The notes under the pieces were generated by a model. It was not told the DNA's origin. It worked only from the letters and a program-made list of their open reading frames with translations, and searched no databases. Positions 1 to 64,000 of a stretch of 64,000 bases of DNA are shown here, in pieces. The translations under genes and the position numbers were made by a program. Source of the stretch: Tridacna crocea (taxonomy: Eukaryota > Mollusca > Bivalvia > Cardiida > Cardiidae); assembly GCA_943736015.1 (NCBI GenBank), contig OX031070.1:25937673-26001672 (forward strand). The letters are read 5' to 3'. Position 1 is the first letter of the stretch. Every line of letters begins with the position of its first letter.

Positions 1-331
1 ATTCTACTACGTTATACAATCATTTTTTAACTATGAACTTAAATTAACCTTCACTATATAGTTGATCTGTTTTCATCTAATTGAGTTATGGAAATCCCAG
101 ATAGTCTTTTTTCATTTGGCAGGTCACATATTTAAAAATAAGAGAAGTACTGAAAGTATTTTTTCTGCAATTTCTCCTTTTGCTGCATGTTTTGAATGAA
201 TTTAAGAAGTTTCCAAAACATAAATTCCTGTAAACAGTGTTATGTTTGACTGTTCTTTCTACTGTGCTTGTAAATGATTGATCAAGATTTTCTTTATTTA
301 TCGATTTAATTGTAAATGACCTTTATTGCAG

Positions 332-3300
332 GAAGCAGTAGAAGTTCTCCACAAAATCATGGTAGAATACAAAATTTTGAGAAGTCCACAAAACAAAGAA
401 GCGCAAACGGTAAATACTGTTTTAAATTTTATTTGTTGGAAGATTTTTCACTCAACCCTTTACCACACAAATCCTGAGAAGTGGGCCTTATGAAAATACT
501 GTTGGCACAGGAGAAAATGCTGGTGACCAGCATTTTCTCCTTTTCCCAAATTTTCTACCCTACCTTGGATAAATTTTATCATTTGAGCCATGTTTAACTT
601 GTAGTCTCCAATTGTGCTCACCTTGGACCAGTCTAAAGAGTAAACTCTATACCAAACAAAAAAAAAACTAGACTGGTTCAAATTGAGAGCATTTGCAGAT
701 GACAAAATAAATGTACCTAAAATCTGAACTTGTTTTAGGGAAGGGAAGAAAACATTGTTGGAAAAGGAGAAAATGCTGGTCACCTTTTCCCACAATGTTT
801 TCATAAGACTTCTGTAATAGGGTCGTTAAAGGTCGGGATTGTGTGGTAAAGGGTTTACTCTTTACCAAACAACAAAATTTTAGTTTGTCCAAATTGAAAG
901 CATTTGCAGAGGACAATGTAAAAGTGACCGAAAACTTGAAATTTGTTTTGTGAAGGGTAGAAAACAATGTGGGAAAAGGAGAAAATGCTGGTTACCAGCA
1001 TTTTCTCCTTTTCCCACAATGTTTTCTATAGGCTTCTTTCTCAGGGGCATCAAAAGTAGGGTATTTTGTGGTAATGGGTTAACAGACAACCTAGAGATTT
1101 AAGTTCTGATTGGCCAAGGCAGATAGTCTTAATTGGATGGATATCACATGTAAACTCTTCAGCTGTATACAATATAGCCTATCTTCATGAGCTGCAACTT
1201 TATGTTATTATAATTTCCTGAGTAAAAGTTTGGCTATATTATTATAAGTTACTGTTAACCCTGTACCAAATAGCGAAATTTTAGACTGTTCCAAATTGAA
1301 AACACTTGCAGTCTACAAAATAAATGTGGCTCAGAAACTGAAGTTTGTTTCCAGCAGGGTAGAAAACATGGTGGGAAAAGGTGAAAATGCTGGTTACTAG
1401 CATTTTCTCGTTTTACTTCAGTGTTTTCAAAAGCTTTCTCTTTCAGGGCTGTTCAAAGTCACTATTGTGTGGTAAAGGGTTAAACTTCTGTCCACAAAAC
1501 GTATGTAAGAATGTTATTATATTTCAGTAAACTCCTCAAGTGATATTATAGACAGCTATGCAGTTTTACTGAATACATCACCCGCAGATGAGGTACTTAG
1601 CCACATTATTATATTGTAACTCTTTCTCTACTGAATAAATAAAATGTATTTCCTCAAAGGCTAAAAATACATTTCTCTGCAGCTCCAGAGAATGTTTGCT
1701 TATAACCTAGAATATGGCATTGCACAGGGCAGATCAGAGATCAGATTGCATGCTCTGTGCAGTCTGATCTTGATCTACACTCTCTAGAAAAAGTTTCAGT
1801 GGCATTTATTGTATGGGAAAAGTTAACTTTTTAGCAAATGACAAAATTTTAGAATGATCTGTATTGAAAGTATTTGTAAGTAAGAAAGTAGATTTAGATG
1901 TGTATGAAATGACTGCATTTTTCTATGTGCCGCTCTTTCTACTTTCCATTGAAAATCAAGCACTTGCAGCCAAGCATTGGTACCGATATGTGGTGGTCTT
2001 GTTATACCCCCGTAAAACGAATGTTTTCGGGAGTATACTGGAATCAGCCTGTCTGTCTGCTTGTCTGTCTGTCTGTGTGTCCATTTGTGTGTCTGTCCGT
2101 GTGTCCATCCATGTACAAAATACATGTATGTACTAGCAATAGCCTGTTTCAGTCAAAGCGCTGGCGGGGATTTTTGAGTCACATTCAGTGACAGCTCTAG
2201 TTAATATTAGTACTGCTATCACCACAGGATTGCTGTATATGTTGTGAGAAGTTACAAGAATCTTCGGGTCATGGCACAGGTACTTTAGAGGATCATGCTG
2301 TCATCCAGCTGGAGAAGTGTAGTCACATGTTCCATAAACTGTGTTTGACAGCCATGTATGACAGCGGTCCACAGGTGAGCTGCAGTTTGTCACCACTTTC
2401 TGAACTTGGTCATGTAGCATAACAGATTGGAAACACAGTGGCAGAGGGAAAAACTTTCTCAGTATGGATTTGATATGACATAGTGGTTTGTCTCTTCCGA
2501 AACCACATTTTTTTGATGATTTTTAACCCTTTACCAAATACATGTACCAATAATCTTTAGTTGAATCTGACCCTGATAACTTTTCACAAAACGGCAAATG
2601 TCTGCGATAAGATCAGCAACTAGCAATTGCTCTTATCTTATAATATATTCTGTAGGTGTCAATCACTGATGCAAAAGTCTGCATTTAGCAATAATATGGT
2701 AAATTTATGATTAACCTTTTCACATGATCCTGAGTTTTAATGACCATGAGAATAGCCTTTTGAAAACATGGTGGGAAATGGAGAAAAAATGCTGGAAACC
2801 AAAATTTTCTCGTTTTCCAATGTTTTCTACCTGTTCAAGGATAAATACCATGGTTTGAAAGACATGTAGATTCCATCTGTAAACTTCCTTTAACCTGTAG
2901 GCTTTTACTGCAACTCACTTGTCTTTTGCGGCCATGTAGATTAAGGTCAGACTGCATAGAAAGTGCAGTCTAATCTTGGATGTACGCTGTCCAATAAAGA
3001 GATATTTTTGACCAAAAATATAAGTTTGAAGTTACTGTATTTGGCTTGAAAGTTTCATTTAACCCTTTACTCCATAGATACTCATTTCTACTCATTACTT
3101 TTAGGAACATTTTGAAAACATTGTGGCAAAAGGTGAAATTGCTCGTGACGAGCAATTTCACCTTTTGTCACAATGTTTTCTATGCTATCAAAAGGTGTCA
3201 TATACCCATGAAATAAAAGGCTTCACCCTTGCTGTTATATAGGGTCAATCAGAGGGAACATAGAAATGCCGTATGGGGTAAAGGGTTAAACTGTTTAGCA

Positions 3301-6300
3301 GGATAAGGGTTAACTCTTTACCACACTAGAAAATTTTAGACTGCTCCAAATTGAAAGCATTTGCAGACAACAAAATAAAGGTGATTGAAAAATTGAAATT
3401 TGTTCTGGGAAGGGTAGAAAACACTTTGGGAAAAGGAGAAAATGCTGGTTACCAGCATTTTCTCCTTTTCGCACAGTGTTTTCAAAAGGCTTCTTTCTCA
3501 GGGCGTCAAAAGTAGGGATTGTGTGGTAATGGGTTAATATAGAAAGGACATAAATTTTGATGTGTGGTAAAGGGTTAAGAGTTTGTGTGGATTCAGGCCT
3601 TAGTCAGGATGTCAGGATTTTAAAGAAATTTTTTCGGAAACAAATTGTAGGAAGGAAGTCTACAGTGTCCCACTTGTAAGACATTTTATGGCGAGAAGCG
3701 GGGAAACTGTCCTGCTGGAGAGATGGAATATCATGTGATCAGTGCAGTTCTACCAGGCTATGAAGGCCATAAAACTATACAGATATCTTATCACATACCT
3801 TCAGGGACACAGGTAAGCTGGGGGGGATATGATTTGAGTAAGGGAGAGAGCTAACTGTTAAAATACCTTCATGGCTATAGTTGCCTTTGCTGTCAGTATA
3901 GATCAAGATCAGGCTGCACAAAAAGTGGAGCCTGATCTTTGATCTATCCTCCACACTCTGCTGAAACACTCTACACGAAAGCAACTATGAAATTGTGATT
4001 ATTCAGGTCTTATTTTTTTGTACACGGAGTATGTATGTTATGTTTATTCGGCACTCTAAGAGATAACTCTTAACCCTCTGCCACACAATCCTGGCTTGAA
4101 ATAACCCTGAGAAAGAAGCCTCTTGAAAACATAGTGGGAAATGGAGAAAATGCAAGTAACCAGCATTTTGTCCTTTTCTCACAATGTTTTCTGCCCCTTT
4201 CAAAGCAAATTTTAGAATTCTGTTGTATGGAAAAAGGGTTAATGATGGAAAATAAACATGTTTAACCCTTTACCTCACAATGACGACTTTTAACACCCTG
4301 AAAGAGAAAGTATTTTGAAACATTGTGGGAAAATTAGAAAATGCTGGTAATCAGTATTTTCTCCTTTTTGCACAATTTTTTCTACCCTGCTTGAATCTCA
4401 TCTGAATTTTTGAGTTATATTTTTCGTCTGCAAGTGCCTTCAATTTGGACTAGTCTAAAATTTTGTGGTTTGGTAAAGACTTGACTATGTATCACATAAT
4501 CCTGGCTTTTAACAACCATGGGAGAGAATCCTTTTGAAAACATTGTGGGAAAATGAAAAAAATTCTTAATTCTTTATTGCAACACCTGGACTTTTAACAA
4601 CCGTAAAGAAGAAGCCTTTTGAAATCATTGTGGGAAAAGAATAAGATGCTTATAACCAGCATTTTCTCCCTTTCCCACTATGTTTTCTACCCTACTAAAA
4701 CCAGAATACATCATTTTAGCTACATTTAAATTGTTGTCTGCAGCTACTGACAATTTGCACCAGTCTAAAATTTTGTTGTTTGATATTGTGTTAACAAGTA
4801 TTTTTACCTTTCCCTATAAACAAGTTTCTATTTTTTATTCACATTTGTCATCTGCAAACGCTTTCAATTTGGACAAGGTTAAAATAATATCTCTTCCTAT
4901 GTTAACCTTTTACCAAACCATCCCAATCACCATTCAATGGCCTTAACTCTTTACCACATATAACCAAATAATAGACTTGCCCAGATTGAAAGCATTTGCA
5001 GAAAACAATTTAAACATAGCTCAAATGATGGAATTGGTCTTTGATAGAGTAGAAAATATTGTGGGAAAAAGAGAAAATGCTGGTTACCAGCATTTTCTCC
5101 TTTTCCCACAATGTTTTCAAAAGGCATCTTTCTATGAAACTTTGTAAGTCGGGATTGTGTGGTTATGAGTTAAGGAAGCAGGCCAACTCATGTCAGATTT
5201 CTTTGAACACATATTAGTATTTCCCAGTGTATAGATCAGAAAATGTAAGACCATCTTGAGATGCACGAGCAGCAATATCCATAAAACCAATTCACTTCCA
5301 TCAAATAGGTACGAAATGATGCCAAAAATTGTGATATCAAATGTGTGTAAGATAAGAAAATTGTACTGGGTATATTACGCTGAAAACAAGGGAGGCTATG
5401 TGATACATGTATAAGTAGTTTTTTCTGGTAATAGTTTTGTGTTCAACATTATAGGGCCCAGAGCATCCCCATCCAGGCAAAAGATACTCCACGCGTGGGT
5501 TCCCGCGTATTGGTTATGTACCAGACTGTGATAAAGGAAGAAAGGTAAGATAAGTTTTTTTTGTTTATCTCTCTCACAGGCCATTAGGCAGAACTGCTGG
5601 AAAACTTTAAGAACATATTATTGAAAATTGTCTCATCGATTTAGTCCTTCACCATAATTTTATGTAGGTCCAAATTGAAAGTGTTGGTAAACAACAAATT
5701 ACATGCAGCTCAGATTGGTAACTTACGAAATTTGTAGTTGAAAGGTTAGAAAACATGTCGGTTATCTACATCTTCTTCTTTTGTCCATAATATTTTCAAA
5801 AGCTTTCTGGGTGCTTAACCTTTACCAAACAATCCATGGTTTATAGGACTCTGAGATAGAAGCCTTTTGAAAACATTGTGGGAAAAGGAGAAAATGCTGG
5901 TAACCAGCATTTTCTCCTTTTCCCACAATGATTTCTGCCCTACTAGAAACAAATTTAAATTTTTGAGTTACGTTTATTTTGTCGTCTGCAAGTGCTTTCA
6001 ATTCGGAACTGTCTAAAATTTTGTTGTTTGATAAAGGGTTAAAACAAGAGATTGTTTGGCAACTTGTTCCTAGAAGACTTTGCATGCCACTGATTGGCTG
6101 CTTTCCCAAATCATTAAAGTAGGAGTGAGAAATTGATAAGTCCTGCCATCATGACAAAATAAAAGTGACTGAAAATTTGAAATTTGCTTTGTGAAGGGTA
6201 GAAAATATTGTGGGAAAAGCAGAAAAAGCTGGTTACCAGCATTTTCTCCATTTCCCACAATGTTTTCTAAAGGCTTCTTTATCAGGGTTGTCAAAAGTTG

Positions 6301-7645
6301 GGATTGTGTGGTAAAATTACCTTTATTTTGTGGTCGGCAAATGCTTTCAATTTGGACAAACCTAAAATTTTGGTAATGATTTTAGAATGGAGGAGGTTTT
6401 TGAGATTTTTTTTCTAGACTGAAAATATCCATTGTATTAAGTTGGCTCTAGTAATTTAATCCTTTACCAAACGACAAAAGTTTTTACTTTCCTTCATCAA
6501 ATGGAGACCATTTGAAAAAGACAAAATAAGTGTAGCTTAAATGATGATTTCTGTCACTGATAGAGTAGAAAACATTGTTTGTAAAGGGAGAGAAGCAGGC
6601 TGGTAAGTAGAATTTTCTCCTTTTCCTGCAATCTTTTCAAAAGCTTTCTTCTTCAGGGTTGTTTAACCCTTTACCTGATATGCCAATTTGAGGCTCTTCC
6701 ATTTCAGCAGCAAATAAAGATATGATGTCAGAAATATGGACAAATGAGGATACAAATATCTGATTGATTGGAAAACATTGTTGGAATAGGAGAAATTGCT
6801 CGTAACAAGCAATTTCTCCTTTTCCCACAATTTTTTCAAAAGCTGTCTGTTGTTGATATGTCAAAATGAGTATCTATGGAGTAAAGGATTGATTGATAAA
6901 AGGAATACCGGTATTACAATTTGCCAGGGTAAAGATTGATTAACTTTTTACCACACAACAAATTTTAGACTCATCCAAATTGAAAGCATTTGCAGATGAC
7001 AAATCGAAATTAATGTGGCTGAAATTATTAAATTTTTTTTCCTGAAAGGTTTAAAACATTGTGAGAAAAGGAGAAAATGCTGGTTACCAGCATTTTCTCC
7101 CTTGTCCAAAATGTTTTTAAATGGCCAATTTCCCAGAGTTGTTAAAATGCTGGATTGTGTAGTACCACACAATCCCTACTTTTGACGCCCCTGAGAAAGA
7201 AGCCTTTTGAAAACACTGTAGGAAAAGGAGAAAATGCTGGTAACCAGCATTTTCTCCTTTGCCCACAGTGTTTTTGATCCTTCCCAGAATGAATTTCAAT
7301 TGTTCAGTCACCTTATTTTGTCGTCTGCAAATTCTTTCAATTTGAACCTGTCTAAAATTTTGTCGTGTGGTAAAGAGTTAAACTATATGTACATTATGTA
7401 TGTTGATTTTCGTTTCAAAGGTTTTACAACTACTGATTGTGGCATGGAAACGGAGGTTGACCTTCACAATCGGTACGTCAGCGACCACGGGTGAAGATGA
7501 CACTGTGATATGGAATGAGATCCACCACAAAACAGAGCTGGGTACCAACTATTCTGGTCATGGGTATCCAGACCCCAAATATTTGGACAATGTTTTACTT
7601 GAGCTTGCAGTGCATGGGATTACAGACAAAGATTTGCCACCTTGA
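332..7645 (+). CDS. DTX: Deltex-family E3 ubiquitin-protein ligase, 3' part (six exons; N-terminus outside window)
   Basis: Exons read directly: 332-409, 1528-1592, 2228-2374, 3651-3812, 5455-5544 and 7421-7645 (stop TGA). All are bounded by AG/GT and phases join without a stop. The first two encode a Ser-rich linker (frame starts at 334; the codon across the first junction is G|TA). 2228-2374 plus the start of 3651-3812 encode a RING finger: CCICCEKL, then CSHMFH, then CPTC, giving the Cys/His zinc ligands. The rest ([72 protein letters not shown]) is the Deltex C-terminal domain, complete to the end. Known role: RING-type ubiquitin transfer, modulating Notch signalling in the cytosol/endosome; the DTC domain binds NAD+/ADP-ribose in human members. 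About 255 residues are visible; WWE domains, if present, lie upstream. The RING plus DTC pattern fits DTX1/2/4 best, but DTX3-type cannot be excluded without the N-terminus. Introns are filled with TTAA palindromic elements. Confidence 0.95.
456..639 (+). mobile_element. TTAA MITE type A, right end damaged
   Basis: Left end CCCTTTACCACAC after TCAA; core centred near 524 (CTGGTGACCAG). Right TIR lost. First Deltex intron in the window. Confidence 0.8.
644..853 (-). mobile_element. TTAA MITE type A, core half deleted
   Basis: Long arm first; one inner arm of the palindrome (between GCTGGTCACC and TTTTCCCAC) is missing, so no hairpin can form. Confidence 0.8.
858..1078 (-). mobile_element. TTAA MITE type A, intact
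   Basis: 221 bp, perfect core 961-1027 apart from the outermost pairs; TTAA at 1079-1082. Confidence 0.9.
1259..1479 (-). mobile_element. TTAA MITE type A, diverged core
   Basis: TTAA on both sides (1255-1258, 1480-1483). Core mismatches on the right arm only (CTCGTTTTACTTCAGTG). Confidence 0.88.
2001..2200 (-). mobile_element. CTAGAGCTGTCACTGAATG element (copy 1)
   Basis: Reverse-oriented copy in the second Deltex intron. It has the hairpin GTTATACCCCCG / CGGGAGTATAC at 2001-2041, then (CTGT)n-rich sequence, then the complement of the 5' start at 2181-2200. Confidence 0.7.
2718..2895 (+). mobile_element. TTAA MITE type A, degenerate
   Basis: Core 2760-2832 with CTGGAAACCAAAATTTTC; right part eroded. 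Third intron of Deltex. Confidence 0.65.
3063..3285 (+). mobile_element. TTAA MITE type B, intact
   Basis: TTAA at 3059-3062 and 3286-3289. Ends CCCTTTACTCCATAGATACT and the inverse of CCCTTTACCCCATACGGCAT. Core 3113-3180 has arms ACATTGTGGCAAAAGGTGAA and centre TTGCTCGTGACGAGCAA. Confidence 0.92.
3314..3533 (-). mobile_element. TTAA MITE type A, intact
   Basis: TTAA at 3310-3313 and 3534-3537; core 3416-3484 with one arm changed to TTCGCACAGTG. Confidence 0.9.
3871..3992. mobile_element. Short palindromic element, CAGACTGCA family
   Basis: GATCAAGATCAGGCTGCAC (3901-3919) is nearly inverted at 3925-3944. The outer TAGTTGCCTTTGC / GAAAGCAACTA words form imperfect ends. Relics with the same GTGCAGTCTGATCTTGATCT core lie near 1719-1796, 2921-3000, 8076-8136, 26945-27000, 56165-56200 and 62478-62530. 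Confidence 0.6.
4074..4238 (+). mobile_element. TTAA MITE type A, internally deleted
   Basis: 165 bp; TTAA both sides (4070-4073, 4239-4242); most of the long arm is missing. Confidence 0.85.
4266..4480 (+). mobile_element. TTAA MITE type A, diverged
   Basis: TTAA 4262-4265, right TTAA mutated to TTGA; core about 4318-4383. Confidence 0.82.
4575..4795 (+). mobile_element. TTAA MITE type A, diverged, preceded by another fragment
   Basis: Core about 4622-4688. A left-end fragment of a second copy lies at 4490-4560, and a right-arm fragment at 4796-4900. Confidence 0.75.
4947..5169 (-). mobile_element. TTAA MITE type A, intact
   Basis: TTAA 4943-4946 and 5170-5173; core 5055-5121 near perfect. 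Confidence 0.9.
5819..6038 (+). mobile_element. TTAA MITE type A, intact
   Basis: TTAA 5815-5818 and 6039-6042; core 5868-5934, one mismatch. A degenerate copy occupies 5640-5810. Confidence 0.9.
6150..6316 (-). mobile_element. TTAA MITE type A, left part missing
   Basis: Core 6200-6266; a right-arm scrap of opposite orientation follows at 6317-6376. Confidence 0.75.
6460..6662 (-). mobile_element. TTAA MITE type A, degenerate
   Basis: TTAA 6456-6459; core reduced to scattered matches around 6565-6640. It abuts a type-B copy sharing the TTAA at 6663-6666. Confidence 0.7.
6667..6888 (-). mobile_element. TTAA MITE type B/C intermediate
   Basis: Ends as type B (inverse of CTCCATAGATACTCATTTTG), but the core (6768-6838) is AGGAGAAATTGCTCGTAACA, mixing type A outer arms with the type B centre. 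Confidence 0.85.
6944..7377. mobile_element. Two TTAA MITEs fused end to end
   Basis: 6944-7164 (minus) and 7165-7377 (plus) meet at GGATTGTGTAGTACCACACA (7153-7172), where the usual TTAA and terminal GGG/CCC are gone. Outer TTAA at 6940-6943 and 7378-7381 remain. The pair ends 43 bases before the last Deltex exon. Confidence 0.88.
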
Positions 7646-7718
7646 AACAACAATTATGCAGATCTTTTCTGTTATTTATTATGCGTGAAACCTTAATTCT
7701 TTCATAACACAAAGTTAA

Positions 7719-7962
7719 CTTTTTACCACACAATGGCGACTTTTAATGACGCTAAGAAAGAAGCCTTTTGAAAACAGTGTGGGAAAAGGAGAAAATGCTG
7801 GTTACGAGCATTTTCTCCTTTTTCCACAGTGTTTTCTACCCTTCCCAAACCAAATTCTAATTTTACAGTCACCTTTATTTGGTCGTCTGCATACACTTTC
7901 AATTTGGACCAGTCTACACTTTCAATTTCGACCAGTCTAAAATTTTCTTGTGTGGTAAAGAG
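7719..7962 (+). mobile_element. TTAA MITE type A just after the Deltex stop
   Basis: TTAA 7715-7718 and 7963-7966. 244 bp because ACTTTCAATTTxGACCAGTCTA is tandemly doubled in the long arm. Core 7766-7833, starts 73 bases beyond the stop codon. Confidence 0.9.
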
Positions 7963-8056
7963 TTAAGATACACTTTTACAACAATACAAATATGGTCGAA
8001 GTTCCACTCGGAAATGAAATGAGATTTCTGTCACAATCTAGAACAAAATAATCGAG

Positions 8057-8062
8057 AATAAA
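8057..8062 (+). promoter_or_regulatory. Candidate polyadenylation signal of the Deltex gene
   Basis: First canonical AATAAA downstream of the Deltex stop that I see, 412 bases after it. None occurs between the stop and the TTAA element at 7719-7962. If it is used, that element is transcribed within the 3' UTR. Placement is inference. Confidence 0.4.
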
Positions 8063-8075
8063 ATAGTGGAGGGTG

Positions 8076-8140
8076 TGGATCAGAGATTAGACTGCACATT
8101 TTGTGCAGTCTGATCCTGCACTACACTATCAACAAACCCT
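8076..8140. mobile_element. CAGACTGCA palindrome relic downstream of Deltex
   Basis: GATTAGACTGCACA (8085-8098) pairs with TGTGCAGTCTGATC (8102-8115) around a 3-base loop. Confidence 0.6.
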
Positions 8141-8541
8141 TGTTCTGGCTGCTGTAAGGAAAGGGTTCTATGGAGGAATACAAAGGTTTTTTTGATACTT
8201 TGATTATTTACCCTTTTTTTATTTGCTTACTTCATCATGCAAAAAGATGGCAATATTTGTTGTGTTATTAGAACTGTAAAAGAGCAGGCTTCACTACTCA
8301 GATACCTATTCTGTAGACACAGTCTTCGATTTCAAATCATTATGGTAAGCCTTCAAGTGCCAAAATTAGTGCAATGGAAGCGGTCAGACTTCAAGCAGAG
8401 AGCCCAGCTTGTTAGATACCTGTTTAAAGTGCTCCTAAAGGTGTTTACCTTATAGAAGTTCAGCCACTTGGTGTAAAAGGAGATTTTTTACTTGTATAGT
8501 AAAACTCTGATATTGGAAATTGAAGAGGACTGCCAGATTAA

Positions 8542-8725
8542 ACTCTTTCCCAAACAAGCCCTTGCTTTTACGTGTCTGCAGTAGGTCATAACGAGCAATT
8601 TCTCCTTTTCCCACAGTATTTTCTGTCCGTTCAGATAATTTTCTGACATTGTTATGAAAGTTAAAATTGTCGTCTGCAAACTCTTTCAGTTTGGAAGAGT
8701 CTAAAATTTGTTGTTTGGGAAAGGG
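8542..8725 (+). mobile_element. TTAA MITE type C, half core deleted
   Basis: TTAA 8538-8541 and 8726-8729; ends CTCTTTCCCAAACAAGCCCT and its inverse; short arm has TTTTACGTGTCTGCAGTA. Left core arm missing. Confidence 0.82.
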
Positions 8726-9206
8726 TTAATTCACTTCAAACATGAATCTCTATATTGATACGGCAAGCATTGGTATATCTTTGGTCGGGAACATGAATGC
8801 ATGTGCATGAAGTATAGCATTTATTCAACCAAAACAAGGTTGTTCCAAGTTGTTATTTTACAGTAAATAATTAAGCCAAGTATCTGACTGACACTCTAAA
8901 GCATGTTCTATGCAGTCAATTGTGGAAGTGTTATATTCATATGTTGGTATGGGCAAAAACTCCTTCTTGTCATCATAACTCAAGTTGTCATGGGCTTTTT
9001 GGAATCCATTTTTGAAATATATTGAATATATTTTAAAGTGTTTAAACATCCTGGGAATTGGAGGAAATGTTGATACCAGCATTTTTCACCATTTACTAAA
9101 ATGTTTTCAAAAGCTGACTTCCCCAAAATATGGAATTGTTTTGTAATTAGTCTAATTGCTTCTTTTTGAGGTAAAGATAACCATGGAATCTTGTGCATGA
9201 CTTTAA

Positions 9207-9432
9207 CTCATTACCAAACGACAAAATTTTAGGGTTGTCCAAATCAAAAGCATTTGCAGACAACAAAATAAAAGTGACTGAAGATTTGAAATTTGTTTTA
9301 TGAAGGGTAGAAAACATTGTGAGAAAAGGAGAAAATGCTGGTTACCAGCATTTTCTCCTTTTCCCACAATGTTTTCTAAAGGCTTCCGTCTCAGAGGCGT
9401 CAAAGTAGGTGTGTAGATTGTGTGGTAATGGG
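9207..9432 (-). mobile_element. TTAA MITE type A, intact
   Basis: TTAA 9203-9206 and 9433-9436; core 9311-9377 near perfect. A degenerate relic lies at 9040-9165. Confidence 0.9.
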
Positions 9433-9436
9433 TTAA

Positions 9437-10196
9437 TAATTGATTTATGTGGTTTTGATATGAATAATGTTAATCATTTCTTATTTTAGAGTTTTGTTTA
9501 TCACAGGAAAACAAAAAAATATTCTGTTTTATGCATGCAATTTACATTGAATAATGAACGTTAAACTCTTCATTGTGTTTTTCTTTTTTTTAAATTTTAT
9601 TTTACTTCCTTTAAAAGAATAGAGGACTTTTATATTTTTTGGAAGGATCAAAATTTATTTCAGGTGAACATTGTTGCTTTTATTTTCACCCTGGTGCAGC
9701 CACAAGTGAAAATATGACCAATGATATCCATGAGATGAAATAAGTTTTGATCTTTCACAAGACAAAAAAAAGAATTATTTATTTATCTCGCACTTCTCAT
9801 CCCTTTTAATTTTGGGACAATTTCACCAAACGCGAGAATTGTAGGATAAATTACATCATATTTCTATCTGGTCAAATGGCATATGCTATGTAAATAGTGC
9901 TCGAGAAGTACTGTTTTCACCTTTAGGTGAAGAGTTAAAAAATAAAATTGATATTTTTCACTTGTCGTAACCACGAAATGTGAAACAAAATTCCATCATA
10001 ATTTCTCAGTAAACTACTGAAAAGCAGGAAATACAAACTTTCACAAACTATTCTACACCAAAAGCTAATTCATATTTGCCCGACTACACAAATCGCTGGC
10101 TAAGAGAGGATGCAGAACTCTATTCAGAATGGTGAATCAGGCCCATGAATAGGATGACGGAAGCCATGAATGCACTTGTTACTGCCAGATACAATC
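9437..10196. other. No gene recognised
   Basis: AT-rich; no repeats or motifs identified. Confidence 0.5.
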
Positions 10197-10200
10197 TTAA

Positions 10201-10417
10201 CTCTTTACCCAACGACAAAATTTTATACTTGCCCAAATTGAAAGCATTTGCAGACAACAAAATGAATATGACTTAAAAATTGAAATCTGTCTTGGGAAGG
10301 ATAGAAAAAATTGTGGGAAAAGGAGAAAATGCTAGTTAACAGCATTTTCTCCTTTTCCCACAATGTTTTCAAAATCTTCTTTTGGGTCTTTTAAAGTTGG
10401 AATTGTTTGGTAAAGAG
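10201..10417 (-). mobile_element. TTAA MITE type A, start of a three-copy row
   Basis: TTAA 10197-10200 and 10418-10421; core 10306-10374. Directly followed by a truncated plus copy (10422-10543) that uses the same TTAA. Confidence 0.88.
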
Positions 10418-10547
10418 TTAAGCCCTGCAACACAATTTCCAGGTTTAACGGCCCTGAGAAAGAAAGATGATGAAATACTTGTGGGAGAAAGAGAAAATGT
10501 TGGTAACCTGTATTTTCTCCTTTTTCCACAATCTTTTTCACTCTTAA

Positions 10548-10588
10548 CCCCAAACCACACAGTCCTGAGTTTGAACAACCTTAAGGAG
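10548..10588 (+). mobile_element. TTAA MITE left end, split by the CACTA element
   Basis: TTAA 10544-10547, then CCCCAAACCACACAGTCCTG and the short arm up to AAGGAG. The rest of the copy resumes at 15901 with GAGGACAGCATTTGAACACA and runs to about 16080. Confidence 0.82.
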
Positions 10589-11033
10589 CACTACTGCAAC
10601 AACCACCATGAAATAACCATGAAAGATCCATCAAAAAGCCATTACCTAATACCAATTAAAAGCGACATAATCCATGGCCATTAAATTTGGGTAAAACACC
10701 ATCAATTTTTGGTAATCACCCATTAAAAGTTATGCCATTGACTTTTAATGGGCACATTTAAAATATATTTCATGGGTCATTACTTGATGGTTGAAAAATT
10801 TAATGGTTAATTTCATGGGTTTAGCGGCCATGAAAAGCGATAAAACTCATGGGCCATTAAAATTAATTAATGGGTTTATCATAATTTCATGACAATGTCA
10901 TTGGATAACATCATGCCATTAAATTTCCAGTAATGGGGATCATGTCTACCCATTAAATATATAATAATGGCCATGAATATTATTATATATGAATGTCACA
11001 GTCATTTGATGGCTAGTAGAAAAAAAGACCATT

Positions 11034-12987
11034 GCAGGCCTCTGCCAACCCTCAGAAAATGGGGAGAAGTGACTTCTCCCTAATCTGAGAATGGGGAGAA
11101 GTGGTCAGACTTTGGGGAGAAGTGGTCAGACTTTGGGGAGAAGTTCAGACCGACATCAAAAATAGATGTGGGCCGAAATATAGAGGGAATTCACAACACC
11201 ATAACAATATAACAAATTAATAAAATTGAAAAGCATGTGAATCTAAATGGAATAAAATTATTTTATGCTTTTTATCTTTTTCATGATCAGTATACTTATT
11301 CCTCTTGGAAACTACTCAAAACATATTTATTCATAGTGCCCGCCCGGGTGGCTCAGTGGTGAGCGTGTCGGACTCATGACCTGATGGTTGTGAGTTCGAT
11401 ACCCGGTTGAGGTGAACTTTCTTTCCGGCGTATTTTCGCCTCTCACCTCTGCTGAAGCATGTGAGAAAAGTAGTCGGTAGCTTTGGAAAGAAAGTTGTGT
11501 TAGTACTGGTGTAAGAAAGCTAGGAAACAGATATGCCTCACCGATCGCCATGATATGACCTAAGCTGTTAAAGTGGCGTTAAACTCCAATACAACCAACC
11601 AAATTTATTCATAGTTTGCTAAATTCACATACATGTACCTTTAGGATTAAAACATTATGGAAAGAAATGATAATGGAAAGAGAAAGCAGTGCTAGTTTGA
11701 GTATTAAATAGTTTCTCCTGGCACATATTTCTTTTCAAAATCTTTTGAACACTAGACTATTTGTTTCCAAAGTCCTGAATATAATTTTTTGCTAAAAATC
11801 ATTCTCATTACCAATTTTAATTTTCATTATAATATAAATGTAACATATATACCTATCAAATTGACAGCATTTGCAGCAGGCAAATACCGGTAGATAACCG
11901 CTCAAAGGCTGTAACTAATGTTTAAAGATATAAAAAGATATAATCTGTCAAATGTAGAAAAGCTTACTTCCAGCATTTTCTCATATTGCCACGATGTTTT
12001 CACCTTTCTATTGGTAAGTTAGACCCAGTTTCAGAGTGCGAGAGACATCGAAAATATAGCTGTCCAATTACCGTTTGTCTTTGATTAATATCGGATAAAT
12101 CGTAAATAAAACCATCGTTCAACAACAAACACCAAATTTACAATCAAAGCCTTTTAGATCGGCGGTTTGGGGCCCAATCAAGGAAATACTATATATCAAC
12201 GGAATACTTAAATCTATTTAGAATCAAAGACAATAACATTTTTTTTTTTAAATTTTATCTTTTAGTTAGCGTCATAGAATATATTCGATTTTATCCAAAC
12301 GCTGTTGCGGTGACGAGCTACCATTTTGAAGTTGAATCATGTGACTTCGCTAAAATACTATATTGGCGCCAAATTATAGTCACATGATTTGAAAATATAG
12401 TGCCACATGATCTAGGAGATGATCTAAGTACGTCATCATATCTGTTCGTTTGGAAAACTGCGAGTAATAACAAATTTTAAAAGATGGGGTAAATGGTGAA
12501 AAGCAAGTAGGTACCGATTCCATCGTTTTCAAAACTGGAATATTTCAATCCATTTAAAACTTTGGGAATAAAAGTTGACTACGAAAGACCGATATCCGGG
12601 GTAGGACTTATACCTCCATATAGTTATTAAATTTAGCAAACCGTGTTTCAAAAAAACAGAGGTCCGACAAACACCGATAGGCGGCGTTGATATTTGTCTA
12701 TAATAGGGGATTATCCCATGGTGTCATAAAGTTAATTAACAATGACTTGTCAATCAGACTCTTGGTATGTTATAAACTAATTAAACTCGCTGATTGGGCA
12801 GTAACTGTAAATCGGGTACGACACACGCTGATTTGGTAGATTAGACACAGGACGCTTTGTCAATATACTCGAGGCGACTTCCCGATTTTTTCAGGCGACT
12901 TGAACTTCGCTTTACTTGGCGAAATGAGCGAAGTTTTTTTAAATCAGGCGACTTTTTCGCCCAAGTCGCCCACTCGGCCGAGGCCTG
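11034..12987. mobile_element. Candidate insertion with CAGGCCTC ends inside the CACTA element
   Basis: Left end GCAGGCCTC and right end GAGGCCTG are inverse. CATT flanks both sides (11030-11033, 12988-12991). It interrupts the TTAATGG-rich sequence of the CACTA element. Next to the left end is GGGGAGAAGTGACTTCTCCC and tandem GGGGAGAAGTGGTCAGACTTT words; near the right end are repeated GGCGACTT words. The ends resemble those of the element at 49958-50846, suggesting a hAT-like family. The target duplication is not clear cut. Confidence 0.45.
11338..11601 (+). mobile_element. tRNA-derived SINE, full length, 13-bp TSD
   Basis: The head CGCCCGGGTGGCTCAGTGGT has the box A motif of a tRNA, with a box B-like GTTCGATACC at about 11394-11403. 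The body reads TTCTTTCCGGCG...AAGTAGTCGGTAGC, and the tail is AACCAACCAA. The flanking duplication ATTTATTCATAGT is perfect (11325-11337, 11602-11614), so it is a recent insertion. Confidence 0.92.
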
Positions 12988-13245
12988 CATTACATTTTCA
13001 GTAATGGTATAGGCCATAAATTACATATTAATGGTAGTTAATTAATTTGAACACTGAATTCATGGCCAAAACATTTCTGGATATGTTCTTGCCATTAATA
13101 AGCCATCAAATGGCAATTAATTAATATGCTGATGCAATAAGCAGTTACAACAAGCCATTTATATTGTAACTTACATGCAGTAACACAGATTGACTCATCT
13201 TGATTCTGTCTTTTACATGCTTGATTCATCTTTTCATTCTTTTAC

Positions 13246-13450
13246 TCTTTATCAAATGACATAATTTTAGACTGGACCAAATTCAAAGCATTTGCTGCTT
13301 AAAACATAAAGTTGTCTCAAAAATTTAAATTTGTTTGGGAAAGAATAGAAAACATTGTGAAAAAAGGAGAAAATGATAATTCTTAGTGTTTTCTCCTTTT
13401 TCAACAATTGTTTCAAAAAGGCTGGTTCCTTAGGGTCTTAAAAAGATTTT
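13246..13450 (-). mobile_element. TTAA MITE type A, degenerate, inside the CACTA element
   Basis: Left end TTTACTCTTTATCAAATGAC and long arm recognisable; core 13349-13418 with a mutated centre. A second relic lies at 13560-13660. Confidence 0.7.
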
Positions 13451-14080
13451 ACAAACTGTCAACATTTTCATACACAAAGTAGCAATGACAGGGCTTTGAC
13501 AATACTGATCTGAATTGCTAAACTAAAACTGCTATGAATAACACTGTATTTTCATGACCCCATGAGAGAAATCCTCTGAAAACATTTTGAATAACGATGA
13601 ATTGCTCTTAACCACCAATTTCTTCCTACCTTGAAATATTTTCTACCATTTTAAGAAAACAAGTCCATCATTCGATCATACATGTTTTTTTGTTTTTTTT
13701 ATCCTTTTGATCTCTAGATCTTAAAATGCTTTTAAGTTGGACAAGTCATGAATATACACGTATATGGTCATCTTGTGAAGAATAATCCTATGAAACCTAA
13801 AACTGAATAATCCTATGAAACCTAAAACTGTCTAGAACCAATCACGAGTTCTGACAACCTTGAGGAAGAAGGCTTGAGTAAAAACAAAGTCAATACAACA
13901 AACACAAGCCAGGACTGAGGACAAGTCTTCTCCTTGCTGGTTTAAATCATCGTGGGTCCCTCAACTATTTGTTTTGGGTCGAACTGTCTTTGGGCCGAAT
14001 GCTCTTCCACCAAAATGAAAATATCCCCCACATTCAGTGAGATAAAAAAACATTAATGTCATAAAATTGTTGGCATCATA

Positions 14081-14291
14081 CCGTAAAACGCCCCGCCATA
14101 AATCGCGAAAACCCATGAAAATCAAAATTATGTGTCAAAAAAATGCAACTGGTTTATGGATTCATTTCGTATACACCGAATACAATATCTTTAACAGAAT
14201 GAAGCTGAAAATTTCATCAAATTTCTTCTTTTAACTCAAAAAACAATGTCACATGTAAACATTGAGTGTATAGCAGAGGGGCGTTTTACGG
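14081..14291. mobile_element. Short MITE with 14-bp TIR and TA target
   Basis: CCGTAAAACGCCCC at 14081-14094 is perfectly inverted at 14278-14291. TA flanks both ends (14079-14080, 14292-14293). Size 211 bp with no coding capacity. A TA duplication suggests a Tc1/mariner-type source. Confidence 0.75.
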
Positions 14292-15900
14292 TATTATGCC
14301 AAATTGTTTATTCATATTCAGCAGTATTAGCTAGAACTTGCTTCTTTTCAATTTCATTAGATCATAAGCAATTTAATATTTCACAACGGCAATGCATCAT
14401 CGATTTCACCTTACACTTTATTAAAAACATTTCCTTGTCCAAACCTAAATCTGCCTAAGTGTCTCTCCCATCAGCCAATTTCCTAGATATGCTTGTTATT
14501 TTCGAAAAAGAAATAAGAGTCTTATGGTCAATTTATCAGTAAACTTTTGACTTCCTGGATTTTTCAAATGTACCGCTTCAAAATGCACATGTCAGACAGG
14601 AAGTTGTACACTCTTCTTGGTCTTTATTTCTGAAGAGTATGCAAGAGGAATAGGCTTTTTCGTCCCACTGCTTGTTCCCACCTTATCTTATTCGTCCGGA
14701 CTTCTTTGTTTCAACCAAATTCATATAGTATGAACAGATGTAATGAAGTTCCCTTGATCCAGAATGGTGTTATTTCAGAGATTTGGCCAAAAATATAAAA
14801 ATATGTTTGTATTTTAAAATCATTTTCACACTAAAGGGTTAGCAGTAAAATGTGGTGATATATAAGTAGATTCAATTTTACTGTATGAAATACATTTAGG
14901 TTAAAGTTTATCTGACCATGTCAAACTTACATTGGGCACTTTTTATCAATTAGAATTAATTCACAGACCCTGTAGTACATATATACTTCATGTATAGTTT
15001 GTGCAAAATACACTTTATGCATGTTCTGTGCAACTATACATTAAGTTGACCAAGCCTAAGATAAAAGTAAAGTCAGGATACCAAGGGAAACTGTATAAGT
15101 CCATGTAGATTACTACTGTTTAATATACTGAAGTTTTTGCCATGTAGAAAAGGTGTACTGGTAGAAAAATTAATTTTTGCTGTGATCATTGAAATTACTA
15201 GGGTTCTGTGGTGTACTTACTGCATAATTTGTGAATTAGTATGCAGCATATGTACCACATGCAGTATATGTATAATGTACATGTACTTCTGTGATGTACT
15301 GCTATGTACGCAGCATATACCCATATATATATACAAGTACACTCTATGTATCAACTGTTTTGTTTTATGATGATTGTGTAGAATAATGCCCATTAGTGTT
15401 GGTTTTATTCAATGGTTATTTCTTCAAGATACCCTTTAATGGGTTTATTAATGGGGTTTGCATTTTTTTCAGTGTCAAATTCAAAAATTTTTCAAGTATA
15501 TTCCCATTATATTACAAAATAATAGTCATCAACCATATGCGGAAATTTTTTAATGGCAATGAATGCAGTTTCCTATGTGTGATGGCAATTAGTTTTTATT
15601 TACCTGCATAAATGGCCCCATTAATTTGAAATCAATTGGCATTAAACTTGTAAACATTATGAATTAATGATCCCATTAATATATGTATGCCATCACATTA
15701 AGGGTATTAGACAAAATTCAATGTTTATCATGGCAATTTCATGGGCAAATTGGCCATTAATGATGAAAATAATGGCTATAAGCTAACACCATAAAAAAAA
15801 AAGAAAAAATATTAATGGGTACCTTTAATGGTTTTGTTATCATTATTTGGCAATTTATGGGTTTTTAATGGCATTTTCATTGTTACCTTCTGCAGTAGTG

Positions 15901-16080
15901 GAGGACAGCATTTGAACACAGTTGGAAAAGGACAAAATGCATGTAGCCAGCATTTTCTTCTTTTCTGACAATTTTTTCTTTCTGTTCAAATGAAAGTTCA
16001 AACTTGTGAGCAGCCCTTGATTTGTCCTCTGTGAATCCTTGTTATTGGGCCTAGTCTTGGGAGTTTTGTCATTTGGTAAT
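15901..16080 (+). mobile_element. TTAA MITE right part, split by the CACTA element
   Basis: Core about 15910-15977 with CATGTAGCCAGCATTTTC, then the long arm to GTCATTTGGTAATATTTG. A further long-arm scrap is at 16100-16160. Confidence 0.8.
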
Positions 16081-16386
16081 ATTTGATACATTGTATTGTC
16101 TGCAGATGCTTTTGAATTGGAGCAGTCTTAAAAAGTTGGTAATCTGGTAAAGACAAAGCATTTGAATTTTTTTTTACAATGGTTACAACATTTATGTTTA
16201 CCTTATGAAGAAGACAATTTTTAGAACATCTTGGTAAAATATGATGGTTCTTACAGGTTTAAATTAGTCTTTGCTATGGAAGAAAACATTCTTGGAAAAG
16301 CAGAAAATGCTAGTTACAAGCATTCAGTTTAAACCTTAACGTGTGTGAACTGTCCTTTGTTCAACCATGAGAAATAAGAGTGCATT

Positions 16387-17977
16387 TTTAGCTCACCTGA
16401 GCACAACGTGCTCAAGGGGAGCTTTTAGGATCACCCGGTGTCCGTCGTCCGTCGTGCGTCGTCCACAATTCTTTAAACATCAACTCCTCCTAAACCGCTG
16501 GGCGGATTTGGACCAAACTTGGCAGGAATGTTCCTTGGGAGGTCCTCTTTAAAAATTGTTCACAGAATTTGATTCCATCAAAAACTCTGGTTGCCATGGC
16601 AACCAAATGGAATTTTTTAGCAAATTCTTTAAAAATCTTCTCCTCTGAAACCGCTGGTCGGATTTTGAAATAATTTCACAGATATGTTCCTTGGGTGACC
16701 CTTTTCAAAAATGTTCGTGAAATTTTGATTCGTCAAAAAATGTGGCTCTGGTGAATGGGGGCTTCTTGCACCATACAGAAATGAAGGAATTCTTTAAAAA
16801 TCTTCTCCTCTGAAACCGCTGGTCGGATTTTGAAATAATTTCACAGATATGTTCCTTGGGTGACCCTTTTCAAAAATTGTTCGCGAAATTTTGATCCGTC
16901 AAAAAATGTGGCTCTGGTGAATGGGGGCTTCTTGCACTATACAGAAATGAAGGAATTCTTAAAAAATCTTCTTCTCTGAAACCGCTGGTCAGATTTTGAA
17001 ATAATTTCACAGAGTTGTTCCTTGGGTGACCCTTTTCAAAAAGTGTTCGCGAAATTTTGATTGGTCAAGAAACATGGCTCTGGTGAATGGGGGCTTCTTG
17101 CACTATACAGAAATGAAGAAATTCTTAAAAATTCTTCTTCTCTGAAACAGCTGGTTAGATTTTGAAATAATTTCACAGAGATGTTCCTTGGGTTACCCTT
17201 TTCAAAAATTGTTCGCGAAATTTTGATTGGTCAAGAAATATGGCTCTGGTGAATGGGGGCTACTTGCACTATACAGAAATGAAGAAATTCTTAAAAATTC
17301 TTCTTCTCTGAAATGGCTGGACAGATTTTGAAATAATTTCACAGAGATGTTCCTTGGGTGACCCTTTTCTAAAAGTGTTCGCGAAATTTTGATTGGCCAA
17401 GAAACATGGCTCTAGTGAATGGGGGCTACTTGCACTATATGGAAATGAAGAAATTCTTGAAAATTCTTCTTCTCTGAAACCCGTGGTCAGATTTTAAAAT
17501 AATCTGACAGAGATGTTCCTTGGGTGACCCTTTCCAAAAGCTGTACATATAATTTTGATCCGTCAAGAAACATGGCTCTTGTGAATGGGGGCTACTTGCA
17601 CTATATGGACATGATGAAATTCTTTAAAATTCTCTTTCTCTGAAACCCCTGGTCAGATTTTGAAATAATTTCAGAGAGATGTTCCTTGGGTGACCCTTTT
17701 CAAAACTTGTTCATAAATTTTGATCCATCAAGAAACATGGCTCTCGTGGATGGGGGCTACTTGCTCTTATACAGAAATGAAGAATTCTTACAAATTCTTT
17801 TTTTTGAAACTGATGGTCAGATTTCGAAATGACTTTTACAGGTGACCTTTTGAAAATTGCTTAGCTAAATTATAAATTTGGTTCCAATGTTTCAATACCT
17901 CAAAAAAAAAAAGAAAATAGACTATGGTCATCTCAAAAATTCAGGTGAGCGATCCAGGGCCATCTTGGCCCTCTTGT
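16387..17977 (+). mobile_element. Hairpin-ended element with ~168-bp tandem repeats (TAGCTCACCTGAGC family)
   Basis: Starts TTTTAGCTCACCTGAGCACA with nested inverted words. Then come seven to eight tandem units of about 168 bp from about 16620 to 17870 (key words: GAAACCGCTGGTCGGATTTT, ATGTTCCTTGGGTGACCC, GGCTCTGGTGAATGGGGGCT). It ends TCAGGTGAGCGATCCAGGGC followed by the hairpin AGGGCCA-TCT-TGGCCCT and CTTGTTT. The inverted subterminal word GCTCACCTGA / TCAGGTGAGC plus a 3' hairpin, with no TIR and no coding sequence, fits a non-autonomous Helentron/pearl-like element. Class is inference; family membership with 28538-29583 is direct. Confidence 0.72.
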
Positions 17978-18019
17978 TTGTAAATAAAATGCCATAACAT
18001 CATTCAGTGTATTGTTTAA

Positions 18020-18180
18020 CTCTTTGGCAAATCATAGAATTTTAGACTGGTCCAAAGTCAAAACATTTGCAGACGACAAAATTAACATGACTGAAAAATT
18101 GAAATTTGCTTTTGGAAGGTAGAAAACTTTGTGGAAAAAGGAGAAAATGCTGGTATTAGTGTAATTCCTACTTTTTCCTT
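18020..18180 (-). mobile_element. TTAA MITE type A, truncated in the core
   Basis: Left end CTCTTTGGCAAATCATAGAA after TTAA; breaks off after AATGCTGGTATTAG. Confidence 0.75.
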
Positions 18181-21100
18181 AGTATATAGGATCTCTGATT
18201 CATCATAGCACACTGATCGAATCTTCGAAAAATATGACATGCGCAGTCAACAGGATATGAGTTAAAAACCAAAGGCTGAACACCAATATCTCCAGCTAGA
18301 TGCAGCTACAGATACATAGATATATCTCATTATCTCCCGTTAGATGGCATTCTATAAATACTCATCTATCTGATATGGGCATCCTGGGTACAGAACCGAA
18401 CCGCTTTCTTACGCGACAACCGTTACTTTGAATTTAAAACAAACAAAAAGGTTTACCCAATAAAACGCTACCTAGTAATTCACTCAACTATGATCACCAG
18501 TTTAGAGAAATCTGTTGCTAAAGCAGGTCTCATTTCTCCTCAAACGTATTGATTCGTAAAAGCTATTTTCAATATTGCTACTTTATAGAGCGTAATATTA
18601 CAATCAGCCTGCTTTCGGGGCTAGTAGTGATGCGTCATATAAGACAGTCGAATCTTCGAAGAATATGACATGCGCAGACAACGCCTCCCAGCCCTGTCCC
18701 TACGGGCCTGATATGCTGATATATACGTTCCCTGCTTGGACCAAACTACCCTTATCTCCGTGTTCAAGATTTAGGGACTATCAGTCCTTTGGTAATTTCA
18801 TTCTATAACCCATCACCTTTTCACGTGTTGCATACTTCAACCAATCAAAAATGATCAACATTTTTTAAGCGGGAAGGTGAGCTCTGGGTACAACGGTAGT
18901 CCAAATATTTAGACGTACACATGCTTGTTTGCCGTTCAACATTTATTTTTCGGACATTTCACATTTTACTTTTCTTTTGCATGTTACGTCTAAACGGGAC
19001 CTACTTAGTTCTATGTAGCAAATTTGATTTCCTAAAATCCGGGATAATGGTGAAAAAGCACTCAAGTAAACATGATAGATAACTTAACTGGATACAAATT
19101 TACTTTTCTGACTCTGAAAAAGGGCCACATTCATGATATATTCATCTTGAGTTCAATCGTGTAACTTTTTCAACACAAAAGCCGCCATGTATACAAGCAT
19201 ATTTCGGGTTAAATAAAAAAACGAATTTCCGAACGATTTTTGAACGAAATCCGATTAGCCCCCCCCCCCCTACCTTTCACGGATTGTAACCTTAGATTTG
19301 GCAACCATTTTCTGAAGTTCTGTTTACCAAAATTATTTTTAAAACCTTAACATAAATTAATGTGAAATGCCTGTATGATCATAGTCCCTACTTGTTCACA
19401 TCAAATCATGTATATATTCAACGATAAGAACATATTCAGCCTTCGGTCTTGTGCCAGAAGCTGAATTTAGACATGGGAAACCCCGGCCTCATTGCGTAGC
19501 TTTATATATCCATTGGACAGTTCATGAAAAACATACCGTATACCAGAACTCAAGTAGAATGCTTCCTAACACCAGAAGTAACTGTTTGGATAATATAAAT
19601 GAACTGTTCTAAGTCAGTTAGCTCAGTTTGTGAAGCGCGATGAACGGAACGGGCGTGTGTAAAATTTAACATCTATTGGTCTTCTCTTGACAGAAGCACT
19701 ACAATACCAGAAAAAAAAAAAAAAAAAATACACTTTTTTGCAGTATTTCTGCTCAAGCAAATTTAATTGTACGAAAATCAAGTTGTGGAATTGAAATTCA
19801 TGGAATAAATTTTGGCTACACGCGAAACCTCACGCCAAAAATAATAATAATAAAGTGTCATTTTTTCCGTTGTCTCGTGTAAAATGACAGTTAGGCAGTA
19901 ACTTGACACCTTTATTGACATTATCTTTCTCAAATCATGCGGAAATACGTATCCATAAATTTACAGACATGAAAAATTGATTGGTACAAAAAACGCAGAA
20001 ACCCATGACACAACAGAATGCTCCGTTAGACTCAGCCCGGTCAGAGACTTTAGACCGTCTTTTCTGCTTTTTAATTACTTTAAACAGAAAATTTTCATAA
20101 ATATCTTGATCTAACAGACTTGTTTTGCTGCAAATCATAAATATGCAGTTCAGAATCGTTATTGTCCAACCCTCTAATATGAACTTAACCACAGATTTAC
20201 AGCTCAGGGGTTAAGTGTGCCCTGAGCGGAAATACCGGTTTCGGTTCCTTCTATCAATTTATTAGCAGCTGTGAAGAAGGACTGGGAATTTCTTCAAAAC
20301 TACTTTATCATAAATCACTTGAAAATATTCAGTGTCGTATTCAAAGGGTTTCATTGCTATGGAACAACCCATGGCGTATCCATGACGTACATGTATATAT
20401 AAGTTCTCCACGTCGTATTTTAGTAGGACTGGTTGGAAATATTCACTCTCATTAATATGAGCGAGAAGTCTGGAAAAACATCATAAAATACCACTAAAAC
20501 CGATCTTTCTTTTAGAAATATGCATACGGTCCTGTTTTGGTTGCAGTTCCTGAATTAACAGCAGTGAAACTATTGTAAATTTGCATTTAAATAAGGGGTT
20601 CGTAAGAAAAGGTGACGTCTTTCACTTCATTGTGCTTAAGAAAACTGGGATGCATTTAGGGTTCAAAAACATGCACCCCGTGAAAACACATCGATCGACG
20701 ATAGACCTAATTTCTCTTTAATGAAATGAAGCTTTTCAATACTTTCCAACGTTAAAGTTTACCTAAAAAGTTGGAGCCTAGCTTACTGTCGTACGTTCAT
20801 TTATGTTCATGTCTTTATCTATGTAAAATAAGGCCATGCACAATTGCACATAAAACATCATAAAATCCGATATGTAACACTCAACCAATAATTCAAGAAA
20901 TTTATCACTCTATTTAACACACAACATCCAAAAAGTATCAGAAACTCGGGTTGGACGGGAATCCGGCGAAATCGATTCAGAAAACGCGGGAACGAACTTA
21001 ATTTGGGACGAGTTACTAAGACATTCTCTCGACGTTTCTGTGATTTATGAATAGTCTTAAAACTCGATAACCGTTTTTAATGGACCATTAAACGATTCAG

Positions 21101-22109
21101 TACTTCTTTCTAGGCAAAATTATATTTGTGAATGAGGGTTGCCCCTTTCTGTAACACTTTAATGGAGGTAAAGGAATTTCGTTTAAAAAATTTCGTTTGG
21201 TTGCCGTTAACCCACGATAACTACACATTTACATACCGGTTTTACTTCAAAACTAGGGTAGTGTGAAATAGAAGCGGATTTAACTCATAAAACGTAAGTG
21301 TTTTACAACCAAGTCTTTATTATCGGTTCAATATTGATTTATCTTGTTACTGATACCAGTTTCATTGGGCATCTTGCATTTTAAGTATCCAAATTTGTTG
21401 CTCAAACAGCGACAAGATTTGATGTCGGAGTTTGCTAAAGGAACCTATGAAGGGCCCGATAAGACCCTACGTACACGATGAATGTCAAAATGTGAAATAA
21501 CGTACGTAGGGTCTTGTAAATAGGACTAGGTACAACGGAAGTCTTGCCGACTCGGGGGTATACTAAAGAGTAAGTCTATGAACCCTCTTTGGTAGATCTA
21601 GTTAGATATTGTATTCCCTTATAAGGTACAACAACAAAGTAATTGCAAATCGCCAATGGCTATTTTGCTGTCTTCGCATTTTCAGACTCGAAGATACACC
21701 ATGCCCCTCGTCCCAGCCAGGAATCGTCCTCTTCCGGGCCCCCGATTTTCCTATGATAAATCCTGCTCAAATAAATCTTGATCTACATATTTTATGAGTG
21801 CTGTTGTTGTTATGGAACAGTTTCCATTTCACTGGTGTCGTAAACTGAACACAATGAAAAGTAAAGTGCTTGATATTGACGTGCATTTTTTCGTCCTCGA
21901 GCATGTTCGTCCGGGATTGATCACACCAGACTATGTATTAGGGTAGTACGAATGAAAAGACACACATTTTGCCTGCTTGGTTATTGTTCACCAAACTTAA
22001 AAAAAATATAAACTTGTTGAGAGGGGCTTTTTGTAGAATTTAATGGTCTTGTGAGTTGTGACAAAACTTGAAAGAATGTTTAACCCTGCACCACATGATC
22101 CAGATTTTT
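18181..22109. other. No gene recognised; mostly unique DNA with a few repeats
   Basis: Contains a direct repeat of about 30 bases (TCGAATCTTCGA...ATATGACATGCGCAG) at 18217-18246 and 18648-18677, a C run at 19259-19270, an A run at 19710-19729, and a hairpin at 21461-21515. Open frames are short and show no family motif. Slightly richer in CG than the flanks. Confidence 0.6.
21461..21515. repeat. Hairpin, 14-bp perfect stem
   Basis: AAGACCCTACGTAC (21461-21474) pairs with GTACGTAGGGTCTT (21502-21515) around 27 bases. No known role. Confidence 0.75.
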
Positions 22110-22113
22110 TTAA

Positions 22114-22525
22114 CCAATTACCACACAAAACAGACTTTTAAAGACCCTGGGAAAGAAAGCCTTGGAAAACATTGTCGGAAAAAGAGAAAATGCTGGTAAA
22201 CAGCATTTTCTTCTTTTTCCGCAATATTTTCTACCCTATTAAAGGAAATTTGCACCATTTGAGCCAAGTAATATTGTCGTCTGCAAATGCTTTCAATTTG
22301 GACAAGGCTAAATTTTTTTTGTCTGGTAAAGGGTTAATGACCTTCAGAAAGAAGCCTTTTTAAAACATTTTGGGAAAAGAAGAAAATGCTGGTAACCGGC
22401 ATTTTCTCCTTTATCCACAGTGTTTTCTGTACTTTTGAAGATGGCATGATTTGAATACATTTTAATTGATCATCTGCAATTGCTGGCAAGTCCGAAAATT
22501 TGTCCTTTGGTAAAGAGGTCAGATC
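22114..22525 (+). mobile_element. Two tandem TTAA MITEs type A
   Basis: 22114-22333 (TTAA 22110-22113, 22334-22337; core 22168-22234) and a left-truncated copy 22338-22525 (core 22362-22432) share one TTAA. Confidence 0.85.
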
Positions 22526-22539
22526 TAGTCCATCACAAA

Positions 22540-25500
22540 ATGACACATTGAATTCCTTAGGGAATAATTATTTACACTATGAAAATAACACTCCGATGTT
22601 TATATTTGGGTTATTGCCTTTTTCAATGCTTTCCATTTGAAACCATAGGATTCTTGAAAATTATTTCACTTGTTACACTTTTTATGATAAAGAATAGAAT
22701 AGTTTTCGAGCATCATTTTCATGAAAATATGAGTTCCAAGCCCAGCAGTGCATAGAACTTTATCCCTTTTCAACAAGTTTTAAAAACTATACTTCTCAGG
22801 GTCGTAAAAAGCTTGGGTTATGTGGTATAGAGGTTTGAAAATAGTTGCCATGAATGTTTTTACCTGATGACAACACTTTGGACTCATGCAGATACTTAGC
22901 ATATGGAGACAATAGAATATACATGGGTCAAATGGTACAAGTACTTGTTTCTGAAAATAAATAGAATATTGTTGAAACAGACGAAAAAACTTGAAACAGA
23001 AGAAAATCCTTGTTTGAAGCCCTTCCTTTTTGTCCCCAATATTTTCTCACACTTTGGTAATATATTTTTCACAGATGTTTCTGAACTATATATTGATTAC
23101 TTTTTATTTTAATTTTTTTTTTTGGGTGGGGGAGTTGGTGGTGTTTGTTATGGTTGAGGAAGTGAGACAAAAAACAGAAAATGGAATAAATCAGTATGCC
23201 TGTCCGCCTTTTTCCGGGTCAACAAAACTCGAAATACGTATTTGGTAAAAGATTAAATAGCTGTCCAGAGTCTTCAGAAAGACAGGGACAGTCCATTTAC
23301 TGATATTACAGCACTATAATCAAACATCCTTGATGCACTTTCAGGCATTTTCCTATTGATTAATAACTTAATGTTATAGATCATGAACAAAAGAAACATA
23401 AATTAATTGCTTCAGATCAAATTTCATACCTTCCATAACTTCTTCACAAAATATTCAAGCTTTATTTAGATTACGGTATTTAAAAATGTGTGTCTAATGA
23501 AGTCTTACAAAAAAAATGGGTGAAGGGTTAACACCGCATTCCTTAGATCTTGATATCAACTGCAGGGTGGGTGACCTTTAGAACAGCTGTAATGTACATA
23601 TACTTGCTTCGAACAGATTAACACACACATCACATTAACCTGACTCTTCTTACCTTTTGTTTCATAGTAATTTACCCATTTGCTGATCATTAGTGGATGG
23701 GATTATGGATTTTATACAGGTTACAGAGGGTAAGTTCATTCTAAGTCTCTACATGCTCTTTAGTTTAATACAATCTCATAATATGCGTATTTTGTCTGTT
23801 CATGGTTATTTTTTTCAGAGCAATATCAAGAAATATGTTTGAATTGTGTAAGAATTGATTTCCTCTAGATTTCATGCTCTGTCATTTTCTTTTCAGTTGT
23901 GAATTTGTCAGAATTTAAAGGATTTGTGATCAGGATCGACATATGGCATTTGTCATTGAAAAAGAAGAGGTAATTTTTACTGTTTATAACTAGAAAACAA
24001 CAGATTACTTACCACAACACACATATATAGGATCAGAGAAAACTGGAACCTGTCACTTTCTGCATGTGCAAAATGCATGCAGAAGTCCGTCGATTTCAGG
24101 GACACCACTGTTTGAGAGAACATTTGTTATGGTTTGTGTATATTCTAACTAGGTCTCTAAGAATGTCATGTGATACTATTGCATCTCAGTGCTATGACAT
24201 TGTACACAGGACTACTTTTTATACTTTCAAAACATGTATCATGTCATTGGAGAGTAAGATTTCTCATTCTGTACATGTTTTTTTATTTCAATGTAATAAA
24301 CTAATCCCGTTTTGATGATAAACAAATAAGCAATGATCAACCTGTGTCGTCGTTTCTGTTTACAATGTCGACAAGCTTGCTTTTTTTGGCCTAGAATGAG
24401 GACAAAATGATCAAGTGAATAAAAGTTTTGTTGTGATGCATTGAATTATCACGTTTACATCACTTAGATTTATGACGAAATGTTGGCAAATCGTGAGCAA
24501 TCTTCAATGTAAACAAACAAATAATACTGCATGGTAGGATCTTTTCTAGTTTCTAAATTCTTTTTCTTGTAAAAATTGCTATATAATTTTTACATGAAAT
24601 TTACTTTTATTTTATAAACAGGTCTTTTTTCATTTGGATTTTACTGAGGCTTTACATGGAGTTGTCAATAGCATTGCATTCTTTGTAGTTTCATCCTCGT
24701 ATGTTTTGAAATTCTGATGAATAATCTTTGTAGAAAGGGAAAATGGTCTGTATTTATCATTGTTTTCTGATACTGTTATAGTGAATGTTGACTTGTCTCA
24801 GTTTTGTATGTCAGGCATTGATATTTTGCATATGGAGTGGATTTCCATGCACATAAGAGATACCTTTTTATGTCCACAACAGAAACCCTGTTTGACTCTT
24901 GTATTTACTGTTATGTTCCTTATATTGCACAACCTCTTATTAAATCTCCCCAAGCTTCCCCCCCGCCGAAAATGGGCATTATCCGGTAATAATGAATGAA
25001 TGAATGTTGTTTTATGGCGCATCGACAACTTTGGTCATTTAGCGCGCATATCAATGTTAAAAGATAATAAACGTGGAGTTGTTTAAACTGAATAAAGTTT
25101 GAATGACAATAAAAGAATTGAATTAAGAAAATTTAATGCATAAAGGGCATCATCGAGTTACAGGGCAATCCCTATATACTCAAAAGTATTAAATGATAAG
25201 ATTTAAGAATGTGATAAAAAGGTTTAAACTCAATGCTGGTTTGATAAAAAGTTTTTTAAATGAAAAAGAAATATGTGTCATTTATAATGTGCATAAAATA
25301 TGATATTGAGTGGCTGGGCATTCCCTGCCTACTCAACAGTTTTAGATTAAAAGGCAAGACTGATAATATTCTTTTTCCTTGGAAATGAGGTTAAAACTGG
25401 TAAAGATTGGAGCCTCCAATGGGATCAATACACTCCCATTAAAGAGGTCCTGTCTCCAATGAGATCAGATGTCTCCAAGAGAGCCAATCCTCCCATTAAG

Positions 25501-26090
25501 GAGATGCAAACTGAATATTAAGCCGGTAATAAATTTGAAGTAAATCAGCTAGAATAAACTTATGGCATCAATTTAATCCTAATAACTTCACAAATCTATG
25601 TTATTAACACCTCTCTGATTACACACTGACTTCCAATAACAGGATTAAATTCCAATAATAACTTAGAAAAAGCTTAAAGAGAAAGAGTAAATGAAGTTTG
25701 AAGGAAAGATGGTGAATTAAAAAAAAATATTGAACTTCCATAACAGCAGATTTTTATTTGTATCGAAATCATCTGGCATCACAATATCATTCATATAGAG
25801 CCATAGGGAAACTTTGTTTAAATCTACTAATATATATCTACTAATATATATTGAAGTTGTTTGACAGAGGCAAGGAAGTTTCTAGTTCAGTCGGATAGAG
25901 TTTGATGGATGAATTAAATCTGTTGATGGAAATTCTTAAAATGGCTGGCGTAATTGCAGTACTTTGGCAAAAAACTTGTGTGAAATAAATCTCGATAAAC
26001 TTTTTTCACTACTAGAATGGATGATTGTGTGGGTTTCTGGTAAAATAGATGTCTTTTGACAGATAGCTTAGTGTTTAGTGTATCGAAATT
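22540..26090. other. No gene recognised
   Basis: AT-rich sequence. A relic of a TTAA element right end is near 22770-22835, and an ATGA run is at about 24989-25002. Repeated CTCCCATTAA / CTCCAATG words lie at 25410-25505. No open frame with recognisable motifs. Confidence 0.5.
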
Positions 26091-26092
26091 CC

Positions 26093-26318
26093 AACATGGT
26101 GATCTGATACCTGTTTGAGGCCAACTTTCTGTCAATTTTTCACCTCTTGCCTATAAAATATGTAGGAAAAGTTATTGGTGGCTTGGAAAGAACATTGTCT
26201 TAGTACTGTAAGAAAGCCAGGAAGTGTGTGCAAGTGCATTGACTGCTGTGATTTATACCGGTAACCTAGCTAAGCTGCTAAAACAGTGTTAAACTGCAAT
26301 ACAAATAATACAAATTGG
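26093..26318 (+). mobile_element. tRNA-derived SINE, diverged copy
   Basis: Shares the order of the 11338 copy (TTGAGG, CTTTCTGTC, AAAAGTTATTGGTGGC, TAAGAAAGCCAGGAA, GTGTTAAACTGCAATACAA) but is heavily mutated. The tRNA head is barely recognisable. Confidence 0.7.
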
Positions 26319-28537
26319 ATTTTCCAATTAGGAACCAAACTAAAAAGTGGAGGTAAACTGTCACCAATGACGGATTTAGACAATCCAGAAAGGTTGTTGA
26401 TCTATTCAGGGGCAGATTTTTGTAGGAAATTCATTTGCTTAAGGTTTGAATCCACAGCCAGTTTTACGCACATGCTAAGAAAGTGTGCCATCAGTGCAAA
26501 TAAGAGAGAGACTTGCACATTTTTCACAAACAGTTCCAGAAGTTCTAGCAGGCTCATTATAAATGTAGTCAGATGCAAATAAGAAGGAAGCTGATACAGC
26601 CACCAATAATGGGTTGAACCAAGCTTGAGCTTTGTTGATCTCTTTTGGGACAGCCATGTTTCATCTCGGCACACTCAACCTTTCACATCTGAGCATTTTG
26701 GTCAAAAGTCAGCCAACTCGAAAACAAATATTCCAAGAAGAGCACTTTGAACAAAAGCCATTTTGAACAATTAATAGATTTATTTTACTTTTTCTATACC
26801 AAGGAAATATAGCAATAGAGAGCAAGATCAGAAAATTATTTTTGGACCTTGGCATGCAAACAGCTTTGGTATATACCGGTACATGTGGAGAGAAACACAT
26901 CCTTTCCTTTGAATTGCCTACCATAGTCGATGTTTATTTAGAACTGTGTAGATCAAGGTTAGACAGTGCATAGTCTGATCTTGGACCCATACTGTCCAAT
27001 AGTTTATGCAGAGACATTCTGTATTAATTCAGTCATTATAACTCTTGGCCCCTGAGATCAAAGATTGGGTTGCATGTTGTCTGAAATCCATCTATTAGTT
27101 AGTCAGCATAACATAGTTCTTGTTAAATACAGCCGTTGAAAAGAAAAGGTTCGTTTCTGGGAGATTCTCTAATGCATCTCTTTTTCAATAGAGTGTTTTT
27201 TATTGAGTTTTGTTCAAGTTAAAAAAAAAAACAATTTTTATTTAAATGCAGGTTTCAGACTAAATGAATAAAACTTGACAATATGAATGTTTTTATAGGT
27301 TGCTCTTTATTCCATCCAGAAGTCCATGCATTTAACCATATTTTACCAAACAACTACCATAGTTTTAAAGACCCTTTAGAAGTTAGCTTTAGAACACAAA
27401 GCTGGGAAAACGAGAAAGGCCACACTTTCAGTTTGATACTCATGAAACCTAGTCAGAATGTTTGTCTTGATTATACAAAACATCTAATGGCAACATCTGT
27501 AGACATTTGCCAAATTAGGCAATTTAGAGATTTCTTTTTATCTGTCCAATAACTTCAGTATTTATTAACAAATATGAAAAATGATAAATGAAAAAAATAT
27601 TGGTAAGTAGGTATTTGTTAAAATACTGTTGCAATAAAAGCTACAGCTCTTTATGATCTAAATTTCTTATGTGATCTACTGCAGTAAACACACATTTAGT
27701 ACATAATGAAATTATGAAATACTCTAAGGGAGTTCATTTCACCAGCTTGTGGTTAATATGTGGAAATACTTGTCGAAAAAGGGAAAGGTATGCGAAAATA
27801 AAGAGTGCCGTTTTAACACCGTCTTTCCACTACAAAGTGACAGTTTAAGGCTTAGATTTGGTTGTCATTGTTGAGGATAATGCATGGATATTGTACATTT
27901 TGTCTAATCTTGGACCTGATGAATGGGTCATTCAGCAACACTCTATTTTCAATTTCAATGATATGGCTGGCTATAATTTATCTGTTGCCTGTTAATCCTG
28001 TTTGGAGTCTTTTTACTAAGTCCACTGTCTTTTTGTATCTTTTAACTGTCTTAGATCCATGGATTTATTCAGTTCCTCATATTTTTTCATCAGTTTTTCA
28101 TAGACTTGTGTTGATTTATTTGATTCAAGCATTTTAGCTTTTTCTGTCATCACATCGTCATGGGTCTATTTGTATTGTCTTTTTATGTCTTGCAGTGTGG
28201 CCCCACTCCAGGGTATTTCTTGATGTATTCAATCAAGGCAACCCCTCGGTATATCTAGAACCCCACCGCCTCTCGAATACTTTTTCCGACTTTGAATAGT
28301 ACCTATGGAGGTTCAAAAGCATATGCATGTATGACTTTTTTGATTTGTGCATAAGACAAACCCAGTAGTTTCTCCATTAAACAATTCCTTTCTGTTCTCC
28401 ACTTGGCAGGATCAATAACTGAGAAATAGGACAACCCATCATACACCCCCATACCTCAGTCATCTGAAATTTTGTCCATTGGTATAACTTCCATTCAGTT
28501 TTTTTCAAGTGTATGGAAAAGTCACTAAGTTTGACAA
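26319..28537. other. No gene recognised
   Basis: Holds a CAGACTGCA relic (26945-27000) and a fragment of the 28538 element (TTTGATACTCATGAAACCTA and CAGAATGTTTGTCTTGATTA, 27425-27475). The rest shows nothing I can name. Confidence 0.5.
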
Positions 28538-29583
28538 ATTTTTAGCTCATCTGAGCACAAAGTGCTCATGGTGAGCTTTTGTGATGGTGCTGTGTCCAAC
28601 GTCAATCGTTAACTTTTGACCTTGTGTATGCTCTAGAGTCTACATTTTCATTCCGATACTCATGAAACTTTTAGCTCATCTGAGCACAAAGTGCTCATAA
28701 TGAGCTTTTGTGATAGTGCTGTGTCCAACGTCAATTGTTAACTTTTGATCTTGTCTATGCTCTAGAGTCCACATTTTCATTCTGATACTCATGAAACTTG
28801 GTCAGAAGTTTGACAAATTTTTAGCTCATCTGAGCACAAAGTGCTCATGGTGAGCTGTTGTGATCGTGCTGTGTCCAACGTCAATCGTTAACTTTTGACC
28901 TTGTGTATGCTCTAGAGTCTACATTTTCATTCCGATACTCATGAAACTTTTAGCTCATCTGAGCACAAAGTGCTCATGGGTGAGCTTTTGTGATCGTGCT
29001 GTGTCCAACGTCAATCGTTAACTTTTGACCTTGTGTATGCTCTAGAGTCCACATTTTCATTCTGATACTCATGAAATTTGGTCAGAATGTTTGTCTCAAT
29101 TAAATCTTGGACGACTTTGAAAATGGGTCAAGTCGGGTAAAAAACTAGGCCACTAGGTCAAATCTTTTAAAAACCTTGACCCTAGAGGCTACATTTCTTG
29201 CTCAATTGACTTGAAAATTGGTCAGAATGTTTGTCTTGAAGAAATATAGGATGGGTTCAAAATTGGGTAACCTGGGGTCATAAACAAGTATACTTGGCCA
29301 AATTTTAGAAATAACTTCTGGGTACTTTAGAGGCCACAATTATTGCTCTGAAAACTGATAAGACTGTATCTTGATAGATTTTTTTTAAAAGTTTTAAATT
29401 GGTTCATGTCGGGTTATAAACGTCACTAGGTCAGCTGACAGAAATTCCTTGTGGACGCTCTAGAGGCCACATTTTACGCTCAATTGACCTTACAATTTGT
29501 CGGAAATTGAATTATGCATGTGGAGGGAATTTCGCCTATTCACTCAGGGGAGCAATCCAGGGCCATGATGGCCCTCTTGTTTA
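28538..29583 (+). mobile_element. Related hairpin-ended element with four 5' ends
   Basis: The 5' start TTTTTAGCTCATCTGAGCAC occurs four times (about 28541, 28671, 28819, 28949), each followed by the same AAAGTGCTCATGGTGAGCTT and TGTGTCCAACGTCAATCGTT sequence for 130-150 bases. Only the last continues through a diverged body. The single 3' end has GAGCAATCCAGGGCC and the hairpin AGGGCCA-TGA-TGGCCCT then CTTGTTT at about 29550-29583. Confidence 0.72.
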
Positions 29584-29979
29584 TTATCCGATATGCAGTA
29601 ATTTGAAGTATTCTTTCTCTTCCAGTAATTTTTACCCAACATTAGGGTGCTGTTTGCAGTTTGTTTGTTTTGTAAAAGCTGGACTACCTAAAACTGACGA
29701 TGAAAACCTGTTAATGGCTCTGCTAAGGATATCACCCTTCCTGGTCTCAACGCTGGGTCCCCAGCCAGCAACTTCTACACATTAACGTACTGCTAGGTTC
29801 TTGGGTCACGGCTACTTTCTTTGTTTGAGTGTCAGTCACAAATGACTTTTTGCCAGGAAATGAGATACCCAATCTGTCCAGTTGTCAATTTTGAAAGTGT
29901 TTGCAGCAGGCAAATGTTGTTGTAGGTTTATTATTTCTCTTCAATAGGGAAGAAGACACAGTGGGTATCAGGCGTTACT

Positions 29980-30075
29980 CCTTACCACATGATCCCGACT
30001 TTTTAATGACCCTTTGAAAGAAAGCTTTTGAAAACATTGTGGGAAAACGAGAAAATGCTGCAAAAAATGTCTTTG
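29980..30075 (+). mobile_element. TTAA MITE type A, left half only
   Basis: CTCCTTACCACATGATCCCG through GAGAAAATGCTG, then lost. Sole clear copy between 22.5 and 35 kb. Confidence 0.75.
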
Positions 30076-30079
30076 TCCT

Positions 30080-31056
30080 AATGCCATAATTTTCGCATGG
30101 GCTTTTTCTAAGAGAAAATTTTACTTGTCTTCTAGTTTAATTGCAAAAGGATTATAATGACTGGTGTGATGGGTTTTTACTTATTAAGCCACCATGACCC
30201 TCTGGTTCCCAAGTTTAAGTTATGAAGGATTTTGATCACTAGATTGAAGGATCAGTTTCCCCAATTCAAACATACGAAATACAAATCATTCAACTCCACA
30301 CATTTAGAACTGGTACAGGACTTGTTGTATACTTCACAACTTTCGATTCATGGCTTTACTAGCAACTATCAGACTTCTGTGAGGGGATAGTGTTGGGATA
30401 GTTACCATTGATTGACATAGGGACAGTTGTCTTCCAGTAACTGAGGTGCTTTTGTCTGCCTCTCAGGTTTGATGAAGGGAATAATGGCTGCCATTGAAAA
30501 ATTCTAAAGGGGATTTCGTTAAGCTCAAGATTTGATCAAGGGGATAATGTCAGCCATTGGAAAATCATGAAGTTGCTTTTGACCTTTTTCCTATTTTGGG
30601 GGTAGGAAATTATGAGTATATAAGAGCTTTTGACTGTATACTAAATCAAAGTATATGTGATACTGTGACAAAAATGATAATACTATCGTAACATCCCATT
30701 GGTCTACTCCCATTTTATCTACTTTGCTCAGCAGTCCCATTTCGTCTACACCTGTTTTGCAAAGTATTCCCATTTCATTTACATTTTATTTTTTCATGAT
30801 GTTTTTCACTAATAAATTATTTATTTCCAATTTTTACTCCCCCAAAAAATGACTTAGATGTTATCTTATTTAATTTGTACAGCAAGTTTGTTGATAGTTT
30901 CTATTGATATATTAACACCAATGCAGACTTGGGCAGGACAGTTTTTGAGCAGGGATTATGACACCAAATTTGCAAGTTTACAACTGTCACGTTCACTAAT
31001 GTATAGTAAACTTTTTAATTTTGTCTGTTTAGCATACAAATTACTAGACAATAATG
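30080..31056. other. No gene recognised
   Basis: Short repeated TCCCATTTCATCTAC-like words at 30690-30780, also seen inverted at about 33546-33600. Nothing else identified. Confidence 0.45.
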
Positions 31057-31318
31057 CTGAGCCTCCGTAGCCAAGGAATCCCAGTTCCGTGTTGGTTCGA
31101 ATCCCGGCTTGGCTAACTTTCTTTCTGATGTTTGAAGAAAGTCAAAGCGACCTGTTTCACCAATGGACTTTGTCTATAAGAAAAAAAGCAGTCAGTGACT
31201 TGGAAGGAAAGTTGTGTTTGGTACTGGTGAAGAAACAATAGGACCACATGGATGGGTGCACTGACCAACAGGAAATGACTGAAATACTGTTGAAAATGGC
31301 ATAAAACCCAAAAACCAA
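31057..31318 (+). mobile_element. tRNA-derived SINE, diverged copy
   Basis: Head GAGCCTCCGTAGCCAAGGAA followed by a box B-like GGTTCGAATCCC, then a body with AGCAGTCAGTGACTTGGAAG and TACTGGTGAAGAAA, and an AAACCCAAAAACCAAACC tail. Same family layout as the 11338 copy. Confidence 0.7.
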
Positions 31319-31853
31319 ACCAAGCTAGACAACAAAATTTTGGACTCACTGTAATTCAAGTTTTTAGCTCTAAAGCCAGTACAGCTTATTTCATGGTAGG
31401 GTTTCTGTCGTCTGTCCATCTGTCCCTCCCTCAGTCTTTTTCTTGTCACTCAATAAGGTCCACATTTCTTGTCAGATTTTTGTGAAACTTGTCTGTTTGG
31501 AAGTCCACTATGCTCTAGCTGAACGGTCTTCACTAACGACTTCTTCTTGCTTAAAAGCAGTTGCAATAACTTCCAAATGTTGGGATGACTTCTTCCTGTT
31601 CCAGGCTGTTGTTGGTGCAGTGTCCGGCGGTCATGTAGTGGTTCCATGTACTGATTGGAAGCATGTGGACTTGAAGCACTCGATATATTCGTTGGTGGCC
31701 TCGTAGTCAGGTGGAGAAGATGTCTTTATAGCAAACCATGCTATATAGACTGAAGGTATAGGAACCAAAGCGATAGCAGCTGTCAGTCTGATAAAGTCGT
31801 AGAAAGAAGTGTAGTTTCAGAGACTGCATCAGGGACAGCTAAAAGTCTGTCAG

Positions 31854-32453
31854 TCAGGTGGAAGAAGGTTCAGCCGTCTGCACTGTAGTTCTTCTTTCAG
31901 GATGGTGAATAGTCCGTTGTAAAGTACTCCAGACTTTGATGGCAGAAGAGGGAAGACAGCAAGATACTGTTATTCGTCTATGTATGGTAGAACAGTCTTG
32001 GATAACTGTGAAAGTACCATCCATATACAACGATGAAGCAGTTGAGAGCCTCTGTAGCATGCTGTCTGTGGCGAGAATGATGATCTTTTCATGATGATCA
32101 CAGTCAAGACATAGCAGAAAAGGTTCATGTGTCATAATTTCTGCCCATTCCCCTTCTACAGTGAGATATTCAGGTTGCCTGGGAAGACATGGTATTTTCT
32201 TCTGTCTGGCTCTGTACAATGATGACTTGATACTTGGGTAAGTTGGCATATGGATGGCTGTCTCATGATTGTTGATATCAGCAATTTCAGTGAGTATGTC
32301 GTTGTACAGCTTTTGAATGGTGTCGGTAGTGGTTGTACACTTATCTTTGGTTTGTCTGATATACTTCTCAACATGATTGGAAGCAAGTGTGGATGGCAAT
32401 GCTCTGTTTTGTTTACCACTGATCCATTCTGAGCTATAGCATGGCCTGTGCAC
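31854..32453 (-). pseudogene. MULE-type transposase fragment (broken)
   Basis: A 199-codon minus-strand frame contains SSLYRARQKKIPCLPRQPEY, EPFLLCLDCD, EKIIILATDSMLQRLS and SSLYMDGTF. This is the arrangement seen just before and at the start of the MULE transposase core of animal Mutator-like elements (SLYR-x-R at the N side, the LL...D block, then the Asp of DGTF). The DGTF Asp is normally the first catalytic acid. After it the reading goes out of register: the expected continuation lies in another frame, and stops appear between about 31700 and 31860. No terminal repeats were recognised on either side. This is a relic rather than an active gene. Confidence 0.7.
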
Positions 32454-32918
32454 TATCGTCGTGGCAACCCAAAAAACCTATAACCTTCATACAATAACTG
32501 TACAGCACCATGTTGGGTCTTACAGTACTCCATTATTATTGTCACTATATTGAAACAATAGAAGCACAGAATTTGGTAAAATCCAATTTACAATTTATCC
32601 AATATAGAATTTGTAAGTGAAGTAAAATCCATGTAATCAAGTCATATATTACAGAACACAATATAGAATACTTTTGAGTATGAAGATATGATGGATACTA
32701 TTTATATAGGCAAAAGTCCTAATATTTTTTACACAATTTCTTTCATTTATGTTTGAGACGAAAAAAAAACTATTCTAATTAGGAAATAAGCTTTTCTTCA
32801 TTACTTGTAATCATATCTATAATCAAATTTTCACACCATGTTGTTTAAAGTGCATGAAGTATCTATTAAATATTCATGTAATTGTTACTAAAGACATTCC
32901 ATACTTAGTTTGATTTAT
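32454..32918. other. No gene recognised between MULE relic and SINE
   Basis: AT-rich; no terminal repeats of the MULE relic found. Confidence 0.5.
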
Positions 32919-33218
32919 AGATTGTATGGTGTTTAACACCGCTTTCAACATTATTTCAGTTATATTGCGGCAGCCAGTATACCCATCCATGGTTTCTTGG
33001 AGTTTCTGTTACCAGTACTCCACACAATATTCTTTACAAGCCACTGGCTGCTTTCCCACATAACCATCATCGAAACAACGATCAGCGGTGAGAGAGGACT
33101 TAATCCTGTCATAATGACTATCATCACAAAGAAATTGACCGAGTCTGGGATGGAACTCACAGCTCCCTGTTCTCAAGTCACGTACGCTACCGACCGAGCT
33201 ACCCAAGCTCGGCCCATA
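32919..33218 (-). mobile_element. tRNA-derived SINE, minus strand
   Basis: On the minus strand it starts with a tRNA-like head (GAGCTTGGGTAGCTCGGTCG, near 33213) and ends in GTGTTAAACACCATACAAT. The body has GGAAAGCAGCCAGTGGCTTG, equivalent to the GTAGTCGGTAGC block of the other copies. Confidence 0.7.
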
Positions 33219-33860
33219 CTTTGAAGGCACACTTCAATGAAAACAGAAGGTGGGAAAATTTGATTTATAATAAACAATGTAATCATTTTAAAATTATCGT
33301 AGTTATTATTAAAGTGTTTTATTCATTTATCATTTATCCATTTATTTTTTGTTAGGATAATATATATCATGACTTAATGCAATAACTGAGATGATTAAAC
33401 TCACTTGTATCTAAACATTTCTATTTATTTGTAAAGTTGTACATATAAAAGCACCAAATAAGAAAACACTATGTAAAAAATTCAAAAATCAATTAAATTC
33501 ATTTTCAAAGTTAATTTAGACAAATATATTCAAACATATCTTATTGTAGATGAAATGGGATCAGACAAACTGGGACTGTAGATAAAAATGCGACTGACTA
33601 CACAAAAAAATCTGTAGACAGACCAAGTTGGATTTGATAATGAGAATTTGTGAAACTTGCCATATACTTCATGTAACTTGAAACAAACATGAGATAGAGA
33701 GACTCTGTTCTTTGTTATAATTGGGGAAGCCCGAATTAAATAAACGACCAGCTAGGACGGAATAATTTTTTGTTAGAATCAATGAATCCATAAAGCATGG
33801 TTACAGAATTCAGATTATGTTAAGAAAAAATAAAATTCGTGGACACGAGAAAAATCAGTG
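33219..33860. other. Upstream of gypsy gag; LTR not recognised
   Basis: A 5' LTR or leader would be expected here. No matching copy exists 3' of the element, so its borders cannot be set. Confidence 0.45.
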
Positions 33861-34457
33861 ATGTCTAGGTTTACGCCTCCAGAAAACTTCAACTTTGGCA
33901 GCCCAGTGGAATGGCCTGACTGGAAGGAACAATTTTCTTGCTTCAGGATGGCAACAGACTGAGCAAAGATGAGGAGGAGGTACAGATCTGCACTCATCCA
34001 CACAATGGGGAGAGAAGCCGAAGATATATTCAAATCATTTGTATTTGACAACGAAGATGACAAGAAAGACTACGAAATAGTGTTGGAAAACTATGACGAA
34101 TATTTCGTGCCTAAGAGAAATATAATTCATGCAAGGGCGAAATTCCGCCAAAATAGCAGTGAAACTTTGGAAACTTTTGTGAGAAGTTTGTATGAAATTG
34201 TGGAACACTGTGAATTTTTGGATAAAAAGGAACAAATTTGTGATCGACTTTATATTGGGATATTAGATGGGGAGCTATCAGAAAAATTCCAGTTAACACC
34301 TGAGCTTACTTTGGAAAAGGCAGTAGACATGGCTCAAGAATTTGAATTAGTAAAAAGTCAAATAAATGACCAGGTAGCTGCACAAAACATCGAAGCTGTT
34401 CGAAAGCAAAGTCAACCGTTTGATAGCAATAATCAACAAAGAAGCCTAAATTTTTGA
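33861..34457 (+). pseudogene. Ty3/gypsy retrotransposon gag, frameshifted
   Basis: An ATG at 33861 opens a frame starting MSRFTPPENF with PVEWPDWKEQF, typical of invertebrate Ty3/gypsy gag. It stops near 33960 and resumes in the frame ending at 34457 (LIHTMGREAEDIF, then RAKFRQNSSETLETFVRSLY, then DRLYIGILDGELSEKFQL). A short stretch between uses a third frame, so at least two small indels are present. A CCHC knuckle, expected after this region, was not found intact. No long terminal repeat was recognised upstream. Confidence 0.8.
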
Positions 34458-34545
34458 GGACCAAGTCAGCCACGAGAGCGAAGTCCGGCGTGAAAAAGCT
34501 GCACAAGGTGCAATAGAATCCACACTGTTACCCAAAGGGCAAACA

Positions 34546-35028
34546 ATGCTGCTTGATAACAAATATAATCATTCTGTGGTGCGATGTAGGACAACAAAAC
34601 AAGGCAAAAATAAACAAAGGGTTAATGAAATGACGGGTAATGATTTATATTTGGGATCGGTTACATCATGTCAAGACAACACAGAACTATGGAGAGTAAA
34701 ACTGAAAATCAAAATTGACACTGGAGCAGACACGTCTGTAATTAGTTACCAAACTTTCAAAGCACTGAAATTAACGGAGACTCTACAACCAGCATCAGAC
34801 AAGGACAAGGAGGAAAATTAATCTGCAAAGAAATGTTTACGGCAGAAACTGTTTACAAGTCCAAAACTTATTCTTTCCCAATACAAATGATTGATGGAAA
34901 AATGACTAATAACTTATTAGGGCGCTCCATAGCAGAACAAATGGGCCTTATCTGCAGAATTGAATATGTATCAGTAAACAAAGACATATTTGGGTCATAT
35001 GGTCTTTTAAAATATGAACCGGTGAAAT
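34546..35028 (+). pseudogene. Ty3/gypsy aspartic protease region, broken
   Basis: KIKIDTGADTSVISY carries the catalytic Asp-Thr-Gly of retropepsins. A stop at 34819 interrupts it. The following frame from 34833 ends with NNLLGRSIAEQMGL, the usual second conserved block (hydrophobic-hydrophobic-Gly-Arg). It follows the gag relic and precedes the reverse transcriptase relic in normal element order. Confidence 0.8.
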
Positions 35029-35059
35029 AACGTTAAAAGAAAACGCAAAAAACATATTG

Positions 35060-35690
35060 TCTTAAGATGGCATGTAGGGTAGTATTTCCGTTACTCAAGA
35101 AAGTAGAAGCAGAGTTGAACAAACTTGAAAACGCAGGAATCATTGAAAAAGTTAACCCTTTACCACACAATCCTGACTTTTAACACCCCTGAGAAAGAAG
35201 CCTTTCGAAAACATTGTGGGAAAAAGAGAAAATGCTGGTAACCAGCATTTTCTCTTTTTCCCACAATGTTTTCTACCCTTCTGGAAAAAAATTTCTTTTT
35301 TCAAATTATATTTAATTTGTTGTCTGCAAGTGCTTTCGATTTGGAATAGTCTAAAATTTTGTTGTTTGGTGAAGAGTTAACAAGCTAACAGACTGGTGTG
35401 CAGTTATGGTACCGGTAGTGAAACCAAATAATACTGTAAGGATATGCGTCGACCTACAGAAATAAAACAGTGCAGTCAAAAGAGAGAATTATATGTTACC
35501 TAACTAAGAAGACATAGCACCAAAATTAACAGGATCAACATTATTTTGGAAGTTAGATGCATCAAGTGGATTCTATCAAATTCCACTGGACAGAGATAGT
35601 TGTGAATTGACCACGTTCATCACACCATTGGGAAGATATTGCTTCAAATGAGTACTGTTCGGCATCACATCAGCATCAGAAATATTTAAA
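35060..35690 (+). pseudogene. Ty3/gypsy reverse transcriptase, N-terminal part, interrupted
   Basis: Short stretches in shifting frames match the gypsy RT start: a lysine/glutamate-rich segment ending GIIEK (to about 35151), TDWCAVMVPVVKPN (from about 35389), then a segment with FWKLDASSGFYQIPLD and FITPLGRYCF, then FGITSASEIF at about 35660-35690. Several stops are present. A TTAA element (35156-35376) splits the first two segments. The relic then breaks off near 35692, where a larger insertion starts. Confidence 0.82.
35156..35376 (+). mobile_element. TTAA palindromic MITE, type A, inserted in gypsy RT (reference copy)
   Basis: A 221-bp element between TTAA at 35152-35155 and 35377-35380, splitting RT sequence that reads through when it and one TTAA are removed. 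Structure of the family: TIR CCCTTTACCACACAA / complement CTCTTCACCAAACAA; short arm with CTTTTAACACCCCTGAGAAA; a 67-bp palindrome (35208-35274) with 33-base arms starting GAAAACATTGTGGGAAAAAG; long arm with TTGTCTGCAAGTGCTTTC and GTCTAAAATTTTGTTGTTTG. A TTAA target and CCC-starting ends fit a piggyBac-type transposase source, by inference. Short-arm-first copies are called plus below; they have GGTAACC at the centre, reversed ones GGTTACC. Confidence 0.93.
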
Positions 35691-35691
35691 A

Positions 35692-37148
35692 CAAGCATTC
35701 TGATAGTATTGCATAGCAATACTGAGTCCCTTACTGACTATATACCATATATATTGCTGGCAGGTATAGTTTGCGAAACCCTGTGGAGGAGAAAGAACAT
35801 ATTTGACCCACTTTCAGAGTTATAGGCATCATGTCTGTCTTTGTATGCAATGCTTTAACGAAAGTCAGATATATAAGCGCTTTTCTCGTTAAAGTAAGTT
35901 CAATGAAGAAGTTTTACAAAGACAAGATGTGTGTGTGAAACACAGTTGCCCCTGTAAAAGCAAATTTTCAGAAATATGACCTCTAACTTGTGAGATGACC
36001 ATGGCCTTATCATCAGCAGGTGTGTACCAATGAGAGGTACTAGCTTACCGTGTATAAGTGTTATAATTTAATTACTTTAACTAGAGCTGTCACTGAATGT
36101 GACTTAACACGCCCGCGAGCCCTTTGACAGAAAAAGTGTCAAGTTCAAGGGAAGTTAGTTCCTCGACCAAGGGGAGTTGAAACTTGGAAATTGCATCTTG
36201 CAAATCTTCAATATATATTCAATATATGTGCATAGTTTCAACACAATTGAAGGAAAACTGTGGGAGGAATTTACGACACAAAATTGCTATATTCTGTACA
36301 CAGATGGACACACAGACACATGGACACACAGACAGACAGGCTTATTCCAGTATACCCCCGAAAACATTCATTTTGCGGGGATATAATGAATTGAATACGT
36401 ACGAGGGTTTAGAAAAAAAGTAAGGAAAACTGTTTTATCAGTCCAAGGCCTGTAAATGTGTAAAAGCAGTGGAGCCGTAAGTGGTCTGTAAGTCATGGTG
36501 GTTGGCTTACACACCAAAAATAAAGTGAATATGTACCAGGATTAAGAAAAAAGTGTTTCATCAGTGAAAAAGTCCAAGGCCCGTAAATCTGTGAAAAAGG
36601 AGTGGAATGAAAGGTTGAACTTGATAGCAAAAAATCAGGTCAATATCCACCATCATTTAGAAAAAAGGTCGGGAAACTTTTTTTCCCATGAAAATTCCTA
36701 AGTCCAAGGCCCATAATTTTGTTAAAAATCAGTAGACCAGTAAGAAACTCGAACTTGATCTGTTAGTCATGGTGGTTGACTTGACCATCTGCTCAATATC
36801 TCCCAGCATATTGGAAAAAAGTCGGGAAAACTGTTTTTACCACGAAAATTCTAAGTCCAAGGCCAGTATTTTTATTAAAAATCAGTAGACCAGAATGAAA
36901 CTCGAATTTGATCTGTAAGTCATGGTGGTTGACTTGTCCTCCAAAAATCAGCTCAATATTTCCCAGTGTTTAGAAAAAAAAGTTCAGAAAACTGTTTTTT
37001 CCATGAAAATTACTAACTCAATGGCCCGTAATTTCGTTAAAAATCAGTAGACTGGAATGAAACTCAAACTTGGTCTGTAACAGACTGACAGACGGACTGC
37101 AAACCTAAAGTTCCCTCCGGCTTTAATTTGCCGGTTGGTGACTTAAAA
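35692..37148 (+). mobile_element. Insertion in the gypsy RT: hairpin-ended element with internal tandem repeats
   Basis: This block separates the two halves of the RT relic. Near its left end is a hairpin (AGTATTGC/GCAATACT, about 35705-35723). Between about 36410 and 37090 it has five diverged tandem units of about 115-155 bases (key words: AAGTCCAAGGCC, GTCATGGTGGTTG, GAAAAAAGTCGGGAAAACTG). Near its right end is a hairpin, CCGG-CTTTAATTTG-CCGG, at about 37121-37138. Its middle carries the CTGT-rich element at 36081-36386. Internal repeats plus a 3' hairpin and no TIR suggest a non-autonomous rolling-circle (Helitron/Helentron-like) element; this is inference. Confidence 0.6.
36081..36386 (+). 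mobile_element. CTAGAGCTGTCACTGAATG element (copy 2), CTGT-rich, 3' hairpin
   Basis: Begins CTAGAGCTGTCACTGAATGT, contains an ACAGACAC/GACAGACAGG microsatellite stretch, and ends in a hairpin with stem TATACCCCCG / CGGGGATATA. It matches the elements at 2001-2200 and 58081-58225. Confidence 0.7.
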
Positions 37149-37860
37149 AAAATGAAAGAAATTTTATGTGACTTACAAGGGTCGAGGTCATAATTGATGA
37201 CATTTTGATACATGGTAAAACAATCTACGAACATGATAAAAACCTAGAAAAAATGTTTTAAGAAAAATCTCTGAGGTGGGGTTGAAACTGAATTACGACA
37301 AATGTGAATTCCGTAAAACCAAAATTGAATACTTTGGACATTTTATCACTCCAGAAGGCATTCTTCCAAGCCAACAGAGAATTGAAGCCATTAAATCCAT
37401 GAGATCACCCACAAATGTCACGGATCTGAGAAAAATTGTTGGCAATTACTTTGGAAGGTTCATTCCAGATCTCACATCAATAATACAACCATTAACTGAC
37501 TTGCTAAACCCTTCCAACATACGGTACTGGGACTCGAAACAAGAAGAATCATTCACAAAAATCAAGGGCTTACTTACAAAAGTACCAGTGTTGACACTGT
37601 ATGATCAAAACAAACCAATTATCATGAGTGCTGATGCAAGTAGCTATGGGATTGGAGCAGCATTATTTCAAGAAGAGCAGGGAGAAATAAAGCCAATAGC
37701 TTACTGTTTAAGAAAACTAACAGAAACTGAACCAAAGTATGCTCAGATCGAAAAAGAATGTTTAGCAGCAGTTTGGACATGCGAAAAATTTTCATGATAC
37801 GTGGTAGGGCTAAACACAAATTACTTACCAATCACAAGCCAAATGTATCCAGTTGAGAAA
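37149..37860 (+). pseudogene. Ty3/gypsy reverse transcriptase end and RNase H, continuation
   Basis: Resumes with MKEILCDLQG, followed in a shifted frame by VIIDDILIHG, in which the YxDD-type active-site Asp pair appears as IDD. A 173-codon open frame from 37276 holds [23 protein letters not shown], a thumb region, [20 protein letters not shown] (RNase H Asp) and [14 protein letters not shown]. It stops at 37797; out-of-frame RNase H sequence (VVGLNT) follows to about 37860. No integrase or 3' LTR was seen; a tRNA-like fragment follows. Confidence 0.85.
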
Positions 37861-37866
37861 ATTTAT

Positions 37867-37934
37867 GCAGCTTGAACCCAGGACCCCTCACTTACAGGGT
37901 GAGTGCTCTACCGACTGAGCTACCGGGCTGCTTA
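37867..37934 (-). mobile_element. tRNA-like SINE head fragment (Lys-tRNA-like)
   Basis: The minus strand reads GCAGCCCGGTAGCTCAGTCG then GTAGAGCACTCACCCTGTAA, with a plausible D arm and anticodon stem CTCAC/GTGAG. The T arm cannot pair and the acceptor has no partner, so it is not a functional tRNA gene. Confidence 0.6.
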
Positions 37935-38048
37935 CACAAATCACTCTCAGATATGGGTTCTTAACTGTTACATTGTAGGCTGTTACATTTCAAAAGGCTG
38001 CACATCATGGCATACGACTGTGTAACACCAAATAGTAACTTAACAAGA

Positions 38049-38295
38049 TTTGTTTGTTTGTGATGGGGTTTAACGCCACTTTAACAGCTAAGGTCATATC
38101 ATGGCGGTGTGATGCACATGTGTTTCTTGGCTTTCTCATACCGGTACTAACCCTACTTTCTTTCTAAAGCCACCGACTACTTTTCCCCCATGCTGCAGCA
38201 GAAGTGAGAGGCGAAAATACGCCAGAAAGAAAGTTCGCCTCAACCCGGTATCGAACTCACAACCACCTGGTCACCACTGAGCCACCAGGGCGGGC
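38049..38295 (-). mobile_element. tRNA-derived SINE, full length, 12-bp TSD
   Basis: Minus-strand copy close to the 11338 SINE: head GCCCGCCCTGGTGGCTCAGT, tail (CAAA)n. It is flanked by the perfect duplication AACTTAACAAGA (38037-38048, 38296-38307). Confidence 0.9.
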
Positions 38296-38576
38296 AACTT
38301 AACAAGAAAAATTGTGTAAAATTTATGTTCCTTGAAAACTTTTAAAATCATGACTTTACTTCTAAATTACATGGTAACTACTTGTTATGTTACCGGTAAT
38401 TGTGATGATACAATATCTAATGAATATTGAGTAAAACAGAAAAAACAGAAAAAAAGGACTATTGTATCCTATTGCACTTTATCTATGACTAAATTACATA
38501 CATGTGTAAAAAAGTGAAAGTACATGTACTTCAGTAGCTGAGGCTGAGTTGTTCCTTTTTTAACATCAGTGTTTAA

Positions 38577-38798
38577 CCCATTACCACTCAATCCCTACTT
38601 TTGACGCCCCTGACAAAGAAGCCTTTTGAAAACACTGTGGGAAAAGAAGAAAATGCTGGTAACCAGCATTTTCTCCTTTTCCCACAGTGTTTTCTACCCT
38701 TTCCAGAACAAATTTCAATTTTTCAGTCACCTTTATTTTGTCGTCTGCAAATGCTTTGAATTTGAACCAGTCTAAAATTTTGTCGTTTGGTAATGGGT
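38577..38798 (+). mobile_element. TTAA MITE type A, CACTG/CAGTG variant, rearranged right end
   Basis: TTAA 38573-38576; core 38626-38693 with matched CACTGTGGG and CCCACAGTG. Beyond 38798 the end is followed by TGTAAGGTTTTAA and an inverted second copy of the terminus, CCCATTACCAAACGACAAAA (38811-38830), then ACCTTACACCC. Confidence 0.88.
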
Positions 38799-39041
38799 GT
38801 AAGGTTTTAACCCATTACCAAACGACAAAACCTTACACCCATTAAACCTTTAGTATGTGTATATCATTAAGATTTTCAGCACATGAATGTTTTTCCCTTC
38901 CATAGACAAATCTCAACATTTGATTTGTTGCCACGAGAGTCTTGTCTGCGCATGTGACAATTAAAAATGTCTGGTCTTATTCCCAAGCCTATAGGGGCTC
39001 TGTTTATAAATGACTGGTGCAAAGGTCATATGGACTAGCTC

Positions 39042-39340
39042 GCATAGCTCAATAGGTAGAGCATAGGACTCGTGAATGTGATGTTTCGAGTCCCTTAAGG
39101 GTGTGGGTTGATCCCCACAGCTGGCCATCTAAAATTAAAAATAGTCTTTTGGATAAGACATTAACCCGAGGTCCCATGTGACGGTGCTACACACCAAGCA
39201 CATTAAACAACCAGGCAAAACTTAGGATGGGTTTCGTCCTGTATCTCCACTATCCCCCATAACAATACTAATAGCCTTCAAGGGGTGTTGCCCATATGGG
39301 CAACTGCTAGTGGCGATAAATAAATGCAAATTCAATCTGT
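39042..39340 (+). mobile_element. tRNA-derived SINE of a second type
   Basis: Head CGCATAGCTCAATAGGTAGA with GCATAGGACTCG and GGGTTGATCCCCACAGC (box B-like), then AAGACATTAACCCGAGGTCC, GTTGCCCATATGGGCAAC (a hairpin) and an AAATAAATGCAAATTCAATCTG tail. The body differs from the other SINEs. Confidence 0.7.
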
Positions 39341-39703
39341 CATATGCTAGCTAACCTTAGATGGATGAATTTTATCACTTAGCATTTATTTAGTGAATGT
39401 TTATTTTGAAATTTGAAGTAATGTTTGCTGTTTTGAAAAGTAGTCCAGTTCTGTACCCACAATGCCCAAATCAGATAGGTGTGTATCTGAAAAATGCCAC
39501 CTAGCAGAAGATAATGGCCGCCAGAGGAAATGGATGAGGAAATGTATGAATTCAAAGTTCTGTCATCTTGTAATGTGTGAATCTGCACCTCTTTGAGTAA
39601 AAACTCAACACAAATGATCACCGGTATTTTCAAAGACTAACTATTACCTGTAGGTTATCACCAAAGCAAGTATTTAGTGGTATAGGTGTTTGTCAACCTT
39701 TAA

Positions 39704-40147
39704 CTCTTTACCACACAAGAAAATTTTAGACTGGTCCAAATTGAAAGCATTTGCAGACGACAAAATAAATGTGAATGAAAATTTGAAATTTGTTTTGTGA
39801 AGGGTAGAAAACACTGGGGGAAAAGGAGAAAATGCTGGTTACCAGCATTTTCTCCTTTTCCCACAGTGTTTTCAAAAGGCTTCTTTCTCAGGGGCGTCAA
39901 AAGTAGGGATTGTGTGGTAATGGGTTAACCAAGCGCCAAATTTTTAGGCTTGCCCAAATTGAAAGCATGTGCAGATGACAAAAAAAACGTAACTCTAAAA
40001 TTGAAACTTGACCTAAGAGGAATAGAAAACATTGTGGAAAAAGGAGAAATTCCTGGTTTGGCTACAAGTATTTTCTCCTTTTTCCTTGATGATTTCACAA
40101 GGCTTCTTCCTCTGATTCGTAAAAACCAGGGATTGTTTGGTAAAGGG
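39704..40147 (-). mobile_element. Two TTAA MITEs type A sharing one TTAA
   Basis: 39704-39924 (core 39807-39873, CACAGTG variant) and 39929-40147 (core 40026-40098, with a non-palindromic centre TTGGCTACAAG) are joined by TTAA 39925-39928. Confidence 0.9.
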
Positions 40148-40168
40148 TTAACGCTTTTTACTCTTCAA

Positions 40169-40397
40169 CCCTATTCCAAACAATGGCGACTCTTAACAAC
40201 CCTGAGGAAGATGCATTTTCAAAACTTTATTGAAAAAGGACACAATGCTGGTAACCAGCATTTTCTCTTTTACCCACAATGTTTCCTATCCTTTCAAAGA
40301 AAAAATGCATCATGTGGCTAACATGTACACTGGTATTGTCGCCTGCAATTATTTTGGAATCTGATTGAGTCTAAAATTTCATTGTGTGGTTAAGGGA
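40169..40397 (+). mobile_element. TTAA MITE type A, diverged
   Basis: Left CCCTATTCCAAACAATGGCG, core about 40217-40284, right TTGTGTGGTTAAGGGATAA. Confidence 0.82.
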
Positions 40398-40643
40398 TAA
40401 TCATATATTCATTTAACTTCAATTTTATGTAGTTGTTATTTATGTGTAAAATTGTTACATGTCTGTTTTAATTGTAATAATTGGCAGCATGCCAAAAAAA
40501 GAATACTAAACTGTATTTGTCACATGTGAAATTGTGAATGTACCTTATTATGGGCAAGTCAAAAATCTCATTGTCTGTTAAAGAGATCAGGAGGTCTTAA
40601 GTACAAAGTCATGCAAATAATAGATACTTATGAAGTTTATTAA

Positions 40644-40866
40644 CCCATTACCACACAATCCCTACTTTTGAGGTCCCCGAGATAGAAGCCTTTTGAAAAC
40701 ACTGTGGGAAAAGGAGAAAATGCTGGTAACCAGCATTTTCTCCTTTTCCCACAGTGTTTTCTATCCTTCCCAGAACAAATTTCAATTTTTCAGTCACCTT
40801 TATTTTGTGTTGTCTGCAAATGTTTTCAGTTTGGACCAGTCTAGAATTTTCTTGTGTGTTAAAGAG
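40644..40866 (+). mobile_element. TTAA MITE type A, intact, CACTG/CAGTG variant
   Basis: TTAA 40640-40643 and 40867-40870; core 40693-40759 perfect. Confidence 0.92.
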
Positions 40867-40887
40867 TTAATACATGTATTACCGTTG

Positions 40888-41109
40888 ATTTTTACCAAAA
40901 GACAAAATTTTAGACTGGTCCAAACTGAAAGTACCTGCAGATAACAAAATAAACATAACTCTAAATTTGAAATTTGTTTCCAGCAGGGTAGAAAACATTG
41001 TGGGAAAAGGAGAAAATGCTGGTTACCAGCATTTTCTCCTTTTACCCACAATGTTTTCAAAAGGCTTCTATCTCAGGGTCATTAAAAGCCGTGAGTGTGT
41101 GATGAAGAG
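40888..41109 (-). mobile_element. TTAA MITE type A just beyond the KCTD stop
   Basis: Core 40991-41058; terminal TTAA mutated on both sides. Starts about 70 bases downstream of the KCTD stop codon on the transcript. Confidence 0.85.
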
Positions 41110-41180
41110 TCGATGATATTTCTACAAGAAATTACAATGTATTTTAATAAATCTGAAGAACATCAGTAAAACAGCCTATT

Positions 41181-44100
41181 CTATTTGTCGAATTTAAAGT
41201 TGACTGTTGTCCAATCACTTTTTGTTGTATGTAGGCTCAGCCAATCAAATTTGAACACATGATAGCTAGTACAAACATGGAATTCCTCATCACACCATGT
41301 CACAGTTTTCAATTTTCCCTCACAGTATGATCCCTCAGACTTTTGTGAACACCGATACCCTTCTTTAGCTAAATCAAACTGCAGACAGGCTGCCACACTG
41401 TTCATTACTTCATCCGGATGACCAAGAACATCGTCTGACGGGATGTGAACATACAATTTACCATAGCACTTTTCAAATGATTCGTAAGTTTTGAATTTGC
41501 GATAATACTGTTTGTAGGCTTGCTTTGAAAACTGTAAATCCCTTGGTATTGGTTGATTTTTTGTCGTCACCAGTTTAACGTAAGATACTATTACACTATC
41601 CTCTTCTGCCTCTAGCCTTGCAAGGCGGATAAGTTCTTCTTGCACATAATTGTAGCATGTCAGCTTCTTACGAATGTTTTCCCTCACAACATACTCTGAA
41701 AACAAGGCCGGTGAAGATTTAAGAAAGTCTGAAAGTTCATCGATGCCATAATAAACTGATTCTGCCAAGACTTTTTCTGCCTCGCTACATGGGGGTATAC
41801 TGTCATCTCTCAAAAAATTCAAAATATGATGAAAGTATGTTCCATCCCTAGAATACAGAAAACAATGCAGTGATACCCGTATAACCCTTTTCCGAACAAT
41901 CCCTGGTTTTTACGACCCTGAGATAGAAGCCTTTTGAAAACATTGTGGGAAAAGGAGAAAATGCTCCTTTTCCCACAATATTTTCTACCATGCCGGAAAC
42001 CATTTTCAATTTTTGAGTTGCATGTATTTCGACGTTTTCAAGTGCTTTCAATTTGGACCTGTCTTAAAGTTTGACAAGTGGTAAAGGGATAAGCAATGCT
42101 TTGTATAAAGGGGTCTTAATGTATCTGTGAAAAGTATTAACCCCGGTCTGCCTGCGCAGTACATACTGACTGACCCAGGCTGGTACTTTTCGCTTTCAGT
42201 CAATTTTCTGTATGTCCAAGGACCAGTCTACCTCATGATTCAGTCGATTAATTAAAAAAAAAGGTTGTTTTTATGGACTCATCACTACATGATAGCTTCA
42301 CTGGTACATTGCATGATGGAGATGCATTAAGCCCCCTTTTTCAAGAGCATGGCTCATATTGTCACTAACCATATAACAAAAGCTTAGATGTGTCAAATTT
42401 ACTGCATTTCCTCCTTTTCCCACAATGTTTTCTACCATGTCAAGGATAGGAATCACTAATTCATCAACTTTTAAGTTGTCATCTGCAAATGCTTTCAATT
42501 TGGTCCTGTCAAAAATTTTGTCCTTTGGTAAAGAGTTACATAATTTTGGCAGAGACCAGTTAGATGATTTATAAGACTCACAAAATATTACATCTGTATC
42601 TTAAGGTCAGGAACAAGATCTTTAACTCATTACAAAACAATGATATTTTAGGTTTGTCCAAATCCAATTCATTTGCAGACGAAAAAATAAAAGTGACTGA
42701 AAATTTGTTTTGTGAAGGGTAGAAAACATTGTGGTAAAAGGAGAAAATGCCTGGTTACCGGCATTTTCTCCTTTTCCCACAATGTTTCCTATAGGTGTGG
42801 TAATGGGTTAATTCATTACCAAATGACAAAATTTCAGATTAGTCCAAATCAAATGCATTTGCAGAGGACAAAATAAAAGTGACTGAAAATTTGAAATTTG
42901 TTTTGTGAAGGGTAGAAAGCATTTTGGGAAAAGGAGAAAATGCCAGTTACCAGCATTTTCTCCTTTTCCCACAATGTTTCCTATAGGCCTCTTTCTCAGG
43001 GTCGTCAAAAGTAAGGATTGTGTGGTAATGGGTTAAAGTTTTAACAATAAAAGCCTGTGTAACTATATTTATGACTTCTGGGGCAGGACAGGCTTTGACC
43101 CCAGGACTATAATTTGAGTAATCTTGAAAGGGGATATAAGATTAATTCATATGCAAAACTTTGTAGCCCTAGGGTTACAGTCACCAATGTTTTCTCCAAT
43201 TTTTTCCCCGCAATAATTTCAAAAGCCTTCAGACTGAAACTTGCCATTTGTTCAGTAGGGGTTGACTCCCAAACAACCACAACATAATAACCTTATCCAT
43301 TTTGAAATCATTAATTTTGTAGATGATCAATCTAGTTGCCAAAAAGCAGAGTTTATAACAAGGATTTTTCTCCATTTGATTTTCCCACAATGTGTTCTAA
43401 CTTTTCCAAGATGAATCCTATTATCTGAGCCATGTTTTATTGATCACTTGCTAAGCTTTAACTCGTTACTACACAATCCCTACTTTTGACAACCCAGAGA
43501 AAGATGCCTATGAAAACATTGTGGGAAAAGGAGAAAATGCTGGTAGCATTTTCTCCTTTTCCCAAAATGTTTTCTGCTCTTCTCAAAATAAATTTCTCTA
43601 GTTTTACAGTCACTTTTGTTATCTGCAAATGCTTTTGATTTGGACATTGAAGCCTAAAAAATTGTTGTTTGATAATGTGTTAATTTGGACTGGTTAAAAT
43701 ATTTTAAAGTCTGGTGATGAGTTAACCCTTGCCACCTTGTAAAACAAAATTTTACACCTATCAATATAAAAGGAATTTATAGACAACAACTCCAACTCTT
43801 TTTCAAATGATAGCAAACATACTTGTACATGAATAGGTAGTATACATCATGGGAAAAAGTAGAAAACGCTGGTCTGCCAGCAATAGGATGGTGTGGTAAT
43901 GGAAGAAATAAAATTACAAATGTCCAACCTGTCAATGAAATAGTTACCATCCCGGTCCAGATCCAACTCGTGACGTCCGCTAAACATTACAGCTAGCATA
44001 GAATCAGGAAATCTCAGCAGTGTTGCAAGCCTCGTAGTAAACAACTTCCCACCAACATTGAGGTTGATCACTTTTGGAAACTATAATAGATGAAACAGAT

Positions 44101-45004
44101 TGTACATAACTAACAGTGAAACAGCTAGTAATGTAAAAAAAGATGCCTTAATGATTTACCAGGAAACAAAATTTTAGCCTTGTTCCAAGTGAAAACATTT
44201 GCGGACAAAAATTTCAGCTTGACTCAAATTGTCGTCAATAGGATAGATAACATTGTGGGAAACGAAGAAAATGCTGGTAACCAGCATTTTCTCCTTTTCC
44301 CACAATGTGTTCAACTCTTCCCAATGCAAACTTCAATTTTTCAACCACGTTTGTTGGCGCCAAATGCTTTCAATTTGGACCAGCCTACAATTCTGTGTTC
44401 AGTAAAGGGTTATTTATATCTACAGTTTAAAGTTGTGTCTATGCCTCATAATCCTCAGTTTAACCCATGACCACACAATGCCTACTTTTAACAACCCTGG
44501 GAAAGAAGCCTTTAGTCTAGAAAACATTGTAGGAAAAGGTGAAAATAACTGGTTACCTCACAAAACAAATTTCAAATTTTCAGTCACTTCTATTTTGTCG
44601 TCTGCAAATGCTTTTGATGTGGACAAACCTAAAATTTTGTTGTTTGGTAATGAGTTAAGCAACCCTATAAAGGAAGGCTTTTGATAACATTGGAAAAAGA
44701 CAAAATGCATGTTACCACAGTTTTCTCCTTTTCTCACAGTGTTTCCTAACCTATCTAAGATAAGTGCCATCACTTTAGCTTCATGTGAAATTGTTGCCAG
44801 AAAAAGAGAAACCTTTCTATTTCTCCAAATGTGTCGGGGGGAACTGTCTTGAAACCCTTTTACACTTTTCCAAAACAAGGGAACCTGTGAATCCATCACA
44901 TCAATAATTATGCATAATCAGACTGGTTCAGTTGTTCAAAGATAACTAACCGTATTTGCGACACTTTCTCTAGATGACAAATTACATGGTTTGCATTCAG
45001 ACAT
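41181..45004 (-). CDS. KCTD7-like: KCTD7/KCTD14-like BTB (potassium-channel tetramerisation) domain protein, complete
   Basis: Three coding exons on the minus strand: 45004-44951 (ATG, 18 codons, donor gttagt), 44080-43929 (acceptor ttatag, donor gttgga) and 41847-41181 (acceptor ctag, stop TAG). Phases fit: the Arg codon across the second junction is AG|G. The product is 290 residues; human KCTD7 is 289. Residues about 19-110 form the BTB/T1 domain: FPKVINLNVGGKLFTTRLAT, FPDSMLAVMFSGRHELDLD, GNYFIDR then DGTYFHHILNFLRDDSIPP. The C-terminal part, with VRENIRKKL and EELIRLARLEA, resembles the KCTD7/14 C-terminal half. Known role: BTB oligomer acting as an adaptor for cullin-3 ubiquitin ligase; KCTD7 also affects membrane potential. 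Exon 1 has no family motif and is assigned from its ATG, donor and phase, so the N-terminus is less sure than the rest. An AG lies just before its ATG, so a non-coding first exon probably lies upstream. Both introns hold many TTAA elements. Confidence 0.88.
41886..42088 (+). mobile_element. TTAA MITE type A with loop deletion
   Basis: The central 20-odd bases between AAATGCT and CCTTTTCCC are missing, shortening the core. Lies 38 bases upstream of the last KCTD exon. A right half of another copy is at 42395-42535. Confidence 0.85.
42626..43032 (-). mobile_element. Two TTAA MITEs type A sharing one TTAA
   Basis: 42626-42807 (short-arm deletion; core 42721-42788) and 42812-43032 (core 42914-42980) meet at TTAA 42808-42811; outer TTAA at 42622-42625 and 43033-43036. 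Confidence 0.9.
43462..43679 (+). mobile_element. TTAA MITE type A with loop deletion
   Basis: TTAA 43458-43461 and 43680-43683; the centre is AATGCTGGTAGCATTTTC. Degenerate relics flank it (43360-43455, 43720-43890). Confidence 0.85.
44150..44408. mobile_element. TTAA MITE with two long arms
   Basis: Both sides carry long-arm words (AAAATTTTAGCCTTG with ACATTTGCGGACAAA on the left; CCAAATGCTTTCAATTTGGA on the right) around the core 44246-44312. The short arm is absent, so the whole element is roughly palindromic. Confidence 0.78.
44464..44800 (+). mobile_element. Two TTAA MITEs type A, the first without right core arm
   Basis: 44464-44654 (TTAA 44460-44463, 44655-44658) jumps from GGTTACC to CACAAAACAAATTTC. 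44659-44800 is a degenerate copy using the same TTAA. They lie in the first KCTD intron. Confidence 0.8.
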
Positions 45005-45100
45005 CCTAGAAAGGCGAAATGTGATGAGCAACTCAAATGATTGGTAAAATTCTGTACGAATGGCGTTCTCCTTTGCAGAGAGTTATCAGGGGACGTAACT

Positions 45101-45122
45101 TTTGTTGTTGTTGTTGTTGTTT
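45101..45122. repeat. (GTT)n microsatellite
   Basis: About seven TTG/GTT units upstream of the KCTD coding start. Confidence 0.9.
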
Positions 45123-45834
45123 GTCACGATCAAAGTACCCTCAGTATATTTAGTCGCACAAAAAGAGATATAAATGTTAATGTGTTTAGTGCTGAATAAT
45201 AGACGATTTGCCAAATACATTAGATGAAAGTGGTACGATATCGAAATTTGTTGTTGAAGTAAAACGAACAAGATTCTTCCTAAAGCTAGGGATCTTATAT
45301 AGATCTAGTAGTTTATAAAAGATCCAAAAGATCCCTGCTAAAGCCAAGGCGGTCTACGGTGGGGTATACATGAGGTTCATTCATTAATTCAACTAATAAC
45401 TTGTGCGACTTTTTGAAGTTCCTGTATTTCATGAGCACGTTTACTTTCTTTCCATTCTGTTGACACTGATTTACGTCATTGTGAAGCTCTGTGTGGCACG
45501 AACAGGAAACCGCTTGAATTAGCAATAATTTTATGGTCAAAGGGAGAAAACTCGTACATACTAAAAACCTCCTTTTCATGGCAGAGTTACATCCCTTGTA
45601 TTTGTGGACAACATAAAACCGAAGACGAATAAACATCGTTGCAGTTTATGAAGACGATCTGTATCGTAAAAAAAATCTTCGTAGAGGTGTCATTATTTAT
45701 TGTAAAGATTAAGACAGAACTGAAGATACTACTACTTCTGAAAATATCATGACAGTTGACAAAAGAAAGAAAAAGTAATTGCAGACGTGCTTACTATTCT
45801 TTAAATAGCGGTAGTCTCTCTTGTATTTAGTCAC

Positions 45835-45870
45835 ATTTGTAAACATGGCGACCGCCGAAATTTAAACTTG
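45835..45870. promoter_or_regulatory. Candidate YY1-like/start-site motif, also at 53543-53575
   Basis: AACATGGCGACCGCCGAAAT is the best conserved word between the duplication units, in an otherwise AT-rich sequence, and resembles the AAnATGGCGGC motif seen near transcription starts. It lies 0.85 kb upstream of the KCTD coding start, where a non-coding first exon would be expected. Function is inference. Confidence 0.3.
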
Positions 45871-46791
45871 GAATTGACAATTCGGTTATCAAAATAAGAG
45901 CTCACGCAGAATCGAGATAAATATTTATAGATATAAATTTATCGATCGACTGATGAATTTAAACGACAAACTTAGTAAGCTTTCGTATATTACAATTTAA
46001 ACTTATAAACCACCGACATTTTTTCGTGCAATAAGGTTTTCGAGGTTATTGGATAAATGTCGTTAATACGTGCTGAATTGTCAAATTCCAATAATTTCTT
46101 TGATCATTGGCCGTTAGGAAAAGGAGACAGAGTGTAAATACATACAGGTCTAATTCTTCGATGATAATAAATTAAGATAAAAGCTATGTTTTTTTCCTCC
46201 CGATTTTATTGATGTTGGCAGCAATTTTAAAGACCCCGCCCCCTTTTTTTAATTGGAAAATGGTTATATGAGGAAAGGTCATTCTCTATCCATTTGAACA
46301 CCAAACCCCTCAGATAATAACCTGATTTAAAATAACGCAACATCATCTTGCCTTTGACCGAAAAATACCAGCAGGCAAACAACAACTTCAAGAATCAGTA
46401 CAGACTGAACTCGGTTGTACTTACGAAGGTGTAGTTTGATCTTGAATCTACACGGTCCAATAAGACCATTTTTCCAAAAGAAAACTTCAAAATAGCAAAG
46501 ATTGGGTATTTCTAAATTCGGCTTGAAACTGATATTATACTTATTTAACTGGATAAGGGTTAACGGACGGTCCGTGTGTTTCGATAGACCGTAAAGGCAT
46601 AAATTAACCCTGCACCGGTTGTTCAAGTTTCTTTGAGACTGTTTTGTACTGGTTGGAAAAAAGACTATCCGGTGGGGGGGGGGAATAACAAGGGAGAGCA
46701 CTCTTTGTTATTATGGATTTAAAGATTGTACGAGTTTTTTCCCTTTGACCATAAAAATCACAATGGGGTCTGACCTTTTCCGTCCATTAGC

Positions 46792-47640
46792 ATCTTTCTT
46801 GTTTATGCGATAAAGTCTGCATTTCTTGTCAGATTTTTGTGAAACTTGCACAGTTTGTTTATCTCATTAATAGCTTGAACCAACTTGATTGAGAGAAAAA
46901 TCCAACGATCAGTATGGGAAAAGTAGCCATTTCAAGTTTGAAATGTCCTTTCCTTGTTTTCGTAATAAAGTCCACCATTGTGGTCGGATTTCAGTGCAAC
47001 TTGCACAGTTTGTTTATCTTATCAATATAGGATCGACTGTATTGAATTTAGAAAAAAAATCTTACAATCAGTATGGGAAAAGTAGCCAGTCAAAGATGAA
47101 AGTTTGCATTTTTTGTTCACGTGATATAGTATGCATATGTAATCAGATTTATATGAAACTTGCACAGTTTGTTTATCTCATCAATAGCTAATGATTTTGA
47201 AAAAAAAATGTAACAAACAGTATGGAAAAAGTAGCCATTCTAAGTTGAAAATTTTAATTTCTGCAGTTTACAATTTAGTGTCTGCATTTGTTGGTGGATT
47301 TGTGTGAAACTTACCGTTTGTTTATCTTATCAATAGTTTGAGCCCTATTGATTTTGAAAAACATCCAAGAAACAGTATGAGAGAAGTAGCTATTTTAATT
47401 TTGAAATTTCCATTTCTAGTTTTCTTAATAAAGTCTACATCTGCGGTCAGATTTCAGTTAAACTTGCACTTAGTTTATCTTATCAATAGCTTCTATCAAC
47501 CCTATTGAATTTGAAAAACAATCCGACATTCAGTATGGGAAAAGTGGCCATTCAAAGATGAAAATTTCCATTTCTTGTTTAGGCAATGAAGCTAACAGTG
47601 TTGATCCAATTTTTTAAAACTTGCTAAGATAGTTTGGTAC
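46792..47640. repeat. Tandem repeat, about six units of ~155-165 bp
   Basis: Units begin near 46792, 46955, 47113, 47265, 47413 and 47570. Each holds words like AATAAAGTCTGCATTT, TGAAACTTGCACAGTTTGTT, TATCTTATCAATAGCTTGA and CAGTATGGGAAAAGTAGCCA. The other segmental-duplication unit has only one such unit (about 54505-54590), so the array expanded after the duplication or contracted in the other copy. Confidence 0.8.
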
Positions 47641-47814
47641 ATCAAGGGACTGAACTTCATCAAAAGCTGTTTATTCAAATTTATAATTTTGGCACATTTT
47701 TAGACTGTGCTCATGAAATTCAAATAAACAGGCTAAATCTTTTTTCAAGAAACACTTGCCATGTTACATATAGATCTAAGCAGTCAAAACAGTGTACTGT
47801 CATTGGTCTGGCCA

Positions 47815-48016
47815 TGGCCGATCTGCATTGCTTGCAGGAGCCTTTGGAAAACATTGTGGCAAAAGGTGGAATTGCTCGTGACGAGCAATTTCACCTTTTG
47901 CCACAATGTTTTCTACACTATCAAAAAGTGTCATATACACATAAGAAATGGCTTCATCCTTGCTGTTATTTAGGGTCAATTAGAGATATCACAGAAATGC
48001 CTTATGAGGTAAAGGG
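47815..48016 (+). mobile_element. TTAA MITE type B, left end lost
   Basis: Core 47848-47914, TTGCTCGTGACGAGCAA centre. A diverged type A copy follows at 48020-48245, whose counterpart in unit B is 54575-54780. Confidence 0.85.
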
Positions 48017-48318
48017 TTAGGTTAGGTCATCTCCATTCCACACAGTCCAAAGTTTTAACAAACCTGTGAAAAGGCCTTTGAAAACATTATGGGAATAAAA
48101 GAAATATCTAGCAACCAGGGTTTTTTTCCTTTTCCCACCAAGTTTTCTTCCCTATCAAAGACCAAATCCATTATTTGAGTCCCAATAGTCGCCTGCATAT
48201 GCTTTCAATTTTGACAAATCTAAAATTTTGTCTTTTGGTAAAGTTTAGGGTGACGCATAGGTTCAATTTAGGTTCAAACATTTAATACTCCATTTATCAA
48301 ATTTGACCTTAATGACTC

Positions 48319-48802
48319 ACAGATAGATCTCAAAAACTTGAATGTCCCTAGAAATTCCGTACAGGGTACCGGTATAGAATTATGGCTGGTTGATTGGTTG
48401 TATTGGGTTTTAATGCCACTTTAACAGCTAAGGTCATATCATGGCAGTCGGTGACGCACATGTGTTTCCTGGCTTTCTCACACCGTTACTAACACAACTT
48501 TCTTTCCAAAGCCACCGACTACTTTTCTCTCATGCTTTAGCAGAGGTGAGAGGCGAAAATACAGATAGATCTCAAAAACTTGGATGTCCCTAGAAATTCC
48601 ATACAGGGTACCGGTATAGAATTATGGCTGGTTGATTGGTTGTATTGGGTTTTAACGCCACTTTAACAGCTAAGGTCATATCATGGCAGTCGGTGATGCA
48701 CATGTGTTTCCTGGCTTTCTCACACCGTTACTAACACAACTTTCTTTCCAAAGCCACCGACTACTTTTCTCACATGCTTTAGCAGAGGTGAGAGGCGAAA
48801 AT
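48319..48802. repeat. Tandem duplication, two 242-bp units
   Basis: 48319-48560 and 48561-48802 are almost identical (a few C/T and G/A differences). The unit spans the flank, TSD and roughly 160 bp of the SINE; the second unit continues into the intact SINE head. It arose after the SINE inserted. Confidence 0.9.
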
Positions 48803-48886
48803 ATGCCGGAAAGAAAGTTCGCCTCAACTCACAACCACCAGATTATGAGTCCAACACACTCACCACTGAGCCACCCGGGCAGCTTT
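48628..48886 (-). mobile_element. tRNA-derived SINE, full length, 12-bp TSD
   Basis: Minus-strand SINE flanked by ATAGAATTATGG (48616-48627, 48887-48898). Its 3' part is repeated immediately upstream by a 242-bp tandem duplication. The matching place in the other segmental-duplication unit (about 55151) is empty. Confidence 0.88.
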
Positions 48887-48998
48887 ATAGAATTATGGAA
48901 AGGAAATGGCATTTACTCAGCAACAGAGACTTTTTTCAGTTGAAATATCTGTTTATGTCTGTGACTCATACAAACTCTGTTTAAATTATGCTGTTTAA

Positions 48999-49228
48999 CC
49001 CATTACCAAGCAAGCCTTACTTTTGACAACCCTGAGAAAGAATTAAGCCTTTAGAAAACATTGTGGGAAAAGGAGAAAATGCTGGTGTAACCAGCATTTT
49101 CTCCTTTTCGCACAATGTTTTCTACCCTCCACAAAGATATGTCAAATTTTCAGTCACTTTTATTTTGTCATCTGCAGACGCTTTCAATTTGGACGAACCT
49201 AAAATTTTGTCTTTTGGTAATGATCCAG
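48999..49228 (+). mobile_element. TTAA MITE type A, absent from unit B
   Basis: TTAA 48995-48998 and 49229-49232; core 49055-49124 with two extra central bases. Unit B reads ATTATGCAGTTTAAACATAC at about 55251, the uninterrupted site. Confidence 0.92.
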
Positions 49229-49584
49229 TTAAACATACCAAAATGAAAAAGAATGAAATAGGTATTTACTCTTTACCAAACAACTAAATCTAGACTTGCT
49301 TGTTTTTAAAGTACTGGCAAATGGGCTAAAACTTATGGAATTTATAGTTTAAAGTGGGCATTGTGTGGTACAGGATTACCTTCATAGTAGAAAAGCATTT
49401 TCTTCTTTGATTGCAATGTTTTGCCTTTTCAAAGACAACTGCCATCATTTGAAGCATTTTTATTATCATCAATGAATGCTTTCACACAGTAGATTGGTTT
49501 AAAACTTTATCATCTACGTGACAAACAATTTGAATGGAGAAAATTGAGGGCATTTGTAGATGACAAATCGACTTTCGCGTAACC

Positions 49585-49950
49585 CTTGACCAGACAATCC
49601 TGACTTTTAACAACCTTGAAAAAGAAGCTTTTTGAAAAAAAATTGTAGAAAAAGAAGAAAAGGCTGGTAACCAGCTTTTTCTCCTTTTCCTATAATGTTT
49701 TCTACTGTTCCCAAAACAAATTTTAGTTTTTTGAGTCATGTTTAATTTGTCATCTGCAAATGCATTCAATTTGGGCAAGTGTAAAATTTTGTCGTTTGGT
49801 AAAGAGTTCACTAGTGATTCCCTACATTTGATAGTAGTGAAAAGATTGTGGGAAAAGGAGAAAATGCTGGTTTCCAGCATTTTCTCCTTTTCCAACAATG
49901 TTTTCAAAAGCCCACTCTAGTAGTTGGATATGTGTGGTAATGGGTTTTTC
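49585..49950. mobile_element. Two TTAA MITEs type A, diverged
   Basis: 49585-49806 (plus; core 49632-49700) and 49820-49950 (minus, left part missing; core 49846-49905). The second is shared with unit B (55480-55645). Confidence 0.78.
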
Positions 49951-49957
49951 AAATTGG

Positions 49958-50846
49958 CAGGCCTCCTAGCAGGCCAAAACAAAAATAAAGGTTTTTATAA
50001 AGGCTCCAATGTATGAAAATAAAGGCCTTTTAGTGTAAAATATGAAAAAATAAAGAGTAAATAAAGGCTATTTTCGTCGAGTTCTCATTTCTTTATTAAC
50101 CCCACAGTCATACCAAAGTCATTTTTTTGATGTTATATACTGTTTGAATTATGCAATATAATACATACCTTATTTAATGTGTATACCTATTTTCTCTGCA
50201 TATTTATCATACATAGCTCCTGTTTTACAGTGTAGGATCTACATCACCTTTATTCAGAATGCTGTAGCTTCACCAAACCTTGTCCATCATTACAGTAGTG
50301 CAAACATCTCACCAGACCTGAATTTTTTTTTCTTTCTTTATTCAACTTGTCACAATCAGTAGAACTTGGCATTTGTTATAATCACCCAATCATTTTCCAA
50401 CCTAAGAATTTGGACATTCCTGGAGGCAGGCAATACTAAACTGTGGTTAAAATGATTGGGTATTTTAACAAATGCCAAGTTCAAACACAAATCATCCAGG
50501 TCCATGGCTGATAACATGACACCATCCATGGTTTGGTGAGTGCACTACTGCAAACAGCTACTGCATGGTAGTCTGGTGAACACAACAGCATTCTGAAAAA
50601 CTCAAGATGAAAGAAACAAAAGCAGCATTGTTTAACTACACATAAAAGAAGGGAAAATGCAGAACAAAATCCATTACTTGCTTTAAGCTAGCTCGGCAAC
50701 CAGTCAGAGCAAATATAAAGGTTTTGAGTGAGAATTACAGGCTATTTTGGCGTTTTAAAGGTTTTCTGGGGAAATGTAAAGGTTTTAAAGGTTTGCTCTG
50801 AAATTAAAGGTTTTTAAAGGTTTTAAAGGTTTCACTAGGAGGCCTG
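49958..50846. mobile_element. hAT-like non-autonomous element with internal foldback
   Basis: The ends CAGGCCTCCTAG (49958-49969) and CTAGGAGGCCTG (50835-50846) are perfect inverses, flanked by AATTGG at 49952-49957 and 50847-50852. Unit B is uninterrupted at this point. Next to both ends are AAAGG(T/C)TTT(T)A words (AATAAAGG on the left, AAAGGTTTTAAAGG on the right). A central foldback pairs 50255-50397 with 50449-50595 (for example CAGAATGCTG / CAGCATTCTG and AACTTGGCATTTGTT / AACAAATGCCAAGTT). CAG ends and a 6-bp target suggest hAT, class by inference. Confidence 0.75.
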
Positions 50847-51301
50847 AATTGGTCGCAGACAAATTTAGAAAACATACATGTACATGAGAAATATGAACAT
50901 GAATTGACCTTTTTACCACTTGACAAAATTTTGGACTTGTTATTATCAAAAGCATTTGTGGATGATTAACTGAATGTGACTCAAGTTAGGGAATTTGCCT
51001 TTGAAACAGTAGAAAACATTGTTGCAAAAAGAGAATATCTTGAAACTAGTACCAATATTGTCTCCTTTTCCAACAATGGTATCAAAAGCCACCACATTTT
51101 AGGGTTTGGTAAATTTGAATTGGGGGTGGGGGGGGGGGGAGAACATGCTGGTTACAACTATTTTTTATTGGTCCTTAGAAAGACAGAAAAACACCTAATG
51201 ACCAAAAGATGCCGGAAAACACAGGAAAACACTCACAATTTGCATTTTACCTTTTCAGATTGTCTTTGGGATTATGCAGGAAGGATGTTTGGGCTGTTTA
51301 A

Positions 51302-51740
51302 CCCATTACCACACAATGGCGACTTTTGACACCCCTGAGGAAAGAGCCTTTTGAAAACATTGTGGGAAAAGAAGAAAATGCTGGTAACCAGCATTTTCTC
51401 CTTTTCCCACAATGTTTTCTACCCTAGGAAAGCAAAATTGCATCATTTGAGCCACTTTGAAATTGTCTTCTGCTCTCAATTTGGTTAGGTCTAATATTTT
51501 GCCATGTGGTAAAGGGCTAACCCTTTACCAGACGACAAAATTCTAGCCTTGTCCAAATTGAAAGCATTTGCAGACGTATATTTCAATGTGGCTCAAATGG
51601 TGCAACTTTTCTTTGATTGGGTAGAAAACATTGTTGAAAAAGGAGAAAATGCTGGTTACCAGCATTTTCTCCTTTTCCCACAATGTTTTCAAAGGCTTCT
51701 TCCCCAGGGGCGTCAACAGGCGGCATTGTGCGGTTTAGAG
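51302..51740. mobile_element. Two TTAA MITEs type A, tail to tail
   Basis: 51302-51516 (plus; TTAA 51298-51301; core 51351-51419) and 51521-51740 (minus; core 51625-51691) share CTAA 51517-51520. A diverged copy occupies 50910-51120. Confidence 0.87.
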
Positions 51741-51950
51741 GGTTTTGAGAGTAATGGTGACAGAGTCAGTAGACATGATCTAGGTTAAAATGGATGCAAA
51801 TTTTCGGCATAAGGTGTTTTTCAGCAAAAGTAGGCTGTGCTCCAGAGCATTTCAAAAGGATTTGAACGCGGTCAATGGGAGATCAAAATCCATAGTTTAT
51901 CTTTTATAAAAATGAATTTGAAATATGGTAAACTTAAGAACAATTTTCAA

Positions 51951-51969
51951 TCTCTCTCTCTCTCTCTCT
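51951..51969. repeat. (TC)n microsatellite followed by (CA)n
   Basis: About nine TC units then GCACACACACTC. Confidence 0.9.
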
Positions 51970-52631
51970 TGCACACACACTCTTCTCAGTCATTTTCAAC
52001 AGACTTTGAAGAGTTTTTTTTGGTATTTCAGTGGAACTGGAATAAAGCTGTTTTTTTCCCCTGAGATACTATCACTAGAACTATATATTTCATCAACGAA
52101 AGATTTTTTTTCGGATTATAAAAGTGGTTTTCGGCAAAACAAATGCTAGAGCAGATGAGTTATCATCAATGGTGTTTTCTGGCATATTTAGGTGGGTTCA
52201 TAAGAGTAAATTTAAGGGTAACCCCTAGTTAAACTCTAACTAAACAACACCCATCCACCCACTTGATATGTTGTTGTTTTTCTGAAGTTTTTCTGAACTT
52301 CCTTCCTCCAATTCTGCTAGTTCACATGTGAACCCACCCATTTGACCCTTACCCGCACTCACTATGTATTTTGGTAAATTTTGGGTGTTTCCTGGCATTT
52401 TTCAAGTCATTGGGTGGTTTTCGGTCTTTTAGGGACTAGTTTTTACTCCTTTTGCCATGTTTTCAAAAGCCACCTCATTTAAGGGTTGTTAAATTCGAGA
52501 TTATGTGGTAAAGGGTTAAGGGTACATTTATGAATATTCATTTTAAGTCAACAAGAATAAGTTACAAACGGCCTTCCACAAGGAATTATGTTGCCGACAC
52601 GTTTCTAAAAGTGAACTCTAGGAATTTTTAA

Positions 52632-52852
52632 CCCTTTATCCCATAAGGCATTTCTATGGTATCTCTAATTGACCCTAAATAACAGCAAGGATGAAGCTGT
52701 TTCTTTTGTGTATATGACACCTTTTGACAGCATAGAAAACATTGTGACAAAAGGTGAAATTGCTCGTGACGAGCAATTTCACCTTTTGCCACAATGTTTT
52801 CCAAAAACTCCTACAAGCAATGTGCAAAAATGAGTATCTATGGAGTAAAGGG
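52632..52852 (-). mobile_element. TTAA MITE type B, absent from unit B of the duplication
   Basis: TTAA 52628-52631 and TTGA 52853-52856; core 52736-52803 near perfect. Unit B has GGAGCTTTTAAGAAGTTTCA at 56026-56045, the empty TTAA site. Confidence 0.93.
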
Positions 52853-53987
52853 TTGAGAAGTTTCAAATCAACAAAGTGTCTCTCAACTTGAGGTTATGCT
52901 CCTGTCTTAATGATTACATAGTATTTGCAACAAACTTATATCACATTTTGAGCCCTAGAATAAAATCTTTGCACGTAATGAGAACTGCAGAATGTGTTGT
53001 CCGATTTTTGATCCATTTCATGTGCAGAAGCCTCAAGTATTCCAATGTAGCTGCGAGTCTTGAACCTCTACCAAACATAAAAGAAATGCAAAATACTTAA
53101 TCATTTGTGCGATATTTAGAAGTTCCTGTATTTCATGAACACTTTTAATTTCTTTCAACTCTGTTGATCGATAACGATTTATGTCAATGGGAAGCTCTGT
53201 GTGGCACGAACAGGAAACCGGCTTTTAGGTATAGTTTTATAGTCAAAGGGAGAAAACTCGTTAATACTTCATCACCTTCTTCATGGCAGAGTTACATCCC
53301 TTATATTTGTGGACAGCATAAAACCACAGACGAATAAACATCGTTGCAGTTTTTCGAAGACGATCTGTATCAAAAATAAGTTTGTTGAGGTGTCATTATT
53401 TCTGGTAGAGGTTAAGACAGAATTGAAGATGCTGCTACTTCTGAAAATATCATGGTAGTTGACAAAAGAAAGAAAAATCAATCGCAGACGAGCTTACTTT
53501 TTTGTAAATAGGCTCTGCAGTAGTCTCCCTTGTATTTCGTAATATTTGTAAACATGGCGACCGCCGAAATTTTAAATTGGAAAAAAAAAAACCCAATCTG
53601 CATGGTCATCAAAGTAAGAGCCCACGCGGAATCGAAATATATTTTTATAATGAAACTTATCAACTGATGCATGTGTACGATAAATAATCTTTCTTATATT
53701 ACAAATTAAACTTGCAAACCAACGACAAGCTTTCGCTCAATAAGGTTTTCGAGGTTATTAGATAAATATCGTTAATACGGGCAAAATTGTCAAATTCCAA
53801 TCATTTCTTTGATCATTGACCGTAAGGAACAGGAGATGGAGAGAAAATCTTCCAAGCTAATAAACGAAGATAAAAGCTGTGCTTTTCCCGGCATTATTGA
53901 TGTTGTTTCTAGTTTAACCTGCCCCACCCCCTATTTTTCTGAGTGGAAGAAGTTTATAAGATTGGAGGCCACTCTCTAACAGTTTAA

Positions 53988-54208
53988 CCCATTACCACAC
54001 AATCCCTACCTTTGACGCCCCAGAGAAAGGAGCCTTTTGAAAACACTGTGGGAAAAGGAGAAAATGCTGGTAACCAGCATTTTCTCCTTTTCCCACAATG
54101 TTTTCTACCCTTCACAAAACAAATTTCAAATTTTCAGTCACTTTTATTTTGTCGTCTGCAAATGCTTTCGATTTGGACAAACCTAAAATATTGTCGTTTG
54201 GTAATGAG
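53988..54208 (+). mobile_element. TTAA MITE type A, intact, absent from unit A
   Basis: TTAA 53984-53987 and 54209-54212; core 54035-54101 with CACTG on the left but CAATG on the right (an unpaired change). Confidence 0.92.
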
Positions 54209-54574
54209 TTAAACATTTAACCCCCTGTGACCAAAAAATGATTTGAAATAACACAACTCCGTTCCCTCTTTGACTGAAAAATAAAAACGGGCAAACCAAA
54301 CTTTTAAATTCAATCAGTGGACAATACTCGTGTGTACACATGAACGTGCAGTAGGATCTTGAATCTACACGGTCCAATCAGAACATTTTTAAAAAGAAAA
54401 ATCCTTTGAAATACCAAAGATTGGGTTTTTTAAATCGGCTTCAAAAGTTCATTTTACTTATGAAGCAGAATAAGGGTTAACAGAGGGTCCGGGTTTTTCG
54501 ATGAACCGTATCTTATCAATAGCTTGATTCCAATTGATTTTGAAAAAGATTCCAACAAATAGTGTGGGAAAAGA

Positions 54575-55065
54575 AGCCATTTCATGTTTCAGGTTTTAAC
54601 AAACATGTGAAAGGCCTTTTGAAAACATTATGGAAATAGAAGAAGAATCTGGCAACCACCATTTTTTCCTTTTCCCTCTAAGTTTTCTTCCCAAAGACAT
54701 CTACCATCATTTGAGTCCCAGTAGTCACCTTCAAACGCCTTCAGTTTGGACAACTCCAGAATTTTGTCTTTTGGTAAAGTTTATGGTGCTGCATAGGTTC
54801 AATTTAGGTTTAACCAAATTAAAAGCATTTGCAGACGATAAAATAAAAGTTACTGAAATGTTAAAATTTGTTTTATGAAGGGTAGAAAACATTGCGGGAA
54901 AAGGAGAAAATGCTGGTTACCAGCATTTTCTCCTTTTCTCAAAATGTTTTCAAAACACTTCTTTTCCAGGAGCATCAAAAGTAGGGATTGTGTGGTAATG
55001 GGTTAACTCTTTAGCACACAACAAAATTTAGGACTAGTCCAATTTGAAAGCATTTTCAATTCCCC
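54575..55065. mobile_element. Row of three TTAA MITE relics
   Basis: 54575-54780 (plus, diverged), 54813-55002 (minus, left end missing, core 54886-54955) and a left-end fragment 55007-55065 sharing TTAA 55003-55006. Confidence 0.78.
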
Positions 55066-55399
55066 CGTCCAAAACATTTATCAATTTTGACCCTGATGAC
55101 TCACAGATAGATCTCAAAAACTGAACATCCCTAAAATTAAATACAGGGTATTGAATTATGCAAAGAAAGTGGCATTTACACAGCAACAAAGACTTTTTTC
55201 TAAAGAAATATCTGTTTATTTCTGCGACACATACAAATTCTGTTTACATTATGCAGTTTAAACATACTGAAATGAAATAGGGATTCACTCTTTACCATAC
55301 CAAAAAATCAACTTGTTAGTTTCTAATTAAAGTACTGGCAGATGGAGTATTAAAGTACTGGCAGATGGAGTATTAAAATAATGTGGGTCAAAATTATGG

Positions 55400-55912
55400 A
55401 ATTTATATTTGAGTAGAAAACATTGCGGAAAAGGGTAAAATGCTGGTAACCAGCATTTCATCCTTTTTCCACAAATTAAATTATTAGACAAATTAGATAT
55501 TGCATGACTGATGATTTCTGTATTTGATAGGGTAGAAAACATTGTGGGAAAAGGAGAAAATGCTGGTTACCAGCATTTTCTCTTTATCCCACAATGTTTT
55601 CAAAGGCCTACTCTAGTAGTCAGATTTGTGTGGTAATGGGTTTATCAAACTGGCTGTAGACAAATTTAGAGAACATACAGGTGAAATTTTAATCCTTTTA
55701 CCACATGGCATAATTTTGGACTTTTTTTTTTTTCATGAAAAACATTTGGAGATGATAAATGGAATGTGACTCGAAGTCAGGGACTTTGCGTTTGATACAG
55801 TAGAAAACATTGTGTTAAAAGGAAAAAAAGACTGGTTATAAGTATTTCTCCTTTATCCATAATGTTTTAAAAAGCCACCTCATTTGAGTTGTCAAATTCA
55901 AGGTTGTGTGGT
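55400..55912. mobile_element. Row of TTAA MITE relics
   Basis: Core 55412-55472 (truncated), core 55536-55602 (minus, to about 55645) and 55695-55912 (minus, degenerate core 55801-55868). The last matches 50910-51120 in unit A. Confidence 0.72.
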
Positions 55913-56334
55913 AAAAGGTTAAGGCTACAGTTAAGAATATTCATTTAAAGTCAACAAGAATAAGTTAAAACAGCCTTCCACAAGGAATTCTGCTGCCGAC
56001 ATGTTTCTAAAAGTGAACTGTAGGAGCTTTTAAGAAGTTTCAAATCAACAAAGTGTCTCTCAATTTGAGGTTATGTTCCTGTCTTAATAATTTCAATAAG
56101 TATTTGCAACAAACTATTATCACATTTTGAGAGCAGAGGATAAAGTTATTGCACATAAAGAGAATGGCAGACTGCACTGTCCGATCTTGATCTACTTCAT
56201 GTGCAAGTATTTCAGCGCAAGTATTTCACCTGTAGCAGTGAGTGTTAATCCTCTATCAAACACAGAGAAAAGTCAGACCCCCCCCCAACAACAACAACAA
56301 AAAAACAAGCCGTTTCTAGATTGTCTGGTTCACT

Positions 56335-56550
56335 TTTACCACACAGTCCCGACTTTTAACAAGCCTGAGAAAGAAGCCTTATGAAACATTGTGAGTAAAG
56401 GAGAAAATGCTGGTAGCCATCATTTTCTCCTTTTTTCACAATGTTTTCTGCTCTATTAAAGAAAACCGTGTCATTTTTGCCACTTATAATTTGTCGTCTG
56501 CAATTGCTTTGAATTAAGACAACTCTAAACTTTTGTCATTTGGTAACAGG
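56335..56550 (+). mobile_element. TTAA MITE type A, diverged
   Basis: Core 56384-56450 with GGTAGCCATC centre. Relics follow at 56640-56730 and 56960-57065. Confidence 0.78.
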
Positions 56551-57096
56551 TTAAATGATCTTTTCTGTCTAAAGAAAAATTTGTGAAAAAAAAGAAGACA
56601 ATTCTTCTTTGAAAAAAAGAAGACAATTCTTCTGAACAATATATTCACCTCTCCTTTTCCTACAGTTTTTTTCAAAACCCCTCTTGTAGGTTGTTAAGAC
56701 ATAAATTTGTGTGGTAAAGTATTAAAAAAATTACAAATAAATAAATTAACAAATGATCAAAAAAAGAAATTCCCAGTCGGATATGAATATGCATTTACTT
56801 ACAGAAGCCATTTCTCTCAACATGTAGAGTTACTTCCTGAAAAATTTATATCATACCAGTATTCTGTTTGTCATGGAAAGCAACATAAAATATTTGTTTA
56901 TAAACTTACCATATGTGAAGCACTCTTTTTTTTATTGAAACCCTGAGCAAATAACCTTTGTTCTAAAAACCTTTAGAGAGGGAAAACTTTGAAAACATGG
57001 TGGGAAAAGAAAATGAGGCTAAGCAGCATGTTTTCATTTTTTCCCACAGTGTTTTCTACTCATTCAAATACAGTTTACATAATTAGGCCACATAAA

Positions 57097-57511
57097 CTCT
57101 TTACCGAACAACAAAATTATAGACTGGTCCAAATTTAACCCTTTACCACACAATGACAACTTTTAACACCCCTGAAAGAGAAGGCTTTTAAAAACATTGT
57201 GGGAAAAGGAGAAAATCATTTCATATGAACCACATTGAAACTGTCATCAGCAAATTCTTTCAATTGGGACAGGTCTAAAATCTTGTCATGTGGTAAAGGG
57301 TTAAAGCATTTGCAGATGACAAAATGAATGTGACTAAAAACTGAAATTCTGTTTGGGAAGGATAGAAAACATTGTGAGAAAAGGAGAAAATGCTGGTTAC
57401 CACCAGCATTTTCTCCTTTCCCACAATGTTCGCACTTTCTCCTTTTCCCACAATGTTTTCAAAAGGCTTCTTTCTCAGGACTGTTAAAAGTTGGGATTGT
57501 GTGGTAAAGAG
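57097..57511 (-). mobile_element. TTAA MITE type A interrupted by a second copy
   Basis: The outer left arm reads to GACTGGTCCAAATTTAA (57138), then an inner copy, then TTAAAGCATTTGCAGATGAC continues it from 57301. Outer core about 57365-57470, with a partial triplication of the arm. Ends at TTAA 57512-57515. Confidence 0.9.
57139..57300 (+). mobile_element. TTAA MITE type A nested inside another copy
   Basis: TTAA 57135-57138 and 57301-57304. It retains only the left half of the core. Confidence 0.9.
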
Positions 57512-57515
57512 TTAA

Positions 57516-58080
57516 ATTTGTTTCCTGCAAATGCTTTCAATGAGGAATAGTCTGAAATTTTGTAGTCTGGAATTCATTTGTAGAAAATACGTCTTGCCCT
57601 TTACATTTTTTTTTTTCAAACTTACACATGTACAACAACATGATATCAGAAAATCATCCCTGCATTAAATGTTCCATGATTTCAGAGAATTTTCATGAAA
57701 AAAGGAACAAAGTTTAAGATATCAAAAATGTACGAGATAAAATGTGAATAGCAAATGCCATTTTGTAACTAAATGAAAGAAAAAAATAAACATATAATGT
57801 TTTTAGAATATCATAGAGTAGCAAAGGTTTAAAAATCACAAAATAAAAGAAAAATATAACAAAAGATTCCAAAATTTTACAAAAGAACTGTTTCTGTTTC
57901 AGCACATCATTCATCAAAACAATAAACACCATGGTTCTACATTTCTCACCTGAGTTCAAAGCTCATAACAAGAGGAAATATCACATCTGTTGCACAGTAA
58001 AATGATACGCGACAAGAGAATAGTTTAAAAAACTTCATTTTATGCCAATGTGATTATGCAGTACAGTATACTATATTTAA
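57516..58080. other. No gene recognised
   Basis: A scrap of TTAA-element long arm (57517-57570), then AT-rich sequence without motifs. Confidence 0.5.
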
Positions 58081-58225
58081 CTAGAGCTGTCACTGAATAT
58101 GACTTAATACCCCCGCCAGCACTTTGACAGAACAGGCAATTACTTATACTAGTATTCTGTAAATAGAAGGACACACAGATGGATGGACTGACACACAGAC
58201 GGACAGACACAAGGGCCATTAGACC
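58081..58225 (+). mobile_element. CTAGAGCTGTCACTGAATA element (copy 3), 3' truncated
   Basis: Same 5' start and GGACACACAGA-type microsatellite, but the terminal hairpin is missing. It runs into a TTAA element at 58244. Confidence 0.6.
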
Positions 58226-58243
58226 CTTTATATTTTTCTTTAA

Positions 58244-58462
58244 CCCTTTCCCAAACAACAAATTTTGTATCCTTCCAAACCGAAAGAGTTTGCAGACGAC
58301 AATTTTAGATTTGGAGAAAATTGCAGAAAGCTCTCAAAAAGGGTAGAAAACACTGTGGGAAATGCAGAAACTGCTCGTTACGAGCAAATTCTCCTTTTCC
58401 CACAGTGTTTTCAAAGACTTTTACTGCAGACACGTAAAAACCAGGGCTTATTTGGGAAAGGG
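58244..58462 (-). mobile_element. TTAA MITE type C, intact
   Basis: TTAA 58240-58243 and 58463-58466; ends CCCTTTCCCAAACAA and the inverse of CCCTTTCCCAAATAAGCCCT; core 58347-58412 with CACTGTGGG / CCCACAGTG and CTGCTCGTTACGAGCAA. Confidence 0.9.
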
Positions 58463-58556
58463 TTAAAAAGTCTACAAGAGTTCCTAAGACATTAATCCCA
58501 TTTTCAACAATCCATATATTTCAATTATGTCCAACTTGTAAGCCCCTGTCTTTAAC

Positions 58557-58730
58557 TCTTTACCAAATGACAGAATTTTGGACTTATAAATGAAAAAACA
58601 CTTGTATACATCAAATTAAATCTGGTCCAAATTTATTTTGGAAGCGTAGAAAACATCGTGGGAAGAAGAAAAAATGGTGGTAACCAGCATTTTCTCCTTA
58701 TCCACCAATGATTTGAAAAGCTTTGTGAGG
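58557..58730 (-). mobile_element. TTAA MITE type A, right end lost
   Basis: TTAA 58553-58556; core 58646-58715 mutated on both arms. Confidence 0.78.
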
Positions 58731-58841
58731 CTAATAATAAATTAGCCATTTGATCAGCTGGACAGAGTGGTACGACCTTATTTGGAAAAAAACCCACACA
58801 CTTTCTTATCATTTGCCATTCTAGGGTTAGACAGTTTTTAC

Positions 58842-59060
58842 CCTTTCCAAAGCAACAAAGTTTGGACTCTTCCTAACCGAAAGAGTTTGCAGACAACAAG
58901 TTTAGATTGTGAAAAAATGGCAGAAAGTTCTCAAAAAGGGTAGAAAACACTGTGGGAAAAGGAGGAATTGCTTTTTAAGAGCAATTTCTCCTTTTCCCAC
59001 AGTGTTTTCAAAATACTTTTACTGCAGACACGTAAAAACCAGGGCTTGTTTGGGAAAGGG
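58842..59060 (-). mobile_element. TTAA MITE type C
   Basis: Right TTAA 59061-59064; core 58946-59011 with centre ATTGCTTTTTAAGAGCAAT. Left TTAA mutated. Confidence 0.88.
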
Positions 59061-59114
59061 TTAAGAACTCTCAATAATGAATACTTTAAATAAAAATTTT
59101 CACAACAAAGTGCT

Positions 59115-59514
59115 TGACTCTTCACCACACAACAAAAATGTACACTGTCCAAACTGAAAGCATTTGCCAACAACAAATAAATATGGCTCAAGTGATGGAA
59201 CTTGTCTTTGATATGGTAGAAAACATTGTAGGAAGAGTAGAAAATGCTGTTTACCAGCACTTTCCTAGGTCCATATTCATCAACCACTCTTAACCCATTA
59301 CCAAACGACAATATTTTGGACTTGTCTAAATTGAAAGCATTTGCAGATGACAAAATAAAAGTGACTGAAAATTTGAAATTTGTTTTGTGAAGGGTAGAAA
59401 ACAATATGGGAAAAGGAGAAAATGCTGGTTACCAGCATTTTCTCCTTTTCCCACATTGTTTTCTAAAGGTTTCTTTCTTAGGGTTGTCAAAAGTAGGGAT
59501 TGTGTGGTATTGGG
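59115..59514 (-). mobile_element. Two TTAA MITEs type A
   Basis: 59115-59268 (right half missing) and 59294-59514 (intact, TTAA 59290-59293 and 59515-59518; core 59396-59463). Confidence 0.87.
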
Positions 59515-59524
59515 TTAAGAGCAT

Positions 59525-59690
59525 TCTTTGTCTTGTTCTTCAAGATTTTCTAACTGTGAAAGTACCAGAACTTCTGATTGGCTAAACCAAATGGTTAGCC
59601 AGTCAGAAGTTCTGTTACTTTCACATTGACAAAATTCTGAAAAATAAGTCTAAAAATGTTCTTAAGAATGGTTGGTGAATACAGACCCAG
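59525..59690. repeat. Inverted repeat flanked by a sequence related to the 59264 region
   Basis: TAACTGTGAAAGTACCAGAACTTCTGATTGGCTAA (59551-59585) and TTAGCCAGTCAGAAGTTCTGTTACTTTCAC (59592-59621) are inverse. The outer words TCTTGTTCTTCAAG... and AAGAATGGTTGGTGAATACA partly mirror TATTCATCAACCACTCTTAA at 59272-59291. It may be another short palindromic element split by the TTAA copy at 59294. Confidence 0.6.
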
Positions 59691-59729
59691 GTTGTAAGAA
59701 CTTGGGAGTAAGTGGTAAACAATTCAACA

Positions 59730-60347
59730 ACCTGTTACCAGATGGTTCCGTGTTCCTACAACCCTGAAAAAAAATTTTTTTGAAAACACCATGTGAAAGG
59801 CAGAAAAAGCTGGTAACCAGTGTTTTCTCCCATTCCCAGTGTTTTAAACCCTTTATGTAACAGATCCCTTCGTATGCATCAAAATTTAATACGGAGAATG
59901 ATTTCAATTTTGTTGCTAGGTAAAGAGTCAACAAAAAATATCTTCAAACATATCACAGCTACAACTCTACAGTGATGAACAAATCATTGAGCTAGCTTAA
60001 GGTTATAGAAAGAGCATTATCTAAGGAATCTGACTGCATCTAAATATAACAAATCTGATTAGAATTCTAACCTTGTCTGTTGAATTCATAGACTGAAATT
60101 CACAGACTTCATATCCACACACTGTATTCTAAAATGACTGTTGAATTTATACCATGTACATGTATTCATAACAATCTTAATACATGTACATTGTAGTAAC
60201 AAGTTGATTGTTTACCAAACAATCTCTGTTTTAGACGACCCAGAGGAAAAAAGTCTTCTGAAAACATAGTGGGAAAAGTAGAAAATGCTGGTAATCTGCA
60301 AATGCTTTCAATTTGGACATGCCTAAAATTTTTTTGTTTGGTAAAGG
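59730..60347 (+). mobile_element. Two damaged TTAA MITEs type A with 280 bases between
   Basis: 59730-59930 (core about 59780-59850) and 60213-60347 (right core arm missing). The sequence between 59931 and 60212 shows nothing recognisable. Confidence 0.75.
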
Positions 60348-60524
60348 GTTAAGGCTTTTTGCTTCAAAATGATCATACTGAATCAGATTTTGAATGCACT
60401 GGCCCACTAAAATTCCTAGTCATAATTCTTTTTTCAGATAGGTAAAACAATTTCTCACTGGCTAAACCAAATAAGCCATACTCTGGCAAAGAGGAGCTTT
60501 TTGCATATTGGTATGGTATCTTAA

Positions 60525-60730
60525 TGGTAAAATGTTAGACCTATCCGAATTGAAAGCATTTGCAGGCAACAATTTCACAGCAGCTCAAATGACGCAATTT
60601 TTCTTTTATAGGATAGAAAACTTTGTGGGAAAAGGAGAAAATGCTGTTCACCAGCATTTTCTTCTTTTCCCACAATGTTTTCAAAAGGCCTCTTCCTCAG
60701 GGTCATTAAAAGGCGTCATCGTGTGGTAAA
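60525..60730 (-). mobile_element. TTAA MITE type A, left end lost
   Basis: Core 60613-60682 near perfect with CTGTTCACCAGC centre. Confidence 0.8.
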
Positions 60731-61035
60731 TTAATGTATGATGCCAAGTAAGTCATTGTGTAATTATGCATCCATAAAATCAATTTTGTTTAAAACACAA
60801 CAGAACCATGAGGTAGACTGGACCTTTGAGCTGCAGAAAATTTTAAAATAGCAAAAAATTTCAAACCAGGTTAGCCTGCGCTGAATGCGCAGGCAAACTT
60901 GGATTGATACTATTTGCAGATGCATAAAGCCCCCTTTTCATAGAGCATGGCTCGAACATTTTGGTCAAAAAAGATTTGTGCCAATCAGTATTGGTGCAAC
61001 TTTGGTATTAAGAAAGTTCTTCAGAATTAGATTAA

Positions 61036-61256
61036 CCCTTTACCTGACGACAAAATTTTGGCCATGTCCAAATTGAAAGCATTTGCAGACAAAAATATCA
61101 CTGTAACCAAAATGATGCAATTTTCTTTGGATAGAGAAGAAAACATTGTGGGAAAAGGAGAAAATGCTGGTTACCAGCATTTTCTCCTTTTCCCACAATG
61201 TTTTTAACGGGCTTCTTTCGCAGGGTCCTTAAAAGTCAGCATTGTGTGGTAAAGGG
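61036..61256 (-). mobile_element. TTAA MITE type A just beyond the BLMH stop
   Basis: TTAA 61032-61035 and 61257-61260; 221 bp; core 61139-61205 near perfect. It starts 124 bases after the stop on the transcript. Confidence 0.92.
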
Positions 61257-61380
61257 TTAAGAGTACAATTGAGAATGGTTGTGTGAAAACAAGTCAAACA
61301 TGTGTATAAAGTTTGTCCGCAGCAAATTTGTCCCTTGTAAACGTGATATGATTGTACAGATAGACATGGTGGTACATGGT

Positions 61381-64000
61381 TTAACAGCGAGCCAATGCTC
61401 CCATTGGATCCCATGCTGGCAGCACATTCAGCTCATTTTTGGCAAGTAATTCTTGCGTCTCTTTGTCTAATAGCTTTTTGTTGATTACGACCTCGTATAC
61501 AAACTCCGAGAACCAACCATCTGTCATCACAAGGTAACCTGAAACATAAAATATCATCAGTCATGAAACACATTGGTAGATGATGACTTGGACTGTTTAT
61601 GAAACAACAAATTTTCAATTGTTTAAATCAGTAGATGGCAAAATGTTGCAAGTAAACATGTGTGTAGAAACAATTCAGAAAAATGAGAAAATGCTAGTTA
61701 CCAGCATTTTCTTCTTTTCCCACAATGTTTTCAAAAGCTGTCTTGTGTGTTGTTAACTTTTTACCAAATGACGAAATTTTAGACTTGCCCAAATTGGGAG
61801 CACCTGTAGACGACAAAATTAATGAGACTCAAAATTTTAAATTTGTTTTGAGAAAGGTAGGAAAACATTGTGGGAAAAGGAGAAAATGCTGGTTACCAGA
61901 ATTTTCTCCTTTTCCCCACAATGTTTTCAGAAGGCTTCTTTGTCAGGGTCGTGAAAACAGACAACTTTTTGGTTAAGGGTTAAATCATCGGTTTGTTTTG
62001 TAGAGGGTAAAAATGGCCCCTTAAAATAAGATAAGTCGGCATAAATACAAGCTGAGTACATGAATATGTGTGATGAAAATGTGACCAAAGGAGAAATTGC
62101 TTGTCACTCACAATATCAACTTGTAACCCAATGGCTTAAAAGTGGTCTTATGCAAGGTTCAAAACCTTGTCACAGAGAAAAATGGTTCTGTAGGGAAAAA
62201 ATATAGGATAAGGAGAATTGTGAGAAATTTCAATTTACCACTTTGATCACAATTCACCCTTAATTCATTACCAAATGACAAAATTTTAGGCTTAAAGCAT
62301 TTCAGACAACAAGATAAAAGTGACTGAAAATTTGAAATTTGTTTTGTGAAGAGTAGAAAACATTGTGGGAAAAGGAGAAAATGCTGGTTACCAGCATTTT
62401 CTCCTTTTCCCACAATATTTCCTAAAGGCTTTTTTCTCTGGGTCGTCAAAAGTAGGGATTGATTGCCTTTCATGACTACAGTTACTTTTGCAGCCAGTGT
62501 AGATTAAGACCATATTGCACTAAACACGAGGTGCCAATTGTGAAAATTACCAATGATGTTCCCTCAATAAAAGGGATTTCCATCTTTCGTTGAAAAAAAA
62601 AAACCCCAAATACTTATGTATTTTCAGCAGTTGAAAAAAGTAAGTTTATCTCTTTGGTGTTGACAGGTAAATCAGAACACCAGGTGTTAGAAACTTGGCT
62701 GAGTGGGTTTTTATAGGACTTATTTACATACCTTTATCACCTTTCTCGCCACCCCAGGAATTCTCAACTCTCCATTTTTCTGTCCCTGTTATTTTACCAC
62801 TGTCATCTTCCTACAAATCCAAATCCAAATAATTTATTCACAATTTCGGCCTCCAGCCTATAATGAACATGATACAATAAATTACACAGTTTGGAGAGAG
62901 GTATTACTTGAACAAACTGACCCCGAAATTGACCTCCTTGCAAAGACAAATTAACCCCAAATTTTTCAGATCTTAAACAAAAATACATTTGAAGTAACAG
63001 TATGTGAAATTATTTTTTTTTGAATATGAAATTTTTCATAGAACATGGAGATTTTATTAAATGCAATTGCTTGCTTCTAATAGTTTAACCCTTTACCCCA
63101 TATCGCATTACTATGGCATCTCTAATTGACCCTAAATGACGGCAAGGATGAATCTGTTTCTTATGGTAAATGACACCTTTTGATAGCATAGAAAACATTG
63201 TGACAAAAGGTGAAATTGCTCGTCACGAGCAATTTCACCTTTTGCCACAATGTTTTCCAAAGGCTCCTAGAAGCAATGTGTAGAAATGAGTATCTATGGA
63301 GTAAAGGGTTAAAAAATTTCATAGTTGTGAAATGTTGTATATGTGTAATTATAAGCCACACCCAGACAAAAAAGCAGTGTTCAATCTACAGTGCACCATA
63401 TGTGAACTGAAGTCCCAGATGGCGCTATTCTATGTAAATCCCTGGCCCTTTAAGCATACTTGATCATAAGAAAAGCCATTCCGCAAATAAGGCTGTATTT
63501 GTTTGTTTCTGCTCTTTCAGCTAAATAAACATAATACTGCATCTTCCAGTAAAAATTCATGGATAACTTGCCTGTACTGTCACTCAGGAAAAAGGAGAAA
63601 ATCATTGTTACCAAGTATTTTCTCCCTTTTCCCACAAAGTTTTTAAGAGGTTTCTTTCTTGGGTTGTTAAAACCCTAAATCCTATGGTGAAGGATTAATA
63701 GTCCTACAGGTAAAACAGCTGGGAAAACCTTATAATTGTTTAACTCTTTACCAAACTGCAAAATTATAGCTTGGTCCAAATTGAAAACACTTACAGACAA
63801 CAAAATAAACATAACTCAAAAACTGAAATTTGTTTCTAGTATGGTAGAAAACATGGTGGGAAAAGGAGAAAATGCTGGTTCAAAAGGCTTATATCTCAGA
63901 GTTGTAAAAACAAGGGATTGTTTGGGAAAGGATTAACAAACTGAGGATCAACTTACACTGGTGTGAACAGCTGTAAGTACCATGGCATGTGTCATCAGTG
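61381..64000 (-). CDS. BLMH: Bleomycin hydrolase (C1B cysteine protease), C-terminal three exons; 5' part beyond window
   Basis: Minus-strand exons: 64000-63957 (runs off the window; donor gtaagt), 62810-62732 (acceptor ttgtag, donor gtatgt) and 61538-61381 (acceptor ttcag, stop TAA). Phases join exactly; the Gly codon is split G|GT at the second junction. The first encodes LMTHAMVLTAVHTS, whose His in THAM is the catalytic histidine. The second encodes KWRVENSWGGEKGDK, whose Asn in ENSWG is the catalytic asparagine. The last encodes YLVMTDGWFSEFVYEVVINK and ends ILPAWDPMGALA-like (LPAWDPMGALARC). In known BLMH the C-terminus lies in the active site and acts as aminopeptidase ruler; here it ends Ala-Arg-Cys, longer than the Ala-Glu ending I recall for the human protein. 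The catalytic Cys lies outside the window. Cytosolic homohexameric peptidase cleaving bleomycin and homocysteine thiolactone. Introns contain TTAA elements and a CAGACTGCA palindrome relic. Confidence 0.95.
61690..61979 (-). mobile_element. TTAA MITE type A plus a preceding fragment
   Basis: 61757-61979 is intact (TTAA 61753-61756, 61980-61983; core 61861-61928). 61690-61745 is half of another copy. Last BLMH intron. Confidence 0.88.
62264..62465 (-). mobile_element. TTAA MITE type A, right end truncated
   Basis: TTAA 62260-62263; core 62353-62421; stops at AGTAGGGATTGATTG. Confidence 0.85.
63089..63308 (-). mobile_element. TTAA MITE type B, intact
   Basis: TTAA 63085-63088 and 63309-63312; core 63189-63257 with GCTCGTCACGAGC centre. 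Confidence 0.92.
63585..63932. mobile_element. Two damaged TTAA MITEs type A
   Basis: 63585-63697 (left part missing, core mutated) and 63744-63932 (TTAA 63740-63743, 63933-63936; right core arm deleted). The second ends 21 bases from the BLMH exon at 63957. Confidence 0.83.

Follow-up and report, generated by a model that had tools for sequence, protein, structure and literature searches.

Families of a TTAA-ended MITE in Tridacna crocea differ by paired substitutions in a conserved central palindrome

The closest published match that we found is the CMITE group of Acropora corals. As far as the main text of that report describes them, CMITEs have TTAA target duplications and ends starting CC[C/T]T, are associated with piggyBac-like transposons, and comprise several families in which different terminal repeats are combined with one common interior whose conservation exceeds that of the ends (PMC2872659). 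The same text suggests a role of this region in transposition and states that the internal regions of MITE families usually differ (PMC2872659). The second system relevant here is template switching in quasipalindromes, a known process which is predicted to homogenise the arms, to produce multi-base compensatory changes and to invert the spacer (PMC8794818, PMC8604942).

The element described here forms a TTAA-ended MITE superfamily of about 229 bp (median TTAA-to-TTAA length 229, 229 and 228 in families A, B and C). It made up 17% of 20 sampled 10-kb stretches (190 matches), which were placed at chosen round-number coordinates and were not a random draw, and extrapolation gives about a million matches. 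TTAA was present exactly at both model ends in 170 of the 233 A and C copies in which neither end was missing (A 139/193, C 31/40; a further 46 copies lacking an end were excluded) and, by a looser end search, at both ends of 29 of 37 B copies. The consensus ends start CCCTTTACCACACAAT (A), CCCTTTACTCCATAG (B) and CCCTTTCCCAAACAAG (C), each with an inverted partner, and the terminal inverted repeats fit the CC[C/T]T start except in A1, where CCCATT departs from it at the fourth base. The element shares with piggyBac/TTAA MITEs in general the TTAA at both ends, short terminal repeats beginning with CCC and a high copy number, but differs from them in having at its centre a long palindrome that is conserved between families whose ends differ, a combination which to our knowledge is unusual. 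With CMITEs it has in common the TTAA duplications, CC[C/T]T-type ends, several families and an interior more conserved than the ends. However, CMITEs are only about 100 bp long with about 1,600 copies estimated in A. millepora, neither "palindrom" nor "hairpin" appears in the main text on them, and we found no description there of paired changes between families such as those of our element (PMC2872659). In the corals, a MITE interior conserved above its ends was reported as an unexplained oddity; in the present element this conserved interior is palindromic, and the families differ by paired substitutions. A search of the open-licence literature, which was not targeted to the species, returned no account of this element in the portions covered.

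The core palindrome comprises 67 bases (33+1+33). Arm sites were numbered 1-33 from the outside inwards, and the right arm is given as its reverse complement. Families A, B and C are similar in their palindromes but not in their ends, and their flanks have diverged; the cores differ at pairs 8, 14, 21, 26 and 31, always in both arms. In one copy each of A, B and C, the hairpin fold was strong, with energies of -38.0, -34.8 and -30.0 kcal/mol, respectively (z = -13.8, -14.0 and -11.6). The initial annotation of the window (the whole stretch of 64,000 nucleotides analysed) had proposed four paired changes between subfamilies. Alignment confirmed CATTG/CAATG to CACTG/CAGTG at pair 8 in the copies at 38577 and 40644; GGAG/CTCC to GGTG/CACC was seen as T/T at pair 21 in 35 of the 37 full-length B copies, and ATGCTGG/CCAGCAT to TTGCTCG/CGAGCAA in B as T/T at pair 26 (36/37) and C/C at pair 31 (34/37). 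The change of GGG/CCC to GGC/GCC in B held for pair 14 (C/C in 36/37) but not for the neighbouring pair 13, where the left arm has G and the right arm is read as A in 28 of the 37 copies, the others being G/G (5), A/G (1), A/A (1) and other or gapped (2). With this one-sided change at pair 13, the majority of B copies read GGC/GTC, as do three of the four examined in the window. Family C (n = 41) has C/C at pair 8 in 37 copies, T/T at pair 26 in 40 and C/C at pair 31 in 35. In the main A1 cluster (n = 84), pair 8 is C/C in 38 copies, T/T in 40 and in another state in 6.

Table 1. Copies of the element in the window
Position	Strand	Copy	Remarks
3056..3300	+	family B; pairs 14, 21, 26, 31 changed in both arms, 13 in one arm	model match including some flank
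6656..6893	-	old B-flanked copy	A state at pairs 14 and 21, B state of both arms at pair 26
35153..35380	+	family A; pair 19 changed in both arms	
38574..38799	+	family A (A1b); pair 8 C/C	palindrome 38628-38694
39700..39927	-	family A; A1a-like right flank, pair 8 C/C	transitional or mosaic
40641..40870	+	family A (A1b); arms fully complementary	palindrome 40695-40761
47789..48030	+	family B; GGC/GCC	model match including some flank
52618..52861	-	family B; centre base C	model match including some flank
53984..54212	+	family A, one-arm; left CACTG, right CAATG	
58240..58466	-	family C	
58837..59064	-	family C; both arms changed at pairs 8 and 26, T/T at pair 32	
59290..59517	-	family A (A1a); pair 8 A/A in both arms	
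63076..63317	-	family B	palindrome 63191-63257; model match including some flank

Copies with more than four core gaps were excluded, and so were copies with fewer than 110 flank letters from the first column-independence test, the trees, the permutations of the sampled-stretch and pooled sets, the divergence estimates, core/flank comparisons, G.U and centre-flip tests and final family counts. Identical copies were counted once in the later counts. L001 occupies the same place as the window and was excluded, the transposase loci L049-L054 were left out of the copy counts, and L175-L194 were used only in the comparison of pair-8 one-arm relatives and in the linkage table.

The one-arm copy at 53988-54208 proved to be as it had been described, and its state recurs in five close retrieved relatives (L056, L066, L176, L179 and L180). 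Its left half fits subfamily A1b and its right half A1a, and L180 is also a mosaic; the copy at 53988-54208 may be a genuine intermediate or the product of recombination. The A/A state of the copy at 59290..59517 was found in one of ten retrieved relatives (L124), the nearest relative (L115) being T/T, and among 12 retrieved relatives of the copy at 35153..35380 two (L135 and L143) had pair 19 changed in the left arm only. Pair 31 is C in the right arm only in the copy at 6656..6893 and in the left arm only in the C copy at 58837..59064. The former, with pair 26 changed and pairs 14 and 21 not, implies a stepwise B lineage.

When the consensuses of families and subfamilies were compared, six differences were paired (pair 8 in A1b, pair 8 in C, and pairs 14, 21, 26 and 31) and only one, pair 13 in B, affected one arm; this tally is our own count from the consensuses and comprises few events. 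In young copies, defined by no more than four changed sites in the arms and counted without pair 8 in A and pair 13 in B, 12 matched changes were found versus 323 one-arm changes, a ratio significantly different from that among the consensuses (Fisher p = 6e-8).

Inside subfamilies the picture was different. The initial annotation had named as its refutation a tree in which a handful of founders explains all paired states without covariation inside subfamilies, and this is largely what we observed at that level, although not between families. Pair 8 belongs to a set of linked marks that characterise subfamily A1b (r2 0.76, rank 7 of 435 site pairs); it was passed on with founder haplotypes and is linked no tighter than other subfamily marks. 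Without pair 8, the family A copies of the sampled stretches contained 13 matched double changes, compared with 11.3 by permutation (322/1000). A weak excess was seen in the pooled set, which includes relatives retrieved as best matches or chosen places and is not a random sample, both in family A (32 versus 23.3 expected, 54/2000) and in family C (5 versus 1.9, 37/2000), classes with fewer than three copies being excluded. One-arm states occur in several copies each at pairs 7, 8, 18, 19 and 22; five among the 20 relatives of the copy at 39703 carry the one of pair 7, and pair 20 is changed in the left arm only in two A clusters (5 and 4 copies). After insertion the arms gather mostly one-arm changes, and the spread of one-arm states (on internal branches and at pairs 13, 7 and 20) implies that an element does not need perfectly paired arms.

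We considered, and rejected, the idea that one arm is frequently corrected from the other in resident copies. The apparent excess in family A by a column-independence test (70 matched changes versus 24.9; 54 versus 23.8 without pair 8) was largely due to pair 8, which supplied 42 of the 70, and to the mixing of young and old copies. Permutation stratified into five divergence classes took away most of this excess; the observed/null values in family A were 1/0.9, 1/1.5, 10/8.4, 21/19.1 and 21/14.7, the oldest class still lying above the null (10/500). Subfamily-mark switches across the palindrome (2 in 117 copies) were dropped as proof of a unique coupling of the arms because other mark pairs were equally tight in the linkage table of all segregating sites. 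Where selection on folding or rewriting of one arm by repair or snap-back copying had been suggested, the part that stands is that source elements are kept palindromic, be it by selection or by rare rewriting of an arm; the data do not support a frequent, continuing rewriting in resident copies.

The tree, poorly supported as it is (197 of 291 nodes at 0.7 or above, 35 at 0.9 or above), placed 6 clear paired events (8 with two ambiguous reconstructions) and 1 clear one-arm event at clades of at least 20 copies. All internal branches together carried 7 paired and 34 one-arm changes and were richer in paired changes than the terminal branches (38 to 672). The 38 matched changes on terminal branches compare with 17.1 or 22.5 expected under two nulls. 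On short terminal branches (lengths 0.03-0.1) there were 14 versus 2.0 expected, but this excess, like the weak one within families, includes shared states split by the poorly supported tree and copies retrieved as relatives of matched ones. Changes that restored pairing were also more frequent on terminal branches than expected (12 versus 5.3), which could reflect rewriting of the arms.

Both shared variants (1.06% versus 3.5%) and singletons (1.1% versus 2.0%) were rarer in the core than in the flanks. Core identity between the A-subfamily consensuses and those of B or C was 0.82-0.94, whereas the corresponding right-flank alignments reached 0.73-0.83, just 0.03-0.12 above shuffled sequence. 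The ratio of arm to flank divergence was 1.03 in the 15 closest pairs and 0.38-0.68 in the five classes of the other 121 pairs. As the arms change at the flank rate in the youngest pairs and more slowly in the others, the constraint probably acts in source elements, and the pairing between families, far beyond chance, likewise implies that something keeps these palindromic. Pairing appears to be kept in multiplying copies, not repaired in resident ones. We therefore favour, with a probability of roughly 0.6 for the explanation as a whole, that the superfamily consists of short TTAA-flanked, predicted non-autonomous piggyBac-type transposons in which the palindrome is the best-conserved part, and that their source elements are under a constraint which holds the two arms similar to each other and near one sequence. 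The palindrome may be used during mobilisation or amplification of the element, which would place the constraint on multiplying elements; one-arm mutants would then multiply for some time, and long-lived lineages would mostly be those whose second arm followed the first. Either a half-site or a hairpin requirement would yield paired changes. A recognition sequence present twice in inverted orientation (putative protein half-sites) seems to us slightly more likely than a need for a folded hairpin, because the arm sequence itself is conserved beyond complementarity. One genome with enough neutral copies separates events in resident copies from demands on multiplying copies, so that selection versus template switching in hairpin evolution becomes directly countable.

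A possible but rather doubtful alternative is that, either in source elements or in the course of transposition, one arm serves as the template from which template switching or snap-back copying renews the other, which would turn a one-arm mutation into a paired one in a single step and sometimes invert the centre base. The restoring changes and the matched excess on short terminal branches are consistent with it, and so is L090, in which the B pair-13 mismatch sits on the opposite arm. A centre base flipped to the complementary one was present in 7 of the 41 C copies (all A to T, mapping as seven separate steps; 0.6% A to T in flanks, p = 7e-8) and in 8 of 37 B copies (1.2% G to C in flanks, p = 1e-7), four more B copies having changed to T. 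However, comparable C flank columns are scattered as well, five of the eight B flips lie on a common flank haplotype, and family A, the largest, showed no excess (12/238 versus 3.5% in flanks, p = 0.21); the signal of spacer inversion is present in two families and absent in the third. In addition, unlike in quasipalindrome template switching, most new changes here stay in one arm and one-arm states are common, each in several copies, while in the sampled stretches the number of matched changes in family A, once pair 8 is set aside, is close to that expected by chance. If rewriting acted alone, the core would also be expected to drift as fast as the flanks, and this is not observed. Less likely still is a self-correcting palindrome module, each mobilisation of which would involve a hairpin or single-stranded intermediate where a polymerase that switches strands would copy arm onto arm; its own copying would keep the core palindromic, strand-switching would sometimes invert the centre base, and founder amplification would spread the paired states. 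Two related candidates were discarded. An apparent enrichment of centre flips in A, about sixfold relative to core sites (25/266), was not significant in full-length copies, the early count having included six units of the tandem array L021 and copies whose short flanks leave their orientation uncertain. Inversion of the whole core does not fit the eight centre-flipped B copies, which keep the pair-13 mismatch on the usual side, L090 being the one swapped case.

A pure founder effect, in which a few source elements carried the paired differences by chance and nothing maintains the palindrome, is already disfavoured and seems quite improbable. It would account for the resemblance of pair 8 to any other linked A1b mark and for the mostly independent mutation of resident arms, but not for a core conserved while the flanks diverged far, and given the young copies the 6:1 ratio among the consensuses is unexpected under founders. 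The lowest probability of all is given to the hairpin working as RNA (a transcribed stem, a small-RNA source or a substrate of host RNA editing), with selection keeping the stem paired. In its favour, the strand forms a nearly perfect stem when folded with DNA parameters. However, a scan of the whole window at Rfam gathering thresholds gave a single match, a tRNA at 37874-37929, and none at the element, and one-arm transitions on the element plus strand had no preference for G.U over A.C (198 versus 222), a comparison of low power. The one-arm transitions in this comparison are probably mostly neutral.

PF13843 gave 118 matches, many of them without internal stops. Among the six PF13843 loci examined no partner transposase with matching ends was found; the ends could be located in two of them (CCCATTTATGCCTG and CCCTTTATATACTA), and only their first bases were common with the MITEs. 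An autonomous piggyBac-type partner would have to carry the MITE ends CCCTTTACCACAC, CCCTTTACTCCATAG or CCCTTTCCCAAAC.

The palindrome lies within an element bounded by TTAA at either end (median length, TTAA to TTAA, 228-229 bp), the termini of which are short inverted ends starting CCC: CCCTTTACCACACAAT in family A, CCCTTTACTCCATAG in family B and CCCTTTCCCAAACAAG in family C. When twenty 10-kb stretches of the same genome (1.05 Gb, 31 contigs), taken at round coordinates from 16 large contigs, were searched with models of the three families, 190 matches (A 166, B 15, C 9) occupied 34,165 of 200,000 bases (17%); the window (C15:25937673-26001672) contained 97 model matches over 17,232 bases (27%). 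Extrapolation from the sampled stretches gives about a million MITE matches genome-wide, fragments counted.

We numbered the arm pairs 1-33 from the outermost to the centre. The family A consensus arm is GAAAACATTGTGGGAAAAGGAGAAAATGCTGGT, left and right alike, and the element strands fold into near-perfect hairpins. Compared with A, the consensus differs in both arms at pairs 8, 26 and 31 in C and at pairs 14, 21, 26 and 31 in B, and subfamily A1b differs from A1a in both arms at pair 8. The consensus arms bore out every pair at which the initial annotation had named matching changes. Its GGG/CCC to GGC/GCC substitution in B was correct as to the change at pair 14, but the usual B state is GGC/GTC. 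At pair 13 the right arm alone was changed in 28 of 37 B copies, and 5 of 37 carried paired G/G.

The paired changes are non-random at the family level. Of the consensus differences, 6 were paired and 1 was confined to one arm; in individual copies carrying no more than four altered arm sites, the corresponding counts were 12 and 323 (p = 6e-8). In a tree built from the flanks only (296 copies), 6 clear paired events and 1 one-arm event were assigned to clades of 20 or more copies; the paired to one-arm ratio was 7:34 over all internal branches and 38:672 on terminal ones. The B changes arrived in at least two steps if an old B-flanked copy belongs to the B lineage and is not a mosaic, since it shows the change at pair 26 but not those at pairs 14 and 21.

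Within subfamilies, pair 8 spread along with a founder. In the A1 cluster, C/C (38/84) and T/T (40/84) tracked the haplotype of the flanks, and a few copies looked mosaic. The linkage between the two sites of pair 8 (r2 0.76, rank 7 of 435 site pairs in 98 A1 copies) was looser than that of several pairs including one or two ordinary subfamily sites. When right arms were shuffled within divergence classes, matched changes in family A were close to chance in four of five classes and in excess in the oldest. With pair 8 omitted, the counts were near chance for the 79 A copies of the sampled stretches (13 vs 11.3, 322/1000) and for the 44 from the window (12 vs 9.7, 263/1000); with it included, both exceeded the null (19 vs 12.2, 19/1000, and 19 vs 12.1, 17/1000), as expected of a founder-linked pair. 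In a larger pooled set, enriched for relatives of interesting copies, the excess was weak in A (32 vs 23.3, 54/2000) and C (5 vs 1.9, 37/2000), and B gave 1 vs 0.5 (855/2000). The terminal branches of the flank-only tree carried 38 matched changes, where nulls based on branch length and on change count gave 17.1 and 22.5, respectively; without pair 8 there were 30 (nulls 16.3 and 21.4), and branches of length 0.03-0.1 held 14 vs 2.0. Part of this excess represents shared states split by the tree; the rest need not. Within subfamilies, the alternative posed initially, that founders explain all paired states with no covariation, mostly holds, as pair 8 and the near-chance counts in A show; the weak excess in pooled A and C and the excess on terminal branches run against it.

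Arms had diverged as much as flanks (1.82% vs 1.76%, ratio 1.03) in the 15 closest pairs of copies, whereas in 121 more distant pairs the arm/flank ratio was 0.38-0.68 across five classes. The frequency of shared variants in the core was roughly one third of that in the flanks, and that of singletons about half. When A subfamilies were compared with B or C, core identity was 0.82-0.94, whereas right-flank alignments rose just 0.03-0.12 above shuffled sequence. We read this as neutral decay once inserted, with constraint in the multiplying lineages. The constraint covers sequence as well as symmetry, since the family consensuses differ at so few pairs (8, 14, 21, 26 and 31 only, pair 13 aside). 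This pattern is consistent with a recognition sequence present in two inverted copies, or with a hairpin whose use is sequence-specific; a pairing-only rule or arm rewriting alone fits it less well. The most likely mechanism (probability about 0.6) would be founder spread combined with constraint acting on source elements.

Rewriting of one arm from the other by template switching is a live, although rather unlikely, rival. Template switching predicts an inverted centre base, and in families C and B complement flips were far commoner at this base than in the flanks. In C, T was the sole change there (7/41 copies; flank A-to-T changes, 0.6%), arising in seven separate steps of the C tree; comparable flank columns were scattered too, averaging 0.79 steps per minor copy. 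The B centre was C in 8/37 copies (five sharing one haplotype) and T in 4/37. However, family A showed no excess over flanks (T in 12/238), and rewriting alone accounts more poorly for the sequence constraint. The centre-flip signal merits attention, yet is too uneven across families for a conclusion. Stem maintenance through template switching and arm homogenisation are described in PMC8794818 and PMC8604942, respectively.

The initial annotation had singled out the A copy at 53988 (CACTG left, CAATG right) as an intermediate, and its relatives did include further one-arm copies: among 20 fetched, pair 8 was left C/right T in 3, the reverse in 1 and T/T in 16. The 20 relatives of the A copy at 39703 gave C/C in 9, T/T in 8, one-arm states in 2 and a gap in 1; 5 of them were changed at pair 7 in the left arm alone. 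Pair 19 was changed in both arms at 35153 and in the left alone in 2/12 relatives. Among eight relatives of the copy at locus L018, pair 18, two-armed in L018 and L153, was changed in the right arm alone in 3, and pair 12 in both arms in 3 and the right alone in 1. In family C, pair 22 was changed in both arms in L003 and L170 and in a single arm in L155, L168 and L158; pair 20 was changed in the left arm alone in two A clusters (5 and 4 copies). Since one-arm states recur at several pairs across multiple copies, they evidently multiply, and paired states may be reached stepwise. Copies like 53988 can alternatively be read as mosaics of an A1b left half and an A1a right half.

The closest published match found was the coral CMITE group; the accessible part of PMC2872659 describes TTAA MITEs, associated with piggyBac-like transposons, whose ends differ but which share a single conserved internal region of unknown origin. 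CMITEs differ from the clam MITEs in length and copy number, and the main text, as far as accessible, makes no mention of a palindrome or hairpin. Many piggyBac transposase frames free of internal stops are present in the host genome. In the two transposase-locus ends recovered, the match to MITE ends stopped after the first bases.

Among other repeats, the L021 array is a MITE incorporated in a satellite. Judged by eye, the open frame in the window looks like part of a gypsy-type retroelement, namely its reverse transcriptase/RNase H end, and the two tRNA-like stretches are perhaps SINE heads.

Coordinates of individual copies and neighbouring features (window positions unless a locus or contig is named)
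Feature	Location	Strand	Details
C copy, flipped centre	L003:1728-1960		
C copies, flipped centre	L013, L014, L156, L162, L163, L173		
Old B-flanked copy	6656-6893		pair 26 in B state, both arms; pairs 14, 21 in A state
B copy (L090)	G000:C5:58199480-58199760		pair-13 mismatch in opposite arm, as if core inverted or both sides mutated
piggyBac transposase fragment clusters	G000 C8:56.71-56.76 Mb; C13:4.48-4.61 Mb		many with stops; open frames elsewhere in genome
Tandem array	L021:509-8682		1,602-base period; each unit carries a single degraded palindrome; six identical cores listed
Tandem array	16622-17830		166-bp unit, 7.3 copies, 90% matches
Open frame	37276-37797	+	173 codons
Weak tRNA match	37874-37929	-	30.7 bits
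tRNA-like stretch	~39040-39120		by eye
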